Positions 1 to 64,000 of a stretch of DNA of 64,000 nucleotides are shown one piece after another; the first letter of the stretch is position 1; each line of letters starts with the position of its first letter. The translations under genes were made by a program, and so were the position numbers. Source of the stretch: Crotophaga sulcirostris. Lineage: Eukaryota > Chordata > Aves > Cuculiformes > Crotophagidae. The stretch lies in the NCBI GenBank assembly GCA_013397455.1, contig VYZB01000144.1, positions 1,428,258 to 1,492,257 on the forward strand, written 5' to 3'. Under the pieces are notes generated by a model. The model was not told the origin of the DNA. It was given only the letters and a program-made list of their open reading frames with translations, and did no database searches.

Positions 1-734
1 TATATAGCTCAGGACCCTGCCAAACTGAGTCATGTCTGAATAGAGTTCACTGGCAGAAATGTGCATTGTTGCTGTGCCTGGGCTGTACTAGCACCCTGCA
101 GATCACTCTGAATAAAAAACTTAGTTCTAGCAGCTGTTATTTGTAAGTGCCAAGAAAGAAGAGGCTATAAACTACTTGGAAACTTTGTGGCTGGTAAATC
201 ACATGTGGTTTTTTGTTCCAAATTTCCCGTTCAGTTTGAGGTGAAATGAATGAGGAAAATACATTACATTTGGTGGTTAAATGCTGCATGACACTTAGAT
301 GGGTAGGATTCTCATTCCACTTGTTGCTATACAAAGATTGGCCCCAGAATGAAAAAGTATTTTTCCACGTGATGAGTTGCTGTATGAACAGTAGATAGCT
401 TAAACAAATATGGAAAACAGTAGGTAAGTACTGAGGCACTATCAATTACCACAAAGTACACTTTCTCAGTTCGTTTGCAAAAGTTCGCAGACCTTGTCAG
501 CAATTCCCAGAATGTGGTGGTTTTTACATGACTTTATGTTCCATCCTGAAACTTGTTAACAACTTTAATCAAACAATACTTAAATTTACAAATAAATCCA
601 AATGCATTGCAGCAGAATTGTACTGAAGACAGCATTACTTAAACACCTAGTTCCTGGGTGGTAATGAACACCACAGTAGTTCTTGCAAGCTAGGCATAGA
701 TAGCAAAGGCACAGAGTTCATCACATGTATTAGA
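1..734. other. Unique AT-rich DNA, no gene seen
   Basis: No coding frame, RNA gene or recognisable repeat is visible here. The only open frame of note (minus strand, 137-445) has no recognisable domain, and nothing about its composition or neighbours suggests a real gene. Confidence 0.6.
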
Positions 735-1340
735 TATTGTGGATGAAAAGCTGGACATTAGCTCAAAATGTGCACTTGCAGTTCAAAAAGCCAATCATAC
801 CCTGAGTTGCTTCAAAAGAATTGTGACCAGCAGGCCAGGGGAGGAGATTCTGACCCTCTGCTCTGCTCCAGTGAGACCGCACCTGGAGCACTGCGTTCAA
901 CTCTGGGGGTCTCAGCATAAAAAAGACATGGATCTGTTAGACCAGGTCCAGAGTAGGGCCATAAAAATGAGCAGAGGAATGGAACTTCTCTTGTGAAGTA
1001 AGGCTGAGAGAGCAGGGGTTGTTCAGCCTGGAGAAGAGAAGGTTCCAGGTAAGACCTTGTTTTGGCCTTTCGGTACTTGAAGGGAGTTTATAACAAAAAT
1101 GAGGACAAATGTTTTAGCAGAACCTGCTGCAATAGGATAAGGATTAATGGTTTTAAACTAAAAGAGGGTAGATTTAGAATAGGCATAAGGAAAAAATTTT
1201 TTACCACGGGGATCATGAAACAGTGGAACAGGTTGCCCAGAGAGGTGGTAGATGTGCCATCCCTGGGAACATTCAAGATCAGGTTGGATGGGGCTCTGAG
1301 CAATGCAATCTAGTGCAGCTATGATTCTATGATTCCTTAT
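735..1340 (+). mobile_element. CR1 LINE, degraded 3' end of ORF2
   Basis: This is a 5'-truncated CR1 non-LTR retrotransposon covering the C-terminal end of ORF2, the reverse transcriptase/endonuclease protein. The first frame (739-996) reads CALAVQKANHTLSCFKR and then VRPHLEHCVQLWGSQHKKDM, which is the typical CR1 ORF2 carboxy-terminal signature. The frame then shifts. From about 1,062 it resumes with YLKGVYNK, LKEGRFRIGIRKKFF and WNRLPREVVD, ending in RLDGALSNAI and a stop at 1,311-1,313. A short 3' tail follows with the CR1 octamer repeat (ctatgattctatgattc, about 1,320-1,336). The element has at least one frameshift and several small deletions and is dead. The 5' boundary is approximate. 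It lies in the contig left of the gap, and its natural ggaaaaaattttttacc stretch is intact, unlike equivalent stretches in the comb contig. Confidence 0.93.
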
Positions 1341-4300
1341 TAAATTTGTGACTGTATGAAGTCTGGAGGAGTGGGAGAGAAGTGAAATTTCTGCCTTATG
1401 ATCCACTGATATATGAAATTATGATGGCATCTTTGCTGCATCAAATACTCTCTGTTCAGTTCCTTTTCATGAAGCTGGAAAATATTTATTTTCACACAGA
1501 ACTTTGCCCTGAATTGATATTATAATGATTCTTGTAATTTTGGTCTTTCTCTCTATCTGATCTGATACGTTAGATGTTGACAGTAACTTTGAACATATGT
1601 TTCTTCTGTAGATGTTGACGGAGTGCTGTTATTTCCTGTATAATAACAGTTTCAATTTCCTGTTCACCATTTTAGTTTTTCATACAGTGATCACAGAATA
1701 AAATCTTCAGGGAAGACTGAATAAAGTTTGATCTTTAAAGATGGCTGATTAATGAAATGATTAAACTCATTCTTTGTATCTAACAGATAACGTTGAAATG
1801 ATTACATATTCCTCTTCCTTTTATAGACCTGGTTACATGATTATCAAAAATAAGAGAATCTGTTTAAAAAGCTTCTGAGTTTATTAATGTTACAAATGCT
1901 AACATAATAGGGGACTGCAATTAAACACTAAAAAAACATTCAACAAATCTTCGCCCATTATATTACTCTGGAAATGGTAGAAAGTTGAGTTTTGTGACTG
2001 AAACATTCTTTAAAGTTTTCAAAAGTTATACATACATTAATTTTTAATTAAAACGATCCTTTTGCCCAGAGTTTACACCACAGAAACAGAGTAGACTACC
2101 ATCTGTTATGAGCTGGGATAGATTCACTGATGACACTGAGGCGATTTAGACATGCTGAGCTGTATCTAAAGTAAGAAATCGTGCTATCAGAAGTCAAAAT
2201 GATGTCTACGCATCAGGAAGTCCAGTAAACTAGATCTAATGTGGTACTGTGAACTGAACACTCGTCAGCATCTAAAGCACCGTCAGGGTCCCTTGTGAAG
2301 CATTCCTTCTTGTTGGGTTTCATCTGAAAGTAATACTGTTTGTGCTTGTGAACACTGTTCAGTGTGAACCAAAGCACCATAAAAGATGCAATTAGAAGGG
2401 TTCGCTTCAAAATACACTCTTGACCCAGACCACACTGGCAGTGTAGATGTATCTTGGACAGTTCTAGAGAATTTGTCCTGTATAATTCTGAAAAATAATG
2501 TTGTATAACTTTGGAGATTAGATTGTCTGTTTAATAAGCCTTGAGTTACATTTTTTAAATTCTCTGCTAGTTTACAACCATAGCTCAGAGATACGTTTTA
2601 CACAGTTCATTGGACAGCCACCAGTAATATCTCAATTGTACGTCTGTCTTGCCACCATGATGAGACAACTCATGGTAACTTCGTGGTAAATCTTGAAGTC
2701 CTAGTGAAGACCTGCTTTCCCCACCTGTGGAAAGTGACATGTGATGATTCAGATATTCTCAGAGATGCATAGGCAGTTAAACAGTTGGAGAAATGTGACA
2801 GTGCATGTTAATTATGTGTAATTAAGAAAAAAAGAAAAAAATACAGAGTAAAACATAAGAAAAAGGAACAGCTCTCCTCTAGGACTGTATTACTGCTCCT
2901 TTGGAAATGAAAAACAAATTTTCCACTGGGTGCATTTAGAAGTCTCATTTCCAATACAAAATATTTAAGAAGATTCTGAAATTTAAAAGTATGTGTAATC
3001 CCTTGGGTTTAGTCAGCCTAGTCACATTCTTCAAGCTAATCACATGCCTGAGAGTTCAACTTGCTTGCGGCAGACATGCTGCTTTGTAAAACTTAATAAA
3101 CAATTCTGAATTAATAACCTATCCAACAAATGTATGTCTTTTACTGTCTGCAGAACATCACTGGGCTAGTCATGATTTCTATGAATATATTCATTATTTC
3201 AACTGATTTGCTAGATGTTCTTTAACTAAACAGACCAATCCTGAGCAATTTCCTTTATGACTATTAGTAATTTGATATTTTAAAATAAGTTGTCTCCCAA
3301 TATTGATTTTGTATCCTATGATTGCAAATGGGTATGAATAGAACCAATTAGATTTATATGGATATGTATGGTTTTACAGGAACGGCTATCTATATACTGT
3401 TATTTTCATGACTCTCCTGTTATTGTTACCAGGAGAAATAGGATGATCATCTGTTGCCTAAGATCCATGAGAGTACTAGATAAACTGCTGCCGTTAAAAA
3501 AAGATGCTTTTATATGTGTGGATGAAATGTGCAATCTGCTTTACACAAAGACCAAACTTTTCGCTGGTCACTAAATCAAAAGTGCTACAGTGAGGAGAAA
3601 TTTGTTGGTCATCACTTACAAATAATGTCAGGAATCACAGATAAACCATCAAATACATTTGAGGCTCAGTCACTTTTCTCTTGCTTATTAAATATTTTAA
3701 AATAAGTGAGGCAAAAATTAGATAATAATAGTAATAATATTACTTTTGATTTCCTATGACTTAAATACCTACATACCTGAACTCTGCAATGCCTTTTGAC
3801 ATTTGTTCTTTAATATGTTTCTCTAACATTCTGATGTAACTCCAGTCATCCAGGTAATATTACGCTTAAGATTTTTTTTTTAACCCACAAGCTGAAAATT
3901 CATTTTTTAGTCTCCTGACTGGCCACTTGTTTTGCCCTGAGTTTTTTTAAAGAGTATCCCCTTTTGAGACCCTTTAAGATTACAGTTAAATGGTCACAAT
4001 GTAGCCTTCGTAATAACAGTAGGTGCTGTCTATGCCTTTGAAAAGGCATGCCATGCCTCTAGCCAAAAGCAGGAAACCACTTCCTTTAAGTTGGCCCAAT
4101 AACATAACATAAAAGTTTTCTAAAACCAGAATTTACAGGCAACTTTGCTTCAAACCTTTACATTCTTTAAGGAGCTGATACATACATATATAACTTCCTT
4201 CTACTGAGCACAGGAATTAGCCAGCTATTTGCCTCCAGAATCCGGATAGACCCATATCTGGAAGCGGTGAGGGGAAAGTAGAGCAGAACCCCATTGCAAC

Positions 4301-4594
4301 TTGTGATGACAATACAGTCCTTTATTGCATGAGATCTGCCTAAATCAGCTTCTCGCTGATACAAATTCATGATTGTGTTTTTATCCATCATTATAAATAC
4401 TACAAAGAGCTGCTGATGTTTTAACTGTTACCTCCTCTCTACTCCAGGCAACTAGAAAGTGTTAGCTTAATCTGATTTCAAGGTTAGAGCACCCACTAGA
4501 TAAAGGATATTAATTACTATCTATTTTCATAAGTTCATCCTCTGGTTTGTGCTGAACTCACGTCTCCCATGCTACAAATTTTCGGTAGTCCTTT
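1341..4594. other. Unique AT-rich DNA, no gene seen
   Basis: No gene, RNA or clear interspersed repeat was recognised. Open frames at 2,213-2,410 (minus), 3,368-3,574 (plus) and 4,167-4,391 (minus) are below 75 codons and resemble no family I know. Natural T runs are rare here: one of about ten at 3,872-3,881, which is out of phase with the comb found further right. Confidence 0.55.
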
Positions 4595-4699
4595 TCTCTT
4601 TCCTTTTCCTTTCCTTTCCTTTCCTTTCCTTTCCTTTCCTTTCCTTTCCTTTCCTTTCCTTTCCTTTCCTTTCCTTTCCTTTCCTTTCCTTTCCTTTCC
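4595..4699 (+). repeat. (TTTCC)n pentanucleotide microsatellite
   Basis: A tandem array of the pyrimidine pentamer TTTCC begins imperfectly near 4,595, becomes essentially pure from about 4,607, and runs into the assembly gap at 4,700. At least 18 uninterrupted units are visible. All pyrimidines lie on this strand, so the array has potential to form triplex (H-DNA). It is the obvious reason the assembly breaks here. Its true length is unknown. Confidence 0.97.
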
Positions 4700-5168
4700 N
4701 NNNNNNNNNNNNNNNNNNNNNNNNNNNNNNNNNNNNNNNNNNNNNNNNNNNNNNNNNNNNNNNNNNNNNNNNNNNNNNNNNNNNNNNNNNNNNNNNNNNN
4801 NNNNNNNNNNNNNNNNNNNNNNNNNNNNNNNNNNNNNNNNNNNNNNNNNNNNNNNNNNNNNNNNNNNNNNNNNNNNNNNNNNNNNNNNNNNNNNNNNNNN
4901 NNNNNNNNNNNNNNNNNNNNNNNNNNNNNNNNNNNNNNNNNNNNNNNNNNNNNNNNNNNNNNNNNNNNNNNNNNNNNNNNNNNNNNNNNNNNNNNNNNNN
5001 NNNNNNNNNNNNNNNNNNNNNNNNNNNNNNNNNNNNNNNNNNNNNNNNNNNNNNNNNNNNNNNNNNNNNNNNNNNNNNNNNNNNNNNNNNNNNNNNNNNN
5101 NNNNNNNNNNNNNNNNNNNNNNNNNNNNNNNNNNNNNNNNNNNNNNNNNNNNNNNNNNNNNNNNNNNN
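4700..5168. other. Assembly gap (469 N)
   Basis: A run of 469 undetermined bases lies between the pentamer array and its degenerate right flank. The gap probably hides more of the same satellite. It is also the left border of the region with the 59-base T comb. Confidence 0.99.
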
Positions 5169-5295
5169 CCTTGCCTTGCCTTCTCTTCCCTTTGTCTTTT
5201 CTTACCTGGCTTTTCCTTTTCTTTTTTTTTTCCTTTCTTGCTTTGTCTTGTCTTTTTCCTCTCCTTTTCTTTTCTTATATATTTTTTTTTATGAT
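5169..5295 (+). repeat. Degenerate polypyrimidine right flank of the microsatellite
   Basis: The sequence right of the gap is almost purely C and T (ccttgccttgccttctcttccc and so on) and looks like the decayed far end of the TTTCC array. It contains the first visible comb slot (5,223-5,231) and the second (5,282-5,290). The long plus-strand open frames spanning the gap translate N bases and are not genes. Confidence 0.85.
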
Positions 5296-6409
5296 GTTTA
5301 CTAGGATTTTTTTAAAAGCCCTTTCAGGACTTCTATAAGCTTTTTTTTTGGCTGTACATCATTGTGACTGAATATTGAACTAATCACTTCAGTTAACTGT
5401 TGGCTATCACTGACAAGAGGGGAACTCAATAAACTGTGAATTAGTTCAGAGTTCTATTCAGCTCAATTTGTTGCTGTAAGTTACCTTTTGTGAGTTACAA
5501 TATCCACTTTCCAACTGAAAAGCTCTTACTAAATCACAGCAGCAGTCAATTTCAGTCATGACCCATGCAGGGCTGCCCTTTTCTTTGTGGTATTCAGCTG
5601 TCATTCAAGTCAACCCTTTTCATTAAATACACTGTACCCCAACCTATGAAGGCTAGTTCAAGATAAAACATTGCAACTGTATACTTCTATTAAATTTTTT
5701 TTTCATGCACTTTAATCCTCTTCATATTTACTCTCACTAATAAACATCCAGGGTGCTTATCCTTTTGAAAGATGAAAAAGCAGGAAATGTACTTTGTACT
5801 GGTGCATATCTGTTTTTTTTTGATACTTTGACTGTTCATTCAAAATCAACTAGGTGTGAAACACCAACTTTGATATTCCGAGACCTCACAGGTTCTTGAT
5901 TTTTTTTAGTGAGGATATTCACATTTTATTTTTTTTTTTTTCTTCTTTTGAGAAAAACAACTTTTGTTAGATTTGTATATGTATTTTTTTTTTTTTTTCA
6001 TAGTTTAAAAATATTTGGAACTGTACTGCAATTAAAAAACTGAGGAGTTTTTTTTTTTGCTTGCAGCATGACACAACTCGTTGGATTTGGCTCTATTTAA
6101 TACTTTGTTTTTTTTTAGTGTGGGATATATTTCTGTATCAAAGAATACTGCCAACCTGCACAAGTTTTTTTTTTTAATAACTTGTTTTAATTTTTTTAAA
6201 TTGTGTGAAAAATAGTCTAGGTTAGTTTTTTTTTCAACAACTGCAATTCTCTCTGATTCTCTTCATAGCTTATGTGGAAACGATCCATAAAACACATTTT
6301 CAAAATAGCACATGTATGTCATGATTCACTAACTTTCCACACTACGAACATTCCTGAACCATGTTTAGGGAATTCAGCTATTCGTGTTGCAATTTTGTGT
6401 CCTGTACTA
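5296..6409. other. Unique DNA damaged by comb slots
   Basis: No gene or transposon is recognisable. Filled T9 slots crowd the stretch 5,931-6,234, where six consecutive slots are filled. Confidence 0.55.
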
Positions 6410-6461
6410 GAATCATAGAACAATTTGAGCTGGAAAGGACCTTTAAAGTTCAGTAGAAGGG
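6410..6461 (-). mobile_element. CR1 LINE 3'-terminal stub
   Basis: The sequence aatcatagaacaatttgagc followed by tggaaaggacctttaaag is the reverse complement of the CR1 3' end, the octamer tail plus the start of the 3' UTR. Similarity fades into the filled comb slot at 6,462-6,470, so the element may continue but cannot be followed. It is a very short remnant with no coding sequence. Confidence 0.8.
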
Positions 6462-7860
6462 TTTTTTTTTGATAACCAAAGTAGCCCTTGCGGGACTGAT
6501 AAGCTATGAATCCAGGAAAGTTTTGAAAGGGACCAGAGCTCTCTTGACCACCTGAAACAGAAACACATCATTCTTCTCAGTTAAGTAAAAGAATGTTTCA
6601 CAACCAAAAATAAGATAAACATAGAATAAGCAAAAGTGTAAGTAACATAACCAAAGCAAGCTGTGATGCAAGAAATCTATAACAAGTAGTTTAGAATGGA
6701 TTTATTAATTTTTCTTCTTTATTTTGTCCTAAGATGTTAATCTGTTTCCCTGATAATTTTGTGCATCTTTCCTTTTTTTTATGCACCAGGAATGAAAATG
6801 ATAGTGTGGACAAATCATAATCATCCATGTTTTGCAGTTTTTGTTGAAGTTTACTATTATGAATTTATCCAAAACTCCCATATTACAGAAAATTGTGTGC
6901 AAGATTTTTTTTTTCCAGAGAAAATTGAAAGTGTTTTTTTTTAATTAGTATCTTGCATTTATTTTTTTTCAGTAGTTATGTTTCCATATGTATTTTTTTT
7001 TTGCAGTAAAAACCTCTGTTTATAAGGATAATACTTTCCTATTCCGAAGTCTACCGTTGAACTGCAGAATTGTGTCCTTTGTAGCACTGCGTCCTCTTGT
7101 TTGATTTTTCATCTGTAAACAAAAATACACTGTGTATAATATTCCAAAAAGAGAATATTCTCAACATCTGATAGATAAACACAAACTTGTTTTCTTTATA
7201 GTTATAAAAGCAAGCATATTCACACTGCTACATGTAGAGGAGGTTTTGCTAACGCTCTGTGGAGCTCCCAGTCTCAGATTGCCCATCACTCTGAAAAGCA
7301 TAGCTTTGTGCACTTTTAGTTAGCTGGAGAACTAGAGTCTGTGTACACTAATCATATTCCAGACCACATTATCTTTCTAGACATGAGAGTTACCTATGCA
7401 GTTGTGTTGGCAAAATTGTGAAAAAATCAATCTAGGCAAGTAAACTCTCAAATTACAGTTCTGTTTTTTTTTTTGTAGCCCCTCTTCTATATGGCACTTT
7501 TGTCCATAATTTTTTTGTGTCACACTCATGTTCAGAAACTCATTGCAGAAGTGGCTAAAAGATCTTGCAGTACTTAAAGACCTTGCTTGGCAGTAGTCCC
7601 TAGTGCACAGTCACCAACTTGCAAAAGTTTTCACGCAGTCAGCATGCAGCCTTTGGGGTAGTTCATGAGCTAGCAAATAAATAACTCTAGTATAATTCAA
7701 AACAAAATCTACTGTGTGCTTTATACCAAGGTTGTTAACAGGACAACACAAATCAGTGTAAATAGCTTATTTACCAATACCTAAAAATGGGAAGTGGTGG
7801 GCTAGATCTCCACCAACCTTCACCTAGTGCACCTATTCATCATGGAGCTGTTCCAAAGCA

Positions 7861-7889
7861 GAAAATGCCTCCATAGGTGAGGCATTTTC
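7861..7889. repeat. Perfect 11-bp inverted repeat, 7-nt loop
   Basis: The arm gaaaatgcctc (7,861-7,871) is followed by the loop cataggt and the exact reverse complement gaggcattttc (7,879-7,889). It could form a cruciform or an RNA hairpin. No comb slot falls in it, so the bases are trustworthy. No function is assigned. Confidence 0.85.
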
Positions 7890-10022
7890 ATCTAATACAA
7901 TTTCATTCTCCCCAGAAAAATTAGTTCCACAGAAAAAAACTCCTGGAACATGCTACAAGACCTCTTACTCAGTACAGATTACCAGCTCTCTCTTTTGAGC
8001 ACTTAGATCTAAAGAGTCAGTGATAAAGCACCCAGTAAAGGAAAACACAGACCCTTTTTTTTTGATGACCAAAGGAAAAAAGACTCAAGGCAAAGCAGTG
8101 AGTGCAGCTACAGACTAGTTCACACTTTTGATAGTGCTGTGAATAGTGCTGCAGGCCAGTAAAGACGTCTGGAAACTCACTGAGCTTGACTTGCCCTCTC
8201 TGACACTACCATCCTTAGCACCAAGGGATTTAAAAAGCAGTGACGCTGGCAGATTGCAACCTCATTGATTTTGTACATAGAGAGCATTACTGAAAATCTG
8301 GCTCTATGACGTATTCTTATTCAGCAAAATCCAATTTCTTGTCTCAGAAGCCCAGGCAGAGTATTACTAAGAAAATGGTATGTATAATATAGGGGAACAA
8401 ACACATTCCTTTGCTCAGTAACATTAGTTGTTGTCTTTTTCATAGACTTCTCTTTCATAATGTTGATTGACCTAGTACTGAGACAGCTTAGGCACTTGTA
8501 TGCTTATCTAAAGGTACTAGCATTTCTGTTTCACAGCGTGTTCCTTTCTATCAATTCTACTAATTGGTTGCTCAGGACTTTACAGCACTATCTTAAGCCC
8601 TGTAAAGAATTATTTACTACTTTTCTTTTCTTACTTTTTTTTTTTTTTTTTTTGTCTAGCTTCAGAGATGGCAGCAAAGGTTTGACTGCTAGCCCAAAAT
8701 TACTCCCCTCACAATGTAGTAAGAACCTGATCCTTTCTGGAAAGATCATTAATCGCAATCACATATGACTTCATGAATATATAAATCATGTTTTCTTTTC
8801 AAAAGCAATACAAGCAAACCATCCTGGTATGTGAAAAGTCTAGAAATATAAAGTTACAAGTGTGTTTTTCTGAATAAATACCTGGAGTCCACCCCAAAAC
8901 CTCAACTCTGTGCACTCTAACCGTCCCACTGTGTTCACCCTCTGAATTGTTCTTGATGTTGGAATTGCAGAGGTTCTTGAAAGTTAAGAGAACTCATTTC
9001 AAACTCCTGGCCCAAGCATTCTGGAGAATTTCAAAACAATAAAAATTAACAAAACCTCAAAAATTGAAATAGATCTGTCTTTTCTGCTTACATGCACCTG
9101 GAAAGCTTTCTATGGGAGAAGTACAAAGTTTTACAGGGAAATAACTCACTCTGGCAAAAATTTTAAGTAGATTATTTTTTTTTTAGTTGAAATTAGAGAT
9201 GGGGTAAAGTAGGATTTAATAAAAGAATATTATGTTTTTTTTTTGGACTGAGGGGAGATTCCTTCAGTCTCCTTGTTCAGTCATATTTTTTGAATGTGTA
9301 GAAGACTGATGAGAGCAAAGGGCAGTTCTTTTGTTTGAAATGCATGTATGATTTTTTTTTTATAAAGATGCTTAACAAATGGAAAGATTAGTATTTCTGC
9401 ACATTTTGAAGTTTTTTTTTATGACAGTACGCTAATTCTTTTTATATAATCCAAGTTCACACAAAGCGTGTTTTTTTTTTGAGAAATGCTTAAACATTTT
9501 TACATGTTCAAGACTTTTCAATGGATCATCAAAACCAGAAAATGTTCACAAGTACGTGACCCTCTGGAATTATATTATTACGTTTTTCATATAAATAAAT
9601 AATCCACATTTTTATCATCATAAGTTTTTCTTTCACAGTGCAGTAAATTATTATTTTTTTTTGTCTAGATAATGCAGGAAATTGAGCGTGTTGTATAGTT
9701 GCTGCTAGAAGAATTTGAGGATCTTACCTCTTTAGTTTTAGACCACATATTCCTTCATTGGGTGCATGCTCTCAAGAAAATTAATCTCAAAATAATCTTA
9801 TCAATATAAAATCTACAGGAGTTATAATGGCCTGTACTAAGCTTGTTTCCACTGTATGTTCAAACTGTAACAACTGATTAAATAGTAATTTTTTCTCTGT
9901 GTCTTCCACAGTAAGAACATTTCTTTGGCTAAAACAAGTTTACATGTGATAATTATATGGAAATCCCGAAAGGCAGTCTGAGATCCTCCTTTGGTTTCCA
10001 CTTTAGGCTGGGTCTCCCAGTA

Positions 10023-10051
10023 TTGTGATATCAATATATTTGATATCACAA
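10023..10051. repeat. Perfect 12-bp inverted repeat, 5-nt loop
   Basis: The arm ttgtgatatcaa (10,023-10,034) is followed by the loop tatat and the exact reverse complement ttgatatcacaa (10,040-10,051). Each arm contains an EcoRV-type gatatc palindrome. It does not overlap a comb slot. It could be a chance palindrome in AT-rich DNA or the core of an old hairpin-forming element. Confidence 0.87.
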
Positions 10052-12790
10052 CTGATCCCCCAAATCAAGACTCCCAATACTCCCTCTGTCTTTACACCTT
10101 AAATGGTTTTCCAATAAAGTCATATCTGTGCTTCATTTTAATGTTTTCCAGCAATGTCTTGAAAAGACTGAGACAGCTTTTTTTTTTAGATGTTGATGTT
10201 TGAAATGATTTATCTCCCTCTTAGCACCTCTTGCTAATTTTTTTTTTTTTTATGCTGTTTTCACCGTAAGTGAATCTTGGTGGGTATTTTGTTACTCTGA
10301 AGCTAGTCTTCTTGCAGATATCACTTTGTGACTGCTAAAAAAAAGATACTTTTTAGTACGGCTTTTGTGACCCATACAGTTTAAGGTTGTTCCCCTGTTC
10401 ATGGAATTTATTTTTACACTAAGGAATGTCTAGTGATAGGGATGCAGATTTCTTTTTGACAAGTTTTACTTGAATTGGACTTGGAAAAGCCTGGTTCTGA
10501 GACCTGGCTTCTTACATGATAATGTTCCTCAGATTCATGAGTAAATTTACTCTCTCAATTGCACAAACAGGAAAACTCATAAAAAGAGGTTAGCCAGTTC
10601 TCTGTAAATATGTCCCATTAAGTTCTTACACCTAATGGCACGTTGTATCGTGAGTTTTGTTAAATCTTTTAATTAAAACATGTTAACAAAGCCTAAGAAA
10701 AATAAATGAAACTACTCACAAGGAAATTAAATTGAGAAGCTAAGCTCATTTATAATTATTGTATTTCAATTAGTCTTTGCTAGGGCTGGGTGAAGGGAGA
10801 GATAAAAAGAAACTACTTTGATGTTTGAGTTTCATAAACATTTCTAGTGTCCTGTTTGTGAAGTCCATAATATTAATGATAACTGTTTACAGCATGCAAG
10901 CTTTTTCATGCCAATTACTGTACTGATGAATTCATAGTATTACGTGGAAACATGTCAAGGCTTAGCCCCTAGGTTTTGTAAAGCAGGTTTGCTGCATAGC
11001 ACTCAGAGGAAGTGAAACTACTCACACCTCTGATTCACAGATTCAATAGAATTTACAGTTACTTTTTTTTTTTTTCTGATTCTCTCTGATTATAGAATTT
11101 GGTGATTTAGGCGATTCCTATGTGCAGATCCAAATCTCTTAGTTGGATTTATTAGATAGCAAAAGTATAGCTTATTTCTCACTAATACACATTAAACTTT
11201 AGTTTCTCATTTTGCCATCTTATCATCTTCTGCTTCTAAATTAAGGAGTCATGAAATATCAGTAATCTTCTCGTGATGCACACACTTATGACCATGAACT
11301 TTTTTTTTTCTTAATGTTCTCCTACTATTGCAGAACATTTTTGCCCAAGCATTAAAATGTAACCATTCTAAAATATTTTTTTTTTTAAATTCAGTCTTAA
11401 TCTTTGACTTTTTTGATTTTTTTTTTTGTTAAAATTAACTAAGACTGGAAGATCTAATAATGCTAGCCAGCTCATTCTCCACTATCTTCTGTTTGCAACA
11501 GTTATGCTTTCCTAAATTACAATAATTTTAAAAATAATTAGCAATAAATCACCATACAAAGGAAGTAGTGCCAAATATTTTCAAATTACATTTATTTTTC
11601 CATCCAACGTTTCTGTCAGTAAAGGTCAAATAAGTTACACCAACTGTTGCTATTTTTATTTTTTCTTTTAATTTCTTAAAGCTTCTAAAGTAGCGCTTGT
11701 AACAAGCATTATTCTTTCTTAAAACATAGGAAAATATCCATTAATTTTCATAGGGATGACCCTAGATAAGCAAAGTCAACGATGCACATATGTACTTACT
11801 GGGAACAGATTAAGAGGCTGATAGATACTACTGCACATTTTTCATCATACTATTACAATCATTAAAAAACATTCCTTTGTTACAAAAAAAACCTTTAATT
11901 TTATCATCAAGTCATTGCTTTCTTTCCCTTGTGAGGGAAGGGCATTGATTTTTTTTTTCAAGTTGTTTGGGTGAATTAGTTCTAATGGATTTCTGTATAT
12001 TTGTTTTGTTAGCTCCCATCACCAAAAGGAAATGAGCTCATCACTTAGTCTAGAAACCTAAAAGCGACTTTCAGGCATGCTCTATGTAGGCAAGTGATTA
12101 TACGACACATCTGATCACAATAATCTAGGAAGAAAACAATGACATAAAAGTAGATTTTAAAGCCGAGGTCATGGTTATTTTTTTACTTTAAAGAGCCACA
12201 ACACCAGATCTAAGTCAAAGTGTGAATTTACCACTTACCTGCTTCTCCCTATTGCTCTCCATTCCAGAGGAGTGGAATGGAATCCCAGCATAATTTTTCA
12301 GAAGTTGTTAGACAGATTTAACACTTGCTGAAAATACTATTTGACTTTTTGCCAGAGGTTTCTTGACCTCCATAGCAACCATGACACTATCCCAGGCTGC
12401 TTCTCCCTCTAGGTGTACAAAATAATTTGTTATATTCAGATACACTCTGTGTCACAGTGAGTCAAGCATTCACACCAAACCAACATCACTTAGGGTCTCT
12501 TGTCTGTCAGTGTGTTTTGATGTGTTAAAGATAAAACATAGCTCTAGAAGACTATTGAAAAGTTAAGAGCATTTCTGTGAAATGACTGAAAAGTCACTTT
12601 GGTGAAATGACTGAAAACTATAATTATGGTTGACGTACTGTAAATACAACATATTCTTTTTTTTTTTTCTCATGCTACTTTCATGGGTCAAGAGAAAGTT
12701 ATACAAATGTAATGCAGAAGTTTTTGGGTTGCGGGTTGGTTTGTTTTGTTTTAATATCTCTGTTCCAAAATCCCTTTTTTTTTCCACAAA

Positions 12791-13291
12791 GTAGAACTAT
12801 CAGGTTGGGAGAGATCTCCAGAGGTCTCCATTTTTTTTTTTTGTTCAAAGCAGGGTCAGCTAGGAAATCAGACCAGTTTGCCCAGGCTTTTATCTAGTCT
12901 CCTAAACCTTCAAGAAGGGAGACTGCACAGTCTCTCAGTGTAACCTTAGTCAAGCTCTTCTGGTGTTTGAATATCCTCTGTTTGAAAATATTTTTACTTA
13001 AGTTGGAGCCCCCCGCTTCAGTCTGTGACAATTGTAGTTTGTTCTCCCTCCATGCAATGCAGTCATAAGCCTGGGCCCTCTTCTTAATAACCTCATTTTG
13101 GGCATTGAAAAACCGCTATTAGGTCACCTTTTTTTTTACCTCTCCAGGTTGAACAAGACCTGTTCCCTCAGTCCTTCTACACAGTCAAGTGTTTCAGAGC
13201 ACCAGGCATCTTGAGGGACCTCTCCTGAACTTACTCCAGTTTATCAGTAACTTTCCTATATAGGGAGGACACATACAGTCTACCAGGTACT
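12791..13291 (-). mobile_element. CR1 LINE, old 3' copy
   Basis: Read on the minus strand this is the 3' end of an older CR1 subfamily. Diagnostic plus-strand stretches are atcaggttgggagagatctc, gttcaaagcagggtcagcta, gggagactgcacagtctctc, ctctccaggttgaacaagac and cctgaacttactccagttta. It covers the 3' UTR and the end of ORF2, with many substitutions and small deletions and no usable frame. Two comb slots fall inside it (12,834-12,842 and 13,129-13,137). At the first, 12 T stand exactly where related copies have 12 bases between ggtctcca and the gctcaaagcagg motif. Confidence 0.9.
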
Positions 13292-14559
13292 ACGCAAAAG
13301 GAAAATTTTTTTTTCCTTGAATAGCTCCTGGTGAGCGAAGCAACATTGACTTGGAGGTTTCGTGATCACAACTATGCTGATAGAGTTCTTCCATAGCATA
13401 GACCTGGTTTGATCAGTGCTCCACAAATACGTGACACAGATGAAGATAACCAACAGTATTATTTTTGTCAATTTTAGGGGGCAGTTTCAGGTATTGGGAA
13501 TAGCTTTTCAGTCCAAAATAAAAACACTCACAATGTTTAAGGAACCCAGCTACCTGTGAGCCTGCCCCTCTGTCCAGTTGCTGGTGGAACTCAGGGCTTT
13601 GGGACACAAAAGTATAATGGGCACACTTTGAGAACTATGTTTGGGTAGTTTATGAATTATTGTCTTTAGCTAGCTATTAAAACAGTAAATTTCCAGTGAC
13701 ATTTTAAATCCATTTAACTTTTCATTGAAACAGGTTATGACCAATTATAGTAGTGGTTTCTGCATCTCAACTGATAAGCAGAAATGTTTTAAACTTACCC
13801 AAACTGGTCAGTAATGCCACCAGAATGCTCACTCCAGTTACATGTTGTAGCCCCTGTTTTGCAGAAGAACTGAAATCACCACATCCAGAGAGGAAAATTG
13901 GTGTCAGGGAATAAAGCACAATCTGGTGGTATTTTTCATGCATGTCTAGAAACTATGTCAGAATTTCTGAATCATGATATTTATCATTCTAGTATTTATT
14001 TTGCATTAACATACAATATCTTTATTTAAGTGTCTGTTTTGTAATCAGTTGTGGGAATCAGTGCCACAATGACAGAAAACTGACAAATGAATGTGGGATA
14101 GTAATTACATATTAATCGACGGCTAATAAATTTTTTTTTTTACAAGAATGATAACAAGCATGCCCATTCTTTAGGCATATGAAGAACATTTTTCACTTTA
14201 TTTTTTTTTTTTAAGTTTTATAAAATAGAACAATAACTATAACTGATGCTGTATCATACCTTACTTCTTTGCAGTGCAAAGTATGTTAAATAATTTCAAA
14301 ACGTCCTGTTGTTCTACAGGATTCACTACGTCTTTATTCCCACATTACTTATTTCTTCAGTAAGTGGGACGAGAGCTGTTCTCTCAATTGTTTAAATACC
14401 ATTGAAAGCACTGCCTCAGCACACAACAGTTTCTGTTACAGATACACTTATTACAAAAGAATGGGCGAGGAAAGCTTTGCTCAGACCACATGCAGTTGAT
14501 GTGGCATCACTGTCCACTGGAGAAAAGAATTACGGAGACATGCTAGTTTAACATACCAA
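13292..14559. other. Unique DNA, no gene seen
   Basis: No gene or repeat was recognised. Comb slots are filled at 13,306-13,314 and about 14,132. The T run at 14,201-14,212 is off the lattice and probably natural. Confidence 0.5.
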
Positions 14560-15020
14560 CCATCAAGCTAGGCCCAGTTTAAATTCCCCCTCCCCCAGCT
14601 CACTCTCCTTGTCTCTCTCTCTCCCCCTTTGTTAGATTCACACACTCTGCTTTTCCAATTGCTTTAGCCCGAAGCAGTTGACATTTACCCCAGCTAGATA
14701 ATCGAGGAATAACATTTGCGTTACAGTTTAACATGACCTCTGCCTCTACAGCTCTTTTTAGATTACCTTCCCCACCAAAAAATGGTTGCTGACACCCTAG
14801 TGAGGCAGGAGGTGGGAAAAAAAGAAAAGAGAAGCTTATTATTGCAGTGGCACAGTCAATGTCATGAGAAGCTGCTCTGCCCTTTTCAGTTGTGGGTGAG
14901 CAACTATTAAGGAAAAGGTATTAAAAGGAGAAACAACTGTGATGCGAGGGACACACAGGTTAAGCTCAAAGCAAAGGTTAATGGATTGACTGTTACCTGT
15001 GTATGAGGCTTAACGTTGGT
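14560..15020. other. Candidate conserved non-coding block
   Basis: This stretch has more balanced, complex composition than its neighbours. It has no transposon similarity and no open frame worth the name. It starts with a C/T-rich tract (about 14,586-14,630, including tctctctctctc) followed by dense unique sequence and no filled comb slot. Such islands in bird gene deserts are often conserved regulatory elements. That is inference from texture only, since no alignment could be run. Confidence 0.3.
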
Positions 15021-17635
15021 CTATACACAAGAGAATTGCTTCTAGGTTGTATTTTTTTCATGAAACTAAATTAAATTTTTTTTTTATTCCAGTATAAGAC
15101 AGTGAGATGCTGCTACTGTTGTTGTTTTAATATATTTTTTTTTATTTTCAATTCAAAATGTTTGCTGTTTATTTTGAGCATAGTGTCCTATAATTTTTTT
15201 TTCCTTGAGAAAGGAAGAGCAGAAAATGACACATTTGGCTGAAGATACTCACTGAAATCTTAAATGGAAGAATTTTAACGTTGGTCAAGGAAACTGGACA
15301 AAGTTTAGAGTAGAAGTTTAATAGTTATATCACATTTTAAAAGCAGAAATTTTTTTAAAAATAATTCACCTCAAATGAAAAAAGAAGAGTAAAATTTTCT
15401 GAAGAGCAGAAGAGAAAAATTATTCAGTATTTTTTTTTGATCTGTTTTCCATGTTTAAAATCCCTTTATGTATTATTTATGAAATAGATTTTTTTTTTCA
15501 GTGCCTGTAAGTTTCTTAGTAGAGTTTCAAGGAAGCAGATCAGCATATTTTTTTTTTATAAAGAGTTAACATAAATTGGAAAAGAAGTTCCTCATTGGTA
15601 AATTACTTAGTCAAGCTAATGCCTATACAGTAAGAGCAGATTAGCTCTACTAATTCCAGGAGAAATTTTTTTTTGGCTGATATATTCAGTGTGGGGTTTT
15701 TTCAGTTATGCCAACATGAATGTGTTTTTTTTTTTGGTATTTACAATGTATGCATTATTGTAACCAATACAGGTAAAATATTATTTTTTTTTAATATAGT
15801 ATTGCCTTCTCCCTTAGAGTGAATTTAAGTAAAATCTTCTTGTCCATAGAACAGTGACAGAAGACAAATGCATTTAAAATGAAAGGAAAACAACTAATAT
15901 CAGGTTTAGGCCATCTGTGGATTTTGAACTTTGTAGAGGCTGTTTCATCACGATCAATTTCATTATCTAGACTTTTTCTTAAATGCCATCTTCTCCTTGA
16001 TTAAATCATGTTTTCAGGGAAAAACTAAGCACATAACATCATCATGAAAGCTAGAAGTAGAGAAAGAGGCAAATCGGCTTTTTTTTTAGCAACTGTCACC
16101 TAAAACTTGTATCTTTTTCTTTCTTTCTTGCAATTTTTGGAGGGGGGATCACTCAAAGAAATGTACAGTAGGATTTCGAATCGTTAAGTACTGGATTACC
16201 AAGAGTAATCAACAATATGTTAGTATATTGGAATATCACCTTTCAAAAACCTGACTTTTTTTTTATGGTTCATTAACACCTTCCTTAAAATATAAATTGT
16301 CATTCTGCTTAATGTTTTTTTTTAATTATTCTCTGCCATTAATTTTGGGGTATTTTGCCCAATTTTATTTTAATTTTTTTTTATGACTTCTATAATTTCT
16401 CATGGGATACTATTCTGAAGCTTAATACATTCTTTTTTTTTGAATTTCCTTCCCAATATTTATTCTTATACTTTGTCTATTATTTCAATTTTTTTTTTTT
16501 CACAAAGTCTGGGTTATAGCTTCACACATTTATACCAGCTGCAGCCAGTATTTTTTTTTTATGAGCAACTGTTCCTGATAGACTTTAATCCTTATTTATA
16601 CCCAAAACGAGTCTTAATTATCAATTCCTCAGACCACTTTTTAATATTTATAAACTTATTTATTTCTTTTTTTTTTTCTTATCAAGCACAGAAAACTACC
16701 ATATATTCTCAGATAATACTCTGAGTGTTTTTTTTTACTGAACTCTTCTTTTTTTAATTCAAGTCCATGGTGTTTGGCCCAGACATTTTTTTTTTGATGA
16801 GACTCAAATAGTGCAATATACAAATCTGTATAACTGTTTCCCTACTTTTTTTTTACAACATGATATAGTTCATAAAAAATGAATGCTTCAGTGTTGACAT
16901 TATTTTTTTTTTTGTTTTGGAACTCATTCGTACAATCTTTGACTCTTCCTATGACCTTTAGGATTTTTTTTTAGGGATTCTTTCCAAAGGGATCTTTTAA
17001 TCACAGAGCAGCTCAGTTTTGGTTTTTTTTTACACCAAATGAATTTTTGTAGATAACACAGGATTTCTGAAAATGCGTACTTTTTTTTTTCACGCTACCT
17101 GTCTGACAATGCTGATGTTTGCACCAGGTATGAAGGGGAATTTTTTTTTACAAGTGAAATGCATGGTTGACTCGTCATTCCCAACACTGTCTCCACTCAT
17201 TTTTTTTTATTCTTGCCTTCCAACAAAGAAACAGAGCGTGAGGAAAAGGGGAGACTGCTTTTTTTTTATGACGAGGTACAAACAGTATCTTTCTTTCACT
17301 GTGATATGAACAGATGGACTAATGACCAGGGCTCCATTTTGAAGGGTACTACCAGATGACTTTGCATTCACCTCTTTTCTAAAGGGAGATATCAACCAGA
17401 GTAATGTTAAAAGTTAAGCAGGGAAAGAGGAATAAACATCTTAGCTGATGCACCAGAAGAGCTCCTGCCTGAACAGAGTTTAACAAAACTTGGCTTTTTT
17501 TTTCTGCTAGGAATCCTGCTACTGCTGAAGACTGTTACACGGACTTCTCTGCAGCCCTGCTGCTCTAAGATGCAAAGGAATGGTTGGAATCAAGCAACAA
17601 TGATCAGTGAACTTTTTTTTTAAAGCTAAAGGACA
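15021..17635. other. AT-rich DNA with the densest part of the comb
   Basis: No gene is recognisable. Between 16,256 and 17,267, 17 of 18 consecutive 59-base slots are filled with T9; only 16,610-16,618 keeps a natural sequence. More than 15 percent of the bases in that kilobase are therefore unreliable. The plus-strand open frames at 16,440-16,724 and 17,073-17,309 are products of the T blocks. Confidence 0.6.
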
Positions 17636-18080
17636 ATGCTACAGCTTGATATGCTTCTGGCTCAGCTCTGTCTAGGCCAAGACAGCATGGCCATGGGAAG
17701 GAGACTTTCAAGACTGGTTCTTTTCGAGTCCTTCACACTCACCTTCTGGTTCTTCTCCTGCCACTCTTGTCTCCTTCTTCTCCTCTGCCTTTTTTTTTTC
17801 ACCTCGCTGGAGTCACTCTCCCACCTACCAGAGTATCTCATCCTCTCCCAGCCCTGCAGCCCCTCAGTGTCACCCTTCTTTCCCAGCCCACCTCCACACC
17901 ACCCACATGGTGCCAAAGAGAAGCAGAGGCAGACAGAGGTCTCTCCTGGCCACCCTGGCCTGTGGCGTGGATCCTGGATCCAAAACATCCCCAGTAGGGC
18001 TACAAGTAGGGAGAGGAGGAAAGATCAATTACTTTTAAACACTTTGTTTTCCAAAGCAGTTCTTTGGTGTATTTAAGGTA
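17636..18080. other. GC-richer pocket with exon-like minus-strand frame, unproven
   Basis: This pocket is clearly richer in C and G than its surroundings. The minus strand has an open frame (17,662-17,988) containing GRWESDSSE, an Arg-rich stretch RQRRRRRQ and then EWQEKNQK. A good splice-donor match (cagaag/gtgagt) has its GT at 17,741-17,742. The plus strand is also open (17,636-18,076) because the region is pyrimidine-rich. A filled comb slot (17,790-17,798) interrupts the minus frame just upstream of RQRRRRRQ, so three or four residues there are fictional. I recognise no protein family. It could be a real small exon, a CpG-poor regulatory block or chance. Confidence 0.2.
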
Positions 18081-18830
18081 AAATTAATGACTGCAATTCC
18101 CGTGGAGAAAAACTACAGGTGCCATTTCTACATGCATAGACAAATTGCTTCCATCCCACAAAACCCAAGAATGTTATGTAGTTCTGAGATGTTCTGTAGC
18201 ACAGTTGTGCCTATAAACAGTGGCAGAGTACAGTAGCCCAAAAGTAGGCTCAGAAAAATATGGAGCCAGTCCATGCTATGGCAAGTGCAATCCTGCATCA
18301 AGATACTGCTCCAGTTACTTCTGATGTAGGTACAGGAGCAATGGTTGATCTCTGGGCCATGAAGTGGCTTGCAGTTCCCTTTTTTTTTAGGCAGAGAAAA
18401 ATCTCACAGGAAGTTACAGGTAGATTTCCCGTGCCTGATTTTTTTTTCTGTTGTTCCTTTGTGAGATTTGTTAGAAGATGGGTGGAATGCTGGGATGAGG
18501 AGGGACAGATGGAGGTGAGGTGAGCACAATGAAATTACAGTGTTAGTGATACCTCATTTTTTTTTTTCTGCAGGGGTAGTGCTTTATGTCCAGATCTCAG
18601 CAGCAAAGAGGGCACTGAAAAGCACTAAACAACGACAAAACTCTGCCCTAGGCATACTGTTAGAAACTGATGATACTTAGAACATTTCAATTAAACACTC
18701 CTTGTATTATGTCCCCAACAGAACAAGCTCTGCCTCACTTTACAACAGTAATACCACACTGAACTTTGTAATACTCAGAAGAATCAAGTCCCATGTTAAC
18801 TCAGAGATCCTAGAAAGGTCTATGTCAAAA
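18081..18830. other. Unique DNA, no gene seen
   Basis: No gene or repeat was recognised. Comb slots at 18,380, 18,439 and 18,557 are filled. Confidence 0.5.
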
Positions 18831-19064
18831 GTTTACAAGGGCATGAAGTGATAGGACAAGGGGGAATGGTTTTAAATTTTAAGGGGGAAGATTTAGACTA
18901 GACATTAGGATTTTTTTTTTCACGATGAGGGCAGTGAGGCATCAAGGTGTTCAAGGTCGGGTTGGATGGTTTTTTTTTCAGCCTGGGCTGGTGGGAGGTG
19001 TCCCTGCCCATGGCAGGGGGGGTGAACCGGATGATCTCTTCCAACCCAAACCATTCTATGATTT
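18831..19064 (+). mobile_element. CR1 LINE 3' end overwritten by two comb blocks
   Basis: This is a plus-strand CR1 3' fragment. It begins tttacaagggcatgaagtga, passes through aagatttagactagacatta and gttcaaggtcgggttggatg, and ends in the 3' UTR ggtgtccctgcccatggcag and ccaacccaaaccattctatg. About 45 bases of consensus are deleted between gaggcat and caaggtgttc. Two comb slots fall inside. At 18,911-18,920 ten T stand exactly where CR1 has agaaattctt between gacattagga and cactatgagg. At 18,970-18,978 nine T stand exactly where CR1 has about ggcttggag between gttggatgg and cagcctgg. These give the clearest evidence that the comb overwrites sequence and does not insert it. Confidence 0.92.
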
Positions 19065-19859
19065 TAAGTGCAAGATCCAGCCTTCCCACTATTATCTGAG
19101 TAACCCGGTGAGGTGATGTCCGCACAAGTGCGATGCATAAGGATGAGTGGCAGGTTAAATATCATGCCCTTAGTTCATGCATGCCAAATGTGGGTGCTCA
19201 CCTTCAAAGAATGGCCTCCTTTAAGTCTCCTCAGATATTCTTCCTGCACAGGAAGGTCTTGCACTGTCATGTCCTTAGCAGGTGTCTAAACTGCAAGAAC
19301 GGTAAAGTTTTAAATACTAAAAGTTTTTTTTTAAATGCATAAGCTATAAAATATTTTAAAATACATTTAGTTATAATTTTCTTTTTTTTTTTAACACTTC
19401 TTTCCATCTCCAAACTTACTTTATTTATTTGTGATCAAAGCTAGTTTAAAAATTATAAATGGGGAAAATAGTTCAGCCAATTCCTAAGGCACCAAAAGCA
19501 TTTTTTTTTGGGAAATCTGCTGTTTAGCTGACTGCTATTTGTATTTGAATTGCTATCACTTTTTTTTTTGATGCAAATAATTTTTTTCTCCTTCAGTATG
19601 CAGGTGAATATTTTAATGTTTTTTTTTGGCTTCAGTTTAACATCACATGGAGCCTGTATCTTTCAGCTGGATACATTTTTTTTTTTGTACTTAGAAGCTG
19701 ACTTTTATGAGATTATTTAGGCAGTGATTATTTTTGTTTTTTTTTGTGTCCTTTATCCCTCTCATTCATCCACCGCTAAGATATTTCTGTTTGTCTTTTT
19801 TTTTCCATTTCTGATAAATGACTGAAGACTGACTGCTACACTTTATTAAAAAGTAATAA
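19065..19859. other. AT-rich DNA with many comb slots
   Basis: No gene is recognisable. Eight comb slots are filled between 19,324 and 19,804, five of them in consecutive positions from 19,560 onward. Confidence 0.5.
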
Positions 19860-20160
19860 CAATTTTTGTACGCACCCTTCACATTGTAAGGGGGGGACCA
19901 TGAATCAAAGGACACTGCCTGTCTGGGCCTGATAAATGCATCGTTTACCAGCTGAGGAGTTATTTAGGACTGGCTATTAATTTAAATCACATTTATCTTC
20001 CCTGAATGGGGGGAGGTTGCTGTGATAGGACTGCGAATGACCAATAGTGCAGCTAAGTGCACATTATTTATTACTACCGCCTGCAAAGCACTGCACAATA
20101 TGTTAAAAAAAACCCAGTGCCAATTACCATGGTTAATCTAGTCAGGGCAGTAACAAATTT
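19860..20160. other. Candidate conserved non-coding block
   Basis: This is dense, complex, non-repetitive sequence with no filled comb slot and no transposon similarity. It includes motifs such as cctgataaatgcatcgttta, agctgaggagttatttagga and cgaatgaccaatagtgcagc. Its texture, with mixed AT-rich homeodomain-like sites between GC-richer words, resembles vertebrate developmental enhancers. That is a judgement by eye only, and no conservation data were available. Confidence 0.35.
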
Positions 20161-21877
20161 CTTCCTAACACAAGCCAATTTCTACGCTTGTACTTTTTAG
20201 TCTCTAGAAAGTCAGTGTTTGCTCAGAATTCCTGATCATTAAAAACAGGTTATTTATCCTCTCCTAAAACATGATAGGCAATATTAGCAACCTTAAGTCT
20301 TTTCTTCATAGTAAAAAAAAGCACTTTCTTTAGACATTTAAGAATAGAAATTTCTTGAGGGCAATAAAATCATGTAAAACATGTTTTCTAGGAAATGTGT
20401 GAGTTTTTCTCCCAGGTGTCTGAGCAAAGAAAAGCTTTGCTAAGGCTTAGGGAACAGTTATGCAGAGCTGCTCTGGGCCACTGCCATCTAACCTTTTCAG
20501 GAAATTTCACACATAGAATTAAGGTAATTCTGATGAAAAACATCATACATAGGGCTTTGTAAAAGCCAGTGTAAGAAGTCAGCCTACTGCATGTGCTTAT
20601 AAGATATAGTCATCTGTCCCTTGTTGCTATGGGCTAAGGTACTGGCGGTCAAGGCAAGCACCTCTGAAATTTATAAGTGTAGCCACCACAAATGTTTTTT
20701 GAAGAACACCTACTGATTGCATTAAGTGCATCTGCAGTGGTGAATGCTCACCCCCTGAGAACTTATTGAGAACATGAAGTTCCTGAGATGGACACTCTGG
20801 TTGTCAGTGTAGCTCACATCCCAAGTAACCAACAGAATACAAGGGCACATGGAGAAAAGAAGGAACAGCAGACATTGAAATCACAAGCTTTCTTGCCTGA
20901 AAGATAATACTGATGAAACATAAGAATAAAGCATTACTTTATTTATCTGCAGTCATAGTGACCATTATTGTTCCACACCTGTGACAACACTAGATTTCCT
21001 TCTGACATTTAGCAGGAATGTTGTTCTTTCTTAATGCTTGCTGGTCATTCTTCTCCAACAAACAAAACCTATTTTTTCCCACTGGTTATGAAAATCTTAG
21101 TAATAAACAGTTTTCTATGGAATTTCCTTCAACAAGCAACAGTAATTGATAGTTGCTACATCTACAGAATTTAGGTGTACCTCATATTCTGACAAGTTTC
21201 TCACTACTGTTGTCTTGCATATCAATAATCCTGTAACTGGAAGAAAAGCTAAGTAATGATTAACAATGTCTTTTTTTTTCCAGTGTTATTTATGAGTAAT
21301 ACTGTTCTTACACACTTGTTGTACCAACTCCCAGTAACAATTAAACCTTCATCATCAAAAGAAAAGAATACTGAACACCATGTGTGGAGAAAGTCTTGGG
21401 ATTTCAATCCCATTAACCTGAGAAATAAGCAGGATATTTTTGTGCAATTAATCCTCAAATAAACAAACACAAATGTGAATAAAAATATACAGAAACATTA
21501 TAAGTGAGGATTCATTCCAGCAAAGTATAAACGCAAGATCCTGGAAACCTGAAGCACTTGAATTAGACATAAGACCTTTATTAATTTTTTTAAACAGTGG
21601 TAGCAATTAACTAACTGAAAAACTATCGATAGGTCATACTGATTTTCCTATCAAGAGGGTATTTGAAGGCAAGACAGTATTTGTCTTTTTTTCCCTTGAG
21701 GTATGTTCGATGCCCTTATTCAGCCACATAACAGGAACTAATCCAGGACATTTTATTATGAAGAAGACTTTCATAGCTGTCTCATTGTTCCTAAAAGTCT
21801 ATACAACTCTGGGAATCTTCCTTTCTTCCTGGTATAAACCTGCTGTTTATAACTTTGAGGATTTGTAGCATACTTTT
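20161..21877. other. Unique DNA, no gene seen
   Basis: No gene or repeat was recognised. This part of the comb contig is almost free of filled slots, with a single one at 21,271-21,279. Confidence 0.5.
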
Positions 21878-22815
21878 GGAATCTAGGGCTGGAAGCGAAT
21901 GCGGTGACTAAGTTCAATTCCGTGCTCTTGCAAGCCACCATATCATACAATCTTTTTACACTTATCAAACTCCACCTTAAAAGCAATTAGTTTTTTGTTC
22001 CTCATCCTCCATACACTTGCCATGCTTGGGAAGCTCTTTCAGGGAATGACTGCTGTGCTAGATAAGATCCTTTTTTTTTAATTTCCAGCATAAATGTATT
22101 TACCTAATTCTTTTCATGCCAAAACTGGCATTCAGCTTAAAAAATTCCCTTCTCTCCCTTGTCTTTATCTCTTTATCTGTTTATAGACAACAATCAAATT
22201 TCCTTTAGGCTCTGGGTTGTTGGGATGAACATGCCAGATTACTTTGGTGTCTTTTGATATTCATGTACCAAATCATCTTAGTAGTGCTTCTCTGTGTTGT
22301 CTCCAGTAACAATTCATCTTTCTTTCAATATGTACATGGTCATCATGATGAGGTTTTATTAGGTGTTGCACCATGCTGCTAATGCTTTCCTGTCCTTTCT
22401 GGCAGCATCTCTGCACTGTACCTCAGAAACACATTTGCTTTTTTTCACAGCTACAACATATTGGCAGCTCACGGTCATACTGTGATCAACTAGAGAGTTT
22501 AGGTCACTCTCCTCTTGGTGACTTCTGATAGACGAGCACTCAGCTTATAGCAGAGTATTTGTTTTATTAGTCCCTGAGTGACTGACCTTGTACTTTGTGC
22601 TATTGAATTTCATCTTCTATTCCTGTCGATCTCAAGGCTATTTGATTCTTTCATTGCCATATCCTGATCCTCCTCTCTACTGATGATGCATCCTGGCACT
22701 GATGTTATCAATACTTCTGTACTTCAAGATTCCTAGAAAAAATACAATGACTGCTTTACTGAAATGTCTCAAAACTGGACCAGGAGAAACTACCGCCATA
22801 CGCCAGACCGGTAGT
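21878..22815 (-). mobile_element. Ancient CR1-type LINE, ORF2 to 3' end
   Basis: Read on the minus strand this is a strongly diverged CR1 of the old amniote type also abundant in turtles and crocodilians. Landmarks on the plus strand, in order, are ccatatcatacaatc with cttatcaaactccacctta, tttatagacaacaatcaaat, ggtgttgcaccatg, catttgctttttttcacagc with acatattggcagctcacggt and catactgtgatcaac, then ttattagtccctgagtg and ttgtactttgtgctattgaa, and tcaaaactggaccaggagaa. The 3' end is near 21,878 (ctagggctggaag). It is shot through with substitutions and indels and no frame survives. Boundaries are approximate. Confidence 0.8.
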
Positions 22816-23779
22816 CCCCTTTTTATATACTCTCATCACTACTTTCTTCAGTCAGCCTTTTACCCACATTGTATATCTCCTCTGACAATCTTCAGCTTCT
22901 CCAGCTTTACCAGTTTTACTGGTTTTTTTTTTTGCACCATGGTTTTGAGGTTGTTATCTGAATATCTTCCATCTGTATAATGCTAGGGATGCAAAGGTAG
23001 ATTCTTGTGCTCTTTTGTAGTTGTTCTTTGTTCTTTGATGCCTGATTTCCAAATCACTACCTTACAAAAGTGCCTCAGATAGCTCTTTCTGAGAATATCG
23101 ATCTGGACCTTTATGAAACTGTGTTGGTAGGAGAAAACAGGAATGGGACAGACTGCCTGGTGGGACTGCATTTTTGTATCATCTGCAAAGTAGCAGTGAA
23201 AGAAAACATAGGCACTAAAGTCAAGTTAAACAGAAGTTCATGAGTCAAATATATGGCAAAAAAAGTGCATTACTTTCAAATTTTAAGCTATCAGGCATAC
23301 TAATATGACAAGCTCCTGTCAAAAGCACAGAGTAGAATGAATATTTTTAGGTCAAAAGCTGCTATCATTTCATATCATTTTTCATAACCCAGAGTTGTAT
23401 AGATTGAATGTTCAGGGCAGGAAGATTTGCCCTGAAGAATCAGCATGTCAATCATTTGTAGTGCAAAGAATGGGTCATATCCACATTGGGTCACATTTTA
23501 CTTCACTTACTACAAATTCCCTAGCCTAGTATTTCAGCAATATTATACTAACAAATATTTTCGATCATGTTTGTGCGATGTTATGACTCTAAGCATTTTG
23601 TTTTCTACATAGACTATAGAAAAATCCTTGACCTGGTTAATCCTCAGGCTCTGGTCTTTCTCTGAGTAAAAAGCTACACAGACACCTCCGGAGCTAAACA
23701 CAGAAGATCACATTACTTGCTCGATTGTTTCAGTTCTTTCCTTTTGACCAAGAAACATTTGTAGGAGTTCAGTCTGTGT
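22816..23779. other. Unique DNA, no gene seen
   Basis: No gene was recognised. The first few hundred bases could be more of the ancient CR1 but similarity is too weak to call. One comb slot is filled, at 22,923-22,931. Confidence 0.45.
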
Positions 23780-24180
23780 TACTTCCTGTGCTTACACTGC
23801 AGGTATTCAAAAGACAGTCAGTCCTAATTATCCCATCCCCCTTCACACATCCCCACACCCAATTAATAATGTTCAGTGATGTATGAAGCTGAGTTTACAT
23901 TAATGTAATTTTTTAATACATTAAAGTGCTGCGCGTCTCAGGCATTTTATAAATAAATGTCACTATACATACTTGTGCTACCCTGTGGGGCACAGAATAT
24001 GAAGGGGAAAGGGCAACAGGGGTGCAATCCTCTCGCTTCCCACTCCCATTTGTAGCTCCTGGGGATGCTCAAAGAGATTAAAACTTACTCTTGCCAAATC
24101 CCAGGGCATGCAGCTATTACTTACTGTGCACAGGGCAGTACAGTCTAGTCTTAGAAAAGAGAAGCTCTAGAACATGCCCT
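23780..24180. other. Candidate conserved non-coding block
   Basis: This complex sequence has no recognisable repeat, no open frame and no filled comb slot. It includes cccaattaataatgttcagt, taatacattaaagtgctgcg and gctaccctgtggggcacaga. Several TAAT-type homeodomain core sites sit within the first 150 bases. It may be a conserved regulatory block, judged on texture alone. Confidence 0.28.
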
Positions 24181-27100
24181 GTTATAAAAATTGAGGTTTT
24201 CTCTAAATAAGGTAAGCAAAAATGTTCGGGTACATCATAATCAACATTTCTCTGTCAAACTATATTCCTGATGTCTTTGTTTTTTTTTGCGCTCTGTAAT
24301 GTAGGCAATAAATATGTGTTTCTGTATGTGGTAAGGTGTTTTTTTTTAAGGTTTTAAATTCAGAGTCACAGTTACCAGATCAATGAAATGAAGATTATTT
24401 TTTTTTTAAATCACAGTTAATTGGAGTTAATGCATGAATTTAATTCCAGATTGTAATTTTTTTTTAGAGGGTAAAATGGCACAGAAATGCCTAAAAAGGG
24501 AAAGTGTCACCAGATGAAAATTCAAGATTAGCCGCTGATGACGTCTGGCATGGTCTTGAGCCACATGTATTTATGTATGGGCAAAGTCAATAAGATACAG
24601 CACTGTGCAGATATCCTTTAGAACTTCATCTCTTTTGTGGTCATTGCTACTAAATTTCTAAGTCATTACTCATTTTGTTTCATTTATTGTTGTAAGACTG
24701 TACAATTCTAAAGCAGGAAATCATCACACATTTGTACAGTGTCTAGCACATGTGTATAACAATAGCCATAAACACTTCTCTAAACCAAGACCTATGGTAT
24801 AACTGAAAAATTTTTTTTTTTTTTTAAATGTAATATACTAAAGTGCAAAAAGAAAGTAAGTGACTGTTCTTTTTTTTTATAGTTGCACAAACAATGAGTA
24901 GACAAAACACATTTTTTAGCCTTTTTACTTTTTTTTTTAAAAGATTAAATTCATAATTTTTGCTCTTTATATGACCTCTCCCATCTTTTTTTTTTTACAA
25001 GTAAAAGAGAGCCTTTTATTTTTAATACAAACTCAAAATAAAGTTGCTATACAGGTAACTGTATGAAAATTTCAGGACTTCTGGTTTTAGTCAGTCAACA
25101 ACACTTTTCTCTTGCTGCGTTTCCTGTGAGATGGTCTCAAAATATGCAGCTGGCGATGTCCTTTTTTTTTTTTGTTTGCAGACTATTTCTAGCCCGCATC
25201 AATGCAATCCAAATAATCCTCAGAAGTTGCTTCATTATTTATTAGAAAAAGCAATCTGGCATGCGGTGTGTTATCGACAGCTGAAATCCAATACTCAAAG
25301 GTCACCAAAACAAATACCAGAAAGAAAAGGTGTTAAGGCAAATAAAAATACACCTTTTTAATTTTGACTGAATTGATTAAATAACAATTGAGTGGTGTCA
25401 CAGGTCATAAGGCTTTGAGACATAAGGTCAGCTTAATAGAAAAGAGCCCGGGGCCATGTCACAGGGTATGCTCTGAGCCCTAGCACCAAGGCCATATCAT
25501 TGTGCTCGCTCCTGCCCTTACCCCATGTAGTCTGAAATGAAGAAATGCCTAAACAGAATAGAGAACAGTCTAAATAGACTAGTGCTTATCGCTGAGGGCT
25601 ACCCCCTGAGTCAATGCTGTTTAGAACTGATTGCTTTATTTGAAGTGCGAGTACTGGGCATCTCTCAGTAAACATTTTATAAAATTCAGTAGGGGAAAAA
25701 AACCCAACAACAACAACAAAAAACCAAACCAACAAAACCCATTTCTAGACCAGTAGTATTCTATAATATATGTACATCTCATTACCGTCCCACAGTTCAG
25801 CCTAGATATCTCAAGACTGACATAAAATGAGTGAAGTAGAAAGTGAAACACTAAAGTACATGGAAATCAAAAGAATTTTCTATGGGATTTTGAGAAGGAA
25901 GAAGTGTACAGTGGCTTACATACACTAATACATTTACACCAAAATTAATTAATGCTGCACCATTCGTGTAGTAGTGTTGGGTTATGTATGCTACCTTGTC
26001 TTGCTTCTAGAAATAGCTATCTCAGGGAATCAACTGCCACAGAAATGCATACCTTCAGATGCTGTGACTGATCTTTTTAAAAGGATTTGATAATTTTACA
26101 TTTAATAATACAAATTAAACTATGCAAACCTGTGTCTCATCAAAGCACACGAGAAGCTAACTATGTTACATTGACTTCAGCAGGATAACTGGAACACATA
26201 CATCTATTGTATTCAGAAGTCTGCTTCTAGAAACCCTGTTTCCTAAAACAGAGTGTAGGAAAGTAAAAAGATATGCAGATTATTTAACAGTTCTGTGACT
26301 ATCTGTTCACCCCAGTGGATACTAAGGCATATGTCCCTATTCTGGGACTGCCTCTTCTCTCCAACATTCTCTGTTATTCCCACCTTGGAATGGTAAGGTA
26401 AACAGCTGTCACTGAAGTGTATAACAAAATTTCTCTATTGAAGAGTGCTGATCTGGAAATAGATTGTCTTTCTCCAGCGTGAACATGTATAGTCTAATTT
26501 CATTCCCAGACACTCCAACATTTTTTTTTTAATCAGCTCCTGCGGTTCTCTGTTAATTTTCAGACCTCATGGCAGTGGTGTGGCCAAATTTTGCTCTAGT
26601 TTTTGGGCTGATCAAGTTCCCACTTATTGAATGGTCAAACTTCTGCTGATTTTCAGGACAATGATTCTGGTTTTCATTTATTATTTAAATTACAGTTTTT
26701 TTTTTTTGCACTCTGACTCACTACCTAACTTGATTACCGGGAAGTTCTAGAGCCTACTTTTTTTTTCTTCATTTTTCAAAATCTGTCATTATCTGTGAAA
26801 CATGTGAGATGATGGATTTTTTTTTATGTTTTAATTTAGTTATGTAACTATTAATAAATTATAATATTCAAACACTTTTTTTTTTTAAGGGAGTAAGGTA
26901 TGGGATCAATTATAATAGATGAGCCAATTCAGTGTTTTTTTTTACTTCATGGTGGAAAGCATGCTTCTACCACTGAGAATCTGATACTCCTTTTTTTTTT
27001 TTTTCTACTTAATGACAACTTATAACAATTGTAATTGTTTGGAGTTGGAAAATTTTTTTTTTTGTTTTAAGATTTCTAGTCTATCTATTTTCTGTACTTC

Positions 27101-30100
27101 TTATCCTGGAATTTTTTTTTTCCTTTTCGATCAGTTTATTTTAAGAAATAACCCATGGCTTAAAAAAAATTTTTTTTTTGAATGTAATTATATAAACAAC
27201 TAAGTTCAGGACCTACTCTGTCTACAAACAACAAAAGCCAGGATTTTAATTTACAAACATCTTTATCAACGATTGTAAAGCCTATAAACCACTCAGCAAC
27301 ACAGAAAATGTTTAGTACTCTTAAGAAAGGAACCTGAACAGTATCAATTATAAAGACCACAGAAATATAAAGATGTCTTTTTCTAAAAGGGCCTCTTTTT
27401 GTGCACTTTTTTTTTTTTGTGCATGCAATTTTCAAGTACTTGGCTATAGATAGAATGAATTCAAGTTTTTTTTTTGAAAGGAAATAAAATATTATTTATC
27501 AATAGTCATTTGGAGAAATTGTTTTTTTTTTTTGAAATTACTTCTCAGTTTTCTGTACTCTTGTCCTGTATCTAGTGCTGTGATTTGTGTATGTATAGAA
27601 GGTTGGACAGTAGCCCTTTAAAAATACTTTCAGACTGATGACGTATTTTCTATTATGGTGGGTATAAAATGTCAATGGAAAAAATGTATGTTATTGTGCA
27701 GAAATAATGTACAAGTACATGATGACCGGAATGTTTATTATTGTGTAGCCTGAAAAAGGTTGTCCCCAGCAGCTGTGGTACTCTGAGGTAAGGCAAGACC
27801 TTCTTCGACAAACCCCGTAGCCAAGGAAGAGGCAAGGAGGAACAGTGAAGAAGTTCTGCCTCAGGGACAGCCTGAAGGTCTCTGATCATTCACACTATAG
27901 GGCTAACACAAAAAATACCAGTTCCCAATATACCAATATACCATTTTCAATGCCCTAGTGCTTTGCAGGCTTGTAAAATGAACTTCACATCTTCATAACT
28001 CATAGCAGGACATTTCTTGACAGAGAACCAGGCAACCTGATGACTCATCCAATATCTGTACTTTCAAATCTTTCTCTTTTGTGGAAGAACCAAAATATAC
28101 GAACACAAAAGCTATGCACTATGTGCCCTCTGCCACACCTTTACTTTCCAGGCTGGAAATCACTGCTCTAGGCAGATTATAACAGTTGTGGGTTTTTTGG
28201 ATTCAAGGAGAACCTTTATTTTCTGATCCACTTTCTCCCTCTCATGGTAGTCTCAGTCTTTTTGAAGAATGGGGAGATGCAAGTGAGATTCTCACAGCAT
28301 TTCTTGTGTGCCACCAGTCTTGGATTAGATTCTTGTGTTAAACACCTGAGCTTTAAAGGATCTGAGGACCTAATAACTTAGGTTTACTGTAAGGTTGGGA
28401 AACAGGTTCTTGTACTACTGGCACTGCCCTGTTTGTTTAGGCATCTGATATTAAGAGCTTTAAGTGGTTTTGATAGACTGAGATGATCAGCTTCAAAAAA
28501 CTGGCCATAACTACAAAGTGTCCCCATTAGGCATCTTCAAAATACTGTCTTAAATCAAGATTCATGAACTGAACTTCAGTGTTCTTGGTTTGCTTATTTA
28601 CATTTATTAACTGCTCTGTTTAACCTCTCACCTCTTCCTTAGTAATGTATTTCAAATTACACCTTTTATCTGATTCTGCATTAGGTTAGAATGGCTGCCT
28701 AATGGTAAACATTTATGCTGAAATATTGGCATAAATACTCTTAACTTTGCCCTTTCTGGGTCATATTCTCCATTCCTATTTTAAAATCTATATTAGTTCA
28801 TGTTCTTAATTGTATCTTATCTGGCATTCTTGTATTCTACTTCATAGATTAAATAAAATTGAGTAAATTCTCTGAGGTTTTATTCAGTCTTTTCTTCTCA
28901 ACAAATTAATCCAGGACTCAATGTCCTGCAAGTGGGTAGAGGGTTAATCAGTGTTTGCATAACCTTTTCCTGAACTTTCCTAAGTTTTCCAATTAACTGA
29001 GGTGACTGAAAAAACCCACATATTTTTTGGCGTTCAGTGTTTCCTTTCCCTGTTAGCAACATTTCTTTAAGCAGCCATGCATATTTTTAAAGACTCTAAC
29101 TAAAACGTGGAATTTTGAATCATTGCTCACTGTGTATGGGAAGCACCAGTTGAGATGGATTTCAATGGTAACTCTTACCTTGCTACTCACGATTCACTTT
29201 CCTTTTAGTTTGTGAGCAGAGAAAGAAATAAATATCTTCTCCACAGAGGAAAAGGTCTTGATATATAGAAGCATTTTTAAAAGCTCTCCTTCCACACTCT
29301 GTGCATTGATGGATGGTGCCATATGGTCTGAGAAACTGTCATTAAAGGAGATTTTTTTTTTTTGCCCAGATCCCTCTTGAATTGTACCAGTGAAAAGTCT
29401 ATGTGCTTCAGATCCATAGCCTGTGTAACACATACAAGCTAGATAGTGTGAAAGTGGAAACTATGGTGGAATGGTCCAGAAGAAGGATACATCTGAATGA
29501 GTACACTGACATAAATATGTAGATTAGGGAAAGGTGTAGATGTCCCGGACTGAGCTGCTGGTTTAACCCATCTCCTCAATACTTGAAGAAGAAAGGTGAA
29601 AAATGACTGATATCTGCAAGGTAGAGATGAAGCTGATACTTAAGGACTGGCAGATTACTCTCAAAATTTGTGAGAAAAACAAGTCTCTCATCCTTAAATC
29701 AATCCACTTTATCCAAAATCCTCTAATTCCACTCCTGTGTCATTAAGCATTCCAAGTTTGACTACTAGAGAAATAAACTAACTCTCCAGGAATGATGGTT
29801 GAAAATCATCTTTATCGCAGGGAATTATGTGAAAGATAAGGAATGGGGTCTATAAATTTTAATGCTTTGGATTCTTATTGCCATTTTTTTTTTATAATAA
29901 TCCCACAGAAACCAAACAAGCATCCCAAAAATGCCAGTTACATTGATTCAGCAGTAACAGAGATTCTTTCATTCATCTCTAGTACCATTCATTTTCTCAC
30001 ACAGCTACTTTGATGCTGTGTTATTTCTTGTTCACATTTTTTGATTTAATGCCTTAACTTTCTTGTATTTGAAAATAATAATCTAAAACCTGAATGAAAT

Positions 30101-33100
30101 TAAGAAAAATCACATAGTTCAGGGATTGGATAGTTTTAGCTGCACCTGGTGATATGCTTATCTTGCTGTCTTCTGCAGATTTTTTTTTGGTTTCTTCTTG
30201 TCTTCAAGTTTTTTTCCTAATTATGAAGAAGCATCTGACTTCCCCAGTAACGTATTTAAGTGTTTCATTGGGTTGCAAACTGCCAAAGTGTGCTAAGTAA
30301 CTGAGAAGTGCATCTAGGTATGTTTGTAATGTGAATAGTTAGACACATTCCTATCCTTTTTTTTTTTGACAAAATTAAAGGGAAAAAAAAAGTCCTCTCT
30401 CTAACAGGCCTAGTGGAAAGTTTGAACATGTTTGAATAAAATATTCACTATGGCTCCTTTATTTGACAAAAATTCCCAGACCATGACTTCCTTTCGTAGT
30501 TCAAATGTCAAGCATCCCTTCCACTGTGGTCAGGGTGGCATGCAGGAACAGAAGGAGACCCTAAACAGAAGTCTTTAATGATGACAAGCCTGGTTAACTC
30601 AATGACCCACAACATCTTTTGTCTCCCTTTCTCCCCATGTTGGCTCCTGCTGATTTAGATGGGGGAAGCCAACTAGCAGAGCAGTTGCTCATGCATAGTC
30701 TAGGGAAAACGCTTTCTTCACCCTTGTGCATAGAGTGCAAAAGGGCCTTCAATTTCCTCTGTACTGTTTTTCGGTTTTTGTCTTTTTCTCTGATTGACTA
30801 GCTTTATATTGATTGAAAAGTCATTTCCTTTGCCCGCTCTTCTGAAAAACAAAATAAATGTTTTCTGTGACCCTAACTCTTAGATTTTTCTTTCCACAGA
30901 GCTAAAGAAAAAGTTTGCTGTCAATTATATTGAAGGAAAAATTATGTTTTTTTTTTGTAGCACTTTTTTTCTCCTTATGTGTCAAAAGGGAGCAAATGAT
31001 GCATTTTTTTTTTTAAAGCTGAAATAAAGATTAGGTGTAAAGTGCTATTGATCCCTTTACTAAGAGAAGTTAAGACAGATTCCACTCCGCTGTCAGGTTA
31101 CATTTTCAGTAAGTTACCCAGATTTTTTTTTTGAAACTTCTACAAAGGAGTCTTTAAAGTGTTGTTGAAAGTATCAAATAAGATTAGACCAGACAGCAAA
31201 AAACAACCATTAAGAAATATCAGTGGTGCAGCTGAAGTACTGTCAGGCTGCACTGTCCCAGTGTTTAATGTATCCCAATGCTTGAATGCTAAGGATGCCC
31301 ATGTGAACTTCTAGAACTTTAAAAATATCACTTACTGCGTTCTTTGTGTGTATGCTCTACAGATATATATATTATACATACATATGTATCTCCATGTTGT
31401 GAATCCACAAAGTCTTAGGCACATGATGTAGCTTTCATTGGATGGAGCAGAAGAAAGCTCCTGTTTTCAATTCCTTAACTTGCTGTTCATCCAAAGAATA
31501 GTCTGGATATGTTGGTGATTATAAGCTATACCAGTTCTAATGAGAGAACAAAATATTACTGTAAGTCAGTACAGTAGATTTTCCTCCAGTTACTCGGTCT
31601 TCTTGTTCCTGACAAACCCTTCTGCCATTCCTTTGCTCCAACCGGGAAGCTGGACAGCAGCTGAAAAATTACATGACTTCTTAACAGAGAGTATATGGTC
31701 AAATGTCATCCTTTTCTGTACTGTTTTGATGTACCAAAGTTTATGAGAAATCAGCTACTCAAGGCATTTTCATTACTTTCTACATCAGTTAATGACCAAG
31801 TTTAGAAACTTTATGTACAAAATGCAGACAAGATAAACTAGGAAAATATTGATGGTTAGTTGCACAAAATGGAGATACCAGAGCCAGATAAATTGAAAGA
31901 AGGATTAGGAAGCTGCTGGTTAAATTCTATAAATTAAAAAAAAAATTCTACATAGCTGAAGCAATGCAATGAATTTCCTGATTCTCAGTAGGGCATCTTT
32001 AGAAAATATCCAGAGATTAATGGAAGGAGGAGGGGTGGGAGGGGAAGAAAGAAAAAACAAAGCCCCTCAAAACCCACCACATAAAACTAATAAAAGCAAA
32101 TGTCCTATGAAAGCAGATGATGAACCTTCATTGAATTTTAATATATCTGGAAACATGCCAGTGATGGTAGACTCCAGTGCTCAAGAAACACTAACAGTGC
32201 ACATTTTTTGTAGTACAATGGGATAAAACGCTTGAAATCCTGAAACACTCATGATAGAAGTATTAGTTCAACAAAAGTTCTTTACTTTCAAGTAAAGAGT
32301 CAGGATCAAAAATCCACACTCACTGTATTTTAAGCTCTAACTTTGGGCTGGTTCTAGTTAAATTTTTTTTTATAAATGCCTTTTCCCAACTGGAAAATAC
32401 TAGGTCAGCTCATGCAATGCACTTCCCAGTCGAATTTTAGTGAAATCTACTTCATGTCCTTTAAGACTGTTCTATGATGCAAACTGGAGCATTGTAGGGT
32501 AGAATGATTAAGAGGTCTACTTATTATGAATTAATAAATCATGAAAAAATCAATTCAACTAGATCATATCTGCCATGATCTATCAGTTGGCGATTGCTTA
32601 CAGTACTCACTTGTACTCTATAATCATTGAAGCAAACAGAGTAAGAGAGTAGACTGGAGCTTGGTTTTCATTTTGGGATGAGTTGGCAGCTTGCCTACTT
32701 TACTTGTAGAACTCAGACTATTTTGTCTGGCTGCTGATAATCCTTCCAAGCATCCAACAACAAATTCCTGCACTGTGTTTTCCCATCTGATATTTTCCTT
32801 CTTCTGAATTGATTGAGACCATGTGACACTAACCTTTAGGTACAGGCTATGAAGTGAGACCAGTCAGGTAGACATCTTGGCAAAACAACGTGTTTTTTTT
32901 TTATTCAGGAGTTGAAAAAAGAAAAAAATCTGTGACTTTGATAGAAGTCTTCTTTTTTTTTTCAGATCTAACAGTGTTCTGCTGGATGTTGCTTTCATTC
33001 ATCTTCAAAACTATCTGCATTAACAGCAATTGTTCCATTTACATATTACTTTTAAAAAATATTTTCCTCATACCACCATCACTGACAGCAGCTCCAACTG

Positions 33101-36100
33101 AGACCACAGAGAGAAACTTGTGATTCCATTTTTTTTTTCACACTGAAAGGAACCCATAGATAGGCTAGTGAAAGACAGCAGAGATAAATCTGGGACAGCA
33201 TGATGGGAGATTGTGAAGTTGGTTGAATTCCAGAAAGCACTGAAGCTGCTATAGAGGAGCAAGAGTGGAGGAAGGAGCTATCCACTATACAAGCAGACTT
33301 CAGACAGCACAACAATGCCACCTGATTTAGATAGCCCATCACATCCAGCAACTGCAGTATTTTGTTTTTTTTTTACAAAATAGCAGCAAAAGGCTTCCAT
33401 GTCTCTAAGGTAGAATACAAACTGAAAAAATAATTCTAGCATAATACAAGTAATTTATTAGAAAGGTTTTAACCAGTTCAAGCAGTGAAGAATATTCACA
33501 GACTCAAGAACAAACAAATACTATTTAAAAGATCTCTTCCTTTCTTCTAAACTGCTTATCCCTTTTTATTCAAGCTATTCTTGAATTCTTATTTCTCTGT
33601 TTTTTTTTTTGACACAAATGTCAAGGCAGATCATGTGGAACATGATCACCATAGGTTGCATACTGTATTTTAAAGTTATTCCTCCACTAATAATTAACAT
33701 ACTTCATATTATTATAAGTTATGTGTAAGGAAGAGCATCTGTTTGATGAATTTATTCTTGGTTTGTATGTTGCACCTCCTTAAAAAAGAAACAACGAGGT
33801 CAGATGGCATTTGGTGGCAGAGGTTGATCCTGTTTATCCTTGGAGCAACTTACACGCCCAGAAGAGGAAATGACTGAGTCATGAGAAACTTAGAGTGTGC
33901 AACACAAGAAAAGACTGATAAACCTCTGAGAGAAAAAAAGAACAAACACATACCCAAGAACGACAGAAAAAGAGGCTTCCAAGAGGCAGAAGAAATTATG
34001 CAGCTCAGAAAGGCACTGAATTAAGTGAAAGCAGACCTGGAAGCAAGAGCCTGCCCTGCAAGGACACAGGGGGCAGAGTAAGATTTCTTTGCAAACATTT
34101 TGCTTTCTGTTGGGTTTTCTCCGTTTTTAAAATGTCCCTGTTGTCTTCCTTCTTCATAGAAAAGATTGCTTTTGGACTTCAAAAGGCTTTTTGGTCTTTT
34201 TAGGGTAAGAATCCTTTCATTCCACTGAAAACTCTGTGAGACAGCAACCTGTTCTTACAGTGTCTTCAGACAATCAGTGGTGTTAGTGGACTACTACTAT
34301 TTCTCTGCAGTGAGTCGACTGAACATAAGGGGAAAGATATTCTGCTCTCCGCTGAAGGAAGACAAATAATGGTAGAAAAAGTTACAAGGAAAATCAAAAG
34401 TTAAGAGAAATCAACTTTCTGAAAAATTTTTTTTTTATTGATAAAAAATAAAAATACTGAAAGCATTCTCTCTGAGACATTTCACATTTTTTTTTCAAGG
34501 GAAAGGGAGCGTAAGAAGAAATGGAGATTGCAAGAGAGTGTAAAAGGAAACCGACTGTCCATAGCAGACCTCTATTTTTAGATTTAAAAGAACACTGTCT
34601 TTACCAGAGTTTTCTCTGAAAAACAGAAGAACTATTATCCACCTTTTTAAAACTGGAAAAGAGTAAGACTATAAACAAAGATGGAACTGAACTGTTTGCA
34701 GCTTTTCCCATATTAAGACATACTTCTTCAGAGAAATGTGTCAGAGGATTCACTCTCTGTAACACCTAGCATTTGTTTGTTCACACTGACCTAATTTTCA
34801 GGAAGCTTTAGCTTTTCATGTGTATAAGCAATTTATCATGAATACATACACTGGAGTTTGTCATGCATGTACAGAACATAGTTATCAAGGCAAAAAAGTT
34901 GTTCATGGAAAAGATGTATCATTAAACCATTAAAGCACATAGTTCCCTATAAATCAGATCCAAACTACTTATAATAATCTGTGCTAATCCTTTTATGTGT
35001 AAAATAAATAAGCATGTTTTTATTCCATTTTAAACAACTAATCATTCTTTCTTTTCCATATTTACATTTTTCTCCTGCATTAAGTACATATAGTTTAGCA
35101 CATATAGACGGTGAGTCTTCAGCTGGGGAATCAAATTTTTTTTTAAAGCAGATACAATATTTTAATCATGAATTTAATGGTAACATTTTGCAAATTTTTT
35201 TTTAATGATAATTGCTCATCAAAAAAAATAAAATGGAACTTGGAAAAATGTTGTTTTTTTTTAATAAAGTATTTGACCTGCAAACAAAAATATTTAAATT
35301 TGTAACCAACACATACAAACAAATCACTCACCAAATTTCCTAATATTGTGGTGTTAAGTGAGCTAATTATCCATATTAAATATTATTAAAACAGCATTTT
35401 TTTTCCTTTGAAGTTAACACATTAGTATTAATATAACTATCAGACATGAGAAATATAAAAAACACAAACAACAAAGGCATATGCACAGTATCAAGTACTT
35501 GTTCTTTTAGATGTTTGGACTTTGTGCTGAAGACTGTCAGAACATATCAGAATGCTGCCGTTTACAACCAGACACTAGAAATACAGAAGACAAAGGGAGA
35601 TCTGACTTCCTACCGCAACACATTGAATGAACTTCAAATATTTAAGTTCTGGAATCAACACACAAATAAATGAAATTGTTTTCACTTCTTTAGAGCCAAA
35701 ATATCTCTCTGCTGCCTTAACTGGGTCTACACTAGTGCAAAACTGAGGAGAGACATAGGAGGTTTTTTAAGTACATTGGCATAGTACACACAAGTGAACA
35801 ATGAAACTAGCAAATTAAATTCATATCAGGAGTGAAAAGGATAGATTTTTACAATTATTCATTATAAAAATTGCAGCTGAAACCCATTCCAACATGCAAA
35901 ACAAGTAGTTAAGATAATCAAACTACAATAACTTTGCTAATGCACCAGAAGAATAAAAATGACTCAGCTGGATTTGTCTGAGAAAAAAGAGATCTACTCA
36001 GAGAAAAATAAGCATTATGATTTTTTTTTACAATTCTGTGAAGTATGTCATTAAAAGCTAACTTTAATTAATTACTTTATTTTTTTTTAGTTCTTCAAAT

Positions 36101-39100
36101 GCAAAGCACAACATAAAATTTCATATATACTATATACATTTCATGGGAAATATGAAAGGTTAACATTCTCCTGTCTCCTTATTTGGGACGAAGAGGAACA
36201 GAAAAGAAGCATGGTTTCTCAAAAATTTAACGCAGGACATTTTCTTTTCAAAATAATCAAAGAATACTTAATCTTTTTGTAGCATTACCTGATGAGTCAT
36301 GCATATAATCAGTACAGTTGTTCATCAGCCCAACTGTAGCTTTATGAAAGTTAGTAATGGTCTTCATAGTTGTTATTTCAACCAAAAGGCATATACAAGT
36401 TTTAGACATTCCATCTAGGTTTGGTATGATTTATTTTTTTTTGATATATCTCTCTTTCTCCCTTATTACAGACAGAATTATCAAACTTGACCAGAAAAAA
36501 TATTTAAATATTATCTGGCTAAACAGGTGGACTCAACCAGACTCTATGATCCGGTAGAGGGCTGTTGTCAGCACAAGACATAAAATAACTATCTATGGAA
36601 AAGATATGAGATTTTAATCAATGGGAAATAATGGTTCAAGAGGTCTGATAAACTATATTGTCTACAACCCATTTGATAACCCCTCTACTGACCTCACTTC
36701 CAAATTAGGTAAACCCAGCATATTCGTTCTTTAACTGACTACACGAAACTTAAACTCTCTTGCAGGCTAACAAAGAAAATGAGCAGAACTTGGCTGCCTT
36801 TTTCTCCTGTGAATCTTTCTCATAAGACAGCGATTTGCGACTATCTTTTTTTTTTTATTATAATGACAATTCTGCACTTCTTTACACCTTCACCTCTTCT
36901 TACAATTTTTTTTTAAAATTAGAAAAATGTAATATTTCTTTACTAAAGTTGCCCATAAGGAGGATTTTTTTTTGAAGGTTTCAGATCTAAGAAATCCATA
37001 AAAGGGAATGAAAGGGCAATGATATAATAAATTTCCAAAGACCCAAGCTTAAGTTTATAAACTGTGTTTCACTTAGAAAGAGGAAACAACCTGAGTTTTA
37101 AAAAAGAAAGGAAACAAAAAGCCCTCAAGAGTGCTAAAGTCTGTTTAGGATCTTGTAAAAGAAACTGCCCTTTGGACCTCCTCCAGTTTACCCATATTCC
37201 CAACCAAAATTGAACAGTTGCCCTTGACCACATATGCTTGTTCCTGAGGATATTACTTCTGTTTTTCAAAAGTGTTTCAGCTCCAGTATGAAGAAAAATG
37301 CTTTGTAAATAAAAATATTTTTTTTTTACATCACAGCATTTCTGATTTGAATTTTGTCACAGTGTCTTAATCTGTCATTTTTTTTTATTTTTTTCCGAGT
37401 TTTCTATTTCATTTTGTCAGAAACATTATTAAATATTTTTTTTTTCTTGAATTTCCATTGGACTATAAAGCCATCTTTCAAGTCGTCTCTTAATGACAAG
37501 ATGCAATACACTCTGCTAAAGTTAAAATAGCTTTATGTTAAATTATATCAAATGTTTGTTAAAGGTATCTTTTCTTTTAACAACTTAGTCTGCAGCATCA
37601 GTTTTTGAAATCTATATATCTCTGCTGAAGACAGCTGAGCAATACCAATTTATAACAAATATGTGTGTTCTCTGCGATTTGAGAGAGAGAAAATCTTTGC
37701 CTAGTTAAGATAATTCATTTCCACTTCAACACAACTATATTAAACTTCCTAATACTTTATTTTCATGTAAGTCTGTGATTAATTTATACATTTTTTTTTA
37801 ATAAATATAAGGGCTTTTTATACCTGTGACTTCACAATACCTCCTGTAAGAAATTAACTGGGTAAATCAGAAATAATCTTTTTTGTAACTGCTTTGCAAC
37901 TTTCACTGTTTTTTTTTTATGTTGGTAAGCACTTAAGGATAATTGTGCTGAAAATTAAGCATATAGATTTTTTTTTAAATAAATGTGCATTGAAAATTCA
38001 TTTTGTTGGATTTTTTTTACTCTTTATTTTTTTTTGCTTAGAACAGAATGTATATTCTTTAGATGCAGCACGTAGAGAATACTGTTTTTTTTTTATTCAA
38101 GGATTTGGCATAATTTAGGTTGGGGCTTCAAAACTTAAGTCTTTAAGTGGACTGATGTGAGGACTTCAGACTCCTGGAGGTGTACAATATATATATGGGG
38201 TTTAAGGCATATAATAAGCATACAAGGACTTTCAAAACAGTATATTTAGTGAAAGCATCACATATAACTTCTAAAGTGTGAAGTGTAAGCATCGGTAGGT
38301 AATACATTTGACTCCTAAGAGCCAGAGAGGTAATAAAATTATATTGTAATTTAAAATTTTATTTACATGTTTCTGTAACCTGTACATCATAGTCAAGATA
38401 CAGTTACGGCTGAGGACTAACTGCACCACTGACCTTTTATGACATTCTGCAAAGCTTACTGTCAGCACTACAAGCTGCAAAGTAATGGAAACAAAACCCA
38501 AAACAATTCCCAAACCCAGATCAGTTTCTAACCACATGTAAGTTCAGCCATGTTATGTGATAAAGTGATCCAGCAAGTATCTTGCATCTGTAATTATTTC
38601 CCATAATTCCCTACATAGTCGTTCTAATGCGAACAACTAATCCGTGAACTAGTCATATTCATATTTAAGAGAATGTTTCTTCCTTTTCACTTTAGAATTA
38701 ATACTTTGTTGATACAAACAGGCAGAGGAAATTTTATAATTTCCTGGAACTATTTTCTCACTCAAGTATATGAATACTTATTAAGACAACTTTCCCCCAT
38801 TTTCACATAAGTCACCCATTTTATACCAATGTAAGGCACAAATGCAGATTTGTGCAATCCATTTAAGTCATACTTTACCTAGTGGAATTTAACATAGTAA
38901 ATTAATAAATTTTTTTTTTTGAAATAAACATAGTTGAAATATTTTTCAGTGTGTCTACACTCAAGATTTATTTTTTTTTATACTGCAAAAACTATGTTGA
39001 CTCTAAATTCATTTCAATATAGTGTGAAATTTTTTTTTAAGATATTCAGATTTGACTTATTTTGAAAAATACTTTCTGAAACTCTGAATTTTTTTTTAAA

Positions 39101-42100
39101 ATTCCAAATAGACACAGATGAACTGCAAAATATTTGAACTGAAGTTTTTTTTTTTTAAAGTTATATCAGTTGTACAAGGTTCACTTTTTCTCCACAGAAG
39201 TCAATGTTTTTTTTTACAGAAAAGGGAGAGTCACAAGAGACACCGTGGAAAGAGTAGTCAAGCTACTCTTGTAGCATATAATAAGTAGAAAGAAAGTGAT
39301 TTGAACTTAGTTTTGATTTCTGTGTTTTTTTTTCAGGCTGTACCTGGTATGAATGGCACCTTTAAATACGCTGGTTGATTCCAGTTAGTTGGGGCTAAAC
39401 TTCAGGGGAAGGGAAAAGTTCATGGAGGACAAGGTTGATTTATTAATATACTGAATTTTTCTCAACTACACTTTGATCACTGACTTAAACTCATGTTCTT
39501 AGAGTGAAGAAACATATGCTAAAGAAGAACTTGTCACGCAGGACATCTATAATTAAAGAATATCTTCAATGAAAGCATTTCACAACACCTCCATTAAGCT
39601 TTGTCATACTGCAAAAAGAACATGAGCCACTGTGTAAAGAAAAGTTAAACAATTGTCAGCTGAAAGCAGATGAGGGTTTTATTGAATACCTGTATTACTA
39701 ATTCATGAAGAGGCACCCATGCAAAGCAGAGCAGTTACAATCATTGCTTTTAATCGTTGTGCAATTTTTATTACCAATGGAACTACTAAACAAAAAGAGG
39801 GGATAGCTTTCCTTTACTGGTAGCCATAGTTTTATTTCAGGAGAAATCAGTGACCTAGGTCACCGAGTTGTCACTGTTTCTAGTACCAGGATCACCTCCT
39901 CATGAAGAGACAGGTAGAATTACTGTCTTAAAGACTGCACAGATGGGGTCATTCAAACCCTGCTAGCTGGGGTTTTTTTTTTGTTAAAGTATGGATAACC
40001 ATTTCCAAAAGCAATACAATTATTTGACAATAAAAGAACGACAACAAGAAAAAATATAACACAGATATACAGAATTTCTAAAGGAATATATATTAACAAG
40101 TAAAGAAATGTATATTACATTAATTGTTCTGTTACCAATATCAAAAAGCATAATTGTCATTTCTATACTCTTATTGTTTAAGTTTCTGCTAAGGCCACAG
40201 TGACTGTATCTTGAGTCATAGTCCAAATATTGAGGTTATTGGAAAGTACTTTTTTGAATTTAGTGTTCAGCATAAGCTACTTCTAATCAAGAGGATAGTA
40301 TCATTTCTTCAATATTTTAAGTGAAAATTTTTTTTTAATTTTGAAAGCCTACCAAGATACTTGGTTGTTTTCACCTAATCGTAGTTTTTTTTTTTCATAA
40401 TAATAGCTGGTTTAGTTTATAAGTGTACACGACTAGAGCTCTCCAGGCATTTTAGAGCCAAAGTCTGTGTGTAAGTAATCCTTTTAGAGGTCCCCAAGTT
40501 TCAAAAATTAACAAAAATCCTCTCCATAGCAGAAGTTTAAAGAAAAAATAATATTTTTCCTCCTCTTTACTCCTTCAGTCTGTATGAAATGAGGATCATT
40601 AACTGTTCCAGATAATGAGATTTTTCTACTTTTCTCAAAGCTGTGACATGGAATACTCAAACAGTTCATATTCAAGAATTTTTTCACTGTACTAGTAGAA
40701 CATACTATTACAAATCGTGCTTCAGCTGTAAATTGGTATTTTTTTTTTTTAAAATTGTGGTATTAAGATAGTGAAAAGTAGTTGACAGATAGAAGCTGCT
40801 TTTTTTTTGAAACATATTTAATTTCCAGCATAAAATTTGTGTTTATTTTCTCTTTTTGTTTTTTTTTTCAAGGTCCACACTGTTTCAAGTACCACTGAGA
40901 CCATCATTCTCAAGGGTAGCCACAATTAAAGGAGGAATCTACCTGACCCTGGGCACTGTAGATTCCCACTTTGAGAACTTTACCTTGATTTGATTCTTTC
41001 ACTAATCTCATAAGTTTATAAAATAACTTTTAATATATTAGTCTTGAGTGCAGTCCAGAACCTTATTCTGCACAGAAGCTCTTTCATGAAAATACAGAGA
41101 CCACAGCTCTTTGCTTGGATGAACAATTGAAACAATATCCTTTGAGAGTAAGAAGGAAGAACTGAGTGTTTTGTCTCCTTTACACTTGCATCTGGAAAAC
41201 CGAGGTCAAAATATAGAGAACAGACAAAGATCAAAATATATTTATGCGTTCATTCATTTGTCTCTCTGGGTTTTTTTTTTTACAAACAGTAGGAAACACA
41301 CTTTCATTTGTTGCTGGTTTTAATATCTTCTACGTTTTTCTTATTGGCTCTTTTTTCTCTGACTACTGCTCTTTCATTTATTGGTTTTCTTTTTTTTTCT
41401 TATTTTCAAAGGGAAATTTTACATTTAATAACCTCAAGTCATGTAGTGACAGTAGAACTCATCTAGTCCCATCCATACTATTTCGTATTTCTACATTAAG
41501 CATGGCATTTTTTTTTCTTGTCTCAATTTTTTGGCACTAAATGGAAAAATCTTTTCTTTCAAAAGGTTTTTTTTTATATTTGAAATAAATATTGTGAATA
41601 ATCAACATGAAATAAAGTCACAGATTTTTTTTTTGGAAATGTATATTTCTTGCCAATTTTCAAAACAAAAAGAAGCCATTCAAGCATAAACAGAGGCAAA
41701 GAAGCAGGTAAGACATAAAATTCATCCAAAACATGAAGTTAACAAAAGCATGAAGACTTTTTCTTCACTTGTGGGGATTTTTAAAACTACACATGGGTGC
41801 TACAAGACTTAAAATTGCCCTGAATCAATACAGAAGTTTGCCAATTTGAGCTTAAGCCAAATGACTATCCAATGAAGAGTAACAGATGCACCTGATGACA
41901 TAGCATTCCAGTTCAAGGACGCAGCAGAAATATCACTTTAGTTCTCCCCAGTGACAGACAAAACTATTGATTGCACATTTACAGCTCAAATGCCTTTTTT
42001 TTCCTCCTTTCTAGAATAACAACTGAATTTGAAGTGTATGAAGAGCTTGTGGGTTTGGCTTCAATTCAAGGCCAAACAAAGGGCTTTGACTTTCACCACA

Positions 42101-42546
42101 GTCTGCAGTAGCATTTACAAACTCTGTATTTGGATTTGTGCAAACTTGTTGATTTTTTAAGCTATCAAGCATTTTCAACAACCAGAGCACAGAATAGTAC
42201 ATTTCCTTGTGTTTTTTTTTTTTTAAATTTACAGGTACTAAAATCCAGCTGAGAAAAGGTTAACTGATAGCCTGTTTTTTTTTATATTTTGTGCATTATG
42301 CACTGAGAAATTGAATCACTGATAATTGATCTATTTTTTTTTGTCGCCAAAGAGAGCCAATTAATTTGGATTACTTGAAAGCATATATTGTTTTTTTTTT
42401 TAGGAAAAAGAAAGATAAACACAGGGGGGAAAAACCCAAGCTGTTCATATCTTTTTTTTTTCCGTTTTGTTCACTGAATAAAGTATTTGTAGAACATGTA
42501 AAGATAAGACTTTTTTTTTACTTATTTATCTTAAAAATATATATAT
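24181..42546. other. Long gene-free stretch of the comb contig
   Basis: Across 18 kb I see no exon, RNA gene or convincing transposon. Open frames stay under 100 codons, and the longer ones (for example 41,244-41,540 plus) are padded by Phe and Lys codons from T blocks. The comb is dense at 24,280-25,173, 26,699-27,179 (nine consecutive slots), 38,912-39,215 (six consecutive) and 42,216-42,519 (six consecutive), and sparse at 27.6-29.3 and 25.2-26.5 kb. Short AT microsatellite patches occur near 31,360 and 38,188. A stretch at about 25,380-25,620 is GC-richer and non-repetitive but has no identifiable content. Confidence 0.5.
39850..39863. promoter_or_regulatory. 14-bp perfect palindrome of everted AGGTCA half-sites
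   Basis: The sequence gtgacctaggtcac is a perfect palindrome composed of TGACCT directly followed by AGGTCA. AGGTCA is the half-site of many nuclear receptors, here everted with no spacer. It lies in otherwise plain unique DNA with no promoter in sight and no filled comb slot. A single palindrome of this size is not strong evidence of function. Confidence 0.3.
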
Positions 42547-42547
42547 A
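42547..42547. other. Single N, probable contig join
   Basis: One undetermined base sits between tatatata-like sequence and a run of eight A. The T comb stops immediately left of it (last filled slot 42,511-42,519) and never resumes, which suggests two separately built contigs were joined here. Confidence 0.9.
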
Positions 42548-45066
42548 NAAAAAAAAGATATTTAAAAACCCAAAACTTAATTATTTTTAAATGCTGCACT
42601 TTTTATTTATTTTCAGATCCTTATTGAAAAATTACTATATCTTTCCTACTTTTAGGTAAAGTTTAGAAGAAAGGATGTATTTTTACCACTTCCCGTTATT
42701 TAAAATATTTCTCTTTATTTTTGTGGTACAAAAGTGATCTACACATACATAAACACTGAAAGTGCTTTTCCTGCCTGCTTTTTGTCTTGTTTTCACTCTC
42801 TCTTCCACTTCACTTTTCCCAAAGGAGGGGAAAAATAAGGAGGAACTGCTAAAACTAGAGTGAGTGCAGCACTTTTTGTTATTTACAAATTCATGGTTAT
42901 TAATTTGTTATTTATGTTTTCAGTTTGTCTGGCTGATATTAATACAAAGATTATGTAGGTTTTTAAAGTAAAAAATTGTAAGATAGACAGAACAGCTGTC
43001 AACCAGTTCTACTGAGAGATGAGAAACTGAACAGAGAGAACGTCCCACTGAGAAGCTGGCTCTTAACTCAGGAACTGAGGAGATGAAAAAAATCTGCCGG
43101 AGAAGACAAGTGGAAAGAGTTGGACATGAGCATCACTTCACTGCCTAGGACTGGACCTGGAGCTTGTGTAAGAGAGACAGGGAGACTGTCTACTACATCT
43201 TGTAGCAGTACAGCACAACAGGATCAGGTCTGTAGAGCTCATGAAGCTCATGAATTTCCACACCATGCACATTTCTGGGGGTGGTGTCATTTCAGACTAG
43301 CTCCAGTTTGTTGCCATTGACTGAACCCCAATCAGCAGCTGGAATGCATTTGGATGGTTCATGGTAAATCTTCCAGTTTTGTTTCGTCTGAAAACAAACC
43401 AGGTTGTACATTCTGAGACAGTTATGAAATCTGAATCAACACATGTTAATTGAGGGGAAATGGGAAAGTTTACACTTTGGATGCACTTTGTTGGTTAAAA
43501 TCTAAAATATTAATGTCTCCTCAAGGAGCTCCTGCTTTAAGATGAGGAACTTGGGTAGACTGAGTGATTGTCTCCCATCCAGAGAATAGAAGTACTGGTG
43601 CTAAAATGATCTCCACTGCTCTGCTTCTAGCTAAACATTAACCATATCCTTTACATTTTCTCTTTCCTTTTTCTTCCCAAAGAAGTCTGTTACAGTTTGC
43701 CTTCAGAGATGAACAAACTTGCAGTTAGAGAGCTAGGCAGTTCAGAGAACTCTGTAAATGGTGGTACTTCAAAAGGTAAATTACAAAATCAGCTTAACAT
43801 TTTTGAAGACTTTTCTTTGTACCTTCCTGTCATCTCAGTGTATCAGTATGTAATATGACATTAACTTTGATTTTTCTTATTCCCTGAACTGTTACCATTT
43901 GTGCAAATATTTTAATGTCAGTCATGATGCAACTGAAATACTTTCCTCTTCTGTGCAATGCAATGTTGATGAAAACCCACAACAAAAGTACTATACATAG
44001 CAACACTCTATGTGAATGAATAGAACAAATTTAGAATCCCCTTAAGATTTTATTCTATATTCAAAGAAGTCAAACAAGGGTGAAACCTACAGTTCTCCAG
44101 GCTGTTTGAAGCTACCTGTGCCCAGAATACAGCTTCTGATGGGCAGAGACCATTTTATGGGAGTTCTTTTTGAATGGAAAGAAAGCATGGCACGTTATGG
44201 ATAAAACTTGCATGCAAATTTACTGTTAACAGCTTTGGTACAGCAGTTACAGGAATACTGAAAATACAGTAGCAAATAGACTAACAGGTCAGTTAATAGT
44301 TCCATAAGTTATTGAAAGTGGGTAAAATATTTACTAACCTCCTCATTGAAATTACAGGAGACAAATTATGTCTACTTGTTTTTTTGTTGTTTTTGTTCAT
44401 TTCTTGTCAAACTATACATACATACATGGTTATTCTTTGCAGCATTGCTCATGTTCTGTGGGAGAAAAGATTCACCTAGCCAGTTCAGACAGAATAAGGT
44501 TATTTAATGCACCAAAATAACTGGTAAATATTAGGACATAGTGGTTTATTTATGTTCTTGTGTTTTCTGTGTATTTTCTTCTTTTCTAGTATAATATCAT
44601 GATGGGATTTGCTTCATTATTTATTTCTCAATTTAGAATTTGAAAAAAGGTATTTTTCTGTAAGTGATTCTTTGGGGATTAAGGCTATAACTTATGTATA
44701 TGTACTACAAAACCAATCTATTTTGAAAATGGATGAAAGGAAAACATTTTCCATTTTTGCACATGAAAATATTAGCAGCTCCATGTTTTTTCTTGAGAAA
44801 CCTTAGTTTTGTATATGTGGATACTGGGTTTTGACTTGGTAGATTCAAAATTTAAACCAAATTATTTGGAAACTAGGATTGTTGTTCATTTTTTCTCATA
44901 GGAAATATATACATATTTTAGATTTCCTGATGTTTGTTTTCAGCTAAAATAAGCTTCAGTTGCTAGAGTAAATCAATAACATTTGTTTCCAGTACCTCTA
45001 CTATTAAATAGTTTTCCTTTTTTTTAATTAGACTGTAATGCACAGATGTGTTCCATTGCTACCTTC

Positions 45067-45097
45067 CTTTCTCTCTCTCTCTCCTTCTCTTCCCTCC
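45067..45097 (+). repeat. (TC)n-type polypyrimidine microsatellite
   Basis: A short CT-dinucleotide tract (ttctctctctctctccttctc) passes into mixed pyrimidines. It is a simple repeat with no associated gene. Confidence 0.75.
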
Positions 45098-48000
45098 CGT
45101 GCCTTTTATTTATTATTCCAAAGGAAAAGACAGTGATTTACTCACCTGAGCTCCCATTTTCAAATACTGCAGGTCAAAAAAGCTGGTTTTGCTGGGTTGA
45201 GATATACGAAATTCCCAGGTGAGGCTCCCCAGGCCACAGAAAAATGAAGCCTGAGGGTGCTCAGTATTTCTTAGGTGTACTTTGTGTGCCACTGATTTCC
45301 ATGATCCTTTCAAGCTTACTTATTTTCTACATTCAGTTCTATTTTCTCCTTCTTCTTCCATTTCCATTTCCATCTTAAAAAATAGTAGCTTAAAAGTTTG
45401 AACTAAAAAAAAGTCAGCCCACCTCTAACACATATCTTCTATTTCTAGTACTGAACAACCTTCTTAGGAATCTCAAACCAGTGTTTTAGTATTTCATTTA
45501 TGCATTGTTAATCCCATTTTTTATAACACTTTTTTTCCAGAATAATATTATGGGGAAACAAAAAATAACAGTGTGTCAGAACAAGATGGAGTAATATAGA
45601 GACTAACTTCACAAAGTTTTAAATACCTATTTGCTTCTATACCAAACTTATATTTTTTCATTGATTATTCACGACAGTAATAATAGTAATAATGATAGCA
45701 ACAATTTTAATTTTCATAGCCTAAGAAATCTTTCCATTTAAAAAATTCCGATTAAACTTTCCATTGTTTCTCACATAGTAATACTTCTTTTACACCCGAC
45801 TGGTTGCTTCCAAAGCTTTCGAATTCTTCTAAAGCAAAGGACTGCTGGCCCACAAGTGTCTATATAAATACCTAGTGCCATGGATGTTTTGCAGACCTCA
45901 AATATATGACAAAGAAAATCATAATAGAGATAAAATATGCTTTAAGTTTTGGTCATTTTCTTCCTTTGTCAAATATAAATTCAGAACTAAAAAAAATAAC
46001 TTATTTTTTACATATGCCTCCAAAAAAATCTTCACCAATATGTAGCAAGTATGAAATATAATGATTAATACACCTTAGCATTCTAAGCATGCATATAGGG
46101 AGCTGAATACATATAGGCACCTTATATTTTCTTTTACTGAAATTGATTGATCATAAATTTCATAAGTGTCTGTTCTTAACAATTTTGTGATGCTCAATTC
46201 CCTTCCTGGATGAGTATACTTCTGAGGACAAAATATTGGAGCAAAAGAATTATATTTCTGCTGCTTTATAGAAGAACATACAATTGGCTTCAATCATTAT
46301 TGCCTTCTGCAGCAAGACCTTAAAAAAATGGCTCTTATTTTTCCCTCAGTGAAGCACATAAGTGCTCTGATACATTTCATTCACTGTTTCAAAGATACTT
46401 ATATTTCCAACACTATGATTAAAATAAAAAGATGAAGATTTATGTGCTAATATATGAATCTGATATCTCTACGGACATACACTTTCACTTCATTCCTAAT
46501 GGCATCCTAAACGGAAACACAGGATCCTAAGAGATCTCCGACATGGTCTTAAATATATCTATATAGCCTGCCTATGTCTTTTCCTAAAGACAGAAAAAAG
46601 TCATAGAATATTATGCACCAATTTGGGACAGACAGTTTCTACAGGTACCTTGAGCTTTATGAAATCAAGACTGTGCTTTGAGAGCATGTGTTCACAAGAT
46701 CCTATGATGATTGTGATGGTATCTAGAAAGTCTTTGTCATTCTTCTTTGAAGAACCATTTGGCCTCTGCGGAAGCAATTTGATGTGACATTAGTTCTGTT
46801 ACCATATTAAGGTCTAATGTGTTCTGGCAAAAACTAAATTTGGATTTAAAAATCTATAGTACATTATGAAAGTTATTTGCCGTAAGAGTTTACAATTCAA
46901 ATGCTTTCCTAAATACTTATTTTATCTGCTTAAAAAAACCTACATATTCTCCCTTTCAGGCTTTTCAAGTGTTTTGCCTTCTTTCAAGTAAATAAACAAA
47001 AAATCCTACATTATTCTGTGATATTCATAAACAGTATCAGTGCTTGGGCATGAAATGCATCTGTGCTTACACTGAGTATTTTTGTCGTTCTCTGGGCCCA
47101 GCGCAAGGGATGATGACTCAGTTTGACAAAGGAATTTATTGAACTCCAGTTGTCAGGACCACCACAGATATTTTTCTCCTGAGTTCTACAGGTTATTGTG
47201 GAGCATGCATCCACATAAAAATAACAAAGTTTAGGAAACATCTCAACAGTTGTTTAGTACCATACTCTGGTGTATTCCATTGTTTATGTCATTCTGTGCA
47301 GACCTGAGATTCTGGTTTGAGAACTACTGTGTATGACACCCGTTGTGTATTCCTCTGCTGCTGACAAATCATATTATTTTTGTAAAAAAATATGCTCTGC
47401 TAATGCAAAATTTTACATAAGGAATGAGTATAGCAGCTGGGGTTTTTATTTAGAAATGGGCAAATAATGAGTGCAGGTGAGGGCAAAGCCACTAGCAGTT
47501 TGTAGTGACATCGTTTTATGTTGAAATACCACTCTCTGTCTAAAGTTAGAACTAAATGGAAACAGTTGGGTAGTGTTATGGTCTCCAATGTCTCACTAGT
47601 TTCTCTGTTTAGATGTGTCTCCAGGAGCCAATATCAGTTATAGCTGATGACTGAGAAGAGTCAGAAGTTCCAGTAAAGTTAGTCAGCTGTGATTGAGATT
47701 AATGGGCTTTAATAATATTCTCATCCATGAAAACTACTGATAATGCTCACACTGACTGCAGATTCCAGATTAAGTTCTACATGGTCACGAACTAAAATAT
47801 ATGAAAAATGTTTACACCTTCATGAGAAACTTCATATCTGATGTGAGTTTAGTGATGAATATTTGTTGTTAACATACAGACGACCATGATCACCAGCCAT
47901 TCTTATTCTCAGAAAGTGACAAGAATATCATCAGAATTTCCAAAATGGAAGAAACAGTAAATGGATGCTGTCATATAAGAAAATGCAATATTCCGGTAAC

Positions 48001-49712
48001 AGTAGCTTTTTAAGTTATTCTTATTGTTAATTGACCACAGTATTGGGATTTTTTAATTCTTAAAGGTTGTAAGCAAGTGTTTGTTATCTTCCTTCTTTTT
48101 GGCTGTTGGTTTTTAGGGGGAGAGAGGTGCTGGATTTTTTAAATGTATTTACTTATTTTTTGGCTGAGTACGGGGATATTTGGAATAAATCTGTGACCAC
48201 AGCGGGTATTTTTCACATTTTGGGAAAAGACATGGAATGAGAAGTGAACAAGGCATGTAACTGCTTGTTCAAATTGTTCATAACTGAATGCAAAATAACA
48301 TGAGCAAAGATATCTTTTGGCATCTTAATAGTTCAGACTGCACTAATATGGCAATATAATACATTGTCTTTGTACAATGTTAAGTCTCAGCATGCAACTT
48401 CTGGTAATTAGAATATCAACAGGTAGAAATATGAACGGATTTTAACCAACCTAGAAGATCTAAAAACAAAACAAGTTTTTCAGAATTAATAATAAAATTA
48501 TCAACATCACGTTATTTTTTCATACTATTATGATGCTATTATGATGTATACAATGGCAGCGTGCCTATCGATTAGCAACATGCATTTATCTGTCTCTGAA
48601 TTGAACCATGAATTTCATAGGAACTGGTTTACTGAGAAAAGTATATCTTACAGTCTGTAAGTTTTTTGTATGTTATGCTTTCCATATAGGAAATAAATTT
48701 TCTTATGTCCTCCCGTCCACTTCACAAGGCAAAGTTAAATCTGCGCTACACTGTGATACCATGTTTCCCAGTGGTATGCACTACTCACAGAATAAAGGAT
48801 TATTTGCAAGAGGTCATGGGATTAATCATGACCCAATTACAGTGGGATCACTTAAGTTTCTGTCATATACCTGCCTGACTTTCTAAATGGATAAACTTAA
48901 CTATCCCAACTGCACATTGAAATATTGTTGTTAAAACATCATTGAATCTAAGATACAGCTGCTAAGATATTGGGAGGTGATTTATTTCTCTTGCCTAGCT
49001 TGATGGTTACTCACCATATTGTATACAACAAATTGTGCAACCTCTACTAGTAGTAAAAAAGCCAATTTCATGCTTCTGTCCTTAATAATCTGATTTGTCA
49101 AAATACCTACTAAGTACTTTAAGCACATGCTGTAATTGTTTCTATTCTTTATACAATAGAATATGTTAACATTTATTAATGTTAAAGCTAATTTCAATTT
49201 TATTTTCTCAGAATTCCAGTTTTTACTTTCTAAAACAAATCAAGCAAGGATAGAAGGTGATTTTTTTTGATGGGAAGTAGACAGTATCTCCTTTCTAATA
49301 GCCTGCTTTCAAAACTGTACTTGCCCTTGCCAGGAATCAGATATTCTAGCAGCACAAGGAAAAATAAGGTAAACGTAGTCATACAAGTTTCATAGCTATG
49401 TACACCATCTATTTCCTCTAGATAACTAATACCTAGTACTGGTAAGTTTATGTCTTTGAAGGATTCTAGGGGAGAGAGGTTACTAATCTTTTGCTCTTTA
49501 ATGGAACCACTTAAGCAAGCTGTTGAAAACCCAGTGCAGATAATTGACTCTGACGTCACTTGAGCTGAAAGGAAAGAAGTGTGCCATTTACACATTTTGC
49601 TCATGTGGTAGTATTGATTCTGCCCTATAAACCAACTTGTCCCCACATAAGACAAACAAAAAAGTGGTTGAACTGAAATGCACCCACCTATCCAAACATC
49701 TGTTTTCTGGAG

Positions 49713-49744
49713 GAAAAAAAAAAAAGAGAAAGAGAGAGAGAGAA
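49713..49744 (+). repeat. A-run followed by (GA)n microsatellite
   Basis: About twelve A are followed by gagaaagagagagagagaac. It is a simple purine repeat. The minus-strand frames here read it as Phe/Ser/Leu low-complexity protein, which is not a gene. Confidence 0.85.
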
Positions 49745-49965
49745 CAACTTAAAAAGCAAGGAAGAACGTAGTTTTTTTTTTGGTCTGATAATGGTCCCAT
49801 CTGTGAAAACAAAGGGTGTGAAAATCTTCTGAAGCATGCAAGAACTTTTGCAATGTGGACAGCGAAACATGCTTTCATTCTAATAACCTTGAACTTTCAG
49901 AAAGACATAATAGAGAAGAAACTAGATTGTGGAAAATATGAAAATAATGAGAAGGCATTGGATGG

Positions 49966-50463
49966 TGTCATGGTTTAACCCTGGCCAGCAACTAAGCACC
50001 ACATGACTGCTCTCTTACTCCCCTTCAGGGAGAAAATCAGAAGGGTAAAAGAGAAAAATCATGGGTTTAGATAAAGACAATTTAATAGGTAAAACAAAAA
50101 CTGTGCACACAAGTAAAGCAATACAAGGAATTCATTCAGTAATTCCCATTGTCAGGCAGGCATTCAGCCATCTCCAAGAACGCAGGGCATCACTCCAAAC
50201 ATCCCCACTTCCTTCTTCTTCCCCCAGCTTTATATTACTGAGTATGATGTCATATGGTGTGGAATATCCCTTTGTTCAATTAGGGTCAGGTGTCCCACTT
50301 GCTGGTGGGGTAGGGTGAGGAACAGAATAGTCCTTGGCTCTGTGTAAGCACAACTCAGCAATAATGAAAACATCCCTGTGTTATCAACACCGTTTCCAGT
50401 ATAAATCCAAAACATAGTCCTGTACCAGCTACTATGATAACTGTATCCCAGCCAAAATGAGCA
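49966..50463 (-). mobile_element. Solo LTR of an avian endogenous retrovirus
   Basis: On the plus strand it begins tgtcatggtttaaccctggc and ends near agccaaaatgagca. It therefore reads as an LTR on the minus strand, with terminal TG...CA dinucleotides and the right end matching the usual tggtttaacc...tgaca terminus of a common bird LTR family. In the minus orientation there is a TATA-like aatataaa (50,229-50,236), a CRE-like tgatgtca just upstream (50,245-50,252 on plus) and an attaaa polyadenylation signal (50,081-50,086) about 145 bases downstream, which fits U3-R-U5 order. The words gatgg occur at 49,961-49,965 and at 50,466-50,470, offset by two bases from the right end, and may be a decayed target-site duplication. 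No internal retroviral genes flank it, so it is a recombination-derived solo LTR. Confidence 0.85.
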
Positions 50464-50704
50464 TAGATGGATTTACAAGTACAGAGGCATATGCATGAGA
50501 ATTGTCTTCTGGATAAAGGTCTTATTTCTGTTTTGAGTAGCACTACAGAATGGCAAGTTTTATTCTCAGCCATATTAACATAAACCTTGGTAGCAAACTT
50601 GTCAAAATTAAATAAACAAAGGTGATTTAAAACTCCAATTTCTGGAAAACAGGAAGAAGAAATAATAGAACACTTCTAACTGCCTTAAAAATAAGAATAA
50701 GATG
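50464..50704. other. Short unique spacer between LTR and CR1
   Basis: No feature was recognised between the LTR and the ancient CR1 remnant. This stretch could also be a very diverged 5' part of that CR1. Confidence 0.4.
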
Positions 50705-51225
50705 AGAAGCAGCCTAGACAGTTTCATTAAGAACAAATCATGTCACACCAATGTAATTTCTTTGTATGAAAAGTTAACAGGACTTGTGGATGAGGGGAAG
50801 TATGCCACACATGCTGACTTTAGTAAGGCATTTGACATTGTTGCACATGACATTTTCATAAGTAAGCCATGGAAATATAATGTAGATGATACTGCTGTTT
50901 GGTGAGCATAGCTGGTTAGAAAACCATACGGAGAATAATTATCAGTGGCTCACTGTCAAAGTGGAGAGATATATCAAATTGGGCTCTTCAGGAGCCTGTC
51001 TTTAATTTAATATGATTCAATATTTTCATTACAATGTAGGATGAAGTACAGAGAGTAAGCCTATTATATCTGTAGATCACACCAGACTGGGACAGAAACA
51101 AAGGCACTGGAGGACAGGATTAGAATTTGAAATGGTATTGTCAAAATGGAGGGAAAAAAAGCCACAAGTAAACCAATAAGGGTAAATGCAAAATTCTATA
51201 CTTAGAACAATAAACGGAACAAACC
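50705..51225 (+). mobile_element. Ancient CR1 LINE, reverse-transcriptase core remnant
   Basis: This is the middle of CR1 ORF2, the reverse-transcriptase palm region. The translation of 50,702-50,905 contains IKNKSCHTNVISLYEKLTGL and then HADFSKAFDIVAHDIFISK, the classic DFSKAFD-V-HD-L LINE motif. Downstream nucleotide landmarks in order are gctggttagaaaaccatac, ttatcagtggctcactgtca, ttcaatattttcatta, gatcacaccagactggga and aggacaggattagaatttga. The catalytic F/YADD box region (near 51,075) reads as a degraded gtagatcacacc instead of the expected gcggatgacacc, so the active-site motif is lost. There are multiple frameshifts and stops. It is an old copy on the plus strand without a 3' end. Confidence 0.88.
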
Positions 51226-54200
51226 TATAACGGGTAGTATCGGGGTGAACAGCAGTATTGTCTCTGCCAGTCTTATTTCTGTTTACAGAGGAAAACTACC
51301 TTTGTCTAAGTACTGGGGCTTTTTCCCATTTCAGTGTCTATCCAATGAGACCAAAGTCTGACTTTCCCTGAACATACAGTGTTCATTTCCTGCTCTTTGT
51401 TATGAAGTGCTTTGGGATAAGTTCCAGGATCCAGAGATTTTCTCATTCCTTCTTCTGTCTCATGTGCTATACGCTTTACTAAACAAGATTGCCTTGGAAT
51501 ATTCAGAGAGTATTCCCTTGTTCCTACGATCCGTGACTCTCTTCTCCATTCAGTACACTGGTATTCTCATCTTCCATCTCCCAGTTCTCACAAGCTTATA
51601 AGAGGTACATAAAACAGCCCTTCTGCAAAGTATTTATTCTTCCTTTTCAGTTTTTCCCAATTCTCTCCCAGTTGTCTTGGTTTTCCTTTTAGCATGGTGA
51701 TTATATACATGACTTAGCTGAGTATCATGTAGAATTTTCTTGCTCCTGATCTTGCAATATAGTAGCATTAGTTAAAGATCTATGCATTGTTTTTTTAAAA
51801 AAAAGAGAGGGCAATCCCAAACTCTTGTCTAGAAATTTTCAATTGAATTACTGGAATTTGTATTAAATAATTATAATCTAGTATTCATCTTGATAAGTAG
51901 ATTCTTTCCCAACCAGAAATCCAAACTCTGAGAGATTCATGTGGTCTTCAATACCTAGGAGCAAGCACTCAGTTCTTCAGATGTTTGTTGAAGGTGTATA
52001 ATTGGAGCAGCTGTGTGTTTTGATAGTGAGATCCATAAGAAGGTGGAAAGTAATTTTAAAGACCCCTATCTCCAAGTTCTAAACAACCCATAGGCACAAT
52101 CTGGATTTCCCATCAAACACTCATCTCCAATCCATCTCTCCCACTACATGGAACGCTCACCTTCTATTTAGTTATGTTTATCAGTTTACATTGTGTTTTA
52201 AGTCTCGGGTTTGGCAAGAAAAAGATTATCCATTCATCACTTTTCTATCAGGTAGCCATCACAAAAGCAGAAACATTCAGGTCAGTCATGTGTTTTCAGG
52301 CTGCTTAGTCTGGTCATGGGTCTGCAGAAGCAACGAAGGGAAAGAAACACGGAATAAGGGGTTACTGCCAAAGTAGCAGTGAAACATCAAGGAGCTAAGA
52401 TCAAAAAACTGAAAATGAGCCATCAGTTTCGTTTAGTCACAAACAAAATGGAAAAAAAAACTTTAGAGTGATGCGAAAAGAACAATCATTCTTAATAAAA
52501 TATGCACAAAACCTGGAAGTAGTTTTGTATCAAGAGGTGTGAGTCCAAAGGGAAGCAAGGGGAACGATCAGTGTTAAGAAATATGGAGGATGATACGAGT
52601 GAGAAGTTGTTCTTTCTAAAGAAGTGAAGACCTAGGAAGGATTTTTCTTTTATTTTATGACTTTCTTTCAGCATCTGCTCATGAATTAACTCCTGAGCCT
52701 TCACAACTGACACATACGAGGATAAATAAAATCAAAAAGACAAGTCTTTGTGCATTTTTAAGCCACTGTAATTTCACTGGAGAATTTGGGTCCTACAGAG
52801 CAGGTTTCCTGTCATGAAATGCTTTTACTGTTTCTTCTTGTTCCGGACCATTCTAAACACTTGTTATGTAGATTTCTGGGGGGAAAAACAATCTCAGTTT
52901 TGACTGAGAAATGTATAAACATCTCTTCCTCCTCACTGTCAGACTCATCTGACACAATTCTGAAGCACTATGCAATAACTTAAAAATAAGAAGTTACACA
53001 GCCATATTTAAAACTCTCCTTGATTATCATCTGGTAAATGGTAAGTTTAGATGCCTCTGTGACTCGTTTTAGGATACTTTTTAGCACCTAAGGCCAAATA
53101 TGATTACGAAACAACATTTTTAATCTTACAAATAGTTTTTAACCCTACTTCTTCACAATCAAAAGTAAAGAATTTATGTTATTTCTCTTTTCATTGTATA
53201 TATTTCCTCTTCTATCAGAAAAAATAGAGGGAAATTCACCTATGTATCCTGAACTATTGATTATAAAGGTGAGAGTATAAATCTCAATTAATACTGTAAT
53301 ATAAGAATGAATATGTAACCCCTTTGATTAAAAGGGAGTTCACATTAAGAAATCTATAAACAATTTCTCACAGAGTTAAACCAGTGCTAATGGTAGCACA
53401 GGGTATGACAGTTTCTGAGTCTGATCTCATTCCCTACCTTTTATTTTTACACTGAAGTTAAATTTCATGTAAAAGTCGAATCACAAGAACTTACCTGATT
53501 TAAGAACTTAAATAAAATTGAAAATGCAATACAAAAATATAAAAATACACATAGCACACAATATTTTTCTAGTAAAGACTGCAGGATTAGTGATTTTAAT
53601 TACAATATTTGTAAATACTGTCATTTTACAGGTTATAAATATGAAGAAGAGATTAAAATGTACTTTTCTTCCATAAATATTTTTGCTCTATTGCAAACTT
53701 GTGAAGAGTATAGGTATTTTGCCTGTCAGTAGTTTCTACTGGCTAGTGATAGCCTGATATTTTTATTTCCAAAGTCACTTAAAAGGTTAACTCATGATAT
53801 TTTTATTATTTTTTCATCAGAAGCACATATGTCTAATTTGTATGTAAAGTTGCTAAAGGGCAAATCTCCCACATCAACATCTTTAGGAAAAGTATTCTCA
53901 GTTAGATAACTCAGTTGGAAAGACTGTAATCTAGCTGAATACCTCAACTAGCAGGAACTTGTTAATTTAAATCAGATATGAATTAGTATCTGTGTGTTCC
54001 TTCTACACAATCAAAAGTGCAGTAAGATTATTACATTACATAGGTGGAAACAAATTTGTTAAACATGAGGAGTTTTTAATGTTGAGGATAAAAAAGCTAT
54101 AGGACTACAAAACATGTTTGTACCAATTCTTATTTAAATAAGACTCACTTCAGCTAGAATCAGCAAGTCACTGTTTTGGATATGTATCATTTCAAATTCT

Positions 54201-56985
54201 GTGAAACTAGTGCACATAGCTATTAACCAGGTGTTAAAATCTGTACTTAGATGCAGTTACTTAACAAATTTTGAAATTCTAAGTTTTACTTCCTAATCAT
54301 TTTAAAAATTGAGTTAAAATCAATTATACAAGTTATTTCTCTGCAGAGATGTAGTATGCAAGTTAAAAAACGGAAAATATTGACAAAACAGGTGAAAACA
54401 TGTTTTAATAAATATATCTTGAAAACTGGTATATGGTGGAAGATCTTGCCAAATATTGAAGGTTTTTAGGGCAGCTTTTTAAAAACATAAAAGTCAAATC
54501 AACCACTTATGCATGTTTCATATAGACCTGGTTTTTAGCATTAAAAAACTTTCAGATTTTAGGAATTCTGCTGCTATCAGGCCATTCTTACAACAAATGA
54601 CTTATTCCTAAAGAAAGTAATGGGTAGAGAACAGAAATAACCTTTCTATTGTGACATCTACCTAGGATTCTCAAGATTACTATAAACAACATTAATTGAT
54701 AACATTGTGCATATTTTGCTATTTCTTTTTGTATTACAGGCAGCAGAGAGCAAGTACCCTGAAGGCATTCTGGAATTTTGGTAGAAAAATAATAACAACA
54801 ACAAAAAAAACCCATGTACATTGAAACTAAGCACATTTTCTCAGTTTTTAGCTAGGGTCAAAAATATGCGATAGTCAATGTCCCTCCTACAACCCTGTAC
54901 TGCACAGAGAAGGTTCTGAGCACACAAACTACATTTATTCCAAATTATACCAATTTGGAATATTCACTCCAAGAAGCACCTACTATCCTCCAAAAGCCAG
55001 TAGGTGTCCAGTTCTGGAGGCATACCAGAGCCAATCTGATATAACCCTCCCATCCCCAAAACATCTCTATAACATGGACCTTGGGTTCTTGGCGCTAACT
55101 TTTTTCATACTACAGGTTCATTCCTGTTGCTTTACAATATAATCTTAAAGACATCAATCATAATTGGCAAAAGTGCTTCAGGTTATGGGATTTTGAAATC
55201 CAACTACTAATTTCAAGACACCACAGAGATCCTTATTGTTGTAGCTCGCCTGTGCAACTGAAGCATTTAAGATAATAATGCTGGTGACTTTGTTCCCAGA
55301 GGTGGGCATATACAAACCCACCAAGTCCTGACACAATCTGTTCACTACATTCATGGTAAAAAAAAGCTTCAACAGAAGAGAACATAATGTCCACTAGCCA
55401 CTTATTTACTGAGTAGTATGCTCATATGAGAAAAAACTCATTTTAGGTTCCTGTTTTAAATCAAGGAGTCTGATGGTTAAAAAGTAGTTTTTTCCAGTAA
55501 ATAGATTTATCTTTTAGGACATCCCACATGCAATTTCTTCAGTATCAACCATTATATTTGCTTTAGTACAGTCAAAAGAACAAGTGAAAATACCATGAGG
55601 CAGTTCAGCAGCAAACGGAAACTGAGCTGGGGCAAAATGGTATTGTCTACTTCAAGAAGCCAGAATATGTTGTCTGAGGTTACTTCAACAAAATAAAATA
55701 TCCTACTTAAAATTTGTAATCAGATAAGTCATATGATTGTTTCTTTATTTGTATTATTTGCATTACTCATTTTCTAACAAGATTTTCATCATTATTCTTG
55801 ATAGTCTCTATTTAGGCAGACAGAAAAAGATGCATTTTAAAAAGCAAACACTCTCCAGTGAAGACAGGGAGAAAAGCAACTATGATCTTCCATGGCTCGC
55901 TCAATGACATAGCAAATCTATTAAGAAAGTGAGGAGACCATATTTTCTAAGCCATGTGTGCAAATTTAATCAAAAAGCTATTTTTATTCTATATTTAAGT
56001 ATAATTATAATTGGCTATGGAAAAACACTTTACCAAAATAGTTTGGGGAGTAATCACTGCAGAAGAAAAGAAACCTGTAGTTAGTTTCAGGATTAATAAA
56101 AGGAAAAGTTTAATATATATGCTTGGAAAATATCTAGCACAGTTAAACAAAACCCATGTGAAATATATCCAACTGTCAAAAAAATGAAGGCAATTAGCAG
56201 CAATTATAGAGCTTCTTTCCCAAAACTATGTGTTGTAAATCCTTTTCATCAGGGAAAGGGCCAATAACATCAAGTCATTGTGTGTCTGAACAGGAAGCCT
56301 AGTATGTAAGAACACTTTAGTCTTAATTAACTTTTGGATACCACTTTCTGCAGATTATTATCAGCAGAGGCGCTGCATAGAGGAAACTATGTATCTTAGA
56401 TTCCTATTAAAGGATTAATTGTATTTTTAAGTGCAATATGGTAATGAGAAGTAATGGTTGTTTGCTGGAGGTATACTGTACTTAATAGGTTGGTGGATTA
56501 AACAGTCCCTGCATTAAAAGGAATTATTGTATTTGTCATAAATGCCTTTGAGGATAAATTTACTTTCAACTGTTGGAAGAATTCTTTGATACAAAACATG
56601 AAGGATTACATGAAGGTGACAGGAGAGGCGGTCTGCATCTGTCAGGTGTGCTCCTGATCACAGGCCAAGAAAGCTTACAAAGTAACCTGGGGCACATTAC
56701 ATTTAGAAACCAAGCCCTGTTATCAAAACTCAAAGAATCTGATGCAGTTGAATGTTTTGTATTTGGAAAGGACAAGGGGAAAAGAAATGCATTTGGAATT
56801 TATTGTGTTTCTGTACTGGCTGCATTTTTTCTACTGGGCTCCCTAACCCTTCAGTTAGAGGGTAACTGTGTTTATAATGATAGTGGTTACTGTAATGTAA
56901 AAATGAAGATGCAAAAGTTAAGTTCTTCATTTTTTAACACAAGCCCCAAACCATGACCACAAATGGCAGTTTAAGGAGGGGGAAA
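51226..56985. other. Unique AT-rich DNA, no gene seen
   Basis: No exon, RNA gene or recognisable transposon was found. The plus-strand frame at 56,573-56,956 (127 codons) has a hydrophobic stretch (IYCVSVLAAFFLLGSLTL) but no signal of a known protein and no conserved motif. I treat it as chance. Confidence 0.5.
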
Positions 56986-57036
56986 GGAACAAAACAAAGC
57001 AAAACAAAAAAACCACGCAAACCAAGAAACAAACCT
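56986..57036 (+). repeat. A-rich simple sequence (AAAACA-like)
   Basis: This is an imperfect A/C-rich low-complexity stretch (ggaacaaaacaaagcaaaac and following) directly upstream of a CR1 3' stub. It may be a decayed simple repeat. Confidence 0.7.
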
Positions 57037-57039
57037 GAA

Positions 57040-57081
57040 GGACGGGTCCCTTCCAACCGAAACTATTCTATGATTCTATGA
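57040..57081 (+). mobile_element. CR1 LINE 3'-terminal stub
   Basis: The sequence gacgggtcccttccaaccga followed by aactattctatgattctatg is the last ~40 bases of a CR1 3' UTR with two octamer tail units. Nothing of the element's body is visible upstream, where A-rich simple sequence takes over. It lies tail-to-tail with the larger minus-strand CR1 that starts 260 bases to the right. Confidence 0.87.
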
Positions 57082-57342
57082 CATATCCAGAGTGAATACT
57101 TCTCATCTACTGCTTCAAGACTGGATAGTTTCATATGAAATATTTTTCATAGGAATTTTGCAATAATCTGTTCTAACCCCACCCACGCTTTCATGTTGGA
57201 TATGGCTGATAATTGTGCAAGGGCATGGGTGGGGGGAAAATTACTCCTGTGATTTTGGAGTAATTTAGTTTCTAGAGACTGAAGGCTTTTATTTTTAGCA
57301 AGTGTGTAATCTAGTGTAAGATTTTTTCCTGTAAAAGACTGT
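57082..57342. other. Unique spacer between two CR1 3' ends
   Basis: No feature was recognised in these 260 bases separating two convergent CR1 copies. Confidence 0.5.
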
Positions 57343-58570
57343 AGAATCATAGAATACTTTAGGTTGGAAAAGACTTTAAAAATCATCTAGTTCCAACCCC
57401 CCTGTCATGGGCAGGGACACCCCCTGATAGACCAGGTTCCTCAAAGCCTCATCCATCCTGCTTCCAGGGAGAAGGCATCCACTACTTGTCTGGGCAGCCT
57501 GTGCCAGGGACTCACCACCCTCACATAAAATTTGCTTCGTAATATCTAATCTAAATCTCCCCTCTTTCAACCTAGAACCATTAGCCCTCATCCTACCACT
57601 ACACTCCCTAAGAAAGAGACCCTCCCTATCTTCCCTGTAGGATCCCTTTAAGTATTGGAAGGCTGCTATAAGGTCTCCTGGAGCTTTCTCTTCTCTAGGA
57701 TAAACAAGCCCAGCTATCCTCATATGGGAGGTGCTCCAGCCCCCTGATCGTCTTTGCAGCCATCCTCTGGACTCACTCTAACAGATTCATGTCCTCCGTA
57801 TGCTGAGGACTCTAGAACTGATTGCAGTGCTCCAGGAGAGGTCTCGCAAAACCATAGTAGAGGGGCAGAATCACCTCCCTCAACCTGCTGGTCAGACTTC
57901 TTTGGATGCAGTCCAGAATATGATTGGACACTCAATCCCATCTGTACCCTCAAGTCCTATTCCTCAGGGCTGCTCTCAATCCATTCTCTGCCCAGCCTGT
58001 AATTGTGTTAGGGATTGCCCCAACCCAAGCGTAGGACCCTGCATTTGGCCTTATTGAACTTCATGAGGTTAGCGTAGGCCCACCTCTCAAAGTTGTCAAG
58101 GTCCTTTTGGATGGCATTCCTTCTCTCCAGCATGTTGACTGCAACACACAGCTTGGTGTCACTGGCAAACTTGCTGAGAGTGCTGTCAATCCCACTGTCC
58201 ATGTCTGCAACGAAGATGTTAAGCAACACCGGGCCCCATACCAACACTGGAGGAATGTCACTCATCACCTCTCTCTACTTGGACATTGAGTTGTTGACCA
58301 CAACTCTATGAGTGTGACCATCCAAGCAATTCCTTATCCGCCAAGTGGTGCATCTGTCAAATCGATGTCACTCCAATCTAGAGACAAGAAAGTCATGTGG
58401 GAGAGTGTGGAATGCTTTGCACAAATCCAGGTAGATGATGTCAGTTACGCTTCTCTTATCCACCAATTCTGTAACCCCACTGCAGAAGCCACTGGATTCA
58501 TCAGGCATGATTTACCCTTAGTGAAACCATGTTGGCTGTCACAAATCACCTCCTTATTTTCCATGTAGAC
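57343..58570 (-). mobile_element. CR1 LINE, 5'-truncated, RT core to 3' tail
   Basis: This 1.2-kb CR1, read right to left, is the best preserved element in the window. From its 5' side it covers the reverse-transcriptase palm (GPVLLNIFVADMDSGI, KFASDTKLCVAV), the thumb region (LDNFERWAYANLMKFNKAKC, 58,008-58,268), then the ORF2 carboxy end (LIAAFQYLKGSYREDREGLF, LKEGRFRLDI, 57,376-57,723), the 3' UTR and the terminal octamer (agaatcatagaat at 57,343). The catalytic F-A-D-D box reads FASD, so a catalytic aspartate is lost. About 65 bases are missing around 57,925-57,945, and frameshifts separate the surviving frames. It is inactive. The word agact flanks both ends (57,336-57,340 and 58,567-58,571), possibly a short target duplication. 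Confidence 0.95.
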
Positions 58571-61500
58571 TTGATGTACTTCCTTTCAGCCGCAAGGTAG
58601 GTAGTGGGAGTTGACATTGCTGTAGATCCAAAAAGGGAAACAGTCTGGTTAAAGCAAGGATTAGCTTTGATTTGATTGAATGGGGGGGAATGCACAAAAG
58701 GACAACAGTATTATGTGGTGGTTGTGCACACATACTCGTACAATGCCAAGGAGAGCGAGAAGGAGATAAACAAACTTTTAAAGATCCCATAAGAAATAAG
58801 AAAAACAACAGCTTTTTGCTATAAACAGTGGTTAAGGTTGGAACCACGGAGAAGAAAATGTAGAACAGTATGATATAACAGAAAAGATGCTTAGCTACTA
58901 GTAGAAAAATTTTTAAAAATATTATTCCCAGTTATATGAAACATATGCAAAAAGACTTGGAAATGAAATTACTTAAATTTTAGGTTTGAATATCAGTGTA
59001 CCACTTGGAATATCAATTTTCAAAATAATTTTTCAGTAGCCTTCTAGATGCTAAAAGTAGCTGAGACTCTCACTGTCTTAAAGCATTACAGGAGGAAGAG
59101 AAATAAAGGAGGAAAGGAGGAATGCTACTAGAGAGAGTATGAATTTAGAAGAGAAACACTGATCCCACAACCTTTTCCCTGAAAGAAATCACTCCTTTGT
59201 AGACCTGAGACACTTTCTTTCCTGTTTCAAGAGATCCTTCCGCCCTCACGCTTCATGACAGATACCCTTTTCAGTAGAAAAGCTTAAGCCTCTCTTAAGT
59301 GTGACTTGACTTAGAAAACACCAAGAAAACTACAGTTCTCTATACTTTTTCATTTACTTGATGAGGCCTTAAGGTGCTTTTCATGCTGAAATTAGCTTGC
59401 CAATGAAAAGACTGTGAGGTCCAACCAAAAAAGTTTAATAGCTCTTGATGAATGAAGTTATTCCATTTTTTTTTCAAAAGTTATAGGTCTTTGTTAGATA
59501 CACAAAATGGATACAAGAATCACACAAGTACTTTTGTCCTTGTCAGCTCCTCCCAGGAATTTTCTTATGAAACTGGAAAAAAAAATAAAGTACATAAATT
59601 CTATTTTGTTACAATACTAAGATACAAGTTCTACAGATGTTTCTGTTCAAAGTATATACACAAAATGCTCCATGCCCCAAGACGTGATTTATGTATTATT
59701 GGTGTCTTGTATGGAAATTACTAGAATTGTGGTTTCATAAGGTATGAAATTAATTAAAACTTAGTATTAAGTATATGAAGACCACCAGAAGCAAGCTCTT
59801 AAAAATTCTAATGGAAAAGAAGCTAAAGGGATAACAAGTCCATGAAATATAGTCTAAGTGTGAATAAAAGGATAAGCATGAATAAGTAGTAGGTGTGAAT
59901 AAGAGACTGTATGCTTTAAAAAATGTAGAAAACGATACAACATTGATACTGAAAGATCTAAGAAGTAGAAGTGGTTTTCTGAGCAGTTTAGAAATAAACC
60001 ATGTGCCAGGGAAAGTGCTAAGTCTGTTCCTCAGTCTGATTATCATTTCTTATCTGAAAGCATTAGCAAAGGAAAGGAAGTCTAAGTAATCAAAAGAAAA
60101 GACCAAAACAATTTATATTGCCAGTCAAGTTCAGCCTGCCAGTGCAAGTCAGTTTTTCCGACTCTTAAGCCAGTGAGTCAAATAAGGAGAAGTGAGTCTG
60201 CTAAAATGGTTATTTCTGAACCCAATTAAAGACAATTCTGAGGTTCTTTCAACTTATCCCATTATACCCTTCAGTGAACCACCACCTAATTTTTTTATTG
60301 TAATTATTTTTGTAAATGCTAGCTCATAGACAATTAGTGTTCTGTGTATGAACTCACATGAAATACTGGATTGACTTTGTAGAAAAGCATTGCATAAAAG
60401 TTAAATGGCTTTAGGAATAAAGGAACTTTAAACAATGTGGTTTTCTGAATCAATTCAGTAAGCCATAAAATCCCAACTAGCTAGTTTTGAAAGGAGCATG
60501 TCTGGCTTGTGATTGTTAGTGGCTTGAGAGTGGAGGTAATGGTAAATCTTTTTATACTGAAAACCTATTTGCAAACTTTGAAATTAAATAATTGCATTGG
60601 TCTGCAAAGTGGGGATGCTTTGTTGCTTTTTAGCACTAAAATATGCGTCTCTGTTTCAAATTCTTTGTGTTCTCCTTAGTAATCACAATTCCTTCTGTTC
60701 ATCAGCTGGATAGATTTACAGTTCTGAGTTTTATGACATTTGTTTTCTCCTTTGTATTCACATGGTCTATTGGAGATTTTTAAAAAAGTTTTTGCACTAT
60801 AAGCAAAGAAGACTTTCCTTTAGTCCATCTGTAAGTTCAAATCTCTTCTTCATTAGACATCAAACATTGCTAATTATTCATCTTTATTAGGATGTCTGAC
60901 TGATTTGCAGTGAATCTGCAGAACCAGTCATACTTCAGTCTAGGAACTTATTTACCTTTTCCTCTTAGTTGGTCTAAAGCTGTATAGAGACAAATCAGTT
61001 CTGGTATCAGAGATACAGGGGAATGAGCTCCTAATGAATGTATGGACCTTTACCCATTTTGCCCTATATCTGATCTCTGATGTTGGTAAGCCAACAAGAG
61101 AGATGTTTGACTTTTTTCACCTATCTAACCTCCCATAATCCATGGTTTAGGGACATTTTTGCTGATTGTCATTTTGCCTGTATGGAAATCAGATGTCCAT
61201 ACTTATCCTGCCAAATGGTCAGTAGATACCTGAGACCTCTCTTGGAGTTATTTTTAAGGACTAGGCTCAAACTTCACACCTTTTCTTGTAATATCCAGTT
61301 CAGTCTAACAAGTAAATAGCTCACATCAATAGCTTTTATGTTTAAAATCCAAGTACCATTTGAATTCTACAATTAATTTTTTTAAAAAAAAAATCTGGCA
61401 TACCCTTTCCAACTAAGACTGAAGGAGAAAATCAAAACAAGCTACTGATTGGTCTGTTGCAAAATGCTGCTACGAATGGTGACAATACTGACAAAAATGA

Positions 61501-64000
61501 ACATACATACACACGTTTGTAAGAACAGTGTATGTTTATGAATTTTATGTATATTTTGTATAAACACTAGTACTAGTGCAATAAGTTTGTTATAGAAGTC
61601 CTTAAAATATGCCTCCTTTCCTCCAATTTGCAAACTTCATGCTGAGGCCACTGTTTTTCCAAGTATTAGACAAAAATTCTCTTATATCAAATGGCAGAGA
61701 AGCTGAAAGTCTGTGCTGCTGGCATATAATTTGAAAAGGAGCTAACAAGACCCAAAAAAGTTCTAATAACCAACCGCAGAAAAAGGCATAGTAGGACAGA
61801 GAGGGAGAGAGGGTTTTTTTTAAACAGATGCATATTCTTAGTCCTTGCACCTTGTTCACTGTGCTGCTTCATTTCATCTCACTAGTATGTGTTCTGATAA
61901 TGTATCTTACATAGTCACTGAAAAAATTTTAAAACAGTGCTTATGTAATAGCAGCTATTCAGTGTTTGGTTTTGCCCACCATACTTTTCATTATATTTAC
62001 AGTATTTAATTGAAACTCTAGTCTTTTTCTAGTGAGAGAAGTAACATCAGCTTGGGGACAAACTTTTTCAAACTGAAGTTGCCCTGAGTTCTTTTACTTG
62101 TCCATACTGCTAAATGGATGTGAAACAGGGGAGATACAGAAAACGCATGAATCATCTAGAAGTGTGTACACAAAATTCTCCCTGACTGAGTTGTTGGTTG
62201 AAGAGCGATCTCACAATGTAGTACTCAAAACCGTTTGCGTGGTTGGATGGTGCATTTTCTGTGTGCCAGCAATTAAGAGTTTTGGTGTTATTTTATAACA
62301 TATTGAATCACTTTGCTTTCATGGCACTGGGAACTTATCACAGCATTGACACTTGTCACTAATGGCTATTGAAATATTTATGCTCAAGTGACAGATGCAC
62401 TGATCAGACATAGTTCAGAAGGAGAACATGAAGCTACCTAAGCAATATTTAGACACTGGAATAGACTGTGAAAAGATGAAGTGTAAATATTCAAAATTGT
62501 GAAGGTTGAAGCAGAAGATGCTGAAGTAATGGTGGAGGTATGTCTGCAAAAAAAGGTGACTCACATGCTTAAACCAGTACCACTATCTGCATGTTCACCA
62601 ACCCTGATTCATCATGGTTATGATCCAGACTCCTGCTTATCCAAATTTTTTTCACTTACAATTGCATTTCACCAAAGAAGGAGGAGAGAGCTTTAAAAAT
62701 AAACGAACAAGCAAATAAACAAGCAAAAAGTCCTAACGCTTGCTGCTCTATTTTCAAAATCAACTGCCCAATAATTAAGCTTGAAAGAACGATTTCTTTA
62801 ACAATATCTAACTGTAATTTGTTAAAAATATATGAATAATTAAGATGTCAAAGATGTATTTTACTTCTAGACAACTTAAATGTTTTGCTTGAGCCAAAAC
62901 ATATATATTACTTCCCGTCTTTATGTTCCCATGAGAAAAATGAGAGAAAATCATTTCAGGTTGGTCCAAAATTGATTTTTTCCACAATTTTTCAGGTCAG
63001 CCAATGAAGTGAAAAATCAATTCTTCACACAGCTTTAACTCAGGCCCTTCTTGAATATAGAATTATTACTTTCCTCCTGAGCATTTTCCATGGAATTCCT
63101 CACTATATAAATTAATTTATCTTAATTTGGCATAGATTAATTAATTTATCTTCATAATACTTTTGTAAAAGAATTGGGACTACTATTTTAATTTCACACA
63201 AGAGAAGCTGAGGTATAGTTAGATTAGAAAGCAAAATTTGCATTTTTGCGTATTCCCCAGAACTATAATCTTATTTAGCAGAATAGTTAGCTGTTGCATA
63301 AAATACAGAGCTAGAAATGGTCAAAGCATACCTGCCACAAACATCAGCCTCTTCTATGTTTCCATAGTGCCTTTGTGAACAAGATTGCAGGTTTTCTTAT
63401 TGGACACCAGAGACAGGAATACAGCTGGTTGCTAGCTGTGAAAAATTTACTTTAAAGGACACACAGGAACCAGTTTAGAAGAACAGAGTTAGAAGTACCT
63501 AATAATAATAAAATAAAAGAACATATTTTGCTCTAACATAAAATATTCATAGAGGGTTGGAGTCTGCCATGTTCCAATACAAGTGAAAATACAATATTCT
63601 ACTACAGTACTCAGCTACAAGCCGTCAAAAGCTCCTGCCAGAAATAAAAAACTACACAATGGGGAATATAGAATGAGACCATGCATCTTTAGATCTTGAA
63701 GACTACAATGATAAGGATCAAAAACATGTCTGAAAACCTATCTGCACCCAGATACAACAATGACATTTCTCTGACATTAATACAGGCTCAATGAAAAGCC
63801 AAAAATGGCCTATATAGTTCACCACAGTTCACATTTTTTAGATAATGCTGTGGCATTTTACTTGAGATACAAACCAGCAACCCACTTAAAATCATATAAG
63901 AAAAGATCCTGTATCTTGGTATCAAACCATTAAAGCGAAACTAAACTTTGTGATTTCTCTGCCTGAATTGCTTCTTAAGTCTCATTACAGGGCAAAGTAA
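58571..64000. other. Unique AT-rich DNA, no gene seen
   Basis: No gene, RNA or transposon was recognised to the end of the window. Open frames are under 100 codons. A short direct duplication of attaatttatctt occurs around 63,111-63,152. T runs are few and off the comb lattice. Confidence 0.5.

What the first reader, a model, noticed from the sequence alone, without database searches (positions are those of the whole stretch)
5223..42519. Exact 59-base comb of T9 blocks spanning one contig
T runs of nine or more sit at positions 31-39 modulo 59 from 5,223 to 42,519, which is 632 whole periods with no phase drift. I checked starts such as 5,341, 6,108, 8,055, 13,129, 15,194, 21,271, 24,339, 30,180, 36,021, 39,030 and 42,511. 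All equal 31 modulo 59. About 157 of 633 slots are filled, always with T on this strand. No selection, repeat expansion or nucleosome phasing keeps base-exact register over 37 kb and through transposon insertions of different ages. The likely cause is a systematic overwrite during contig building or file conversion, for example unknown bases written as A on the opposite strand at a fixed block spacing. The exact mechanism is a guess.
Basis: seen in the sequence. Interest (0 to 1): 0.93.

Follow-up and report, generated by a model that had tools for sequence, protein, structure and literature searches.

The report
Periodic T overwrites in bird assembly
Nine-base blocks of T on an exact 59-base grid replace real sequence along one 37-kb piece of what is likely a bird genome assembly, and similar grids with other spacings damage at least seven other scaffolds, including an exon that matches the immune gene IRF4, so this is likely data corruption and not biology.

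Summary
The comb is real and exact. Of 633 slots at 31 modulo 59, 157 are T9, between a 469-N gap and a single N; 0 of 451 same-phase slots outside fit. It is an overwrite, not DNA biology. A CR1-like repeat loses 9 bases for 9 at two teeth. The window's own assembly holds at least seven more combs with other masks: lose/keep 10/50, 14/13, 22/39, 7/10, 8/18, 11/25 and a compound 9-1-13/37. In one, the next contig repeats 89 bases of the damaged end and differs only inside a tooth. In another, a tooth turns IRF4 residues FRIPWKHA into FFFLFFFF without a length change. Teeth behave as units. Filled fraction falls as the intact stretch lengthens: 100% at 10-18 bases, 83-89% at 25-39, 25-34% at 50 (Spearman -0.94, 8 combs). 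Best reading: short masks recycled along assembled sequence wrote T, then read-based correction restored teeth where reads could still align. The program and the order of steps are inferred.

The parts
4700..5168 (.). 469-N scaffold gap, left border of the combed contig
5169..42547 (+). combed contig, 37,379 bases: lose 9 / keep 50, period 59, 157 of 633 slots are T9
5223..5231 (+). first full tooth (T9)
42511..42519 (+). last tooth (T9)
42548..42548 (.). single N, right border of the combed contig
18838..19070 (+). CR1-like repeat copy (name recalled) crossed by two filled teeth; used to tell overwrite from insertion
18911..18919 (+). filled tooth that stands opposite nine bases (five A, four T) in the copy at 1119-1345 and nine mixed bases in the copy at 57335-57612 (-), where a 2-base gap follows just beyond the tooth
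18970..18978 (+). filled tooth that stands opposite nine mostly non-T bases in both other copies, without a gap
15076..17267 (+). densest patch of filled teeth

Best explanation
The T9 comb is a length-preserving overwrite of real sequence in what is likely a bird genome assembly, most likely made when software recycled a short mask (here lose 9, keep 50) along an already assembled contig, after which read-based correction likely restored about three quarters of the teeth. Shown: exact register, replacement without length change at the four teeth that have a comparator, eight combs with eight masks in one assembly, teeth that behave as units, and a filled fraction that falls as the intact stretch between teeth grows. 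Inferred: the recycled mask itself, which looks like the poly-T tract of some short sequence of length p because one mask is T9-x-T13; that the comb was complete at first; that reads repaired it; that this came after scaffolding.
For: Register: 157 of 162 T>=9 runs of the contig on one phase. Overwrite: CR1-like copies; the right end of the C60 comb against the next contig, 89 bases, 0 gaps, 93.3% identical, which is 6 mismatches, as many as the non-T bases of TATCTCCCTC that stand opposite one T10 tooth; IRF4 exon, 41 of 42 residues identical outside the tooth and FRIPWKHA opposite FFFLFFFF without a gap. Other masks: C60 218 of 632 slots; C81 1469 of 1469; C639 68 of 82, C652 177 of 177, C680 230 of 230, C915 139 of 167; C917 both sub-teeth in 86, neither in 11, only one in 0 of 97. 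Repair: longest kept stretch against filled fraction, Spearman -0.94 over 8 combs; no excess of partial T runs at the edges of unfilled slots, and slots one base short of full are as rare as in controls (2 against 1 in the window, 1 against 2 in C60); filled slots cluster (lag-1 autocorrelation 0.40 in the window, 0.33 in C60); the C60 comb has two phase steps of -9 and -2 modulo 60, as later indel edits would leave. After scaffolding: in C639 the phase is 16 mod 61 at 548,650-549,098 (7 of 7 A22 runs) and at 561,826-566,809 (68 of 68) with at least 1,809 N between.
Against: No reads and no second assembly were available, so repair is not seen directly. The cross-gap register in C639 is one case (chance 1 in 61), whereas the combs in the window, C60 and C81 lie between Ns and stop there, which would also fit a per-contig step before scaffolding. 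The window comb has no phase step at all. Filled slots in the window and C60 sit in T-rich, C-poor surroundings on the T strand only (window: C 0 and T 1 of 632 circular shifts as extreme; C60: 1 of 631 each; A and G not), which plain GC-dependent coverage does not predict; C639 shows no such effect and in C915 G is as depleted as C. Kept length and lost fraction are confounded in 8 combs (lost fraction also correlates, 0.81). I know of no program that recycles a mask in this way.
Confidence: 0.72

Rival explanations
1. One-step conditional overwrite: software walked in blocks of fixed size and wrote T only in blocks failing a local test such as low read support; nothing was restored later.
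For: Teeth behave as units and are clustered, and filling follows local composition. The window comb has no indel in 632 periods.
Against: Does not explain why filled fraction follows the length of the intact stretch between teeth, up to 1469 of 1469 filled, nor the phase steps in C60.
Confidence: 0.17
2. The damage is not in the public assembly but arose while the copy read here was prepared.
For: The alteration is clean and in-silico, and I could not see the deposited record.
Against: Clustering, composition dependence, phase steps and eight different masks are hard to get from a simple planted or conversion signal. Four 10-kb control stretches and 40 kb of flank show no comb of runs of 8 or more.
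Confidence: 0.08
3. Real biology: poly-T tracts phased by chromatin, a tandem array or selection.
For: Poly-T tracts are common in vertebrate DNA (recalled).
Against: No array of period 59; base-exact phase; the overlapping contig and the IRF4 chains lack the T blocks; periods from 17 to 61 in one genome.
Confidence: 0.01

Closest known systems
Assembly or consensus artefacts in public draft genomes (general class)
   Same: Wrong letters introduced in silico and bounded by assembly gaps; in C60 the neighbouring contig holds other letters at the tooth.
   Different: Exact periodic masks of T that change from region to region; the listings of five paper searches (listings and starts of abstracts only) showed no such case.
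Recycling of a short index or mask vector (a programming error; recalled, no call)
   Same: Would give a constant period equal to the mask length, any pattern of lost and kept bases (including 9-1-13), and register through N.
   Different: Not tied to any named program here; does not by itself give partial filling.
59-base tandem repeat with A9 in a Bacteroidales contig (L001)
   Same: Three A9 runs at 59-base spacing, the only match to the exact three-tooth pattern in genome contigs.
   Different: The bases between the runs repeat too, so it is an ordinary tandem repeat, not a comb in unique sequence.

Membership tests
In-silico overwrite artefact | Real sequence replaced without length change | tested here: met
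   three places, four teeth with a comparator, two of them in the window
In-silico overwrite artefact | Base-exact register independent of content | tested here: met
   C60 with two phase steps
In-silico overwrite artefact | Absent from the raw reads | not testable with these tools
   no reads held
In-silico overwrite artefact | Present elsewhere in the same assembly, not genome-wide | tested here: met
   four 10-kb controls and 40 kb of flank show no comb of runs of 8 or more
Tandem repeat / satellite | The unit between the T runs repeats | tested here: not met
   block identity 0.268 against 0.274 expected
Comb laid before scaffolding, contig by contig | Phase unrelated across scaffold gaps | tested here: inconclusive
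   C639 keeps phase 16 mod 61 across at least 1,809 N, one case; window, C60 and C81 combs stop at N

The most novel reading that the evidence does not exclude
This assembly carries an undescribed class of post-assembly corruption, a recycled short poly-T mask that punches regular holes through tens of kilobases and is then partly healed by read correction. The intact spacing decides how much heals, and annotations built on this assembly may hold false FFF/KKK stretches.
Probability: 0.5. Interest if true: 0.4.

Novelty: not a real feature. Interest (0 to 1): 0.33.

Why it matters
It is not biology, but it corrupts data that others may use: 1,413 bases of this contig (3.8%) are overwritten, about half of the 39.7-kb contig on scaffold C81 is overwritten, and an IRF4 exon reads FFFLFFFF where solved chains read FRIPWKHA. 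Gene models, variant calls and poly-T or conservation scans on these stretches would be wrong. A simple test (T-run start modulo p per contig) would find such damage in any assembly.

Tried and rejected
Insertion instead of overwrite: rejected at the four teeth with a comparator. Tandem array: rejected. A slot-content rule (T-rich slots overwritten): unfilled slots have normal mean T (2.82 against 2.83), though slots with five or more T are few (54; control mean 72, range 52-86), and teeth also replace T-poor sequence, so not a sufficient rule. A rule on one flanking base: outside the neighbouring teeth the smallest p among the offsets tested is 0.007. Machine learning on the 50-base flanks: cross-validated AUC 0.51-0.58; on +-150 composition or 3-mers 0.67-0.68; neighbour status alone 0.78. 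Anchor at the contig start: the first full tooth lies at offset 54 in the window contig and in C60 but at 22 in C81, and at other offsets in C639 and C917, so not general. Pfam on six frames of the contig: 0 families in 24 frame-stretches. Rfam on the window at gathering scores: 0. Exact three-tooth pattern in collections: viral contigs 0; genome contigs 1, an ordinary repeat. The passages that I saw of the turkey genome paper PMC2935454 (four terms) do not speak of such a comb. The species is not identified here; 'bird' rests on recalled CR1 sequence.

Full report
Observation. The comb is as described. In the contig 5,169-42,547 of the window, 157 of 633 slots starting at 31 mod 59 are T9, and 157 of the 162 T runs of nine or more lie on that phase. 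No same-phase slot outside the contig is T9 (0 of 451, 8 of them with N). The borders are a 469-N gap and a single N. The other columns of the 59-base register have ordinary composition.

Overwrite, not insertion. A CR1-like repeat copy at 18,838-19,070 carries filled teeth at 18,911 and 18,970. Aligned with copies at 1,119-1,345 and 57,335-57,612 (minus strand), each tooth stands opposite nine other bases. At the first tooth the copy at 1,119-1,345 has five A and four T, and in the second copy a 2-base gap follows just beyond the tooth. Only 2 of the 157 teeth have such a comparator in the window.

Which slots are filled. Filled slots are clustered (runs test z -10.3; lag-1 autocorrelation 0.40). 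Teeth behave as units: unfilled slots show no excess of T runs at either edge, and two slots (11,654 and 21,684) are one base short of T9, against one in a shifted control. Filled slots lie in T-rich, C-poor surroundings on this strand (T/(T+C) within +-150 bases: AUC 0.72; best of the windows scanned 0.725; fill by quintile 0.13, 0.11, 0.16, 0.32, 0.53). Circular shifts of the fill pattern reach the observed difference 0 times in 632 for C and once for T, 407 and 219 times for A and G. No single flanking base decides, and local sequence predicts only modestly.

Other combs in the same assembly. The window is scaffold C395:1,428,258-1,492,257 of an assembly of 1.058 Gb in 1,548 sequences. The pattern T9-N50-T9-N50-T9 is counted 5,633 times forward and 1,622 times reverse; long T runs count more than once, and only the first places are listed, so the number of combs is not known. 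I read seven further combs, most only in part. C60:1,369,888-1,408,469 loses 10 and keeps 50: 218 of 632 slots, with two phase steps of -9 and -2 modulo 60; about 0.7 kb around the steps was left out of the count. C81:793,613-833,286 loses 14 and keeps 13: 1,469 of 1,469. C639, with A on the + strand, loses 22 and keeps 39: 68 of 82. C652 loses 7 and keeps 10: 177 of 177. C680, with A on the + strand, loses 8 and keeps 18: 230 of 230. C915 loses 11 and keeps 25: 139 of 167. C917 loses 9, keeps 1, loses 13 and keeps 37: both sub-teeth are filled in 86 slots, neither in 11, one alone in 0 of 97. The last five were read in main stretches of 3-6 kb. Four 10-kb controls and 40 kb beside the window show no comb of runs of 8 or more.

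Direct proof inside the assembly. Just before the single N that ends the C60 comb, 89 bases are repeated by the start of the next contig without gaps at 93.3% identity, that is 6 mismatches. The tooth reads T10 in the combed contig and TATCTCCCTC in its neighbour, which accounts for all six. In C917 a tooth lies inside an exon that matches solved chains of interferon regulatory factor 4 (best E 5.4e-24). Over residues 16-65 of the query, 41 of 42 residues outside the tooth are identical to the chain, and FRIPWKHA stands opposite FFFLFFFF without a gap, only the first F agreeing.

Mechanism. Shown: the replacement, the periodic masks, the unit behaviour, and the fall of filled fraction with the intact stretch (100% at 10, 13 and 18 bases; 83%, 89% and 83% at 25, 37 and 39; 25% and 34% at 50; Spearman -0.94 over 8 combs; lost fraction also correlates, 0.81). 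Inferred: a complete comb was written first, and short reads then restored teeth where enough intact sequence was left to anchor them. This would also explain the clusters and the indel-like phase steps in C60. The masks look like recycled short vectors. T9-x-T13 resembles an interrupted poly-T tract, so the mask may mark the poly-T of a short sequence of length p; this is a guess. Order: in C639 the phase is the same on both sides of at least 1,809 N (7 of 7 and 68 of 68 runs), which points to a step after scaffolding. But this is one case with a 1-in-61 chance of coincidence, the stretch between 549,100 and 560,001 was not read, and the window, C60 and C81 combs stop at N.

Against my reading. 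The strand-specific link to T and C is not what simple coverage bias predicts. It is seen with a shift control in the window and in C60. Without such a control, T AUC is 0.70 in C915 and C917 (C 0.38 and 0.55, G 0.36 in both), and C639 shows no link (T 0.46, which counted whole periods only: 67 of 81, 138 of 166 and 86 of 96 filled). No program is named. No reads were seen.

Literature. Five searches of the held library (listings and starts of abstracts) showed no report of such a comb; one paper was looked at in passages (PMC2935454). This is not proof of absence.

Noticed in passing
scaffold C81:793,613-833,286 (L015-L018, L027): 39.7-kb contig with T14 every 27 bases, 1,469 of 1,469 slots filled: about half of the sequence is overwritten.
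   Followed up: yes
L037 (C917:199,001-205,000), 1,979-2,176: Exon matching IRF4 with FRIPWKHA overwritten to FFFLFFFF by a compound tooth; compound teeth are filled or unfilled as a unit.
   Followed up: yes
L033, L038, L039 (C639): A22 comb keeps its phase mod 61 across a scaffold gap of at least 1,809 N.
   Followed up: partly
C60:1,408,470: A single N stands between two contigs that share an 89-base overlap and were not merged, probably because of the overwritten tooth.
   Followed up: yes
window 4,560-5,220: The 469-N gap lies in a CTTTC-type microsatellite.
   Followed up: no
L001 1,392-1,588: Bacteroidales contig with a 59-base tandem repeat holding A9, an unrelated look-alike.
   Followed up: yes
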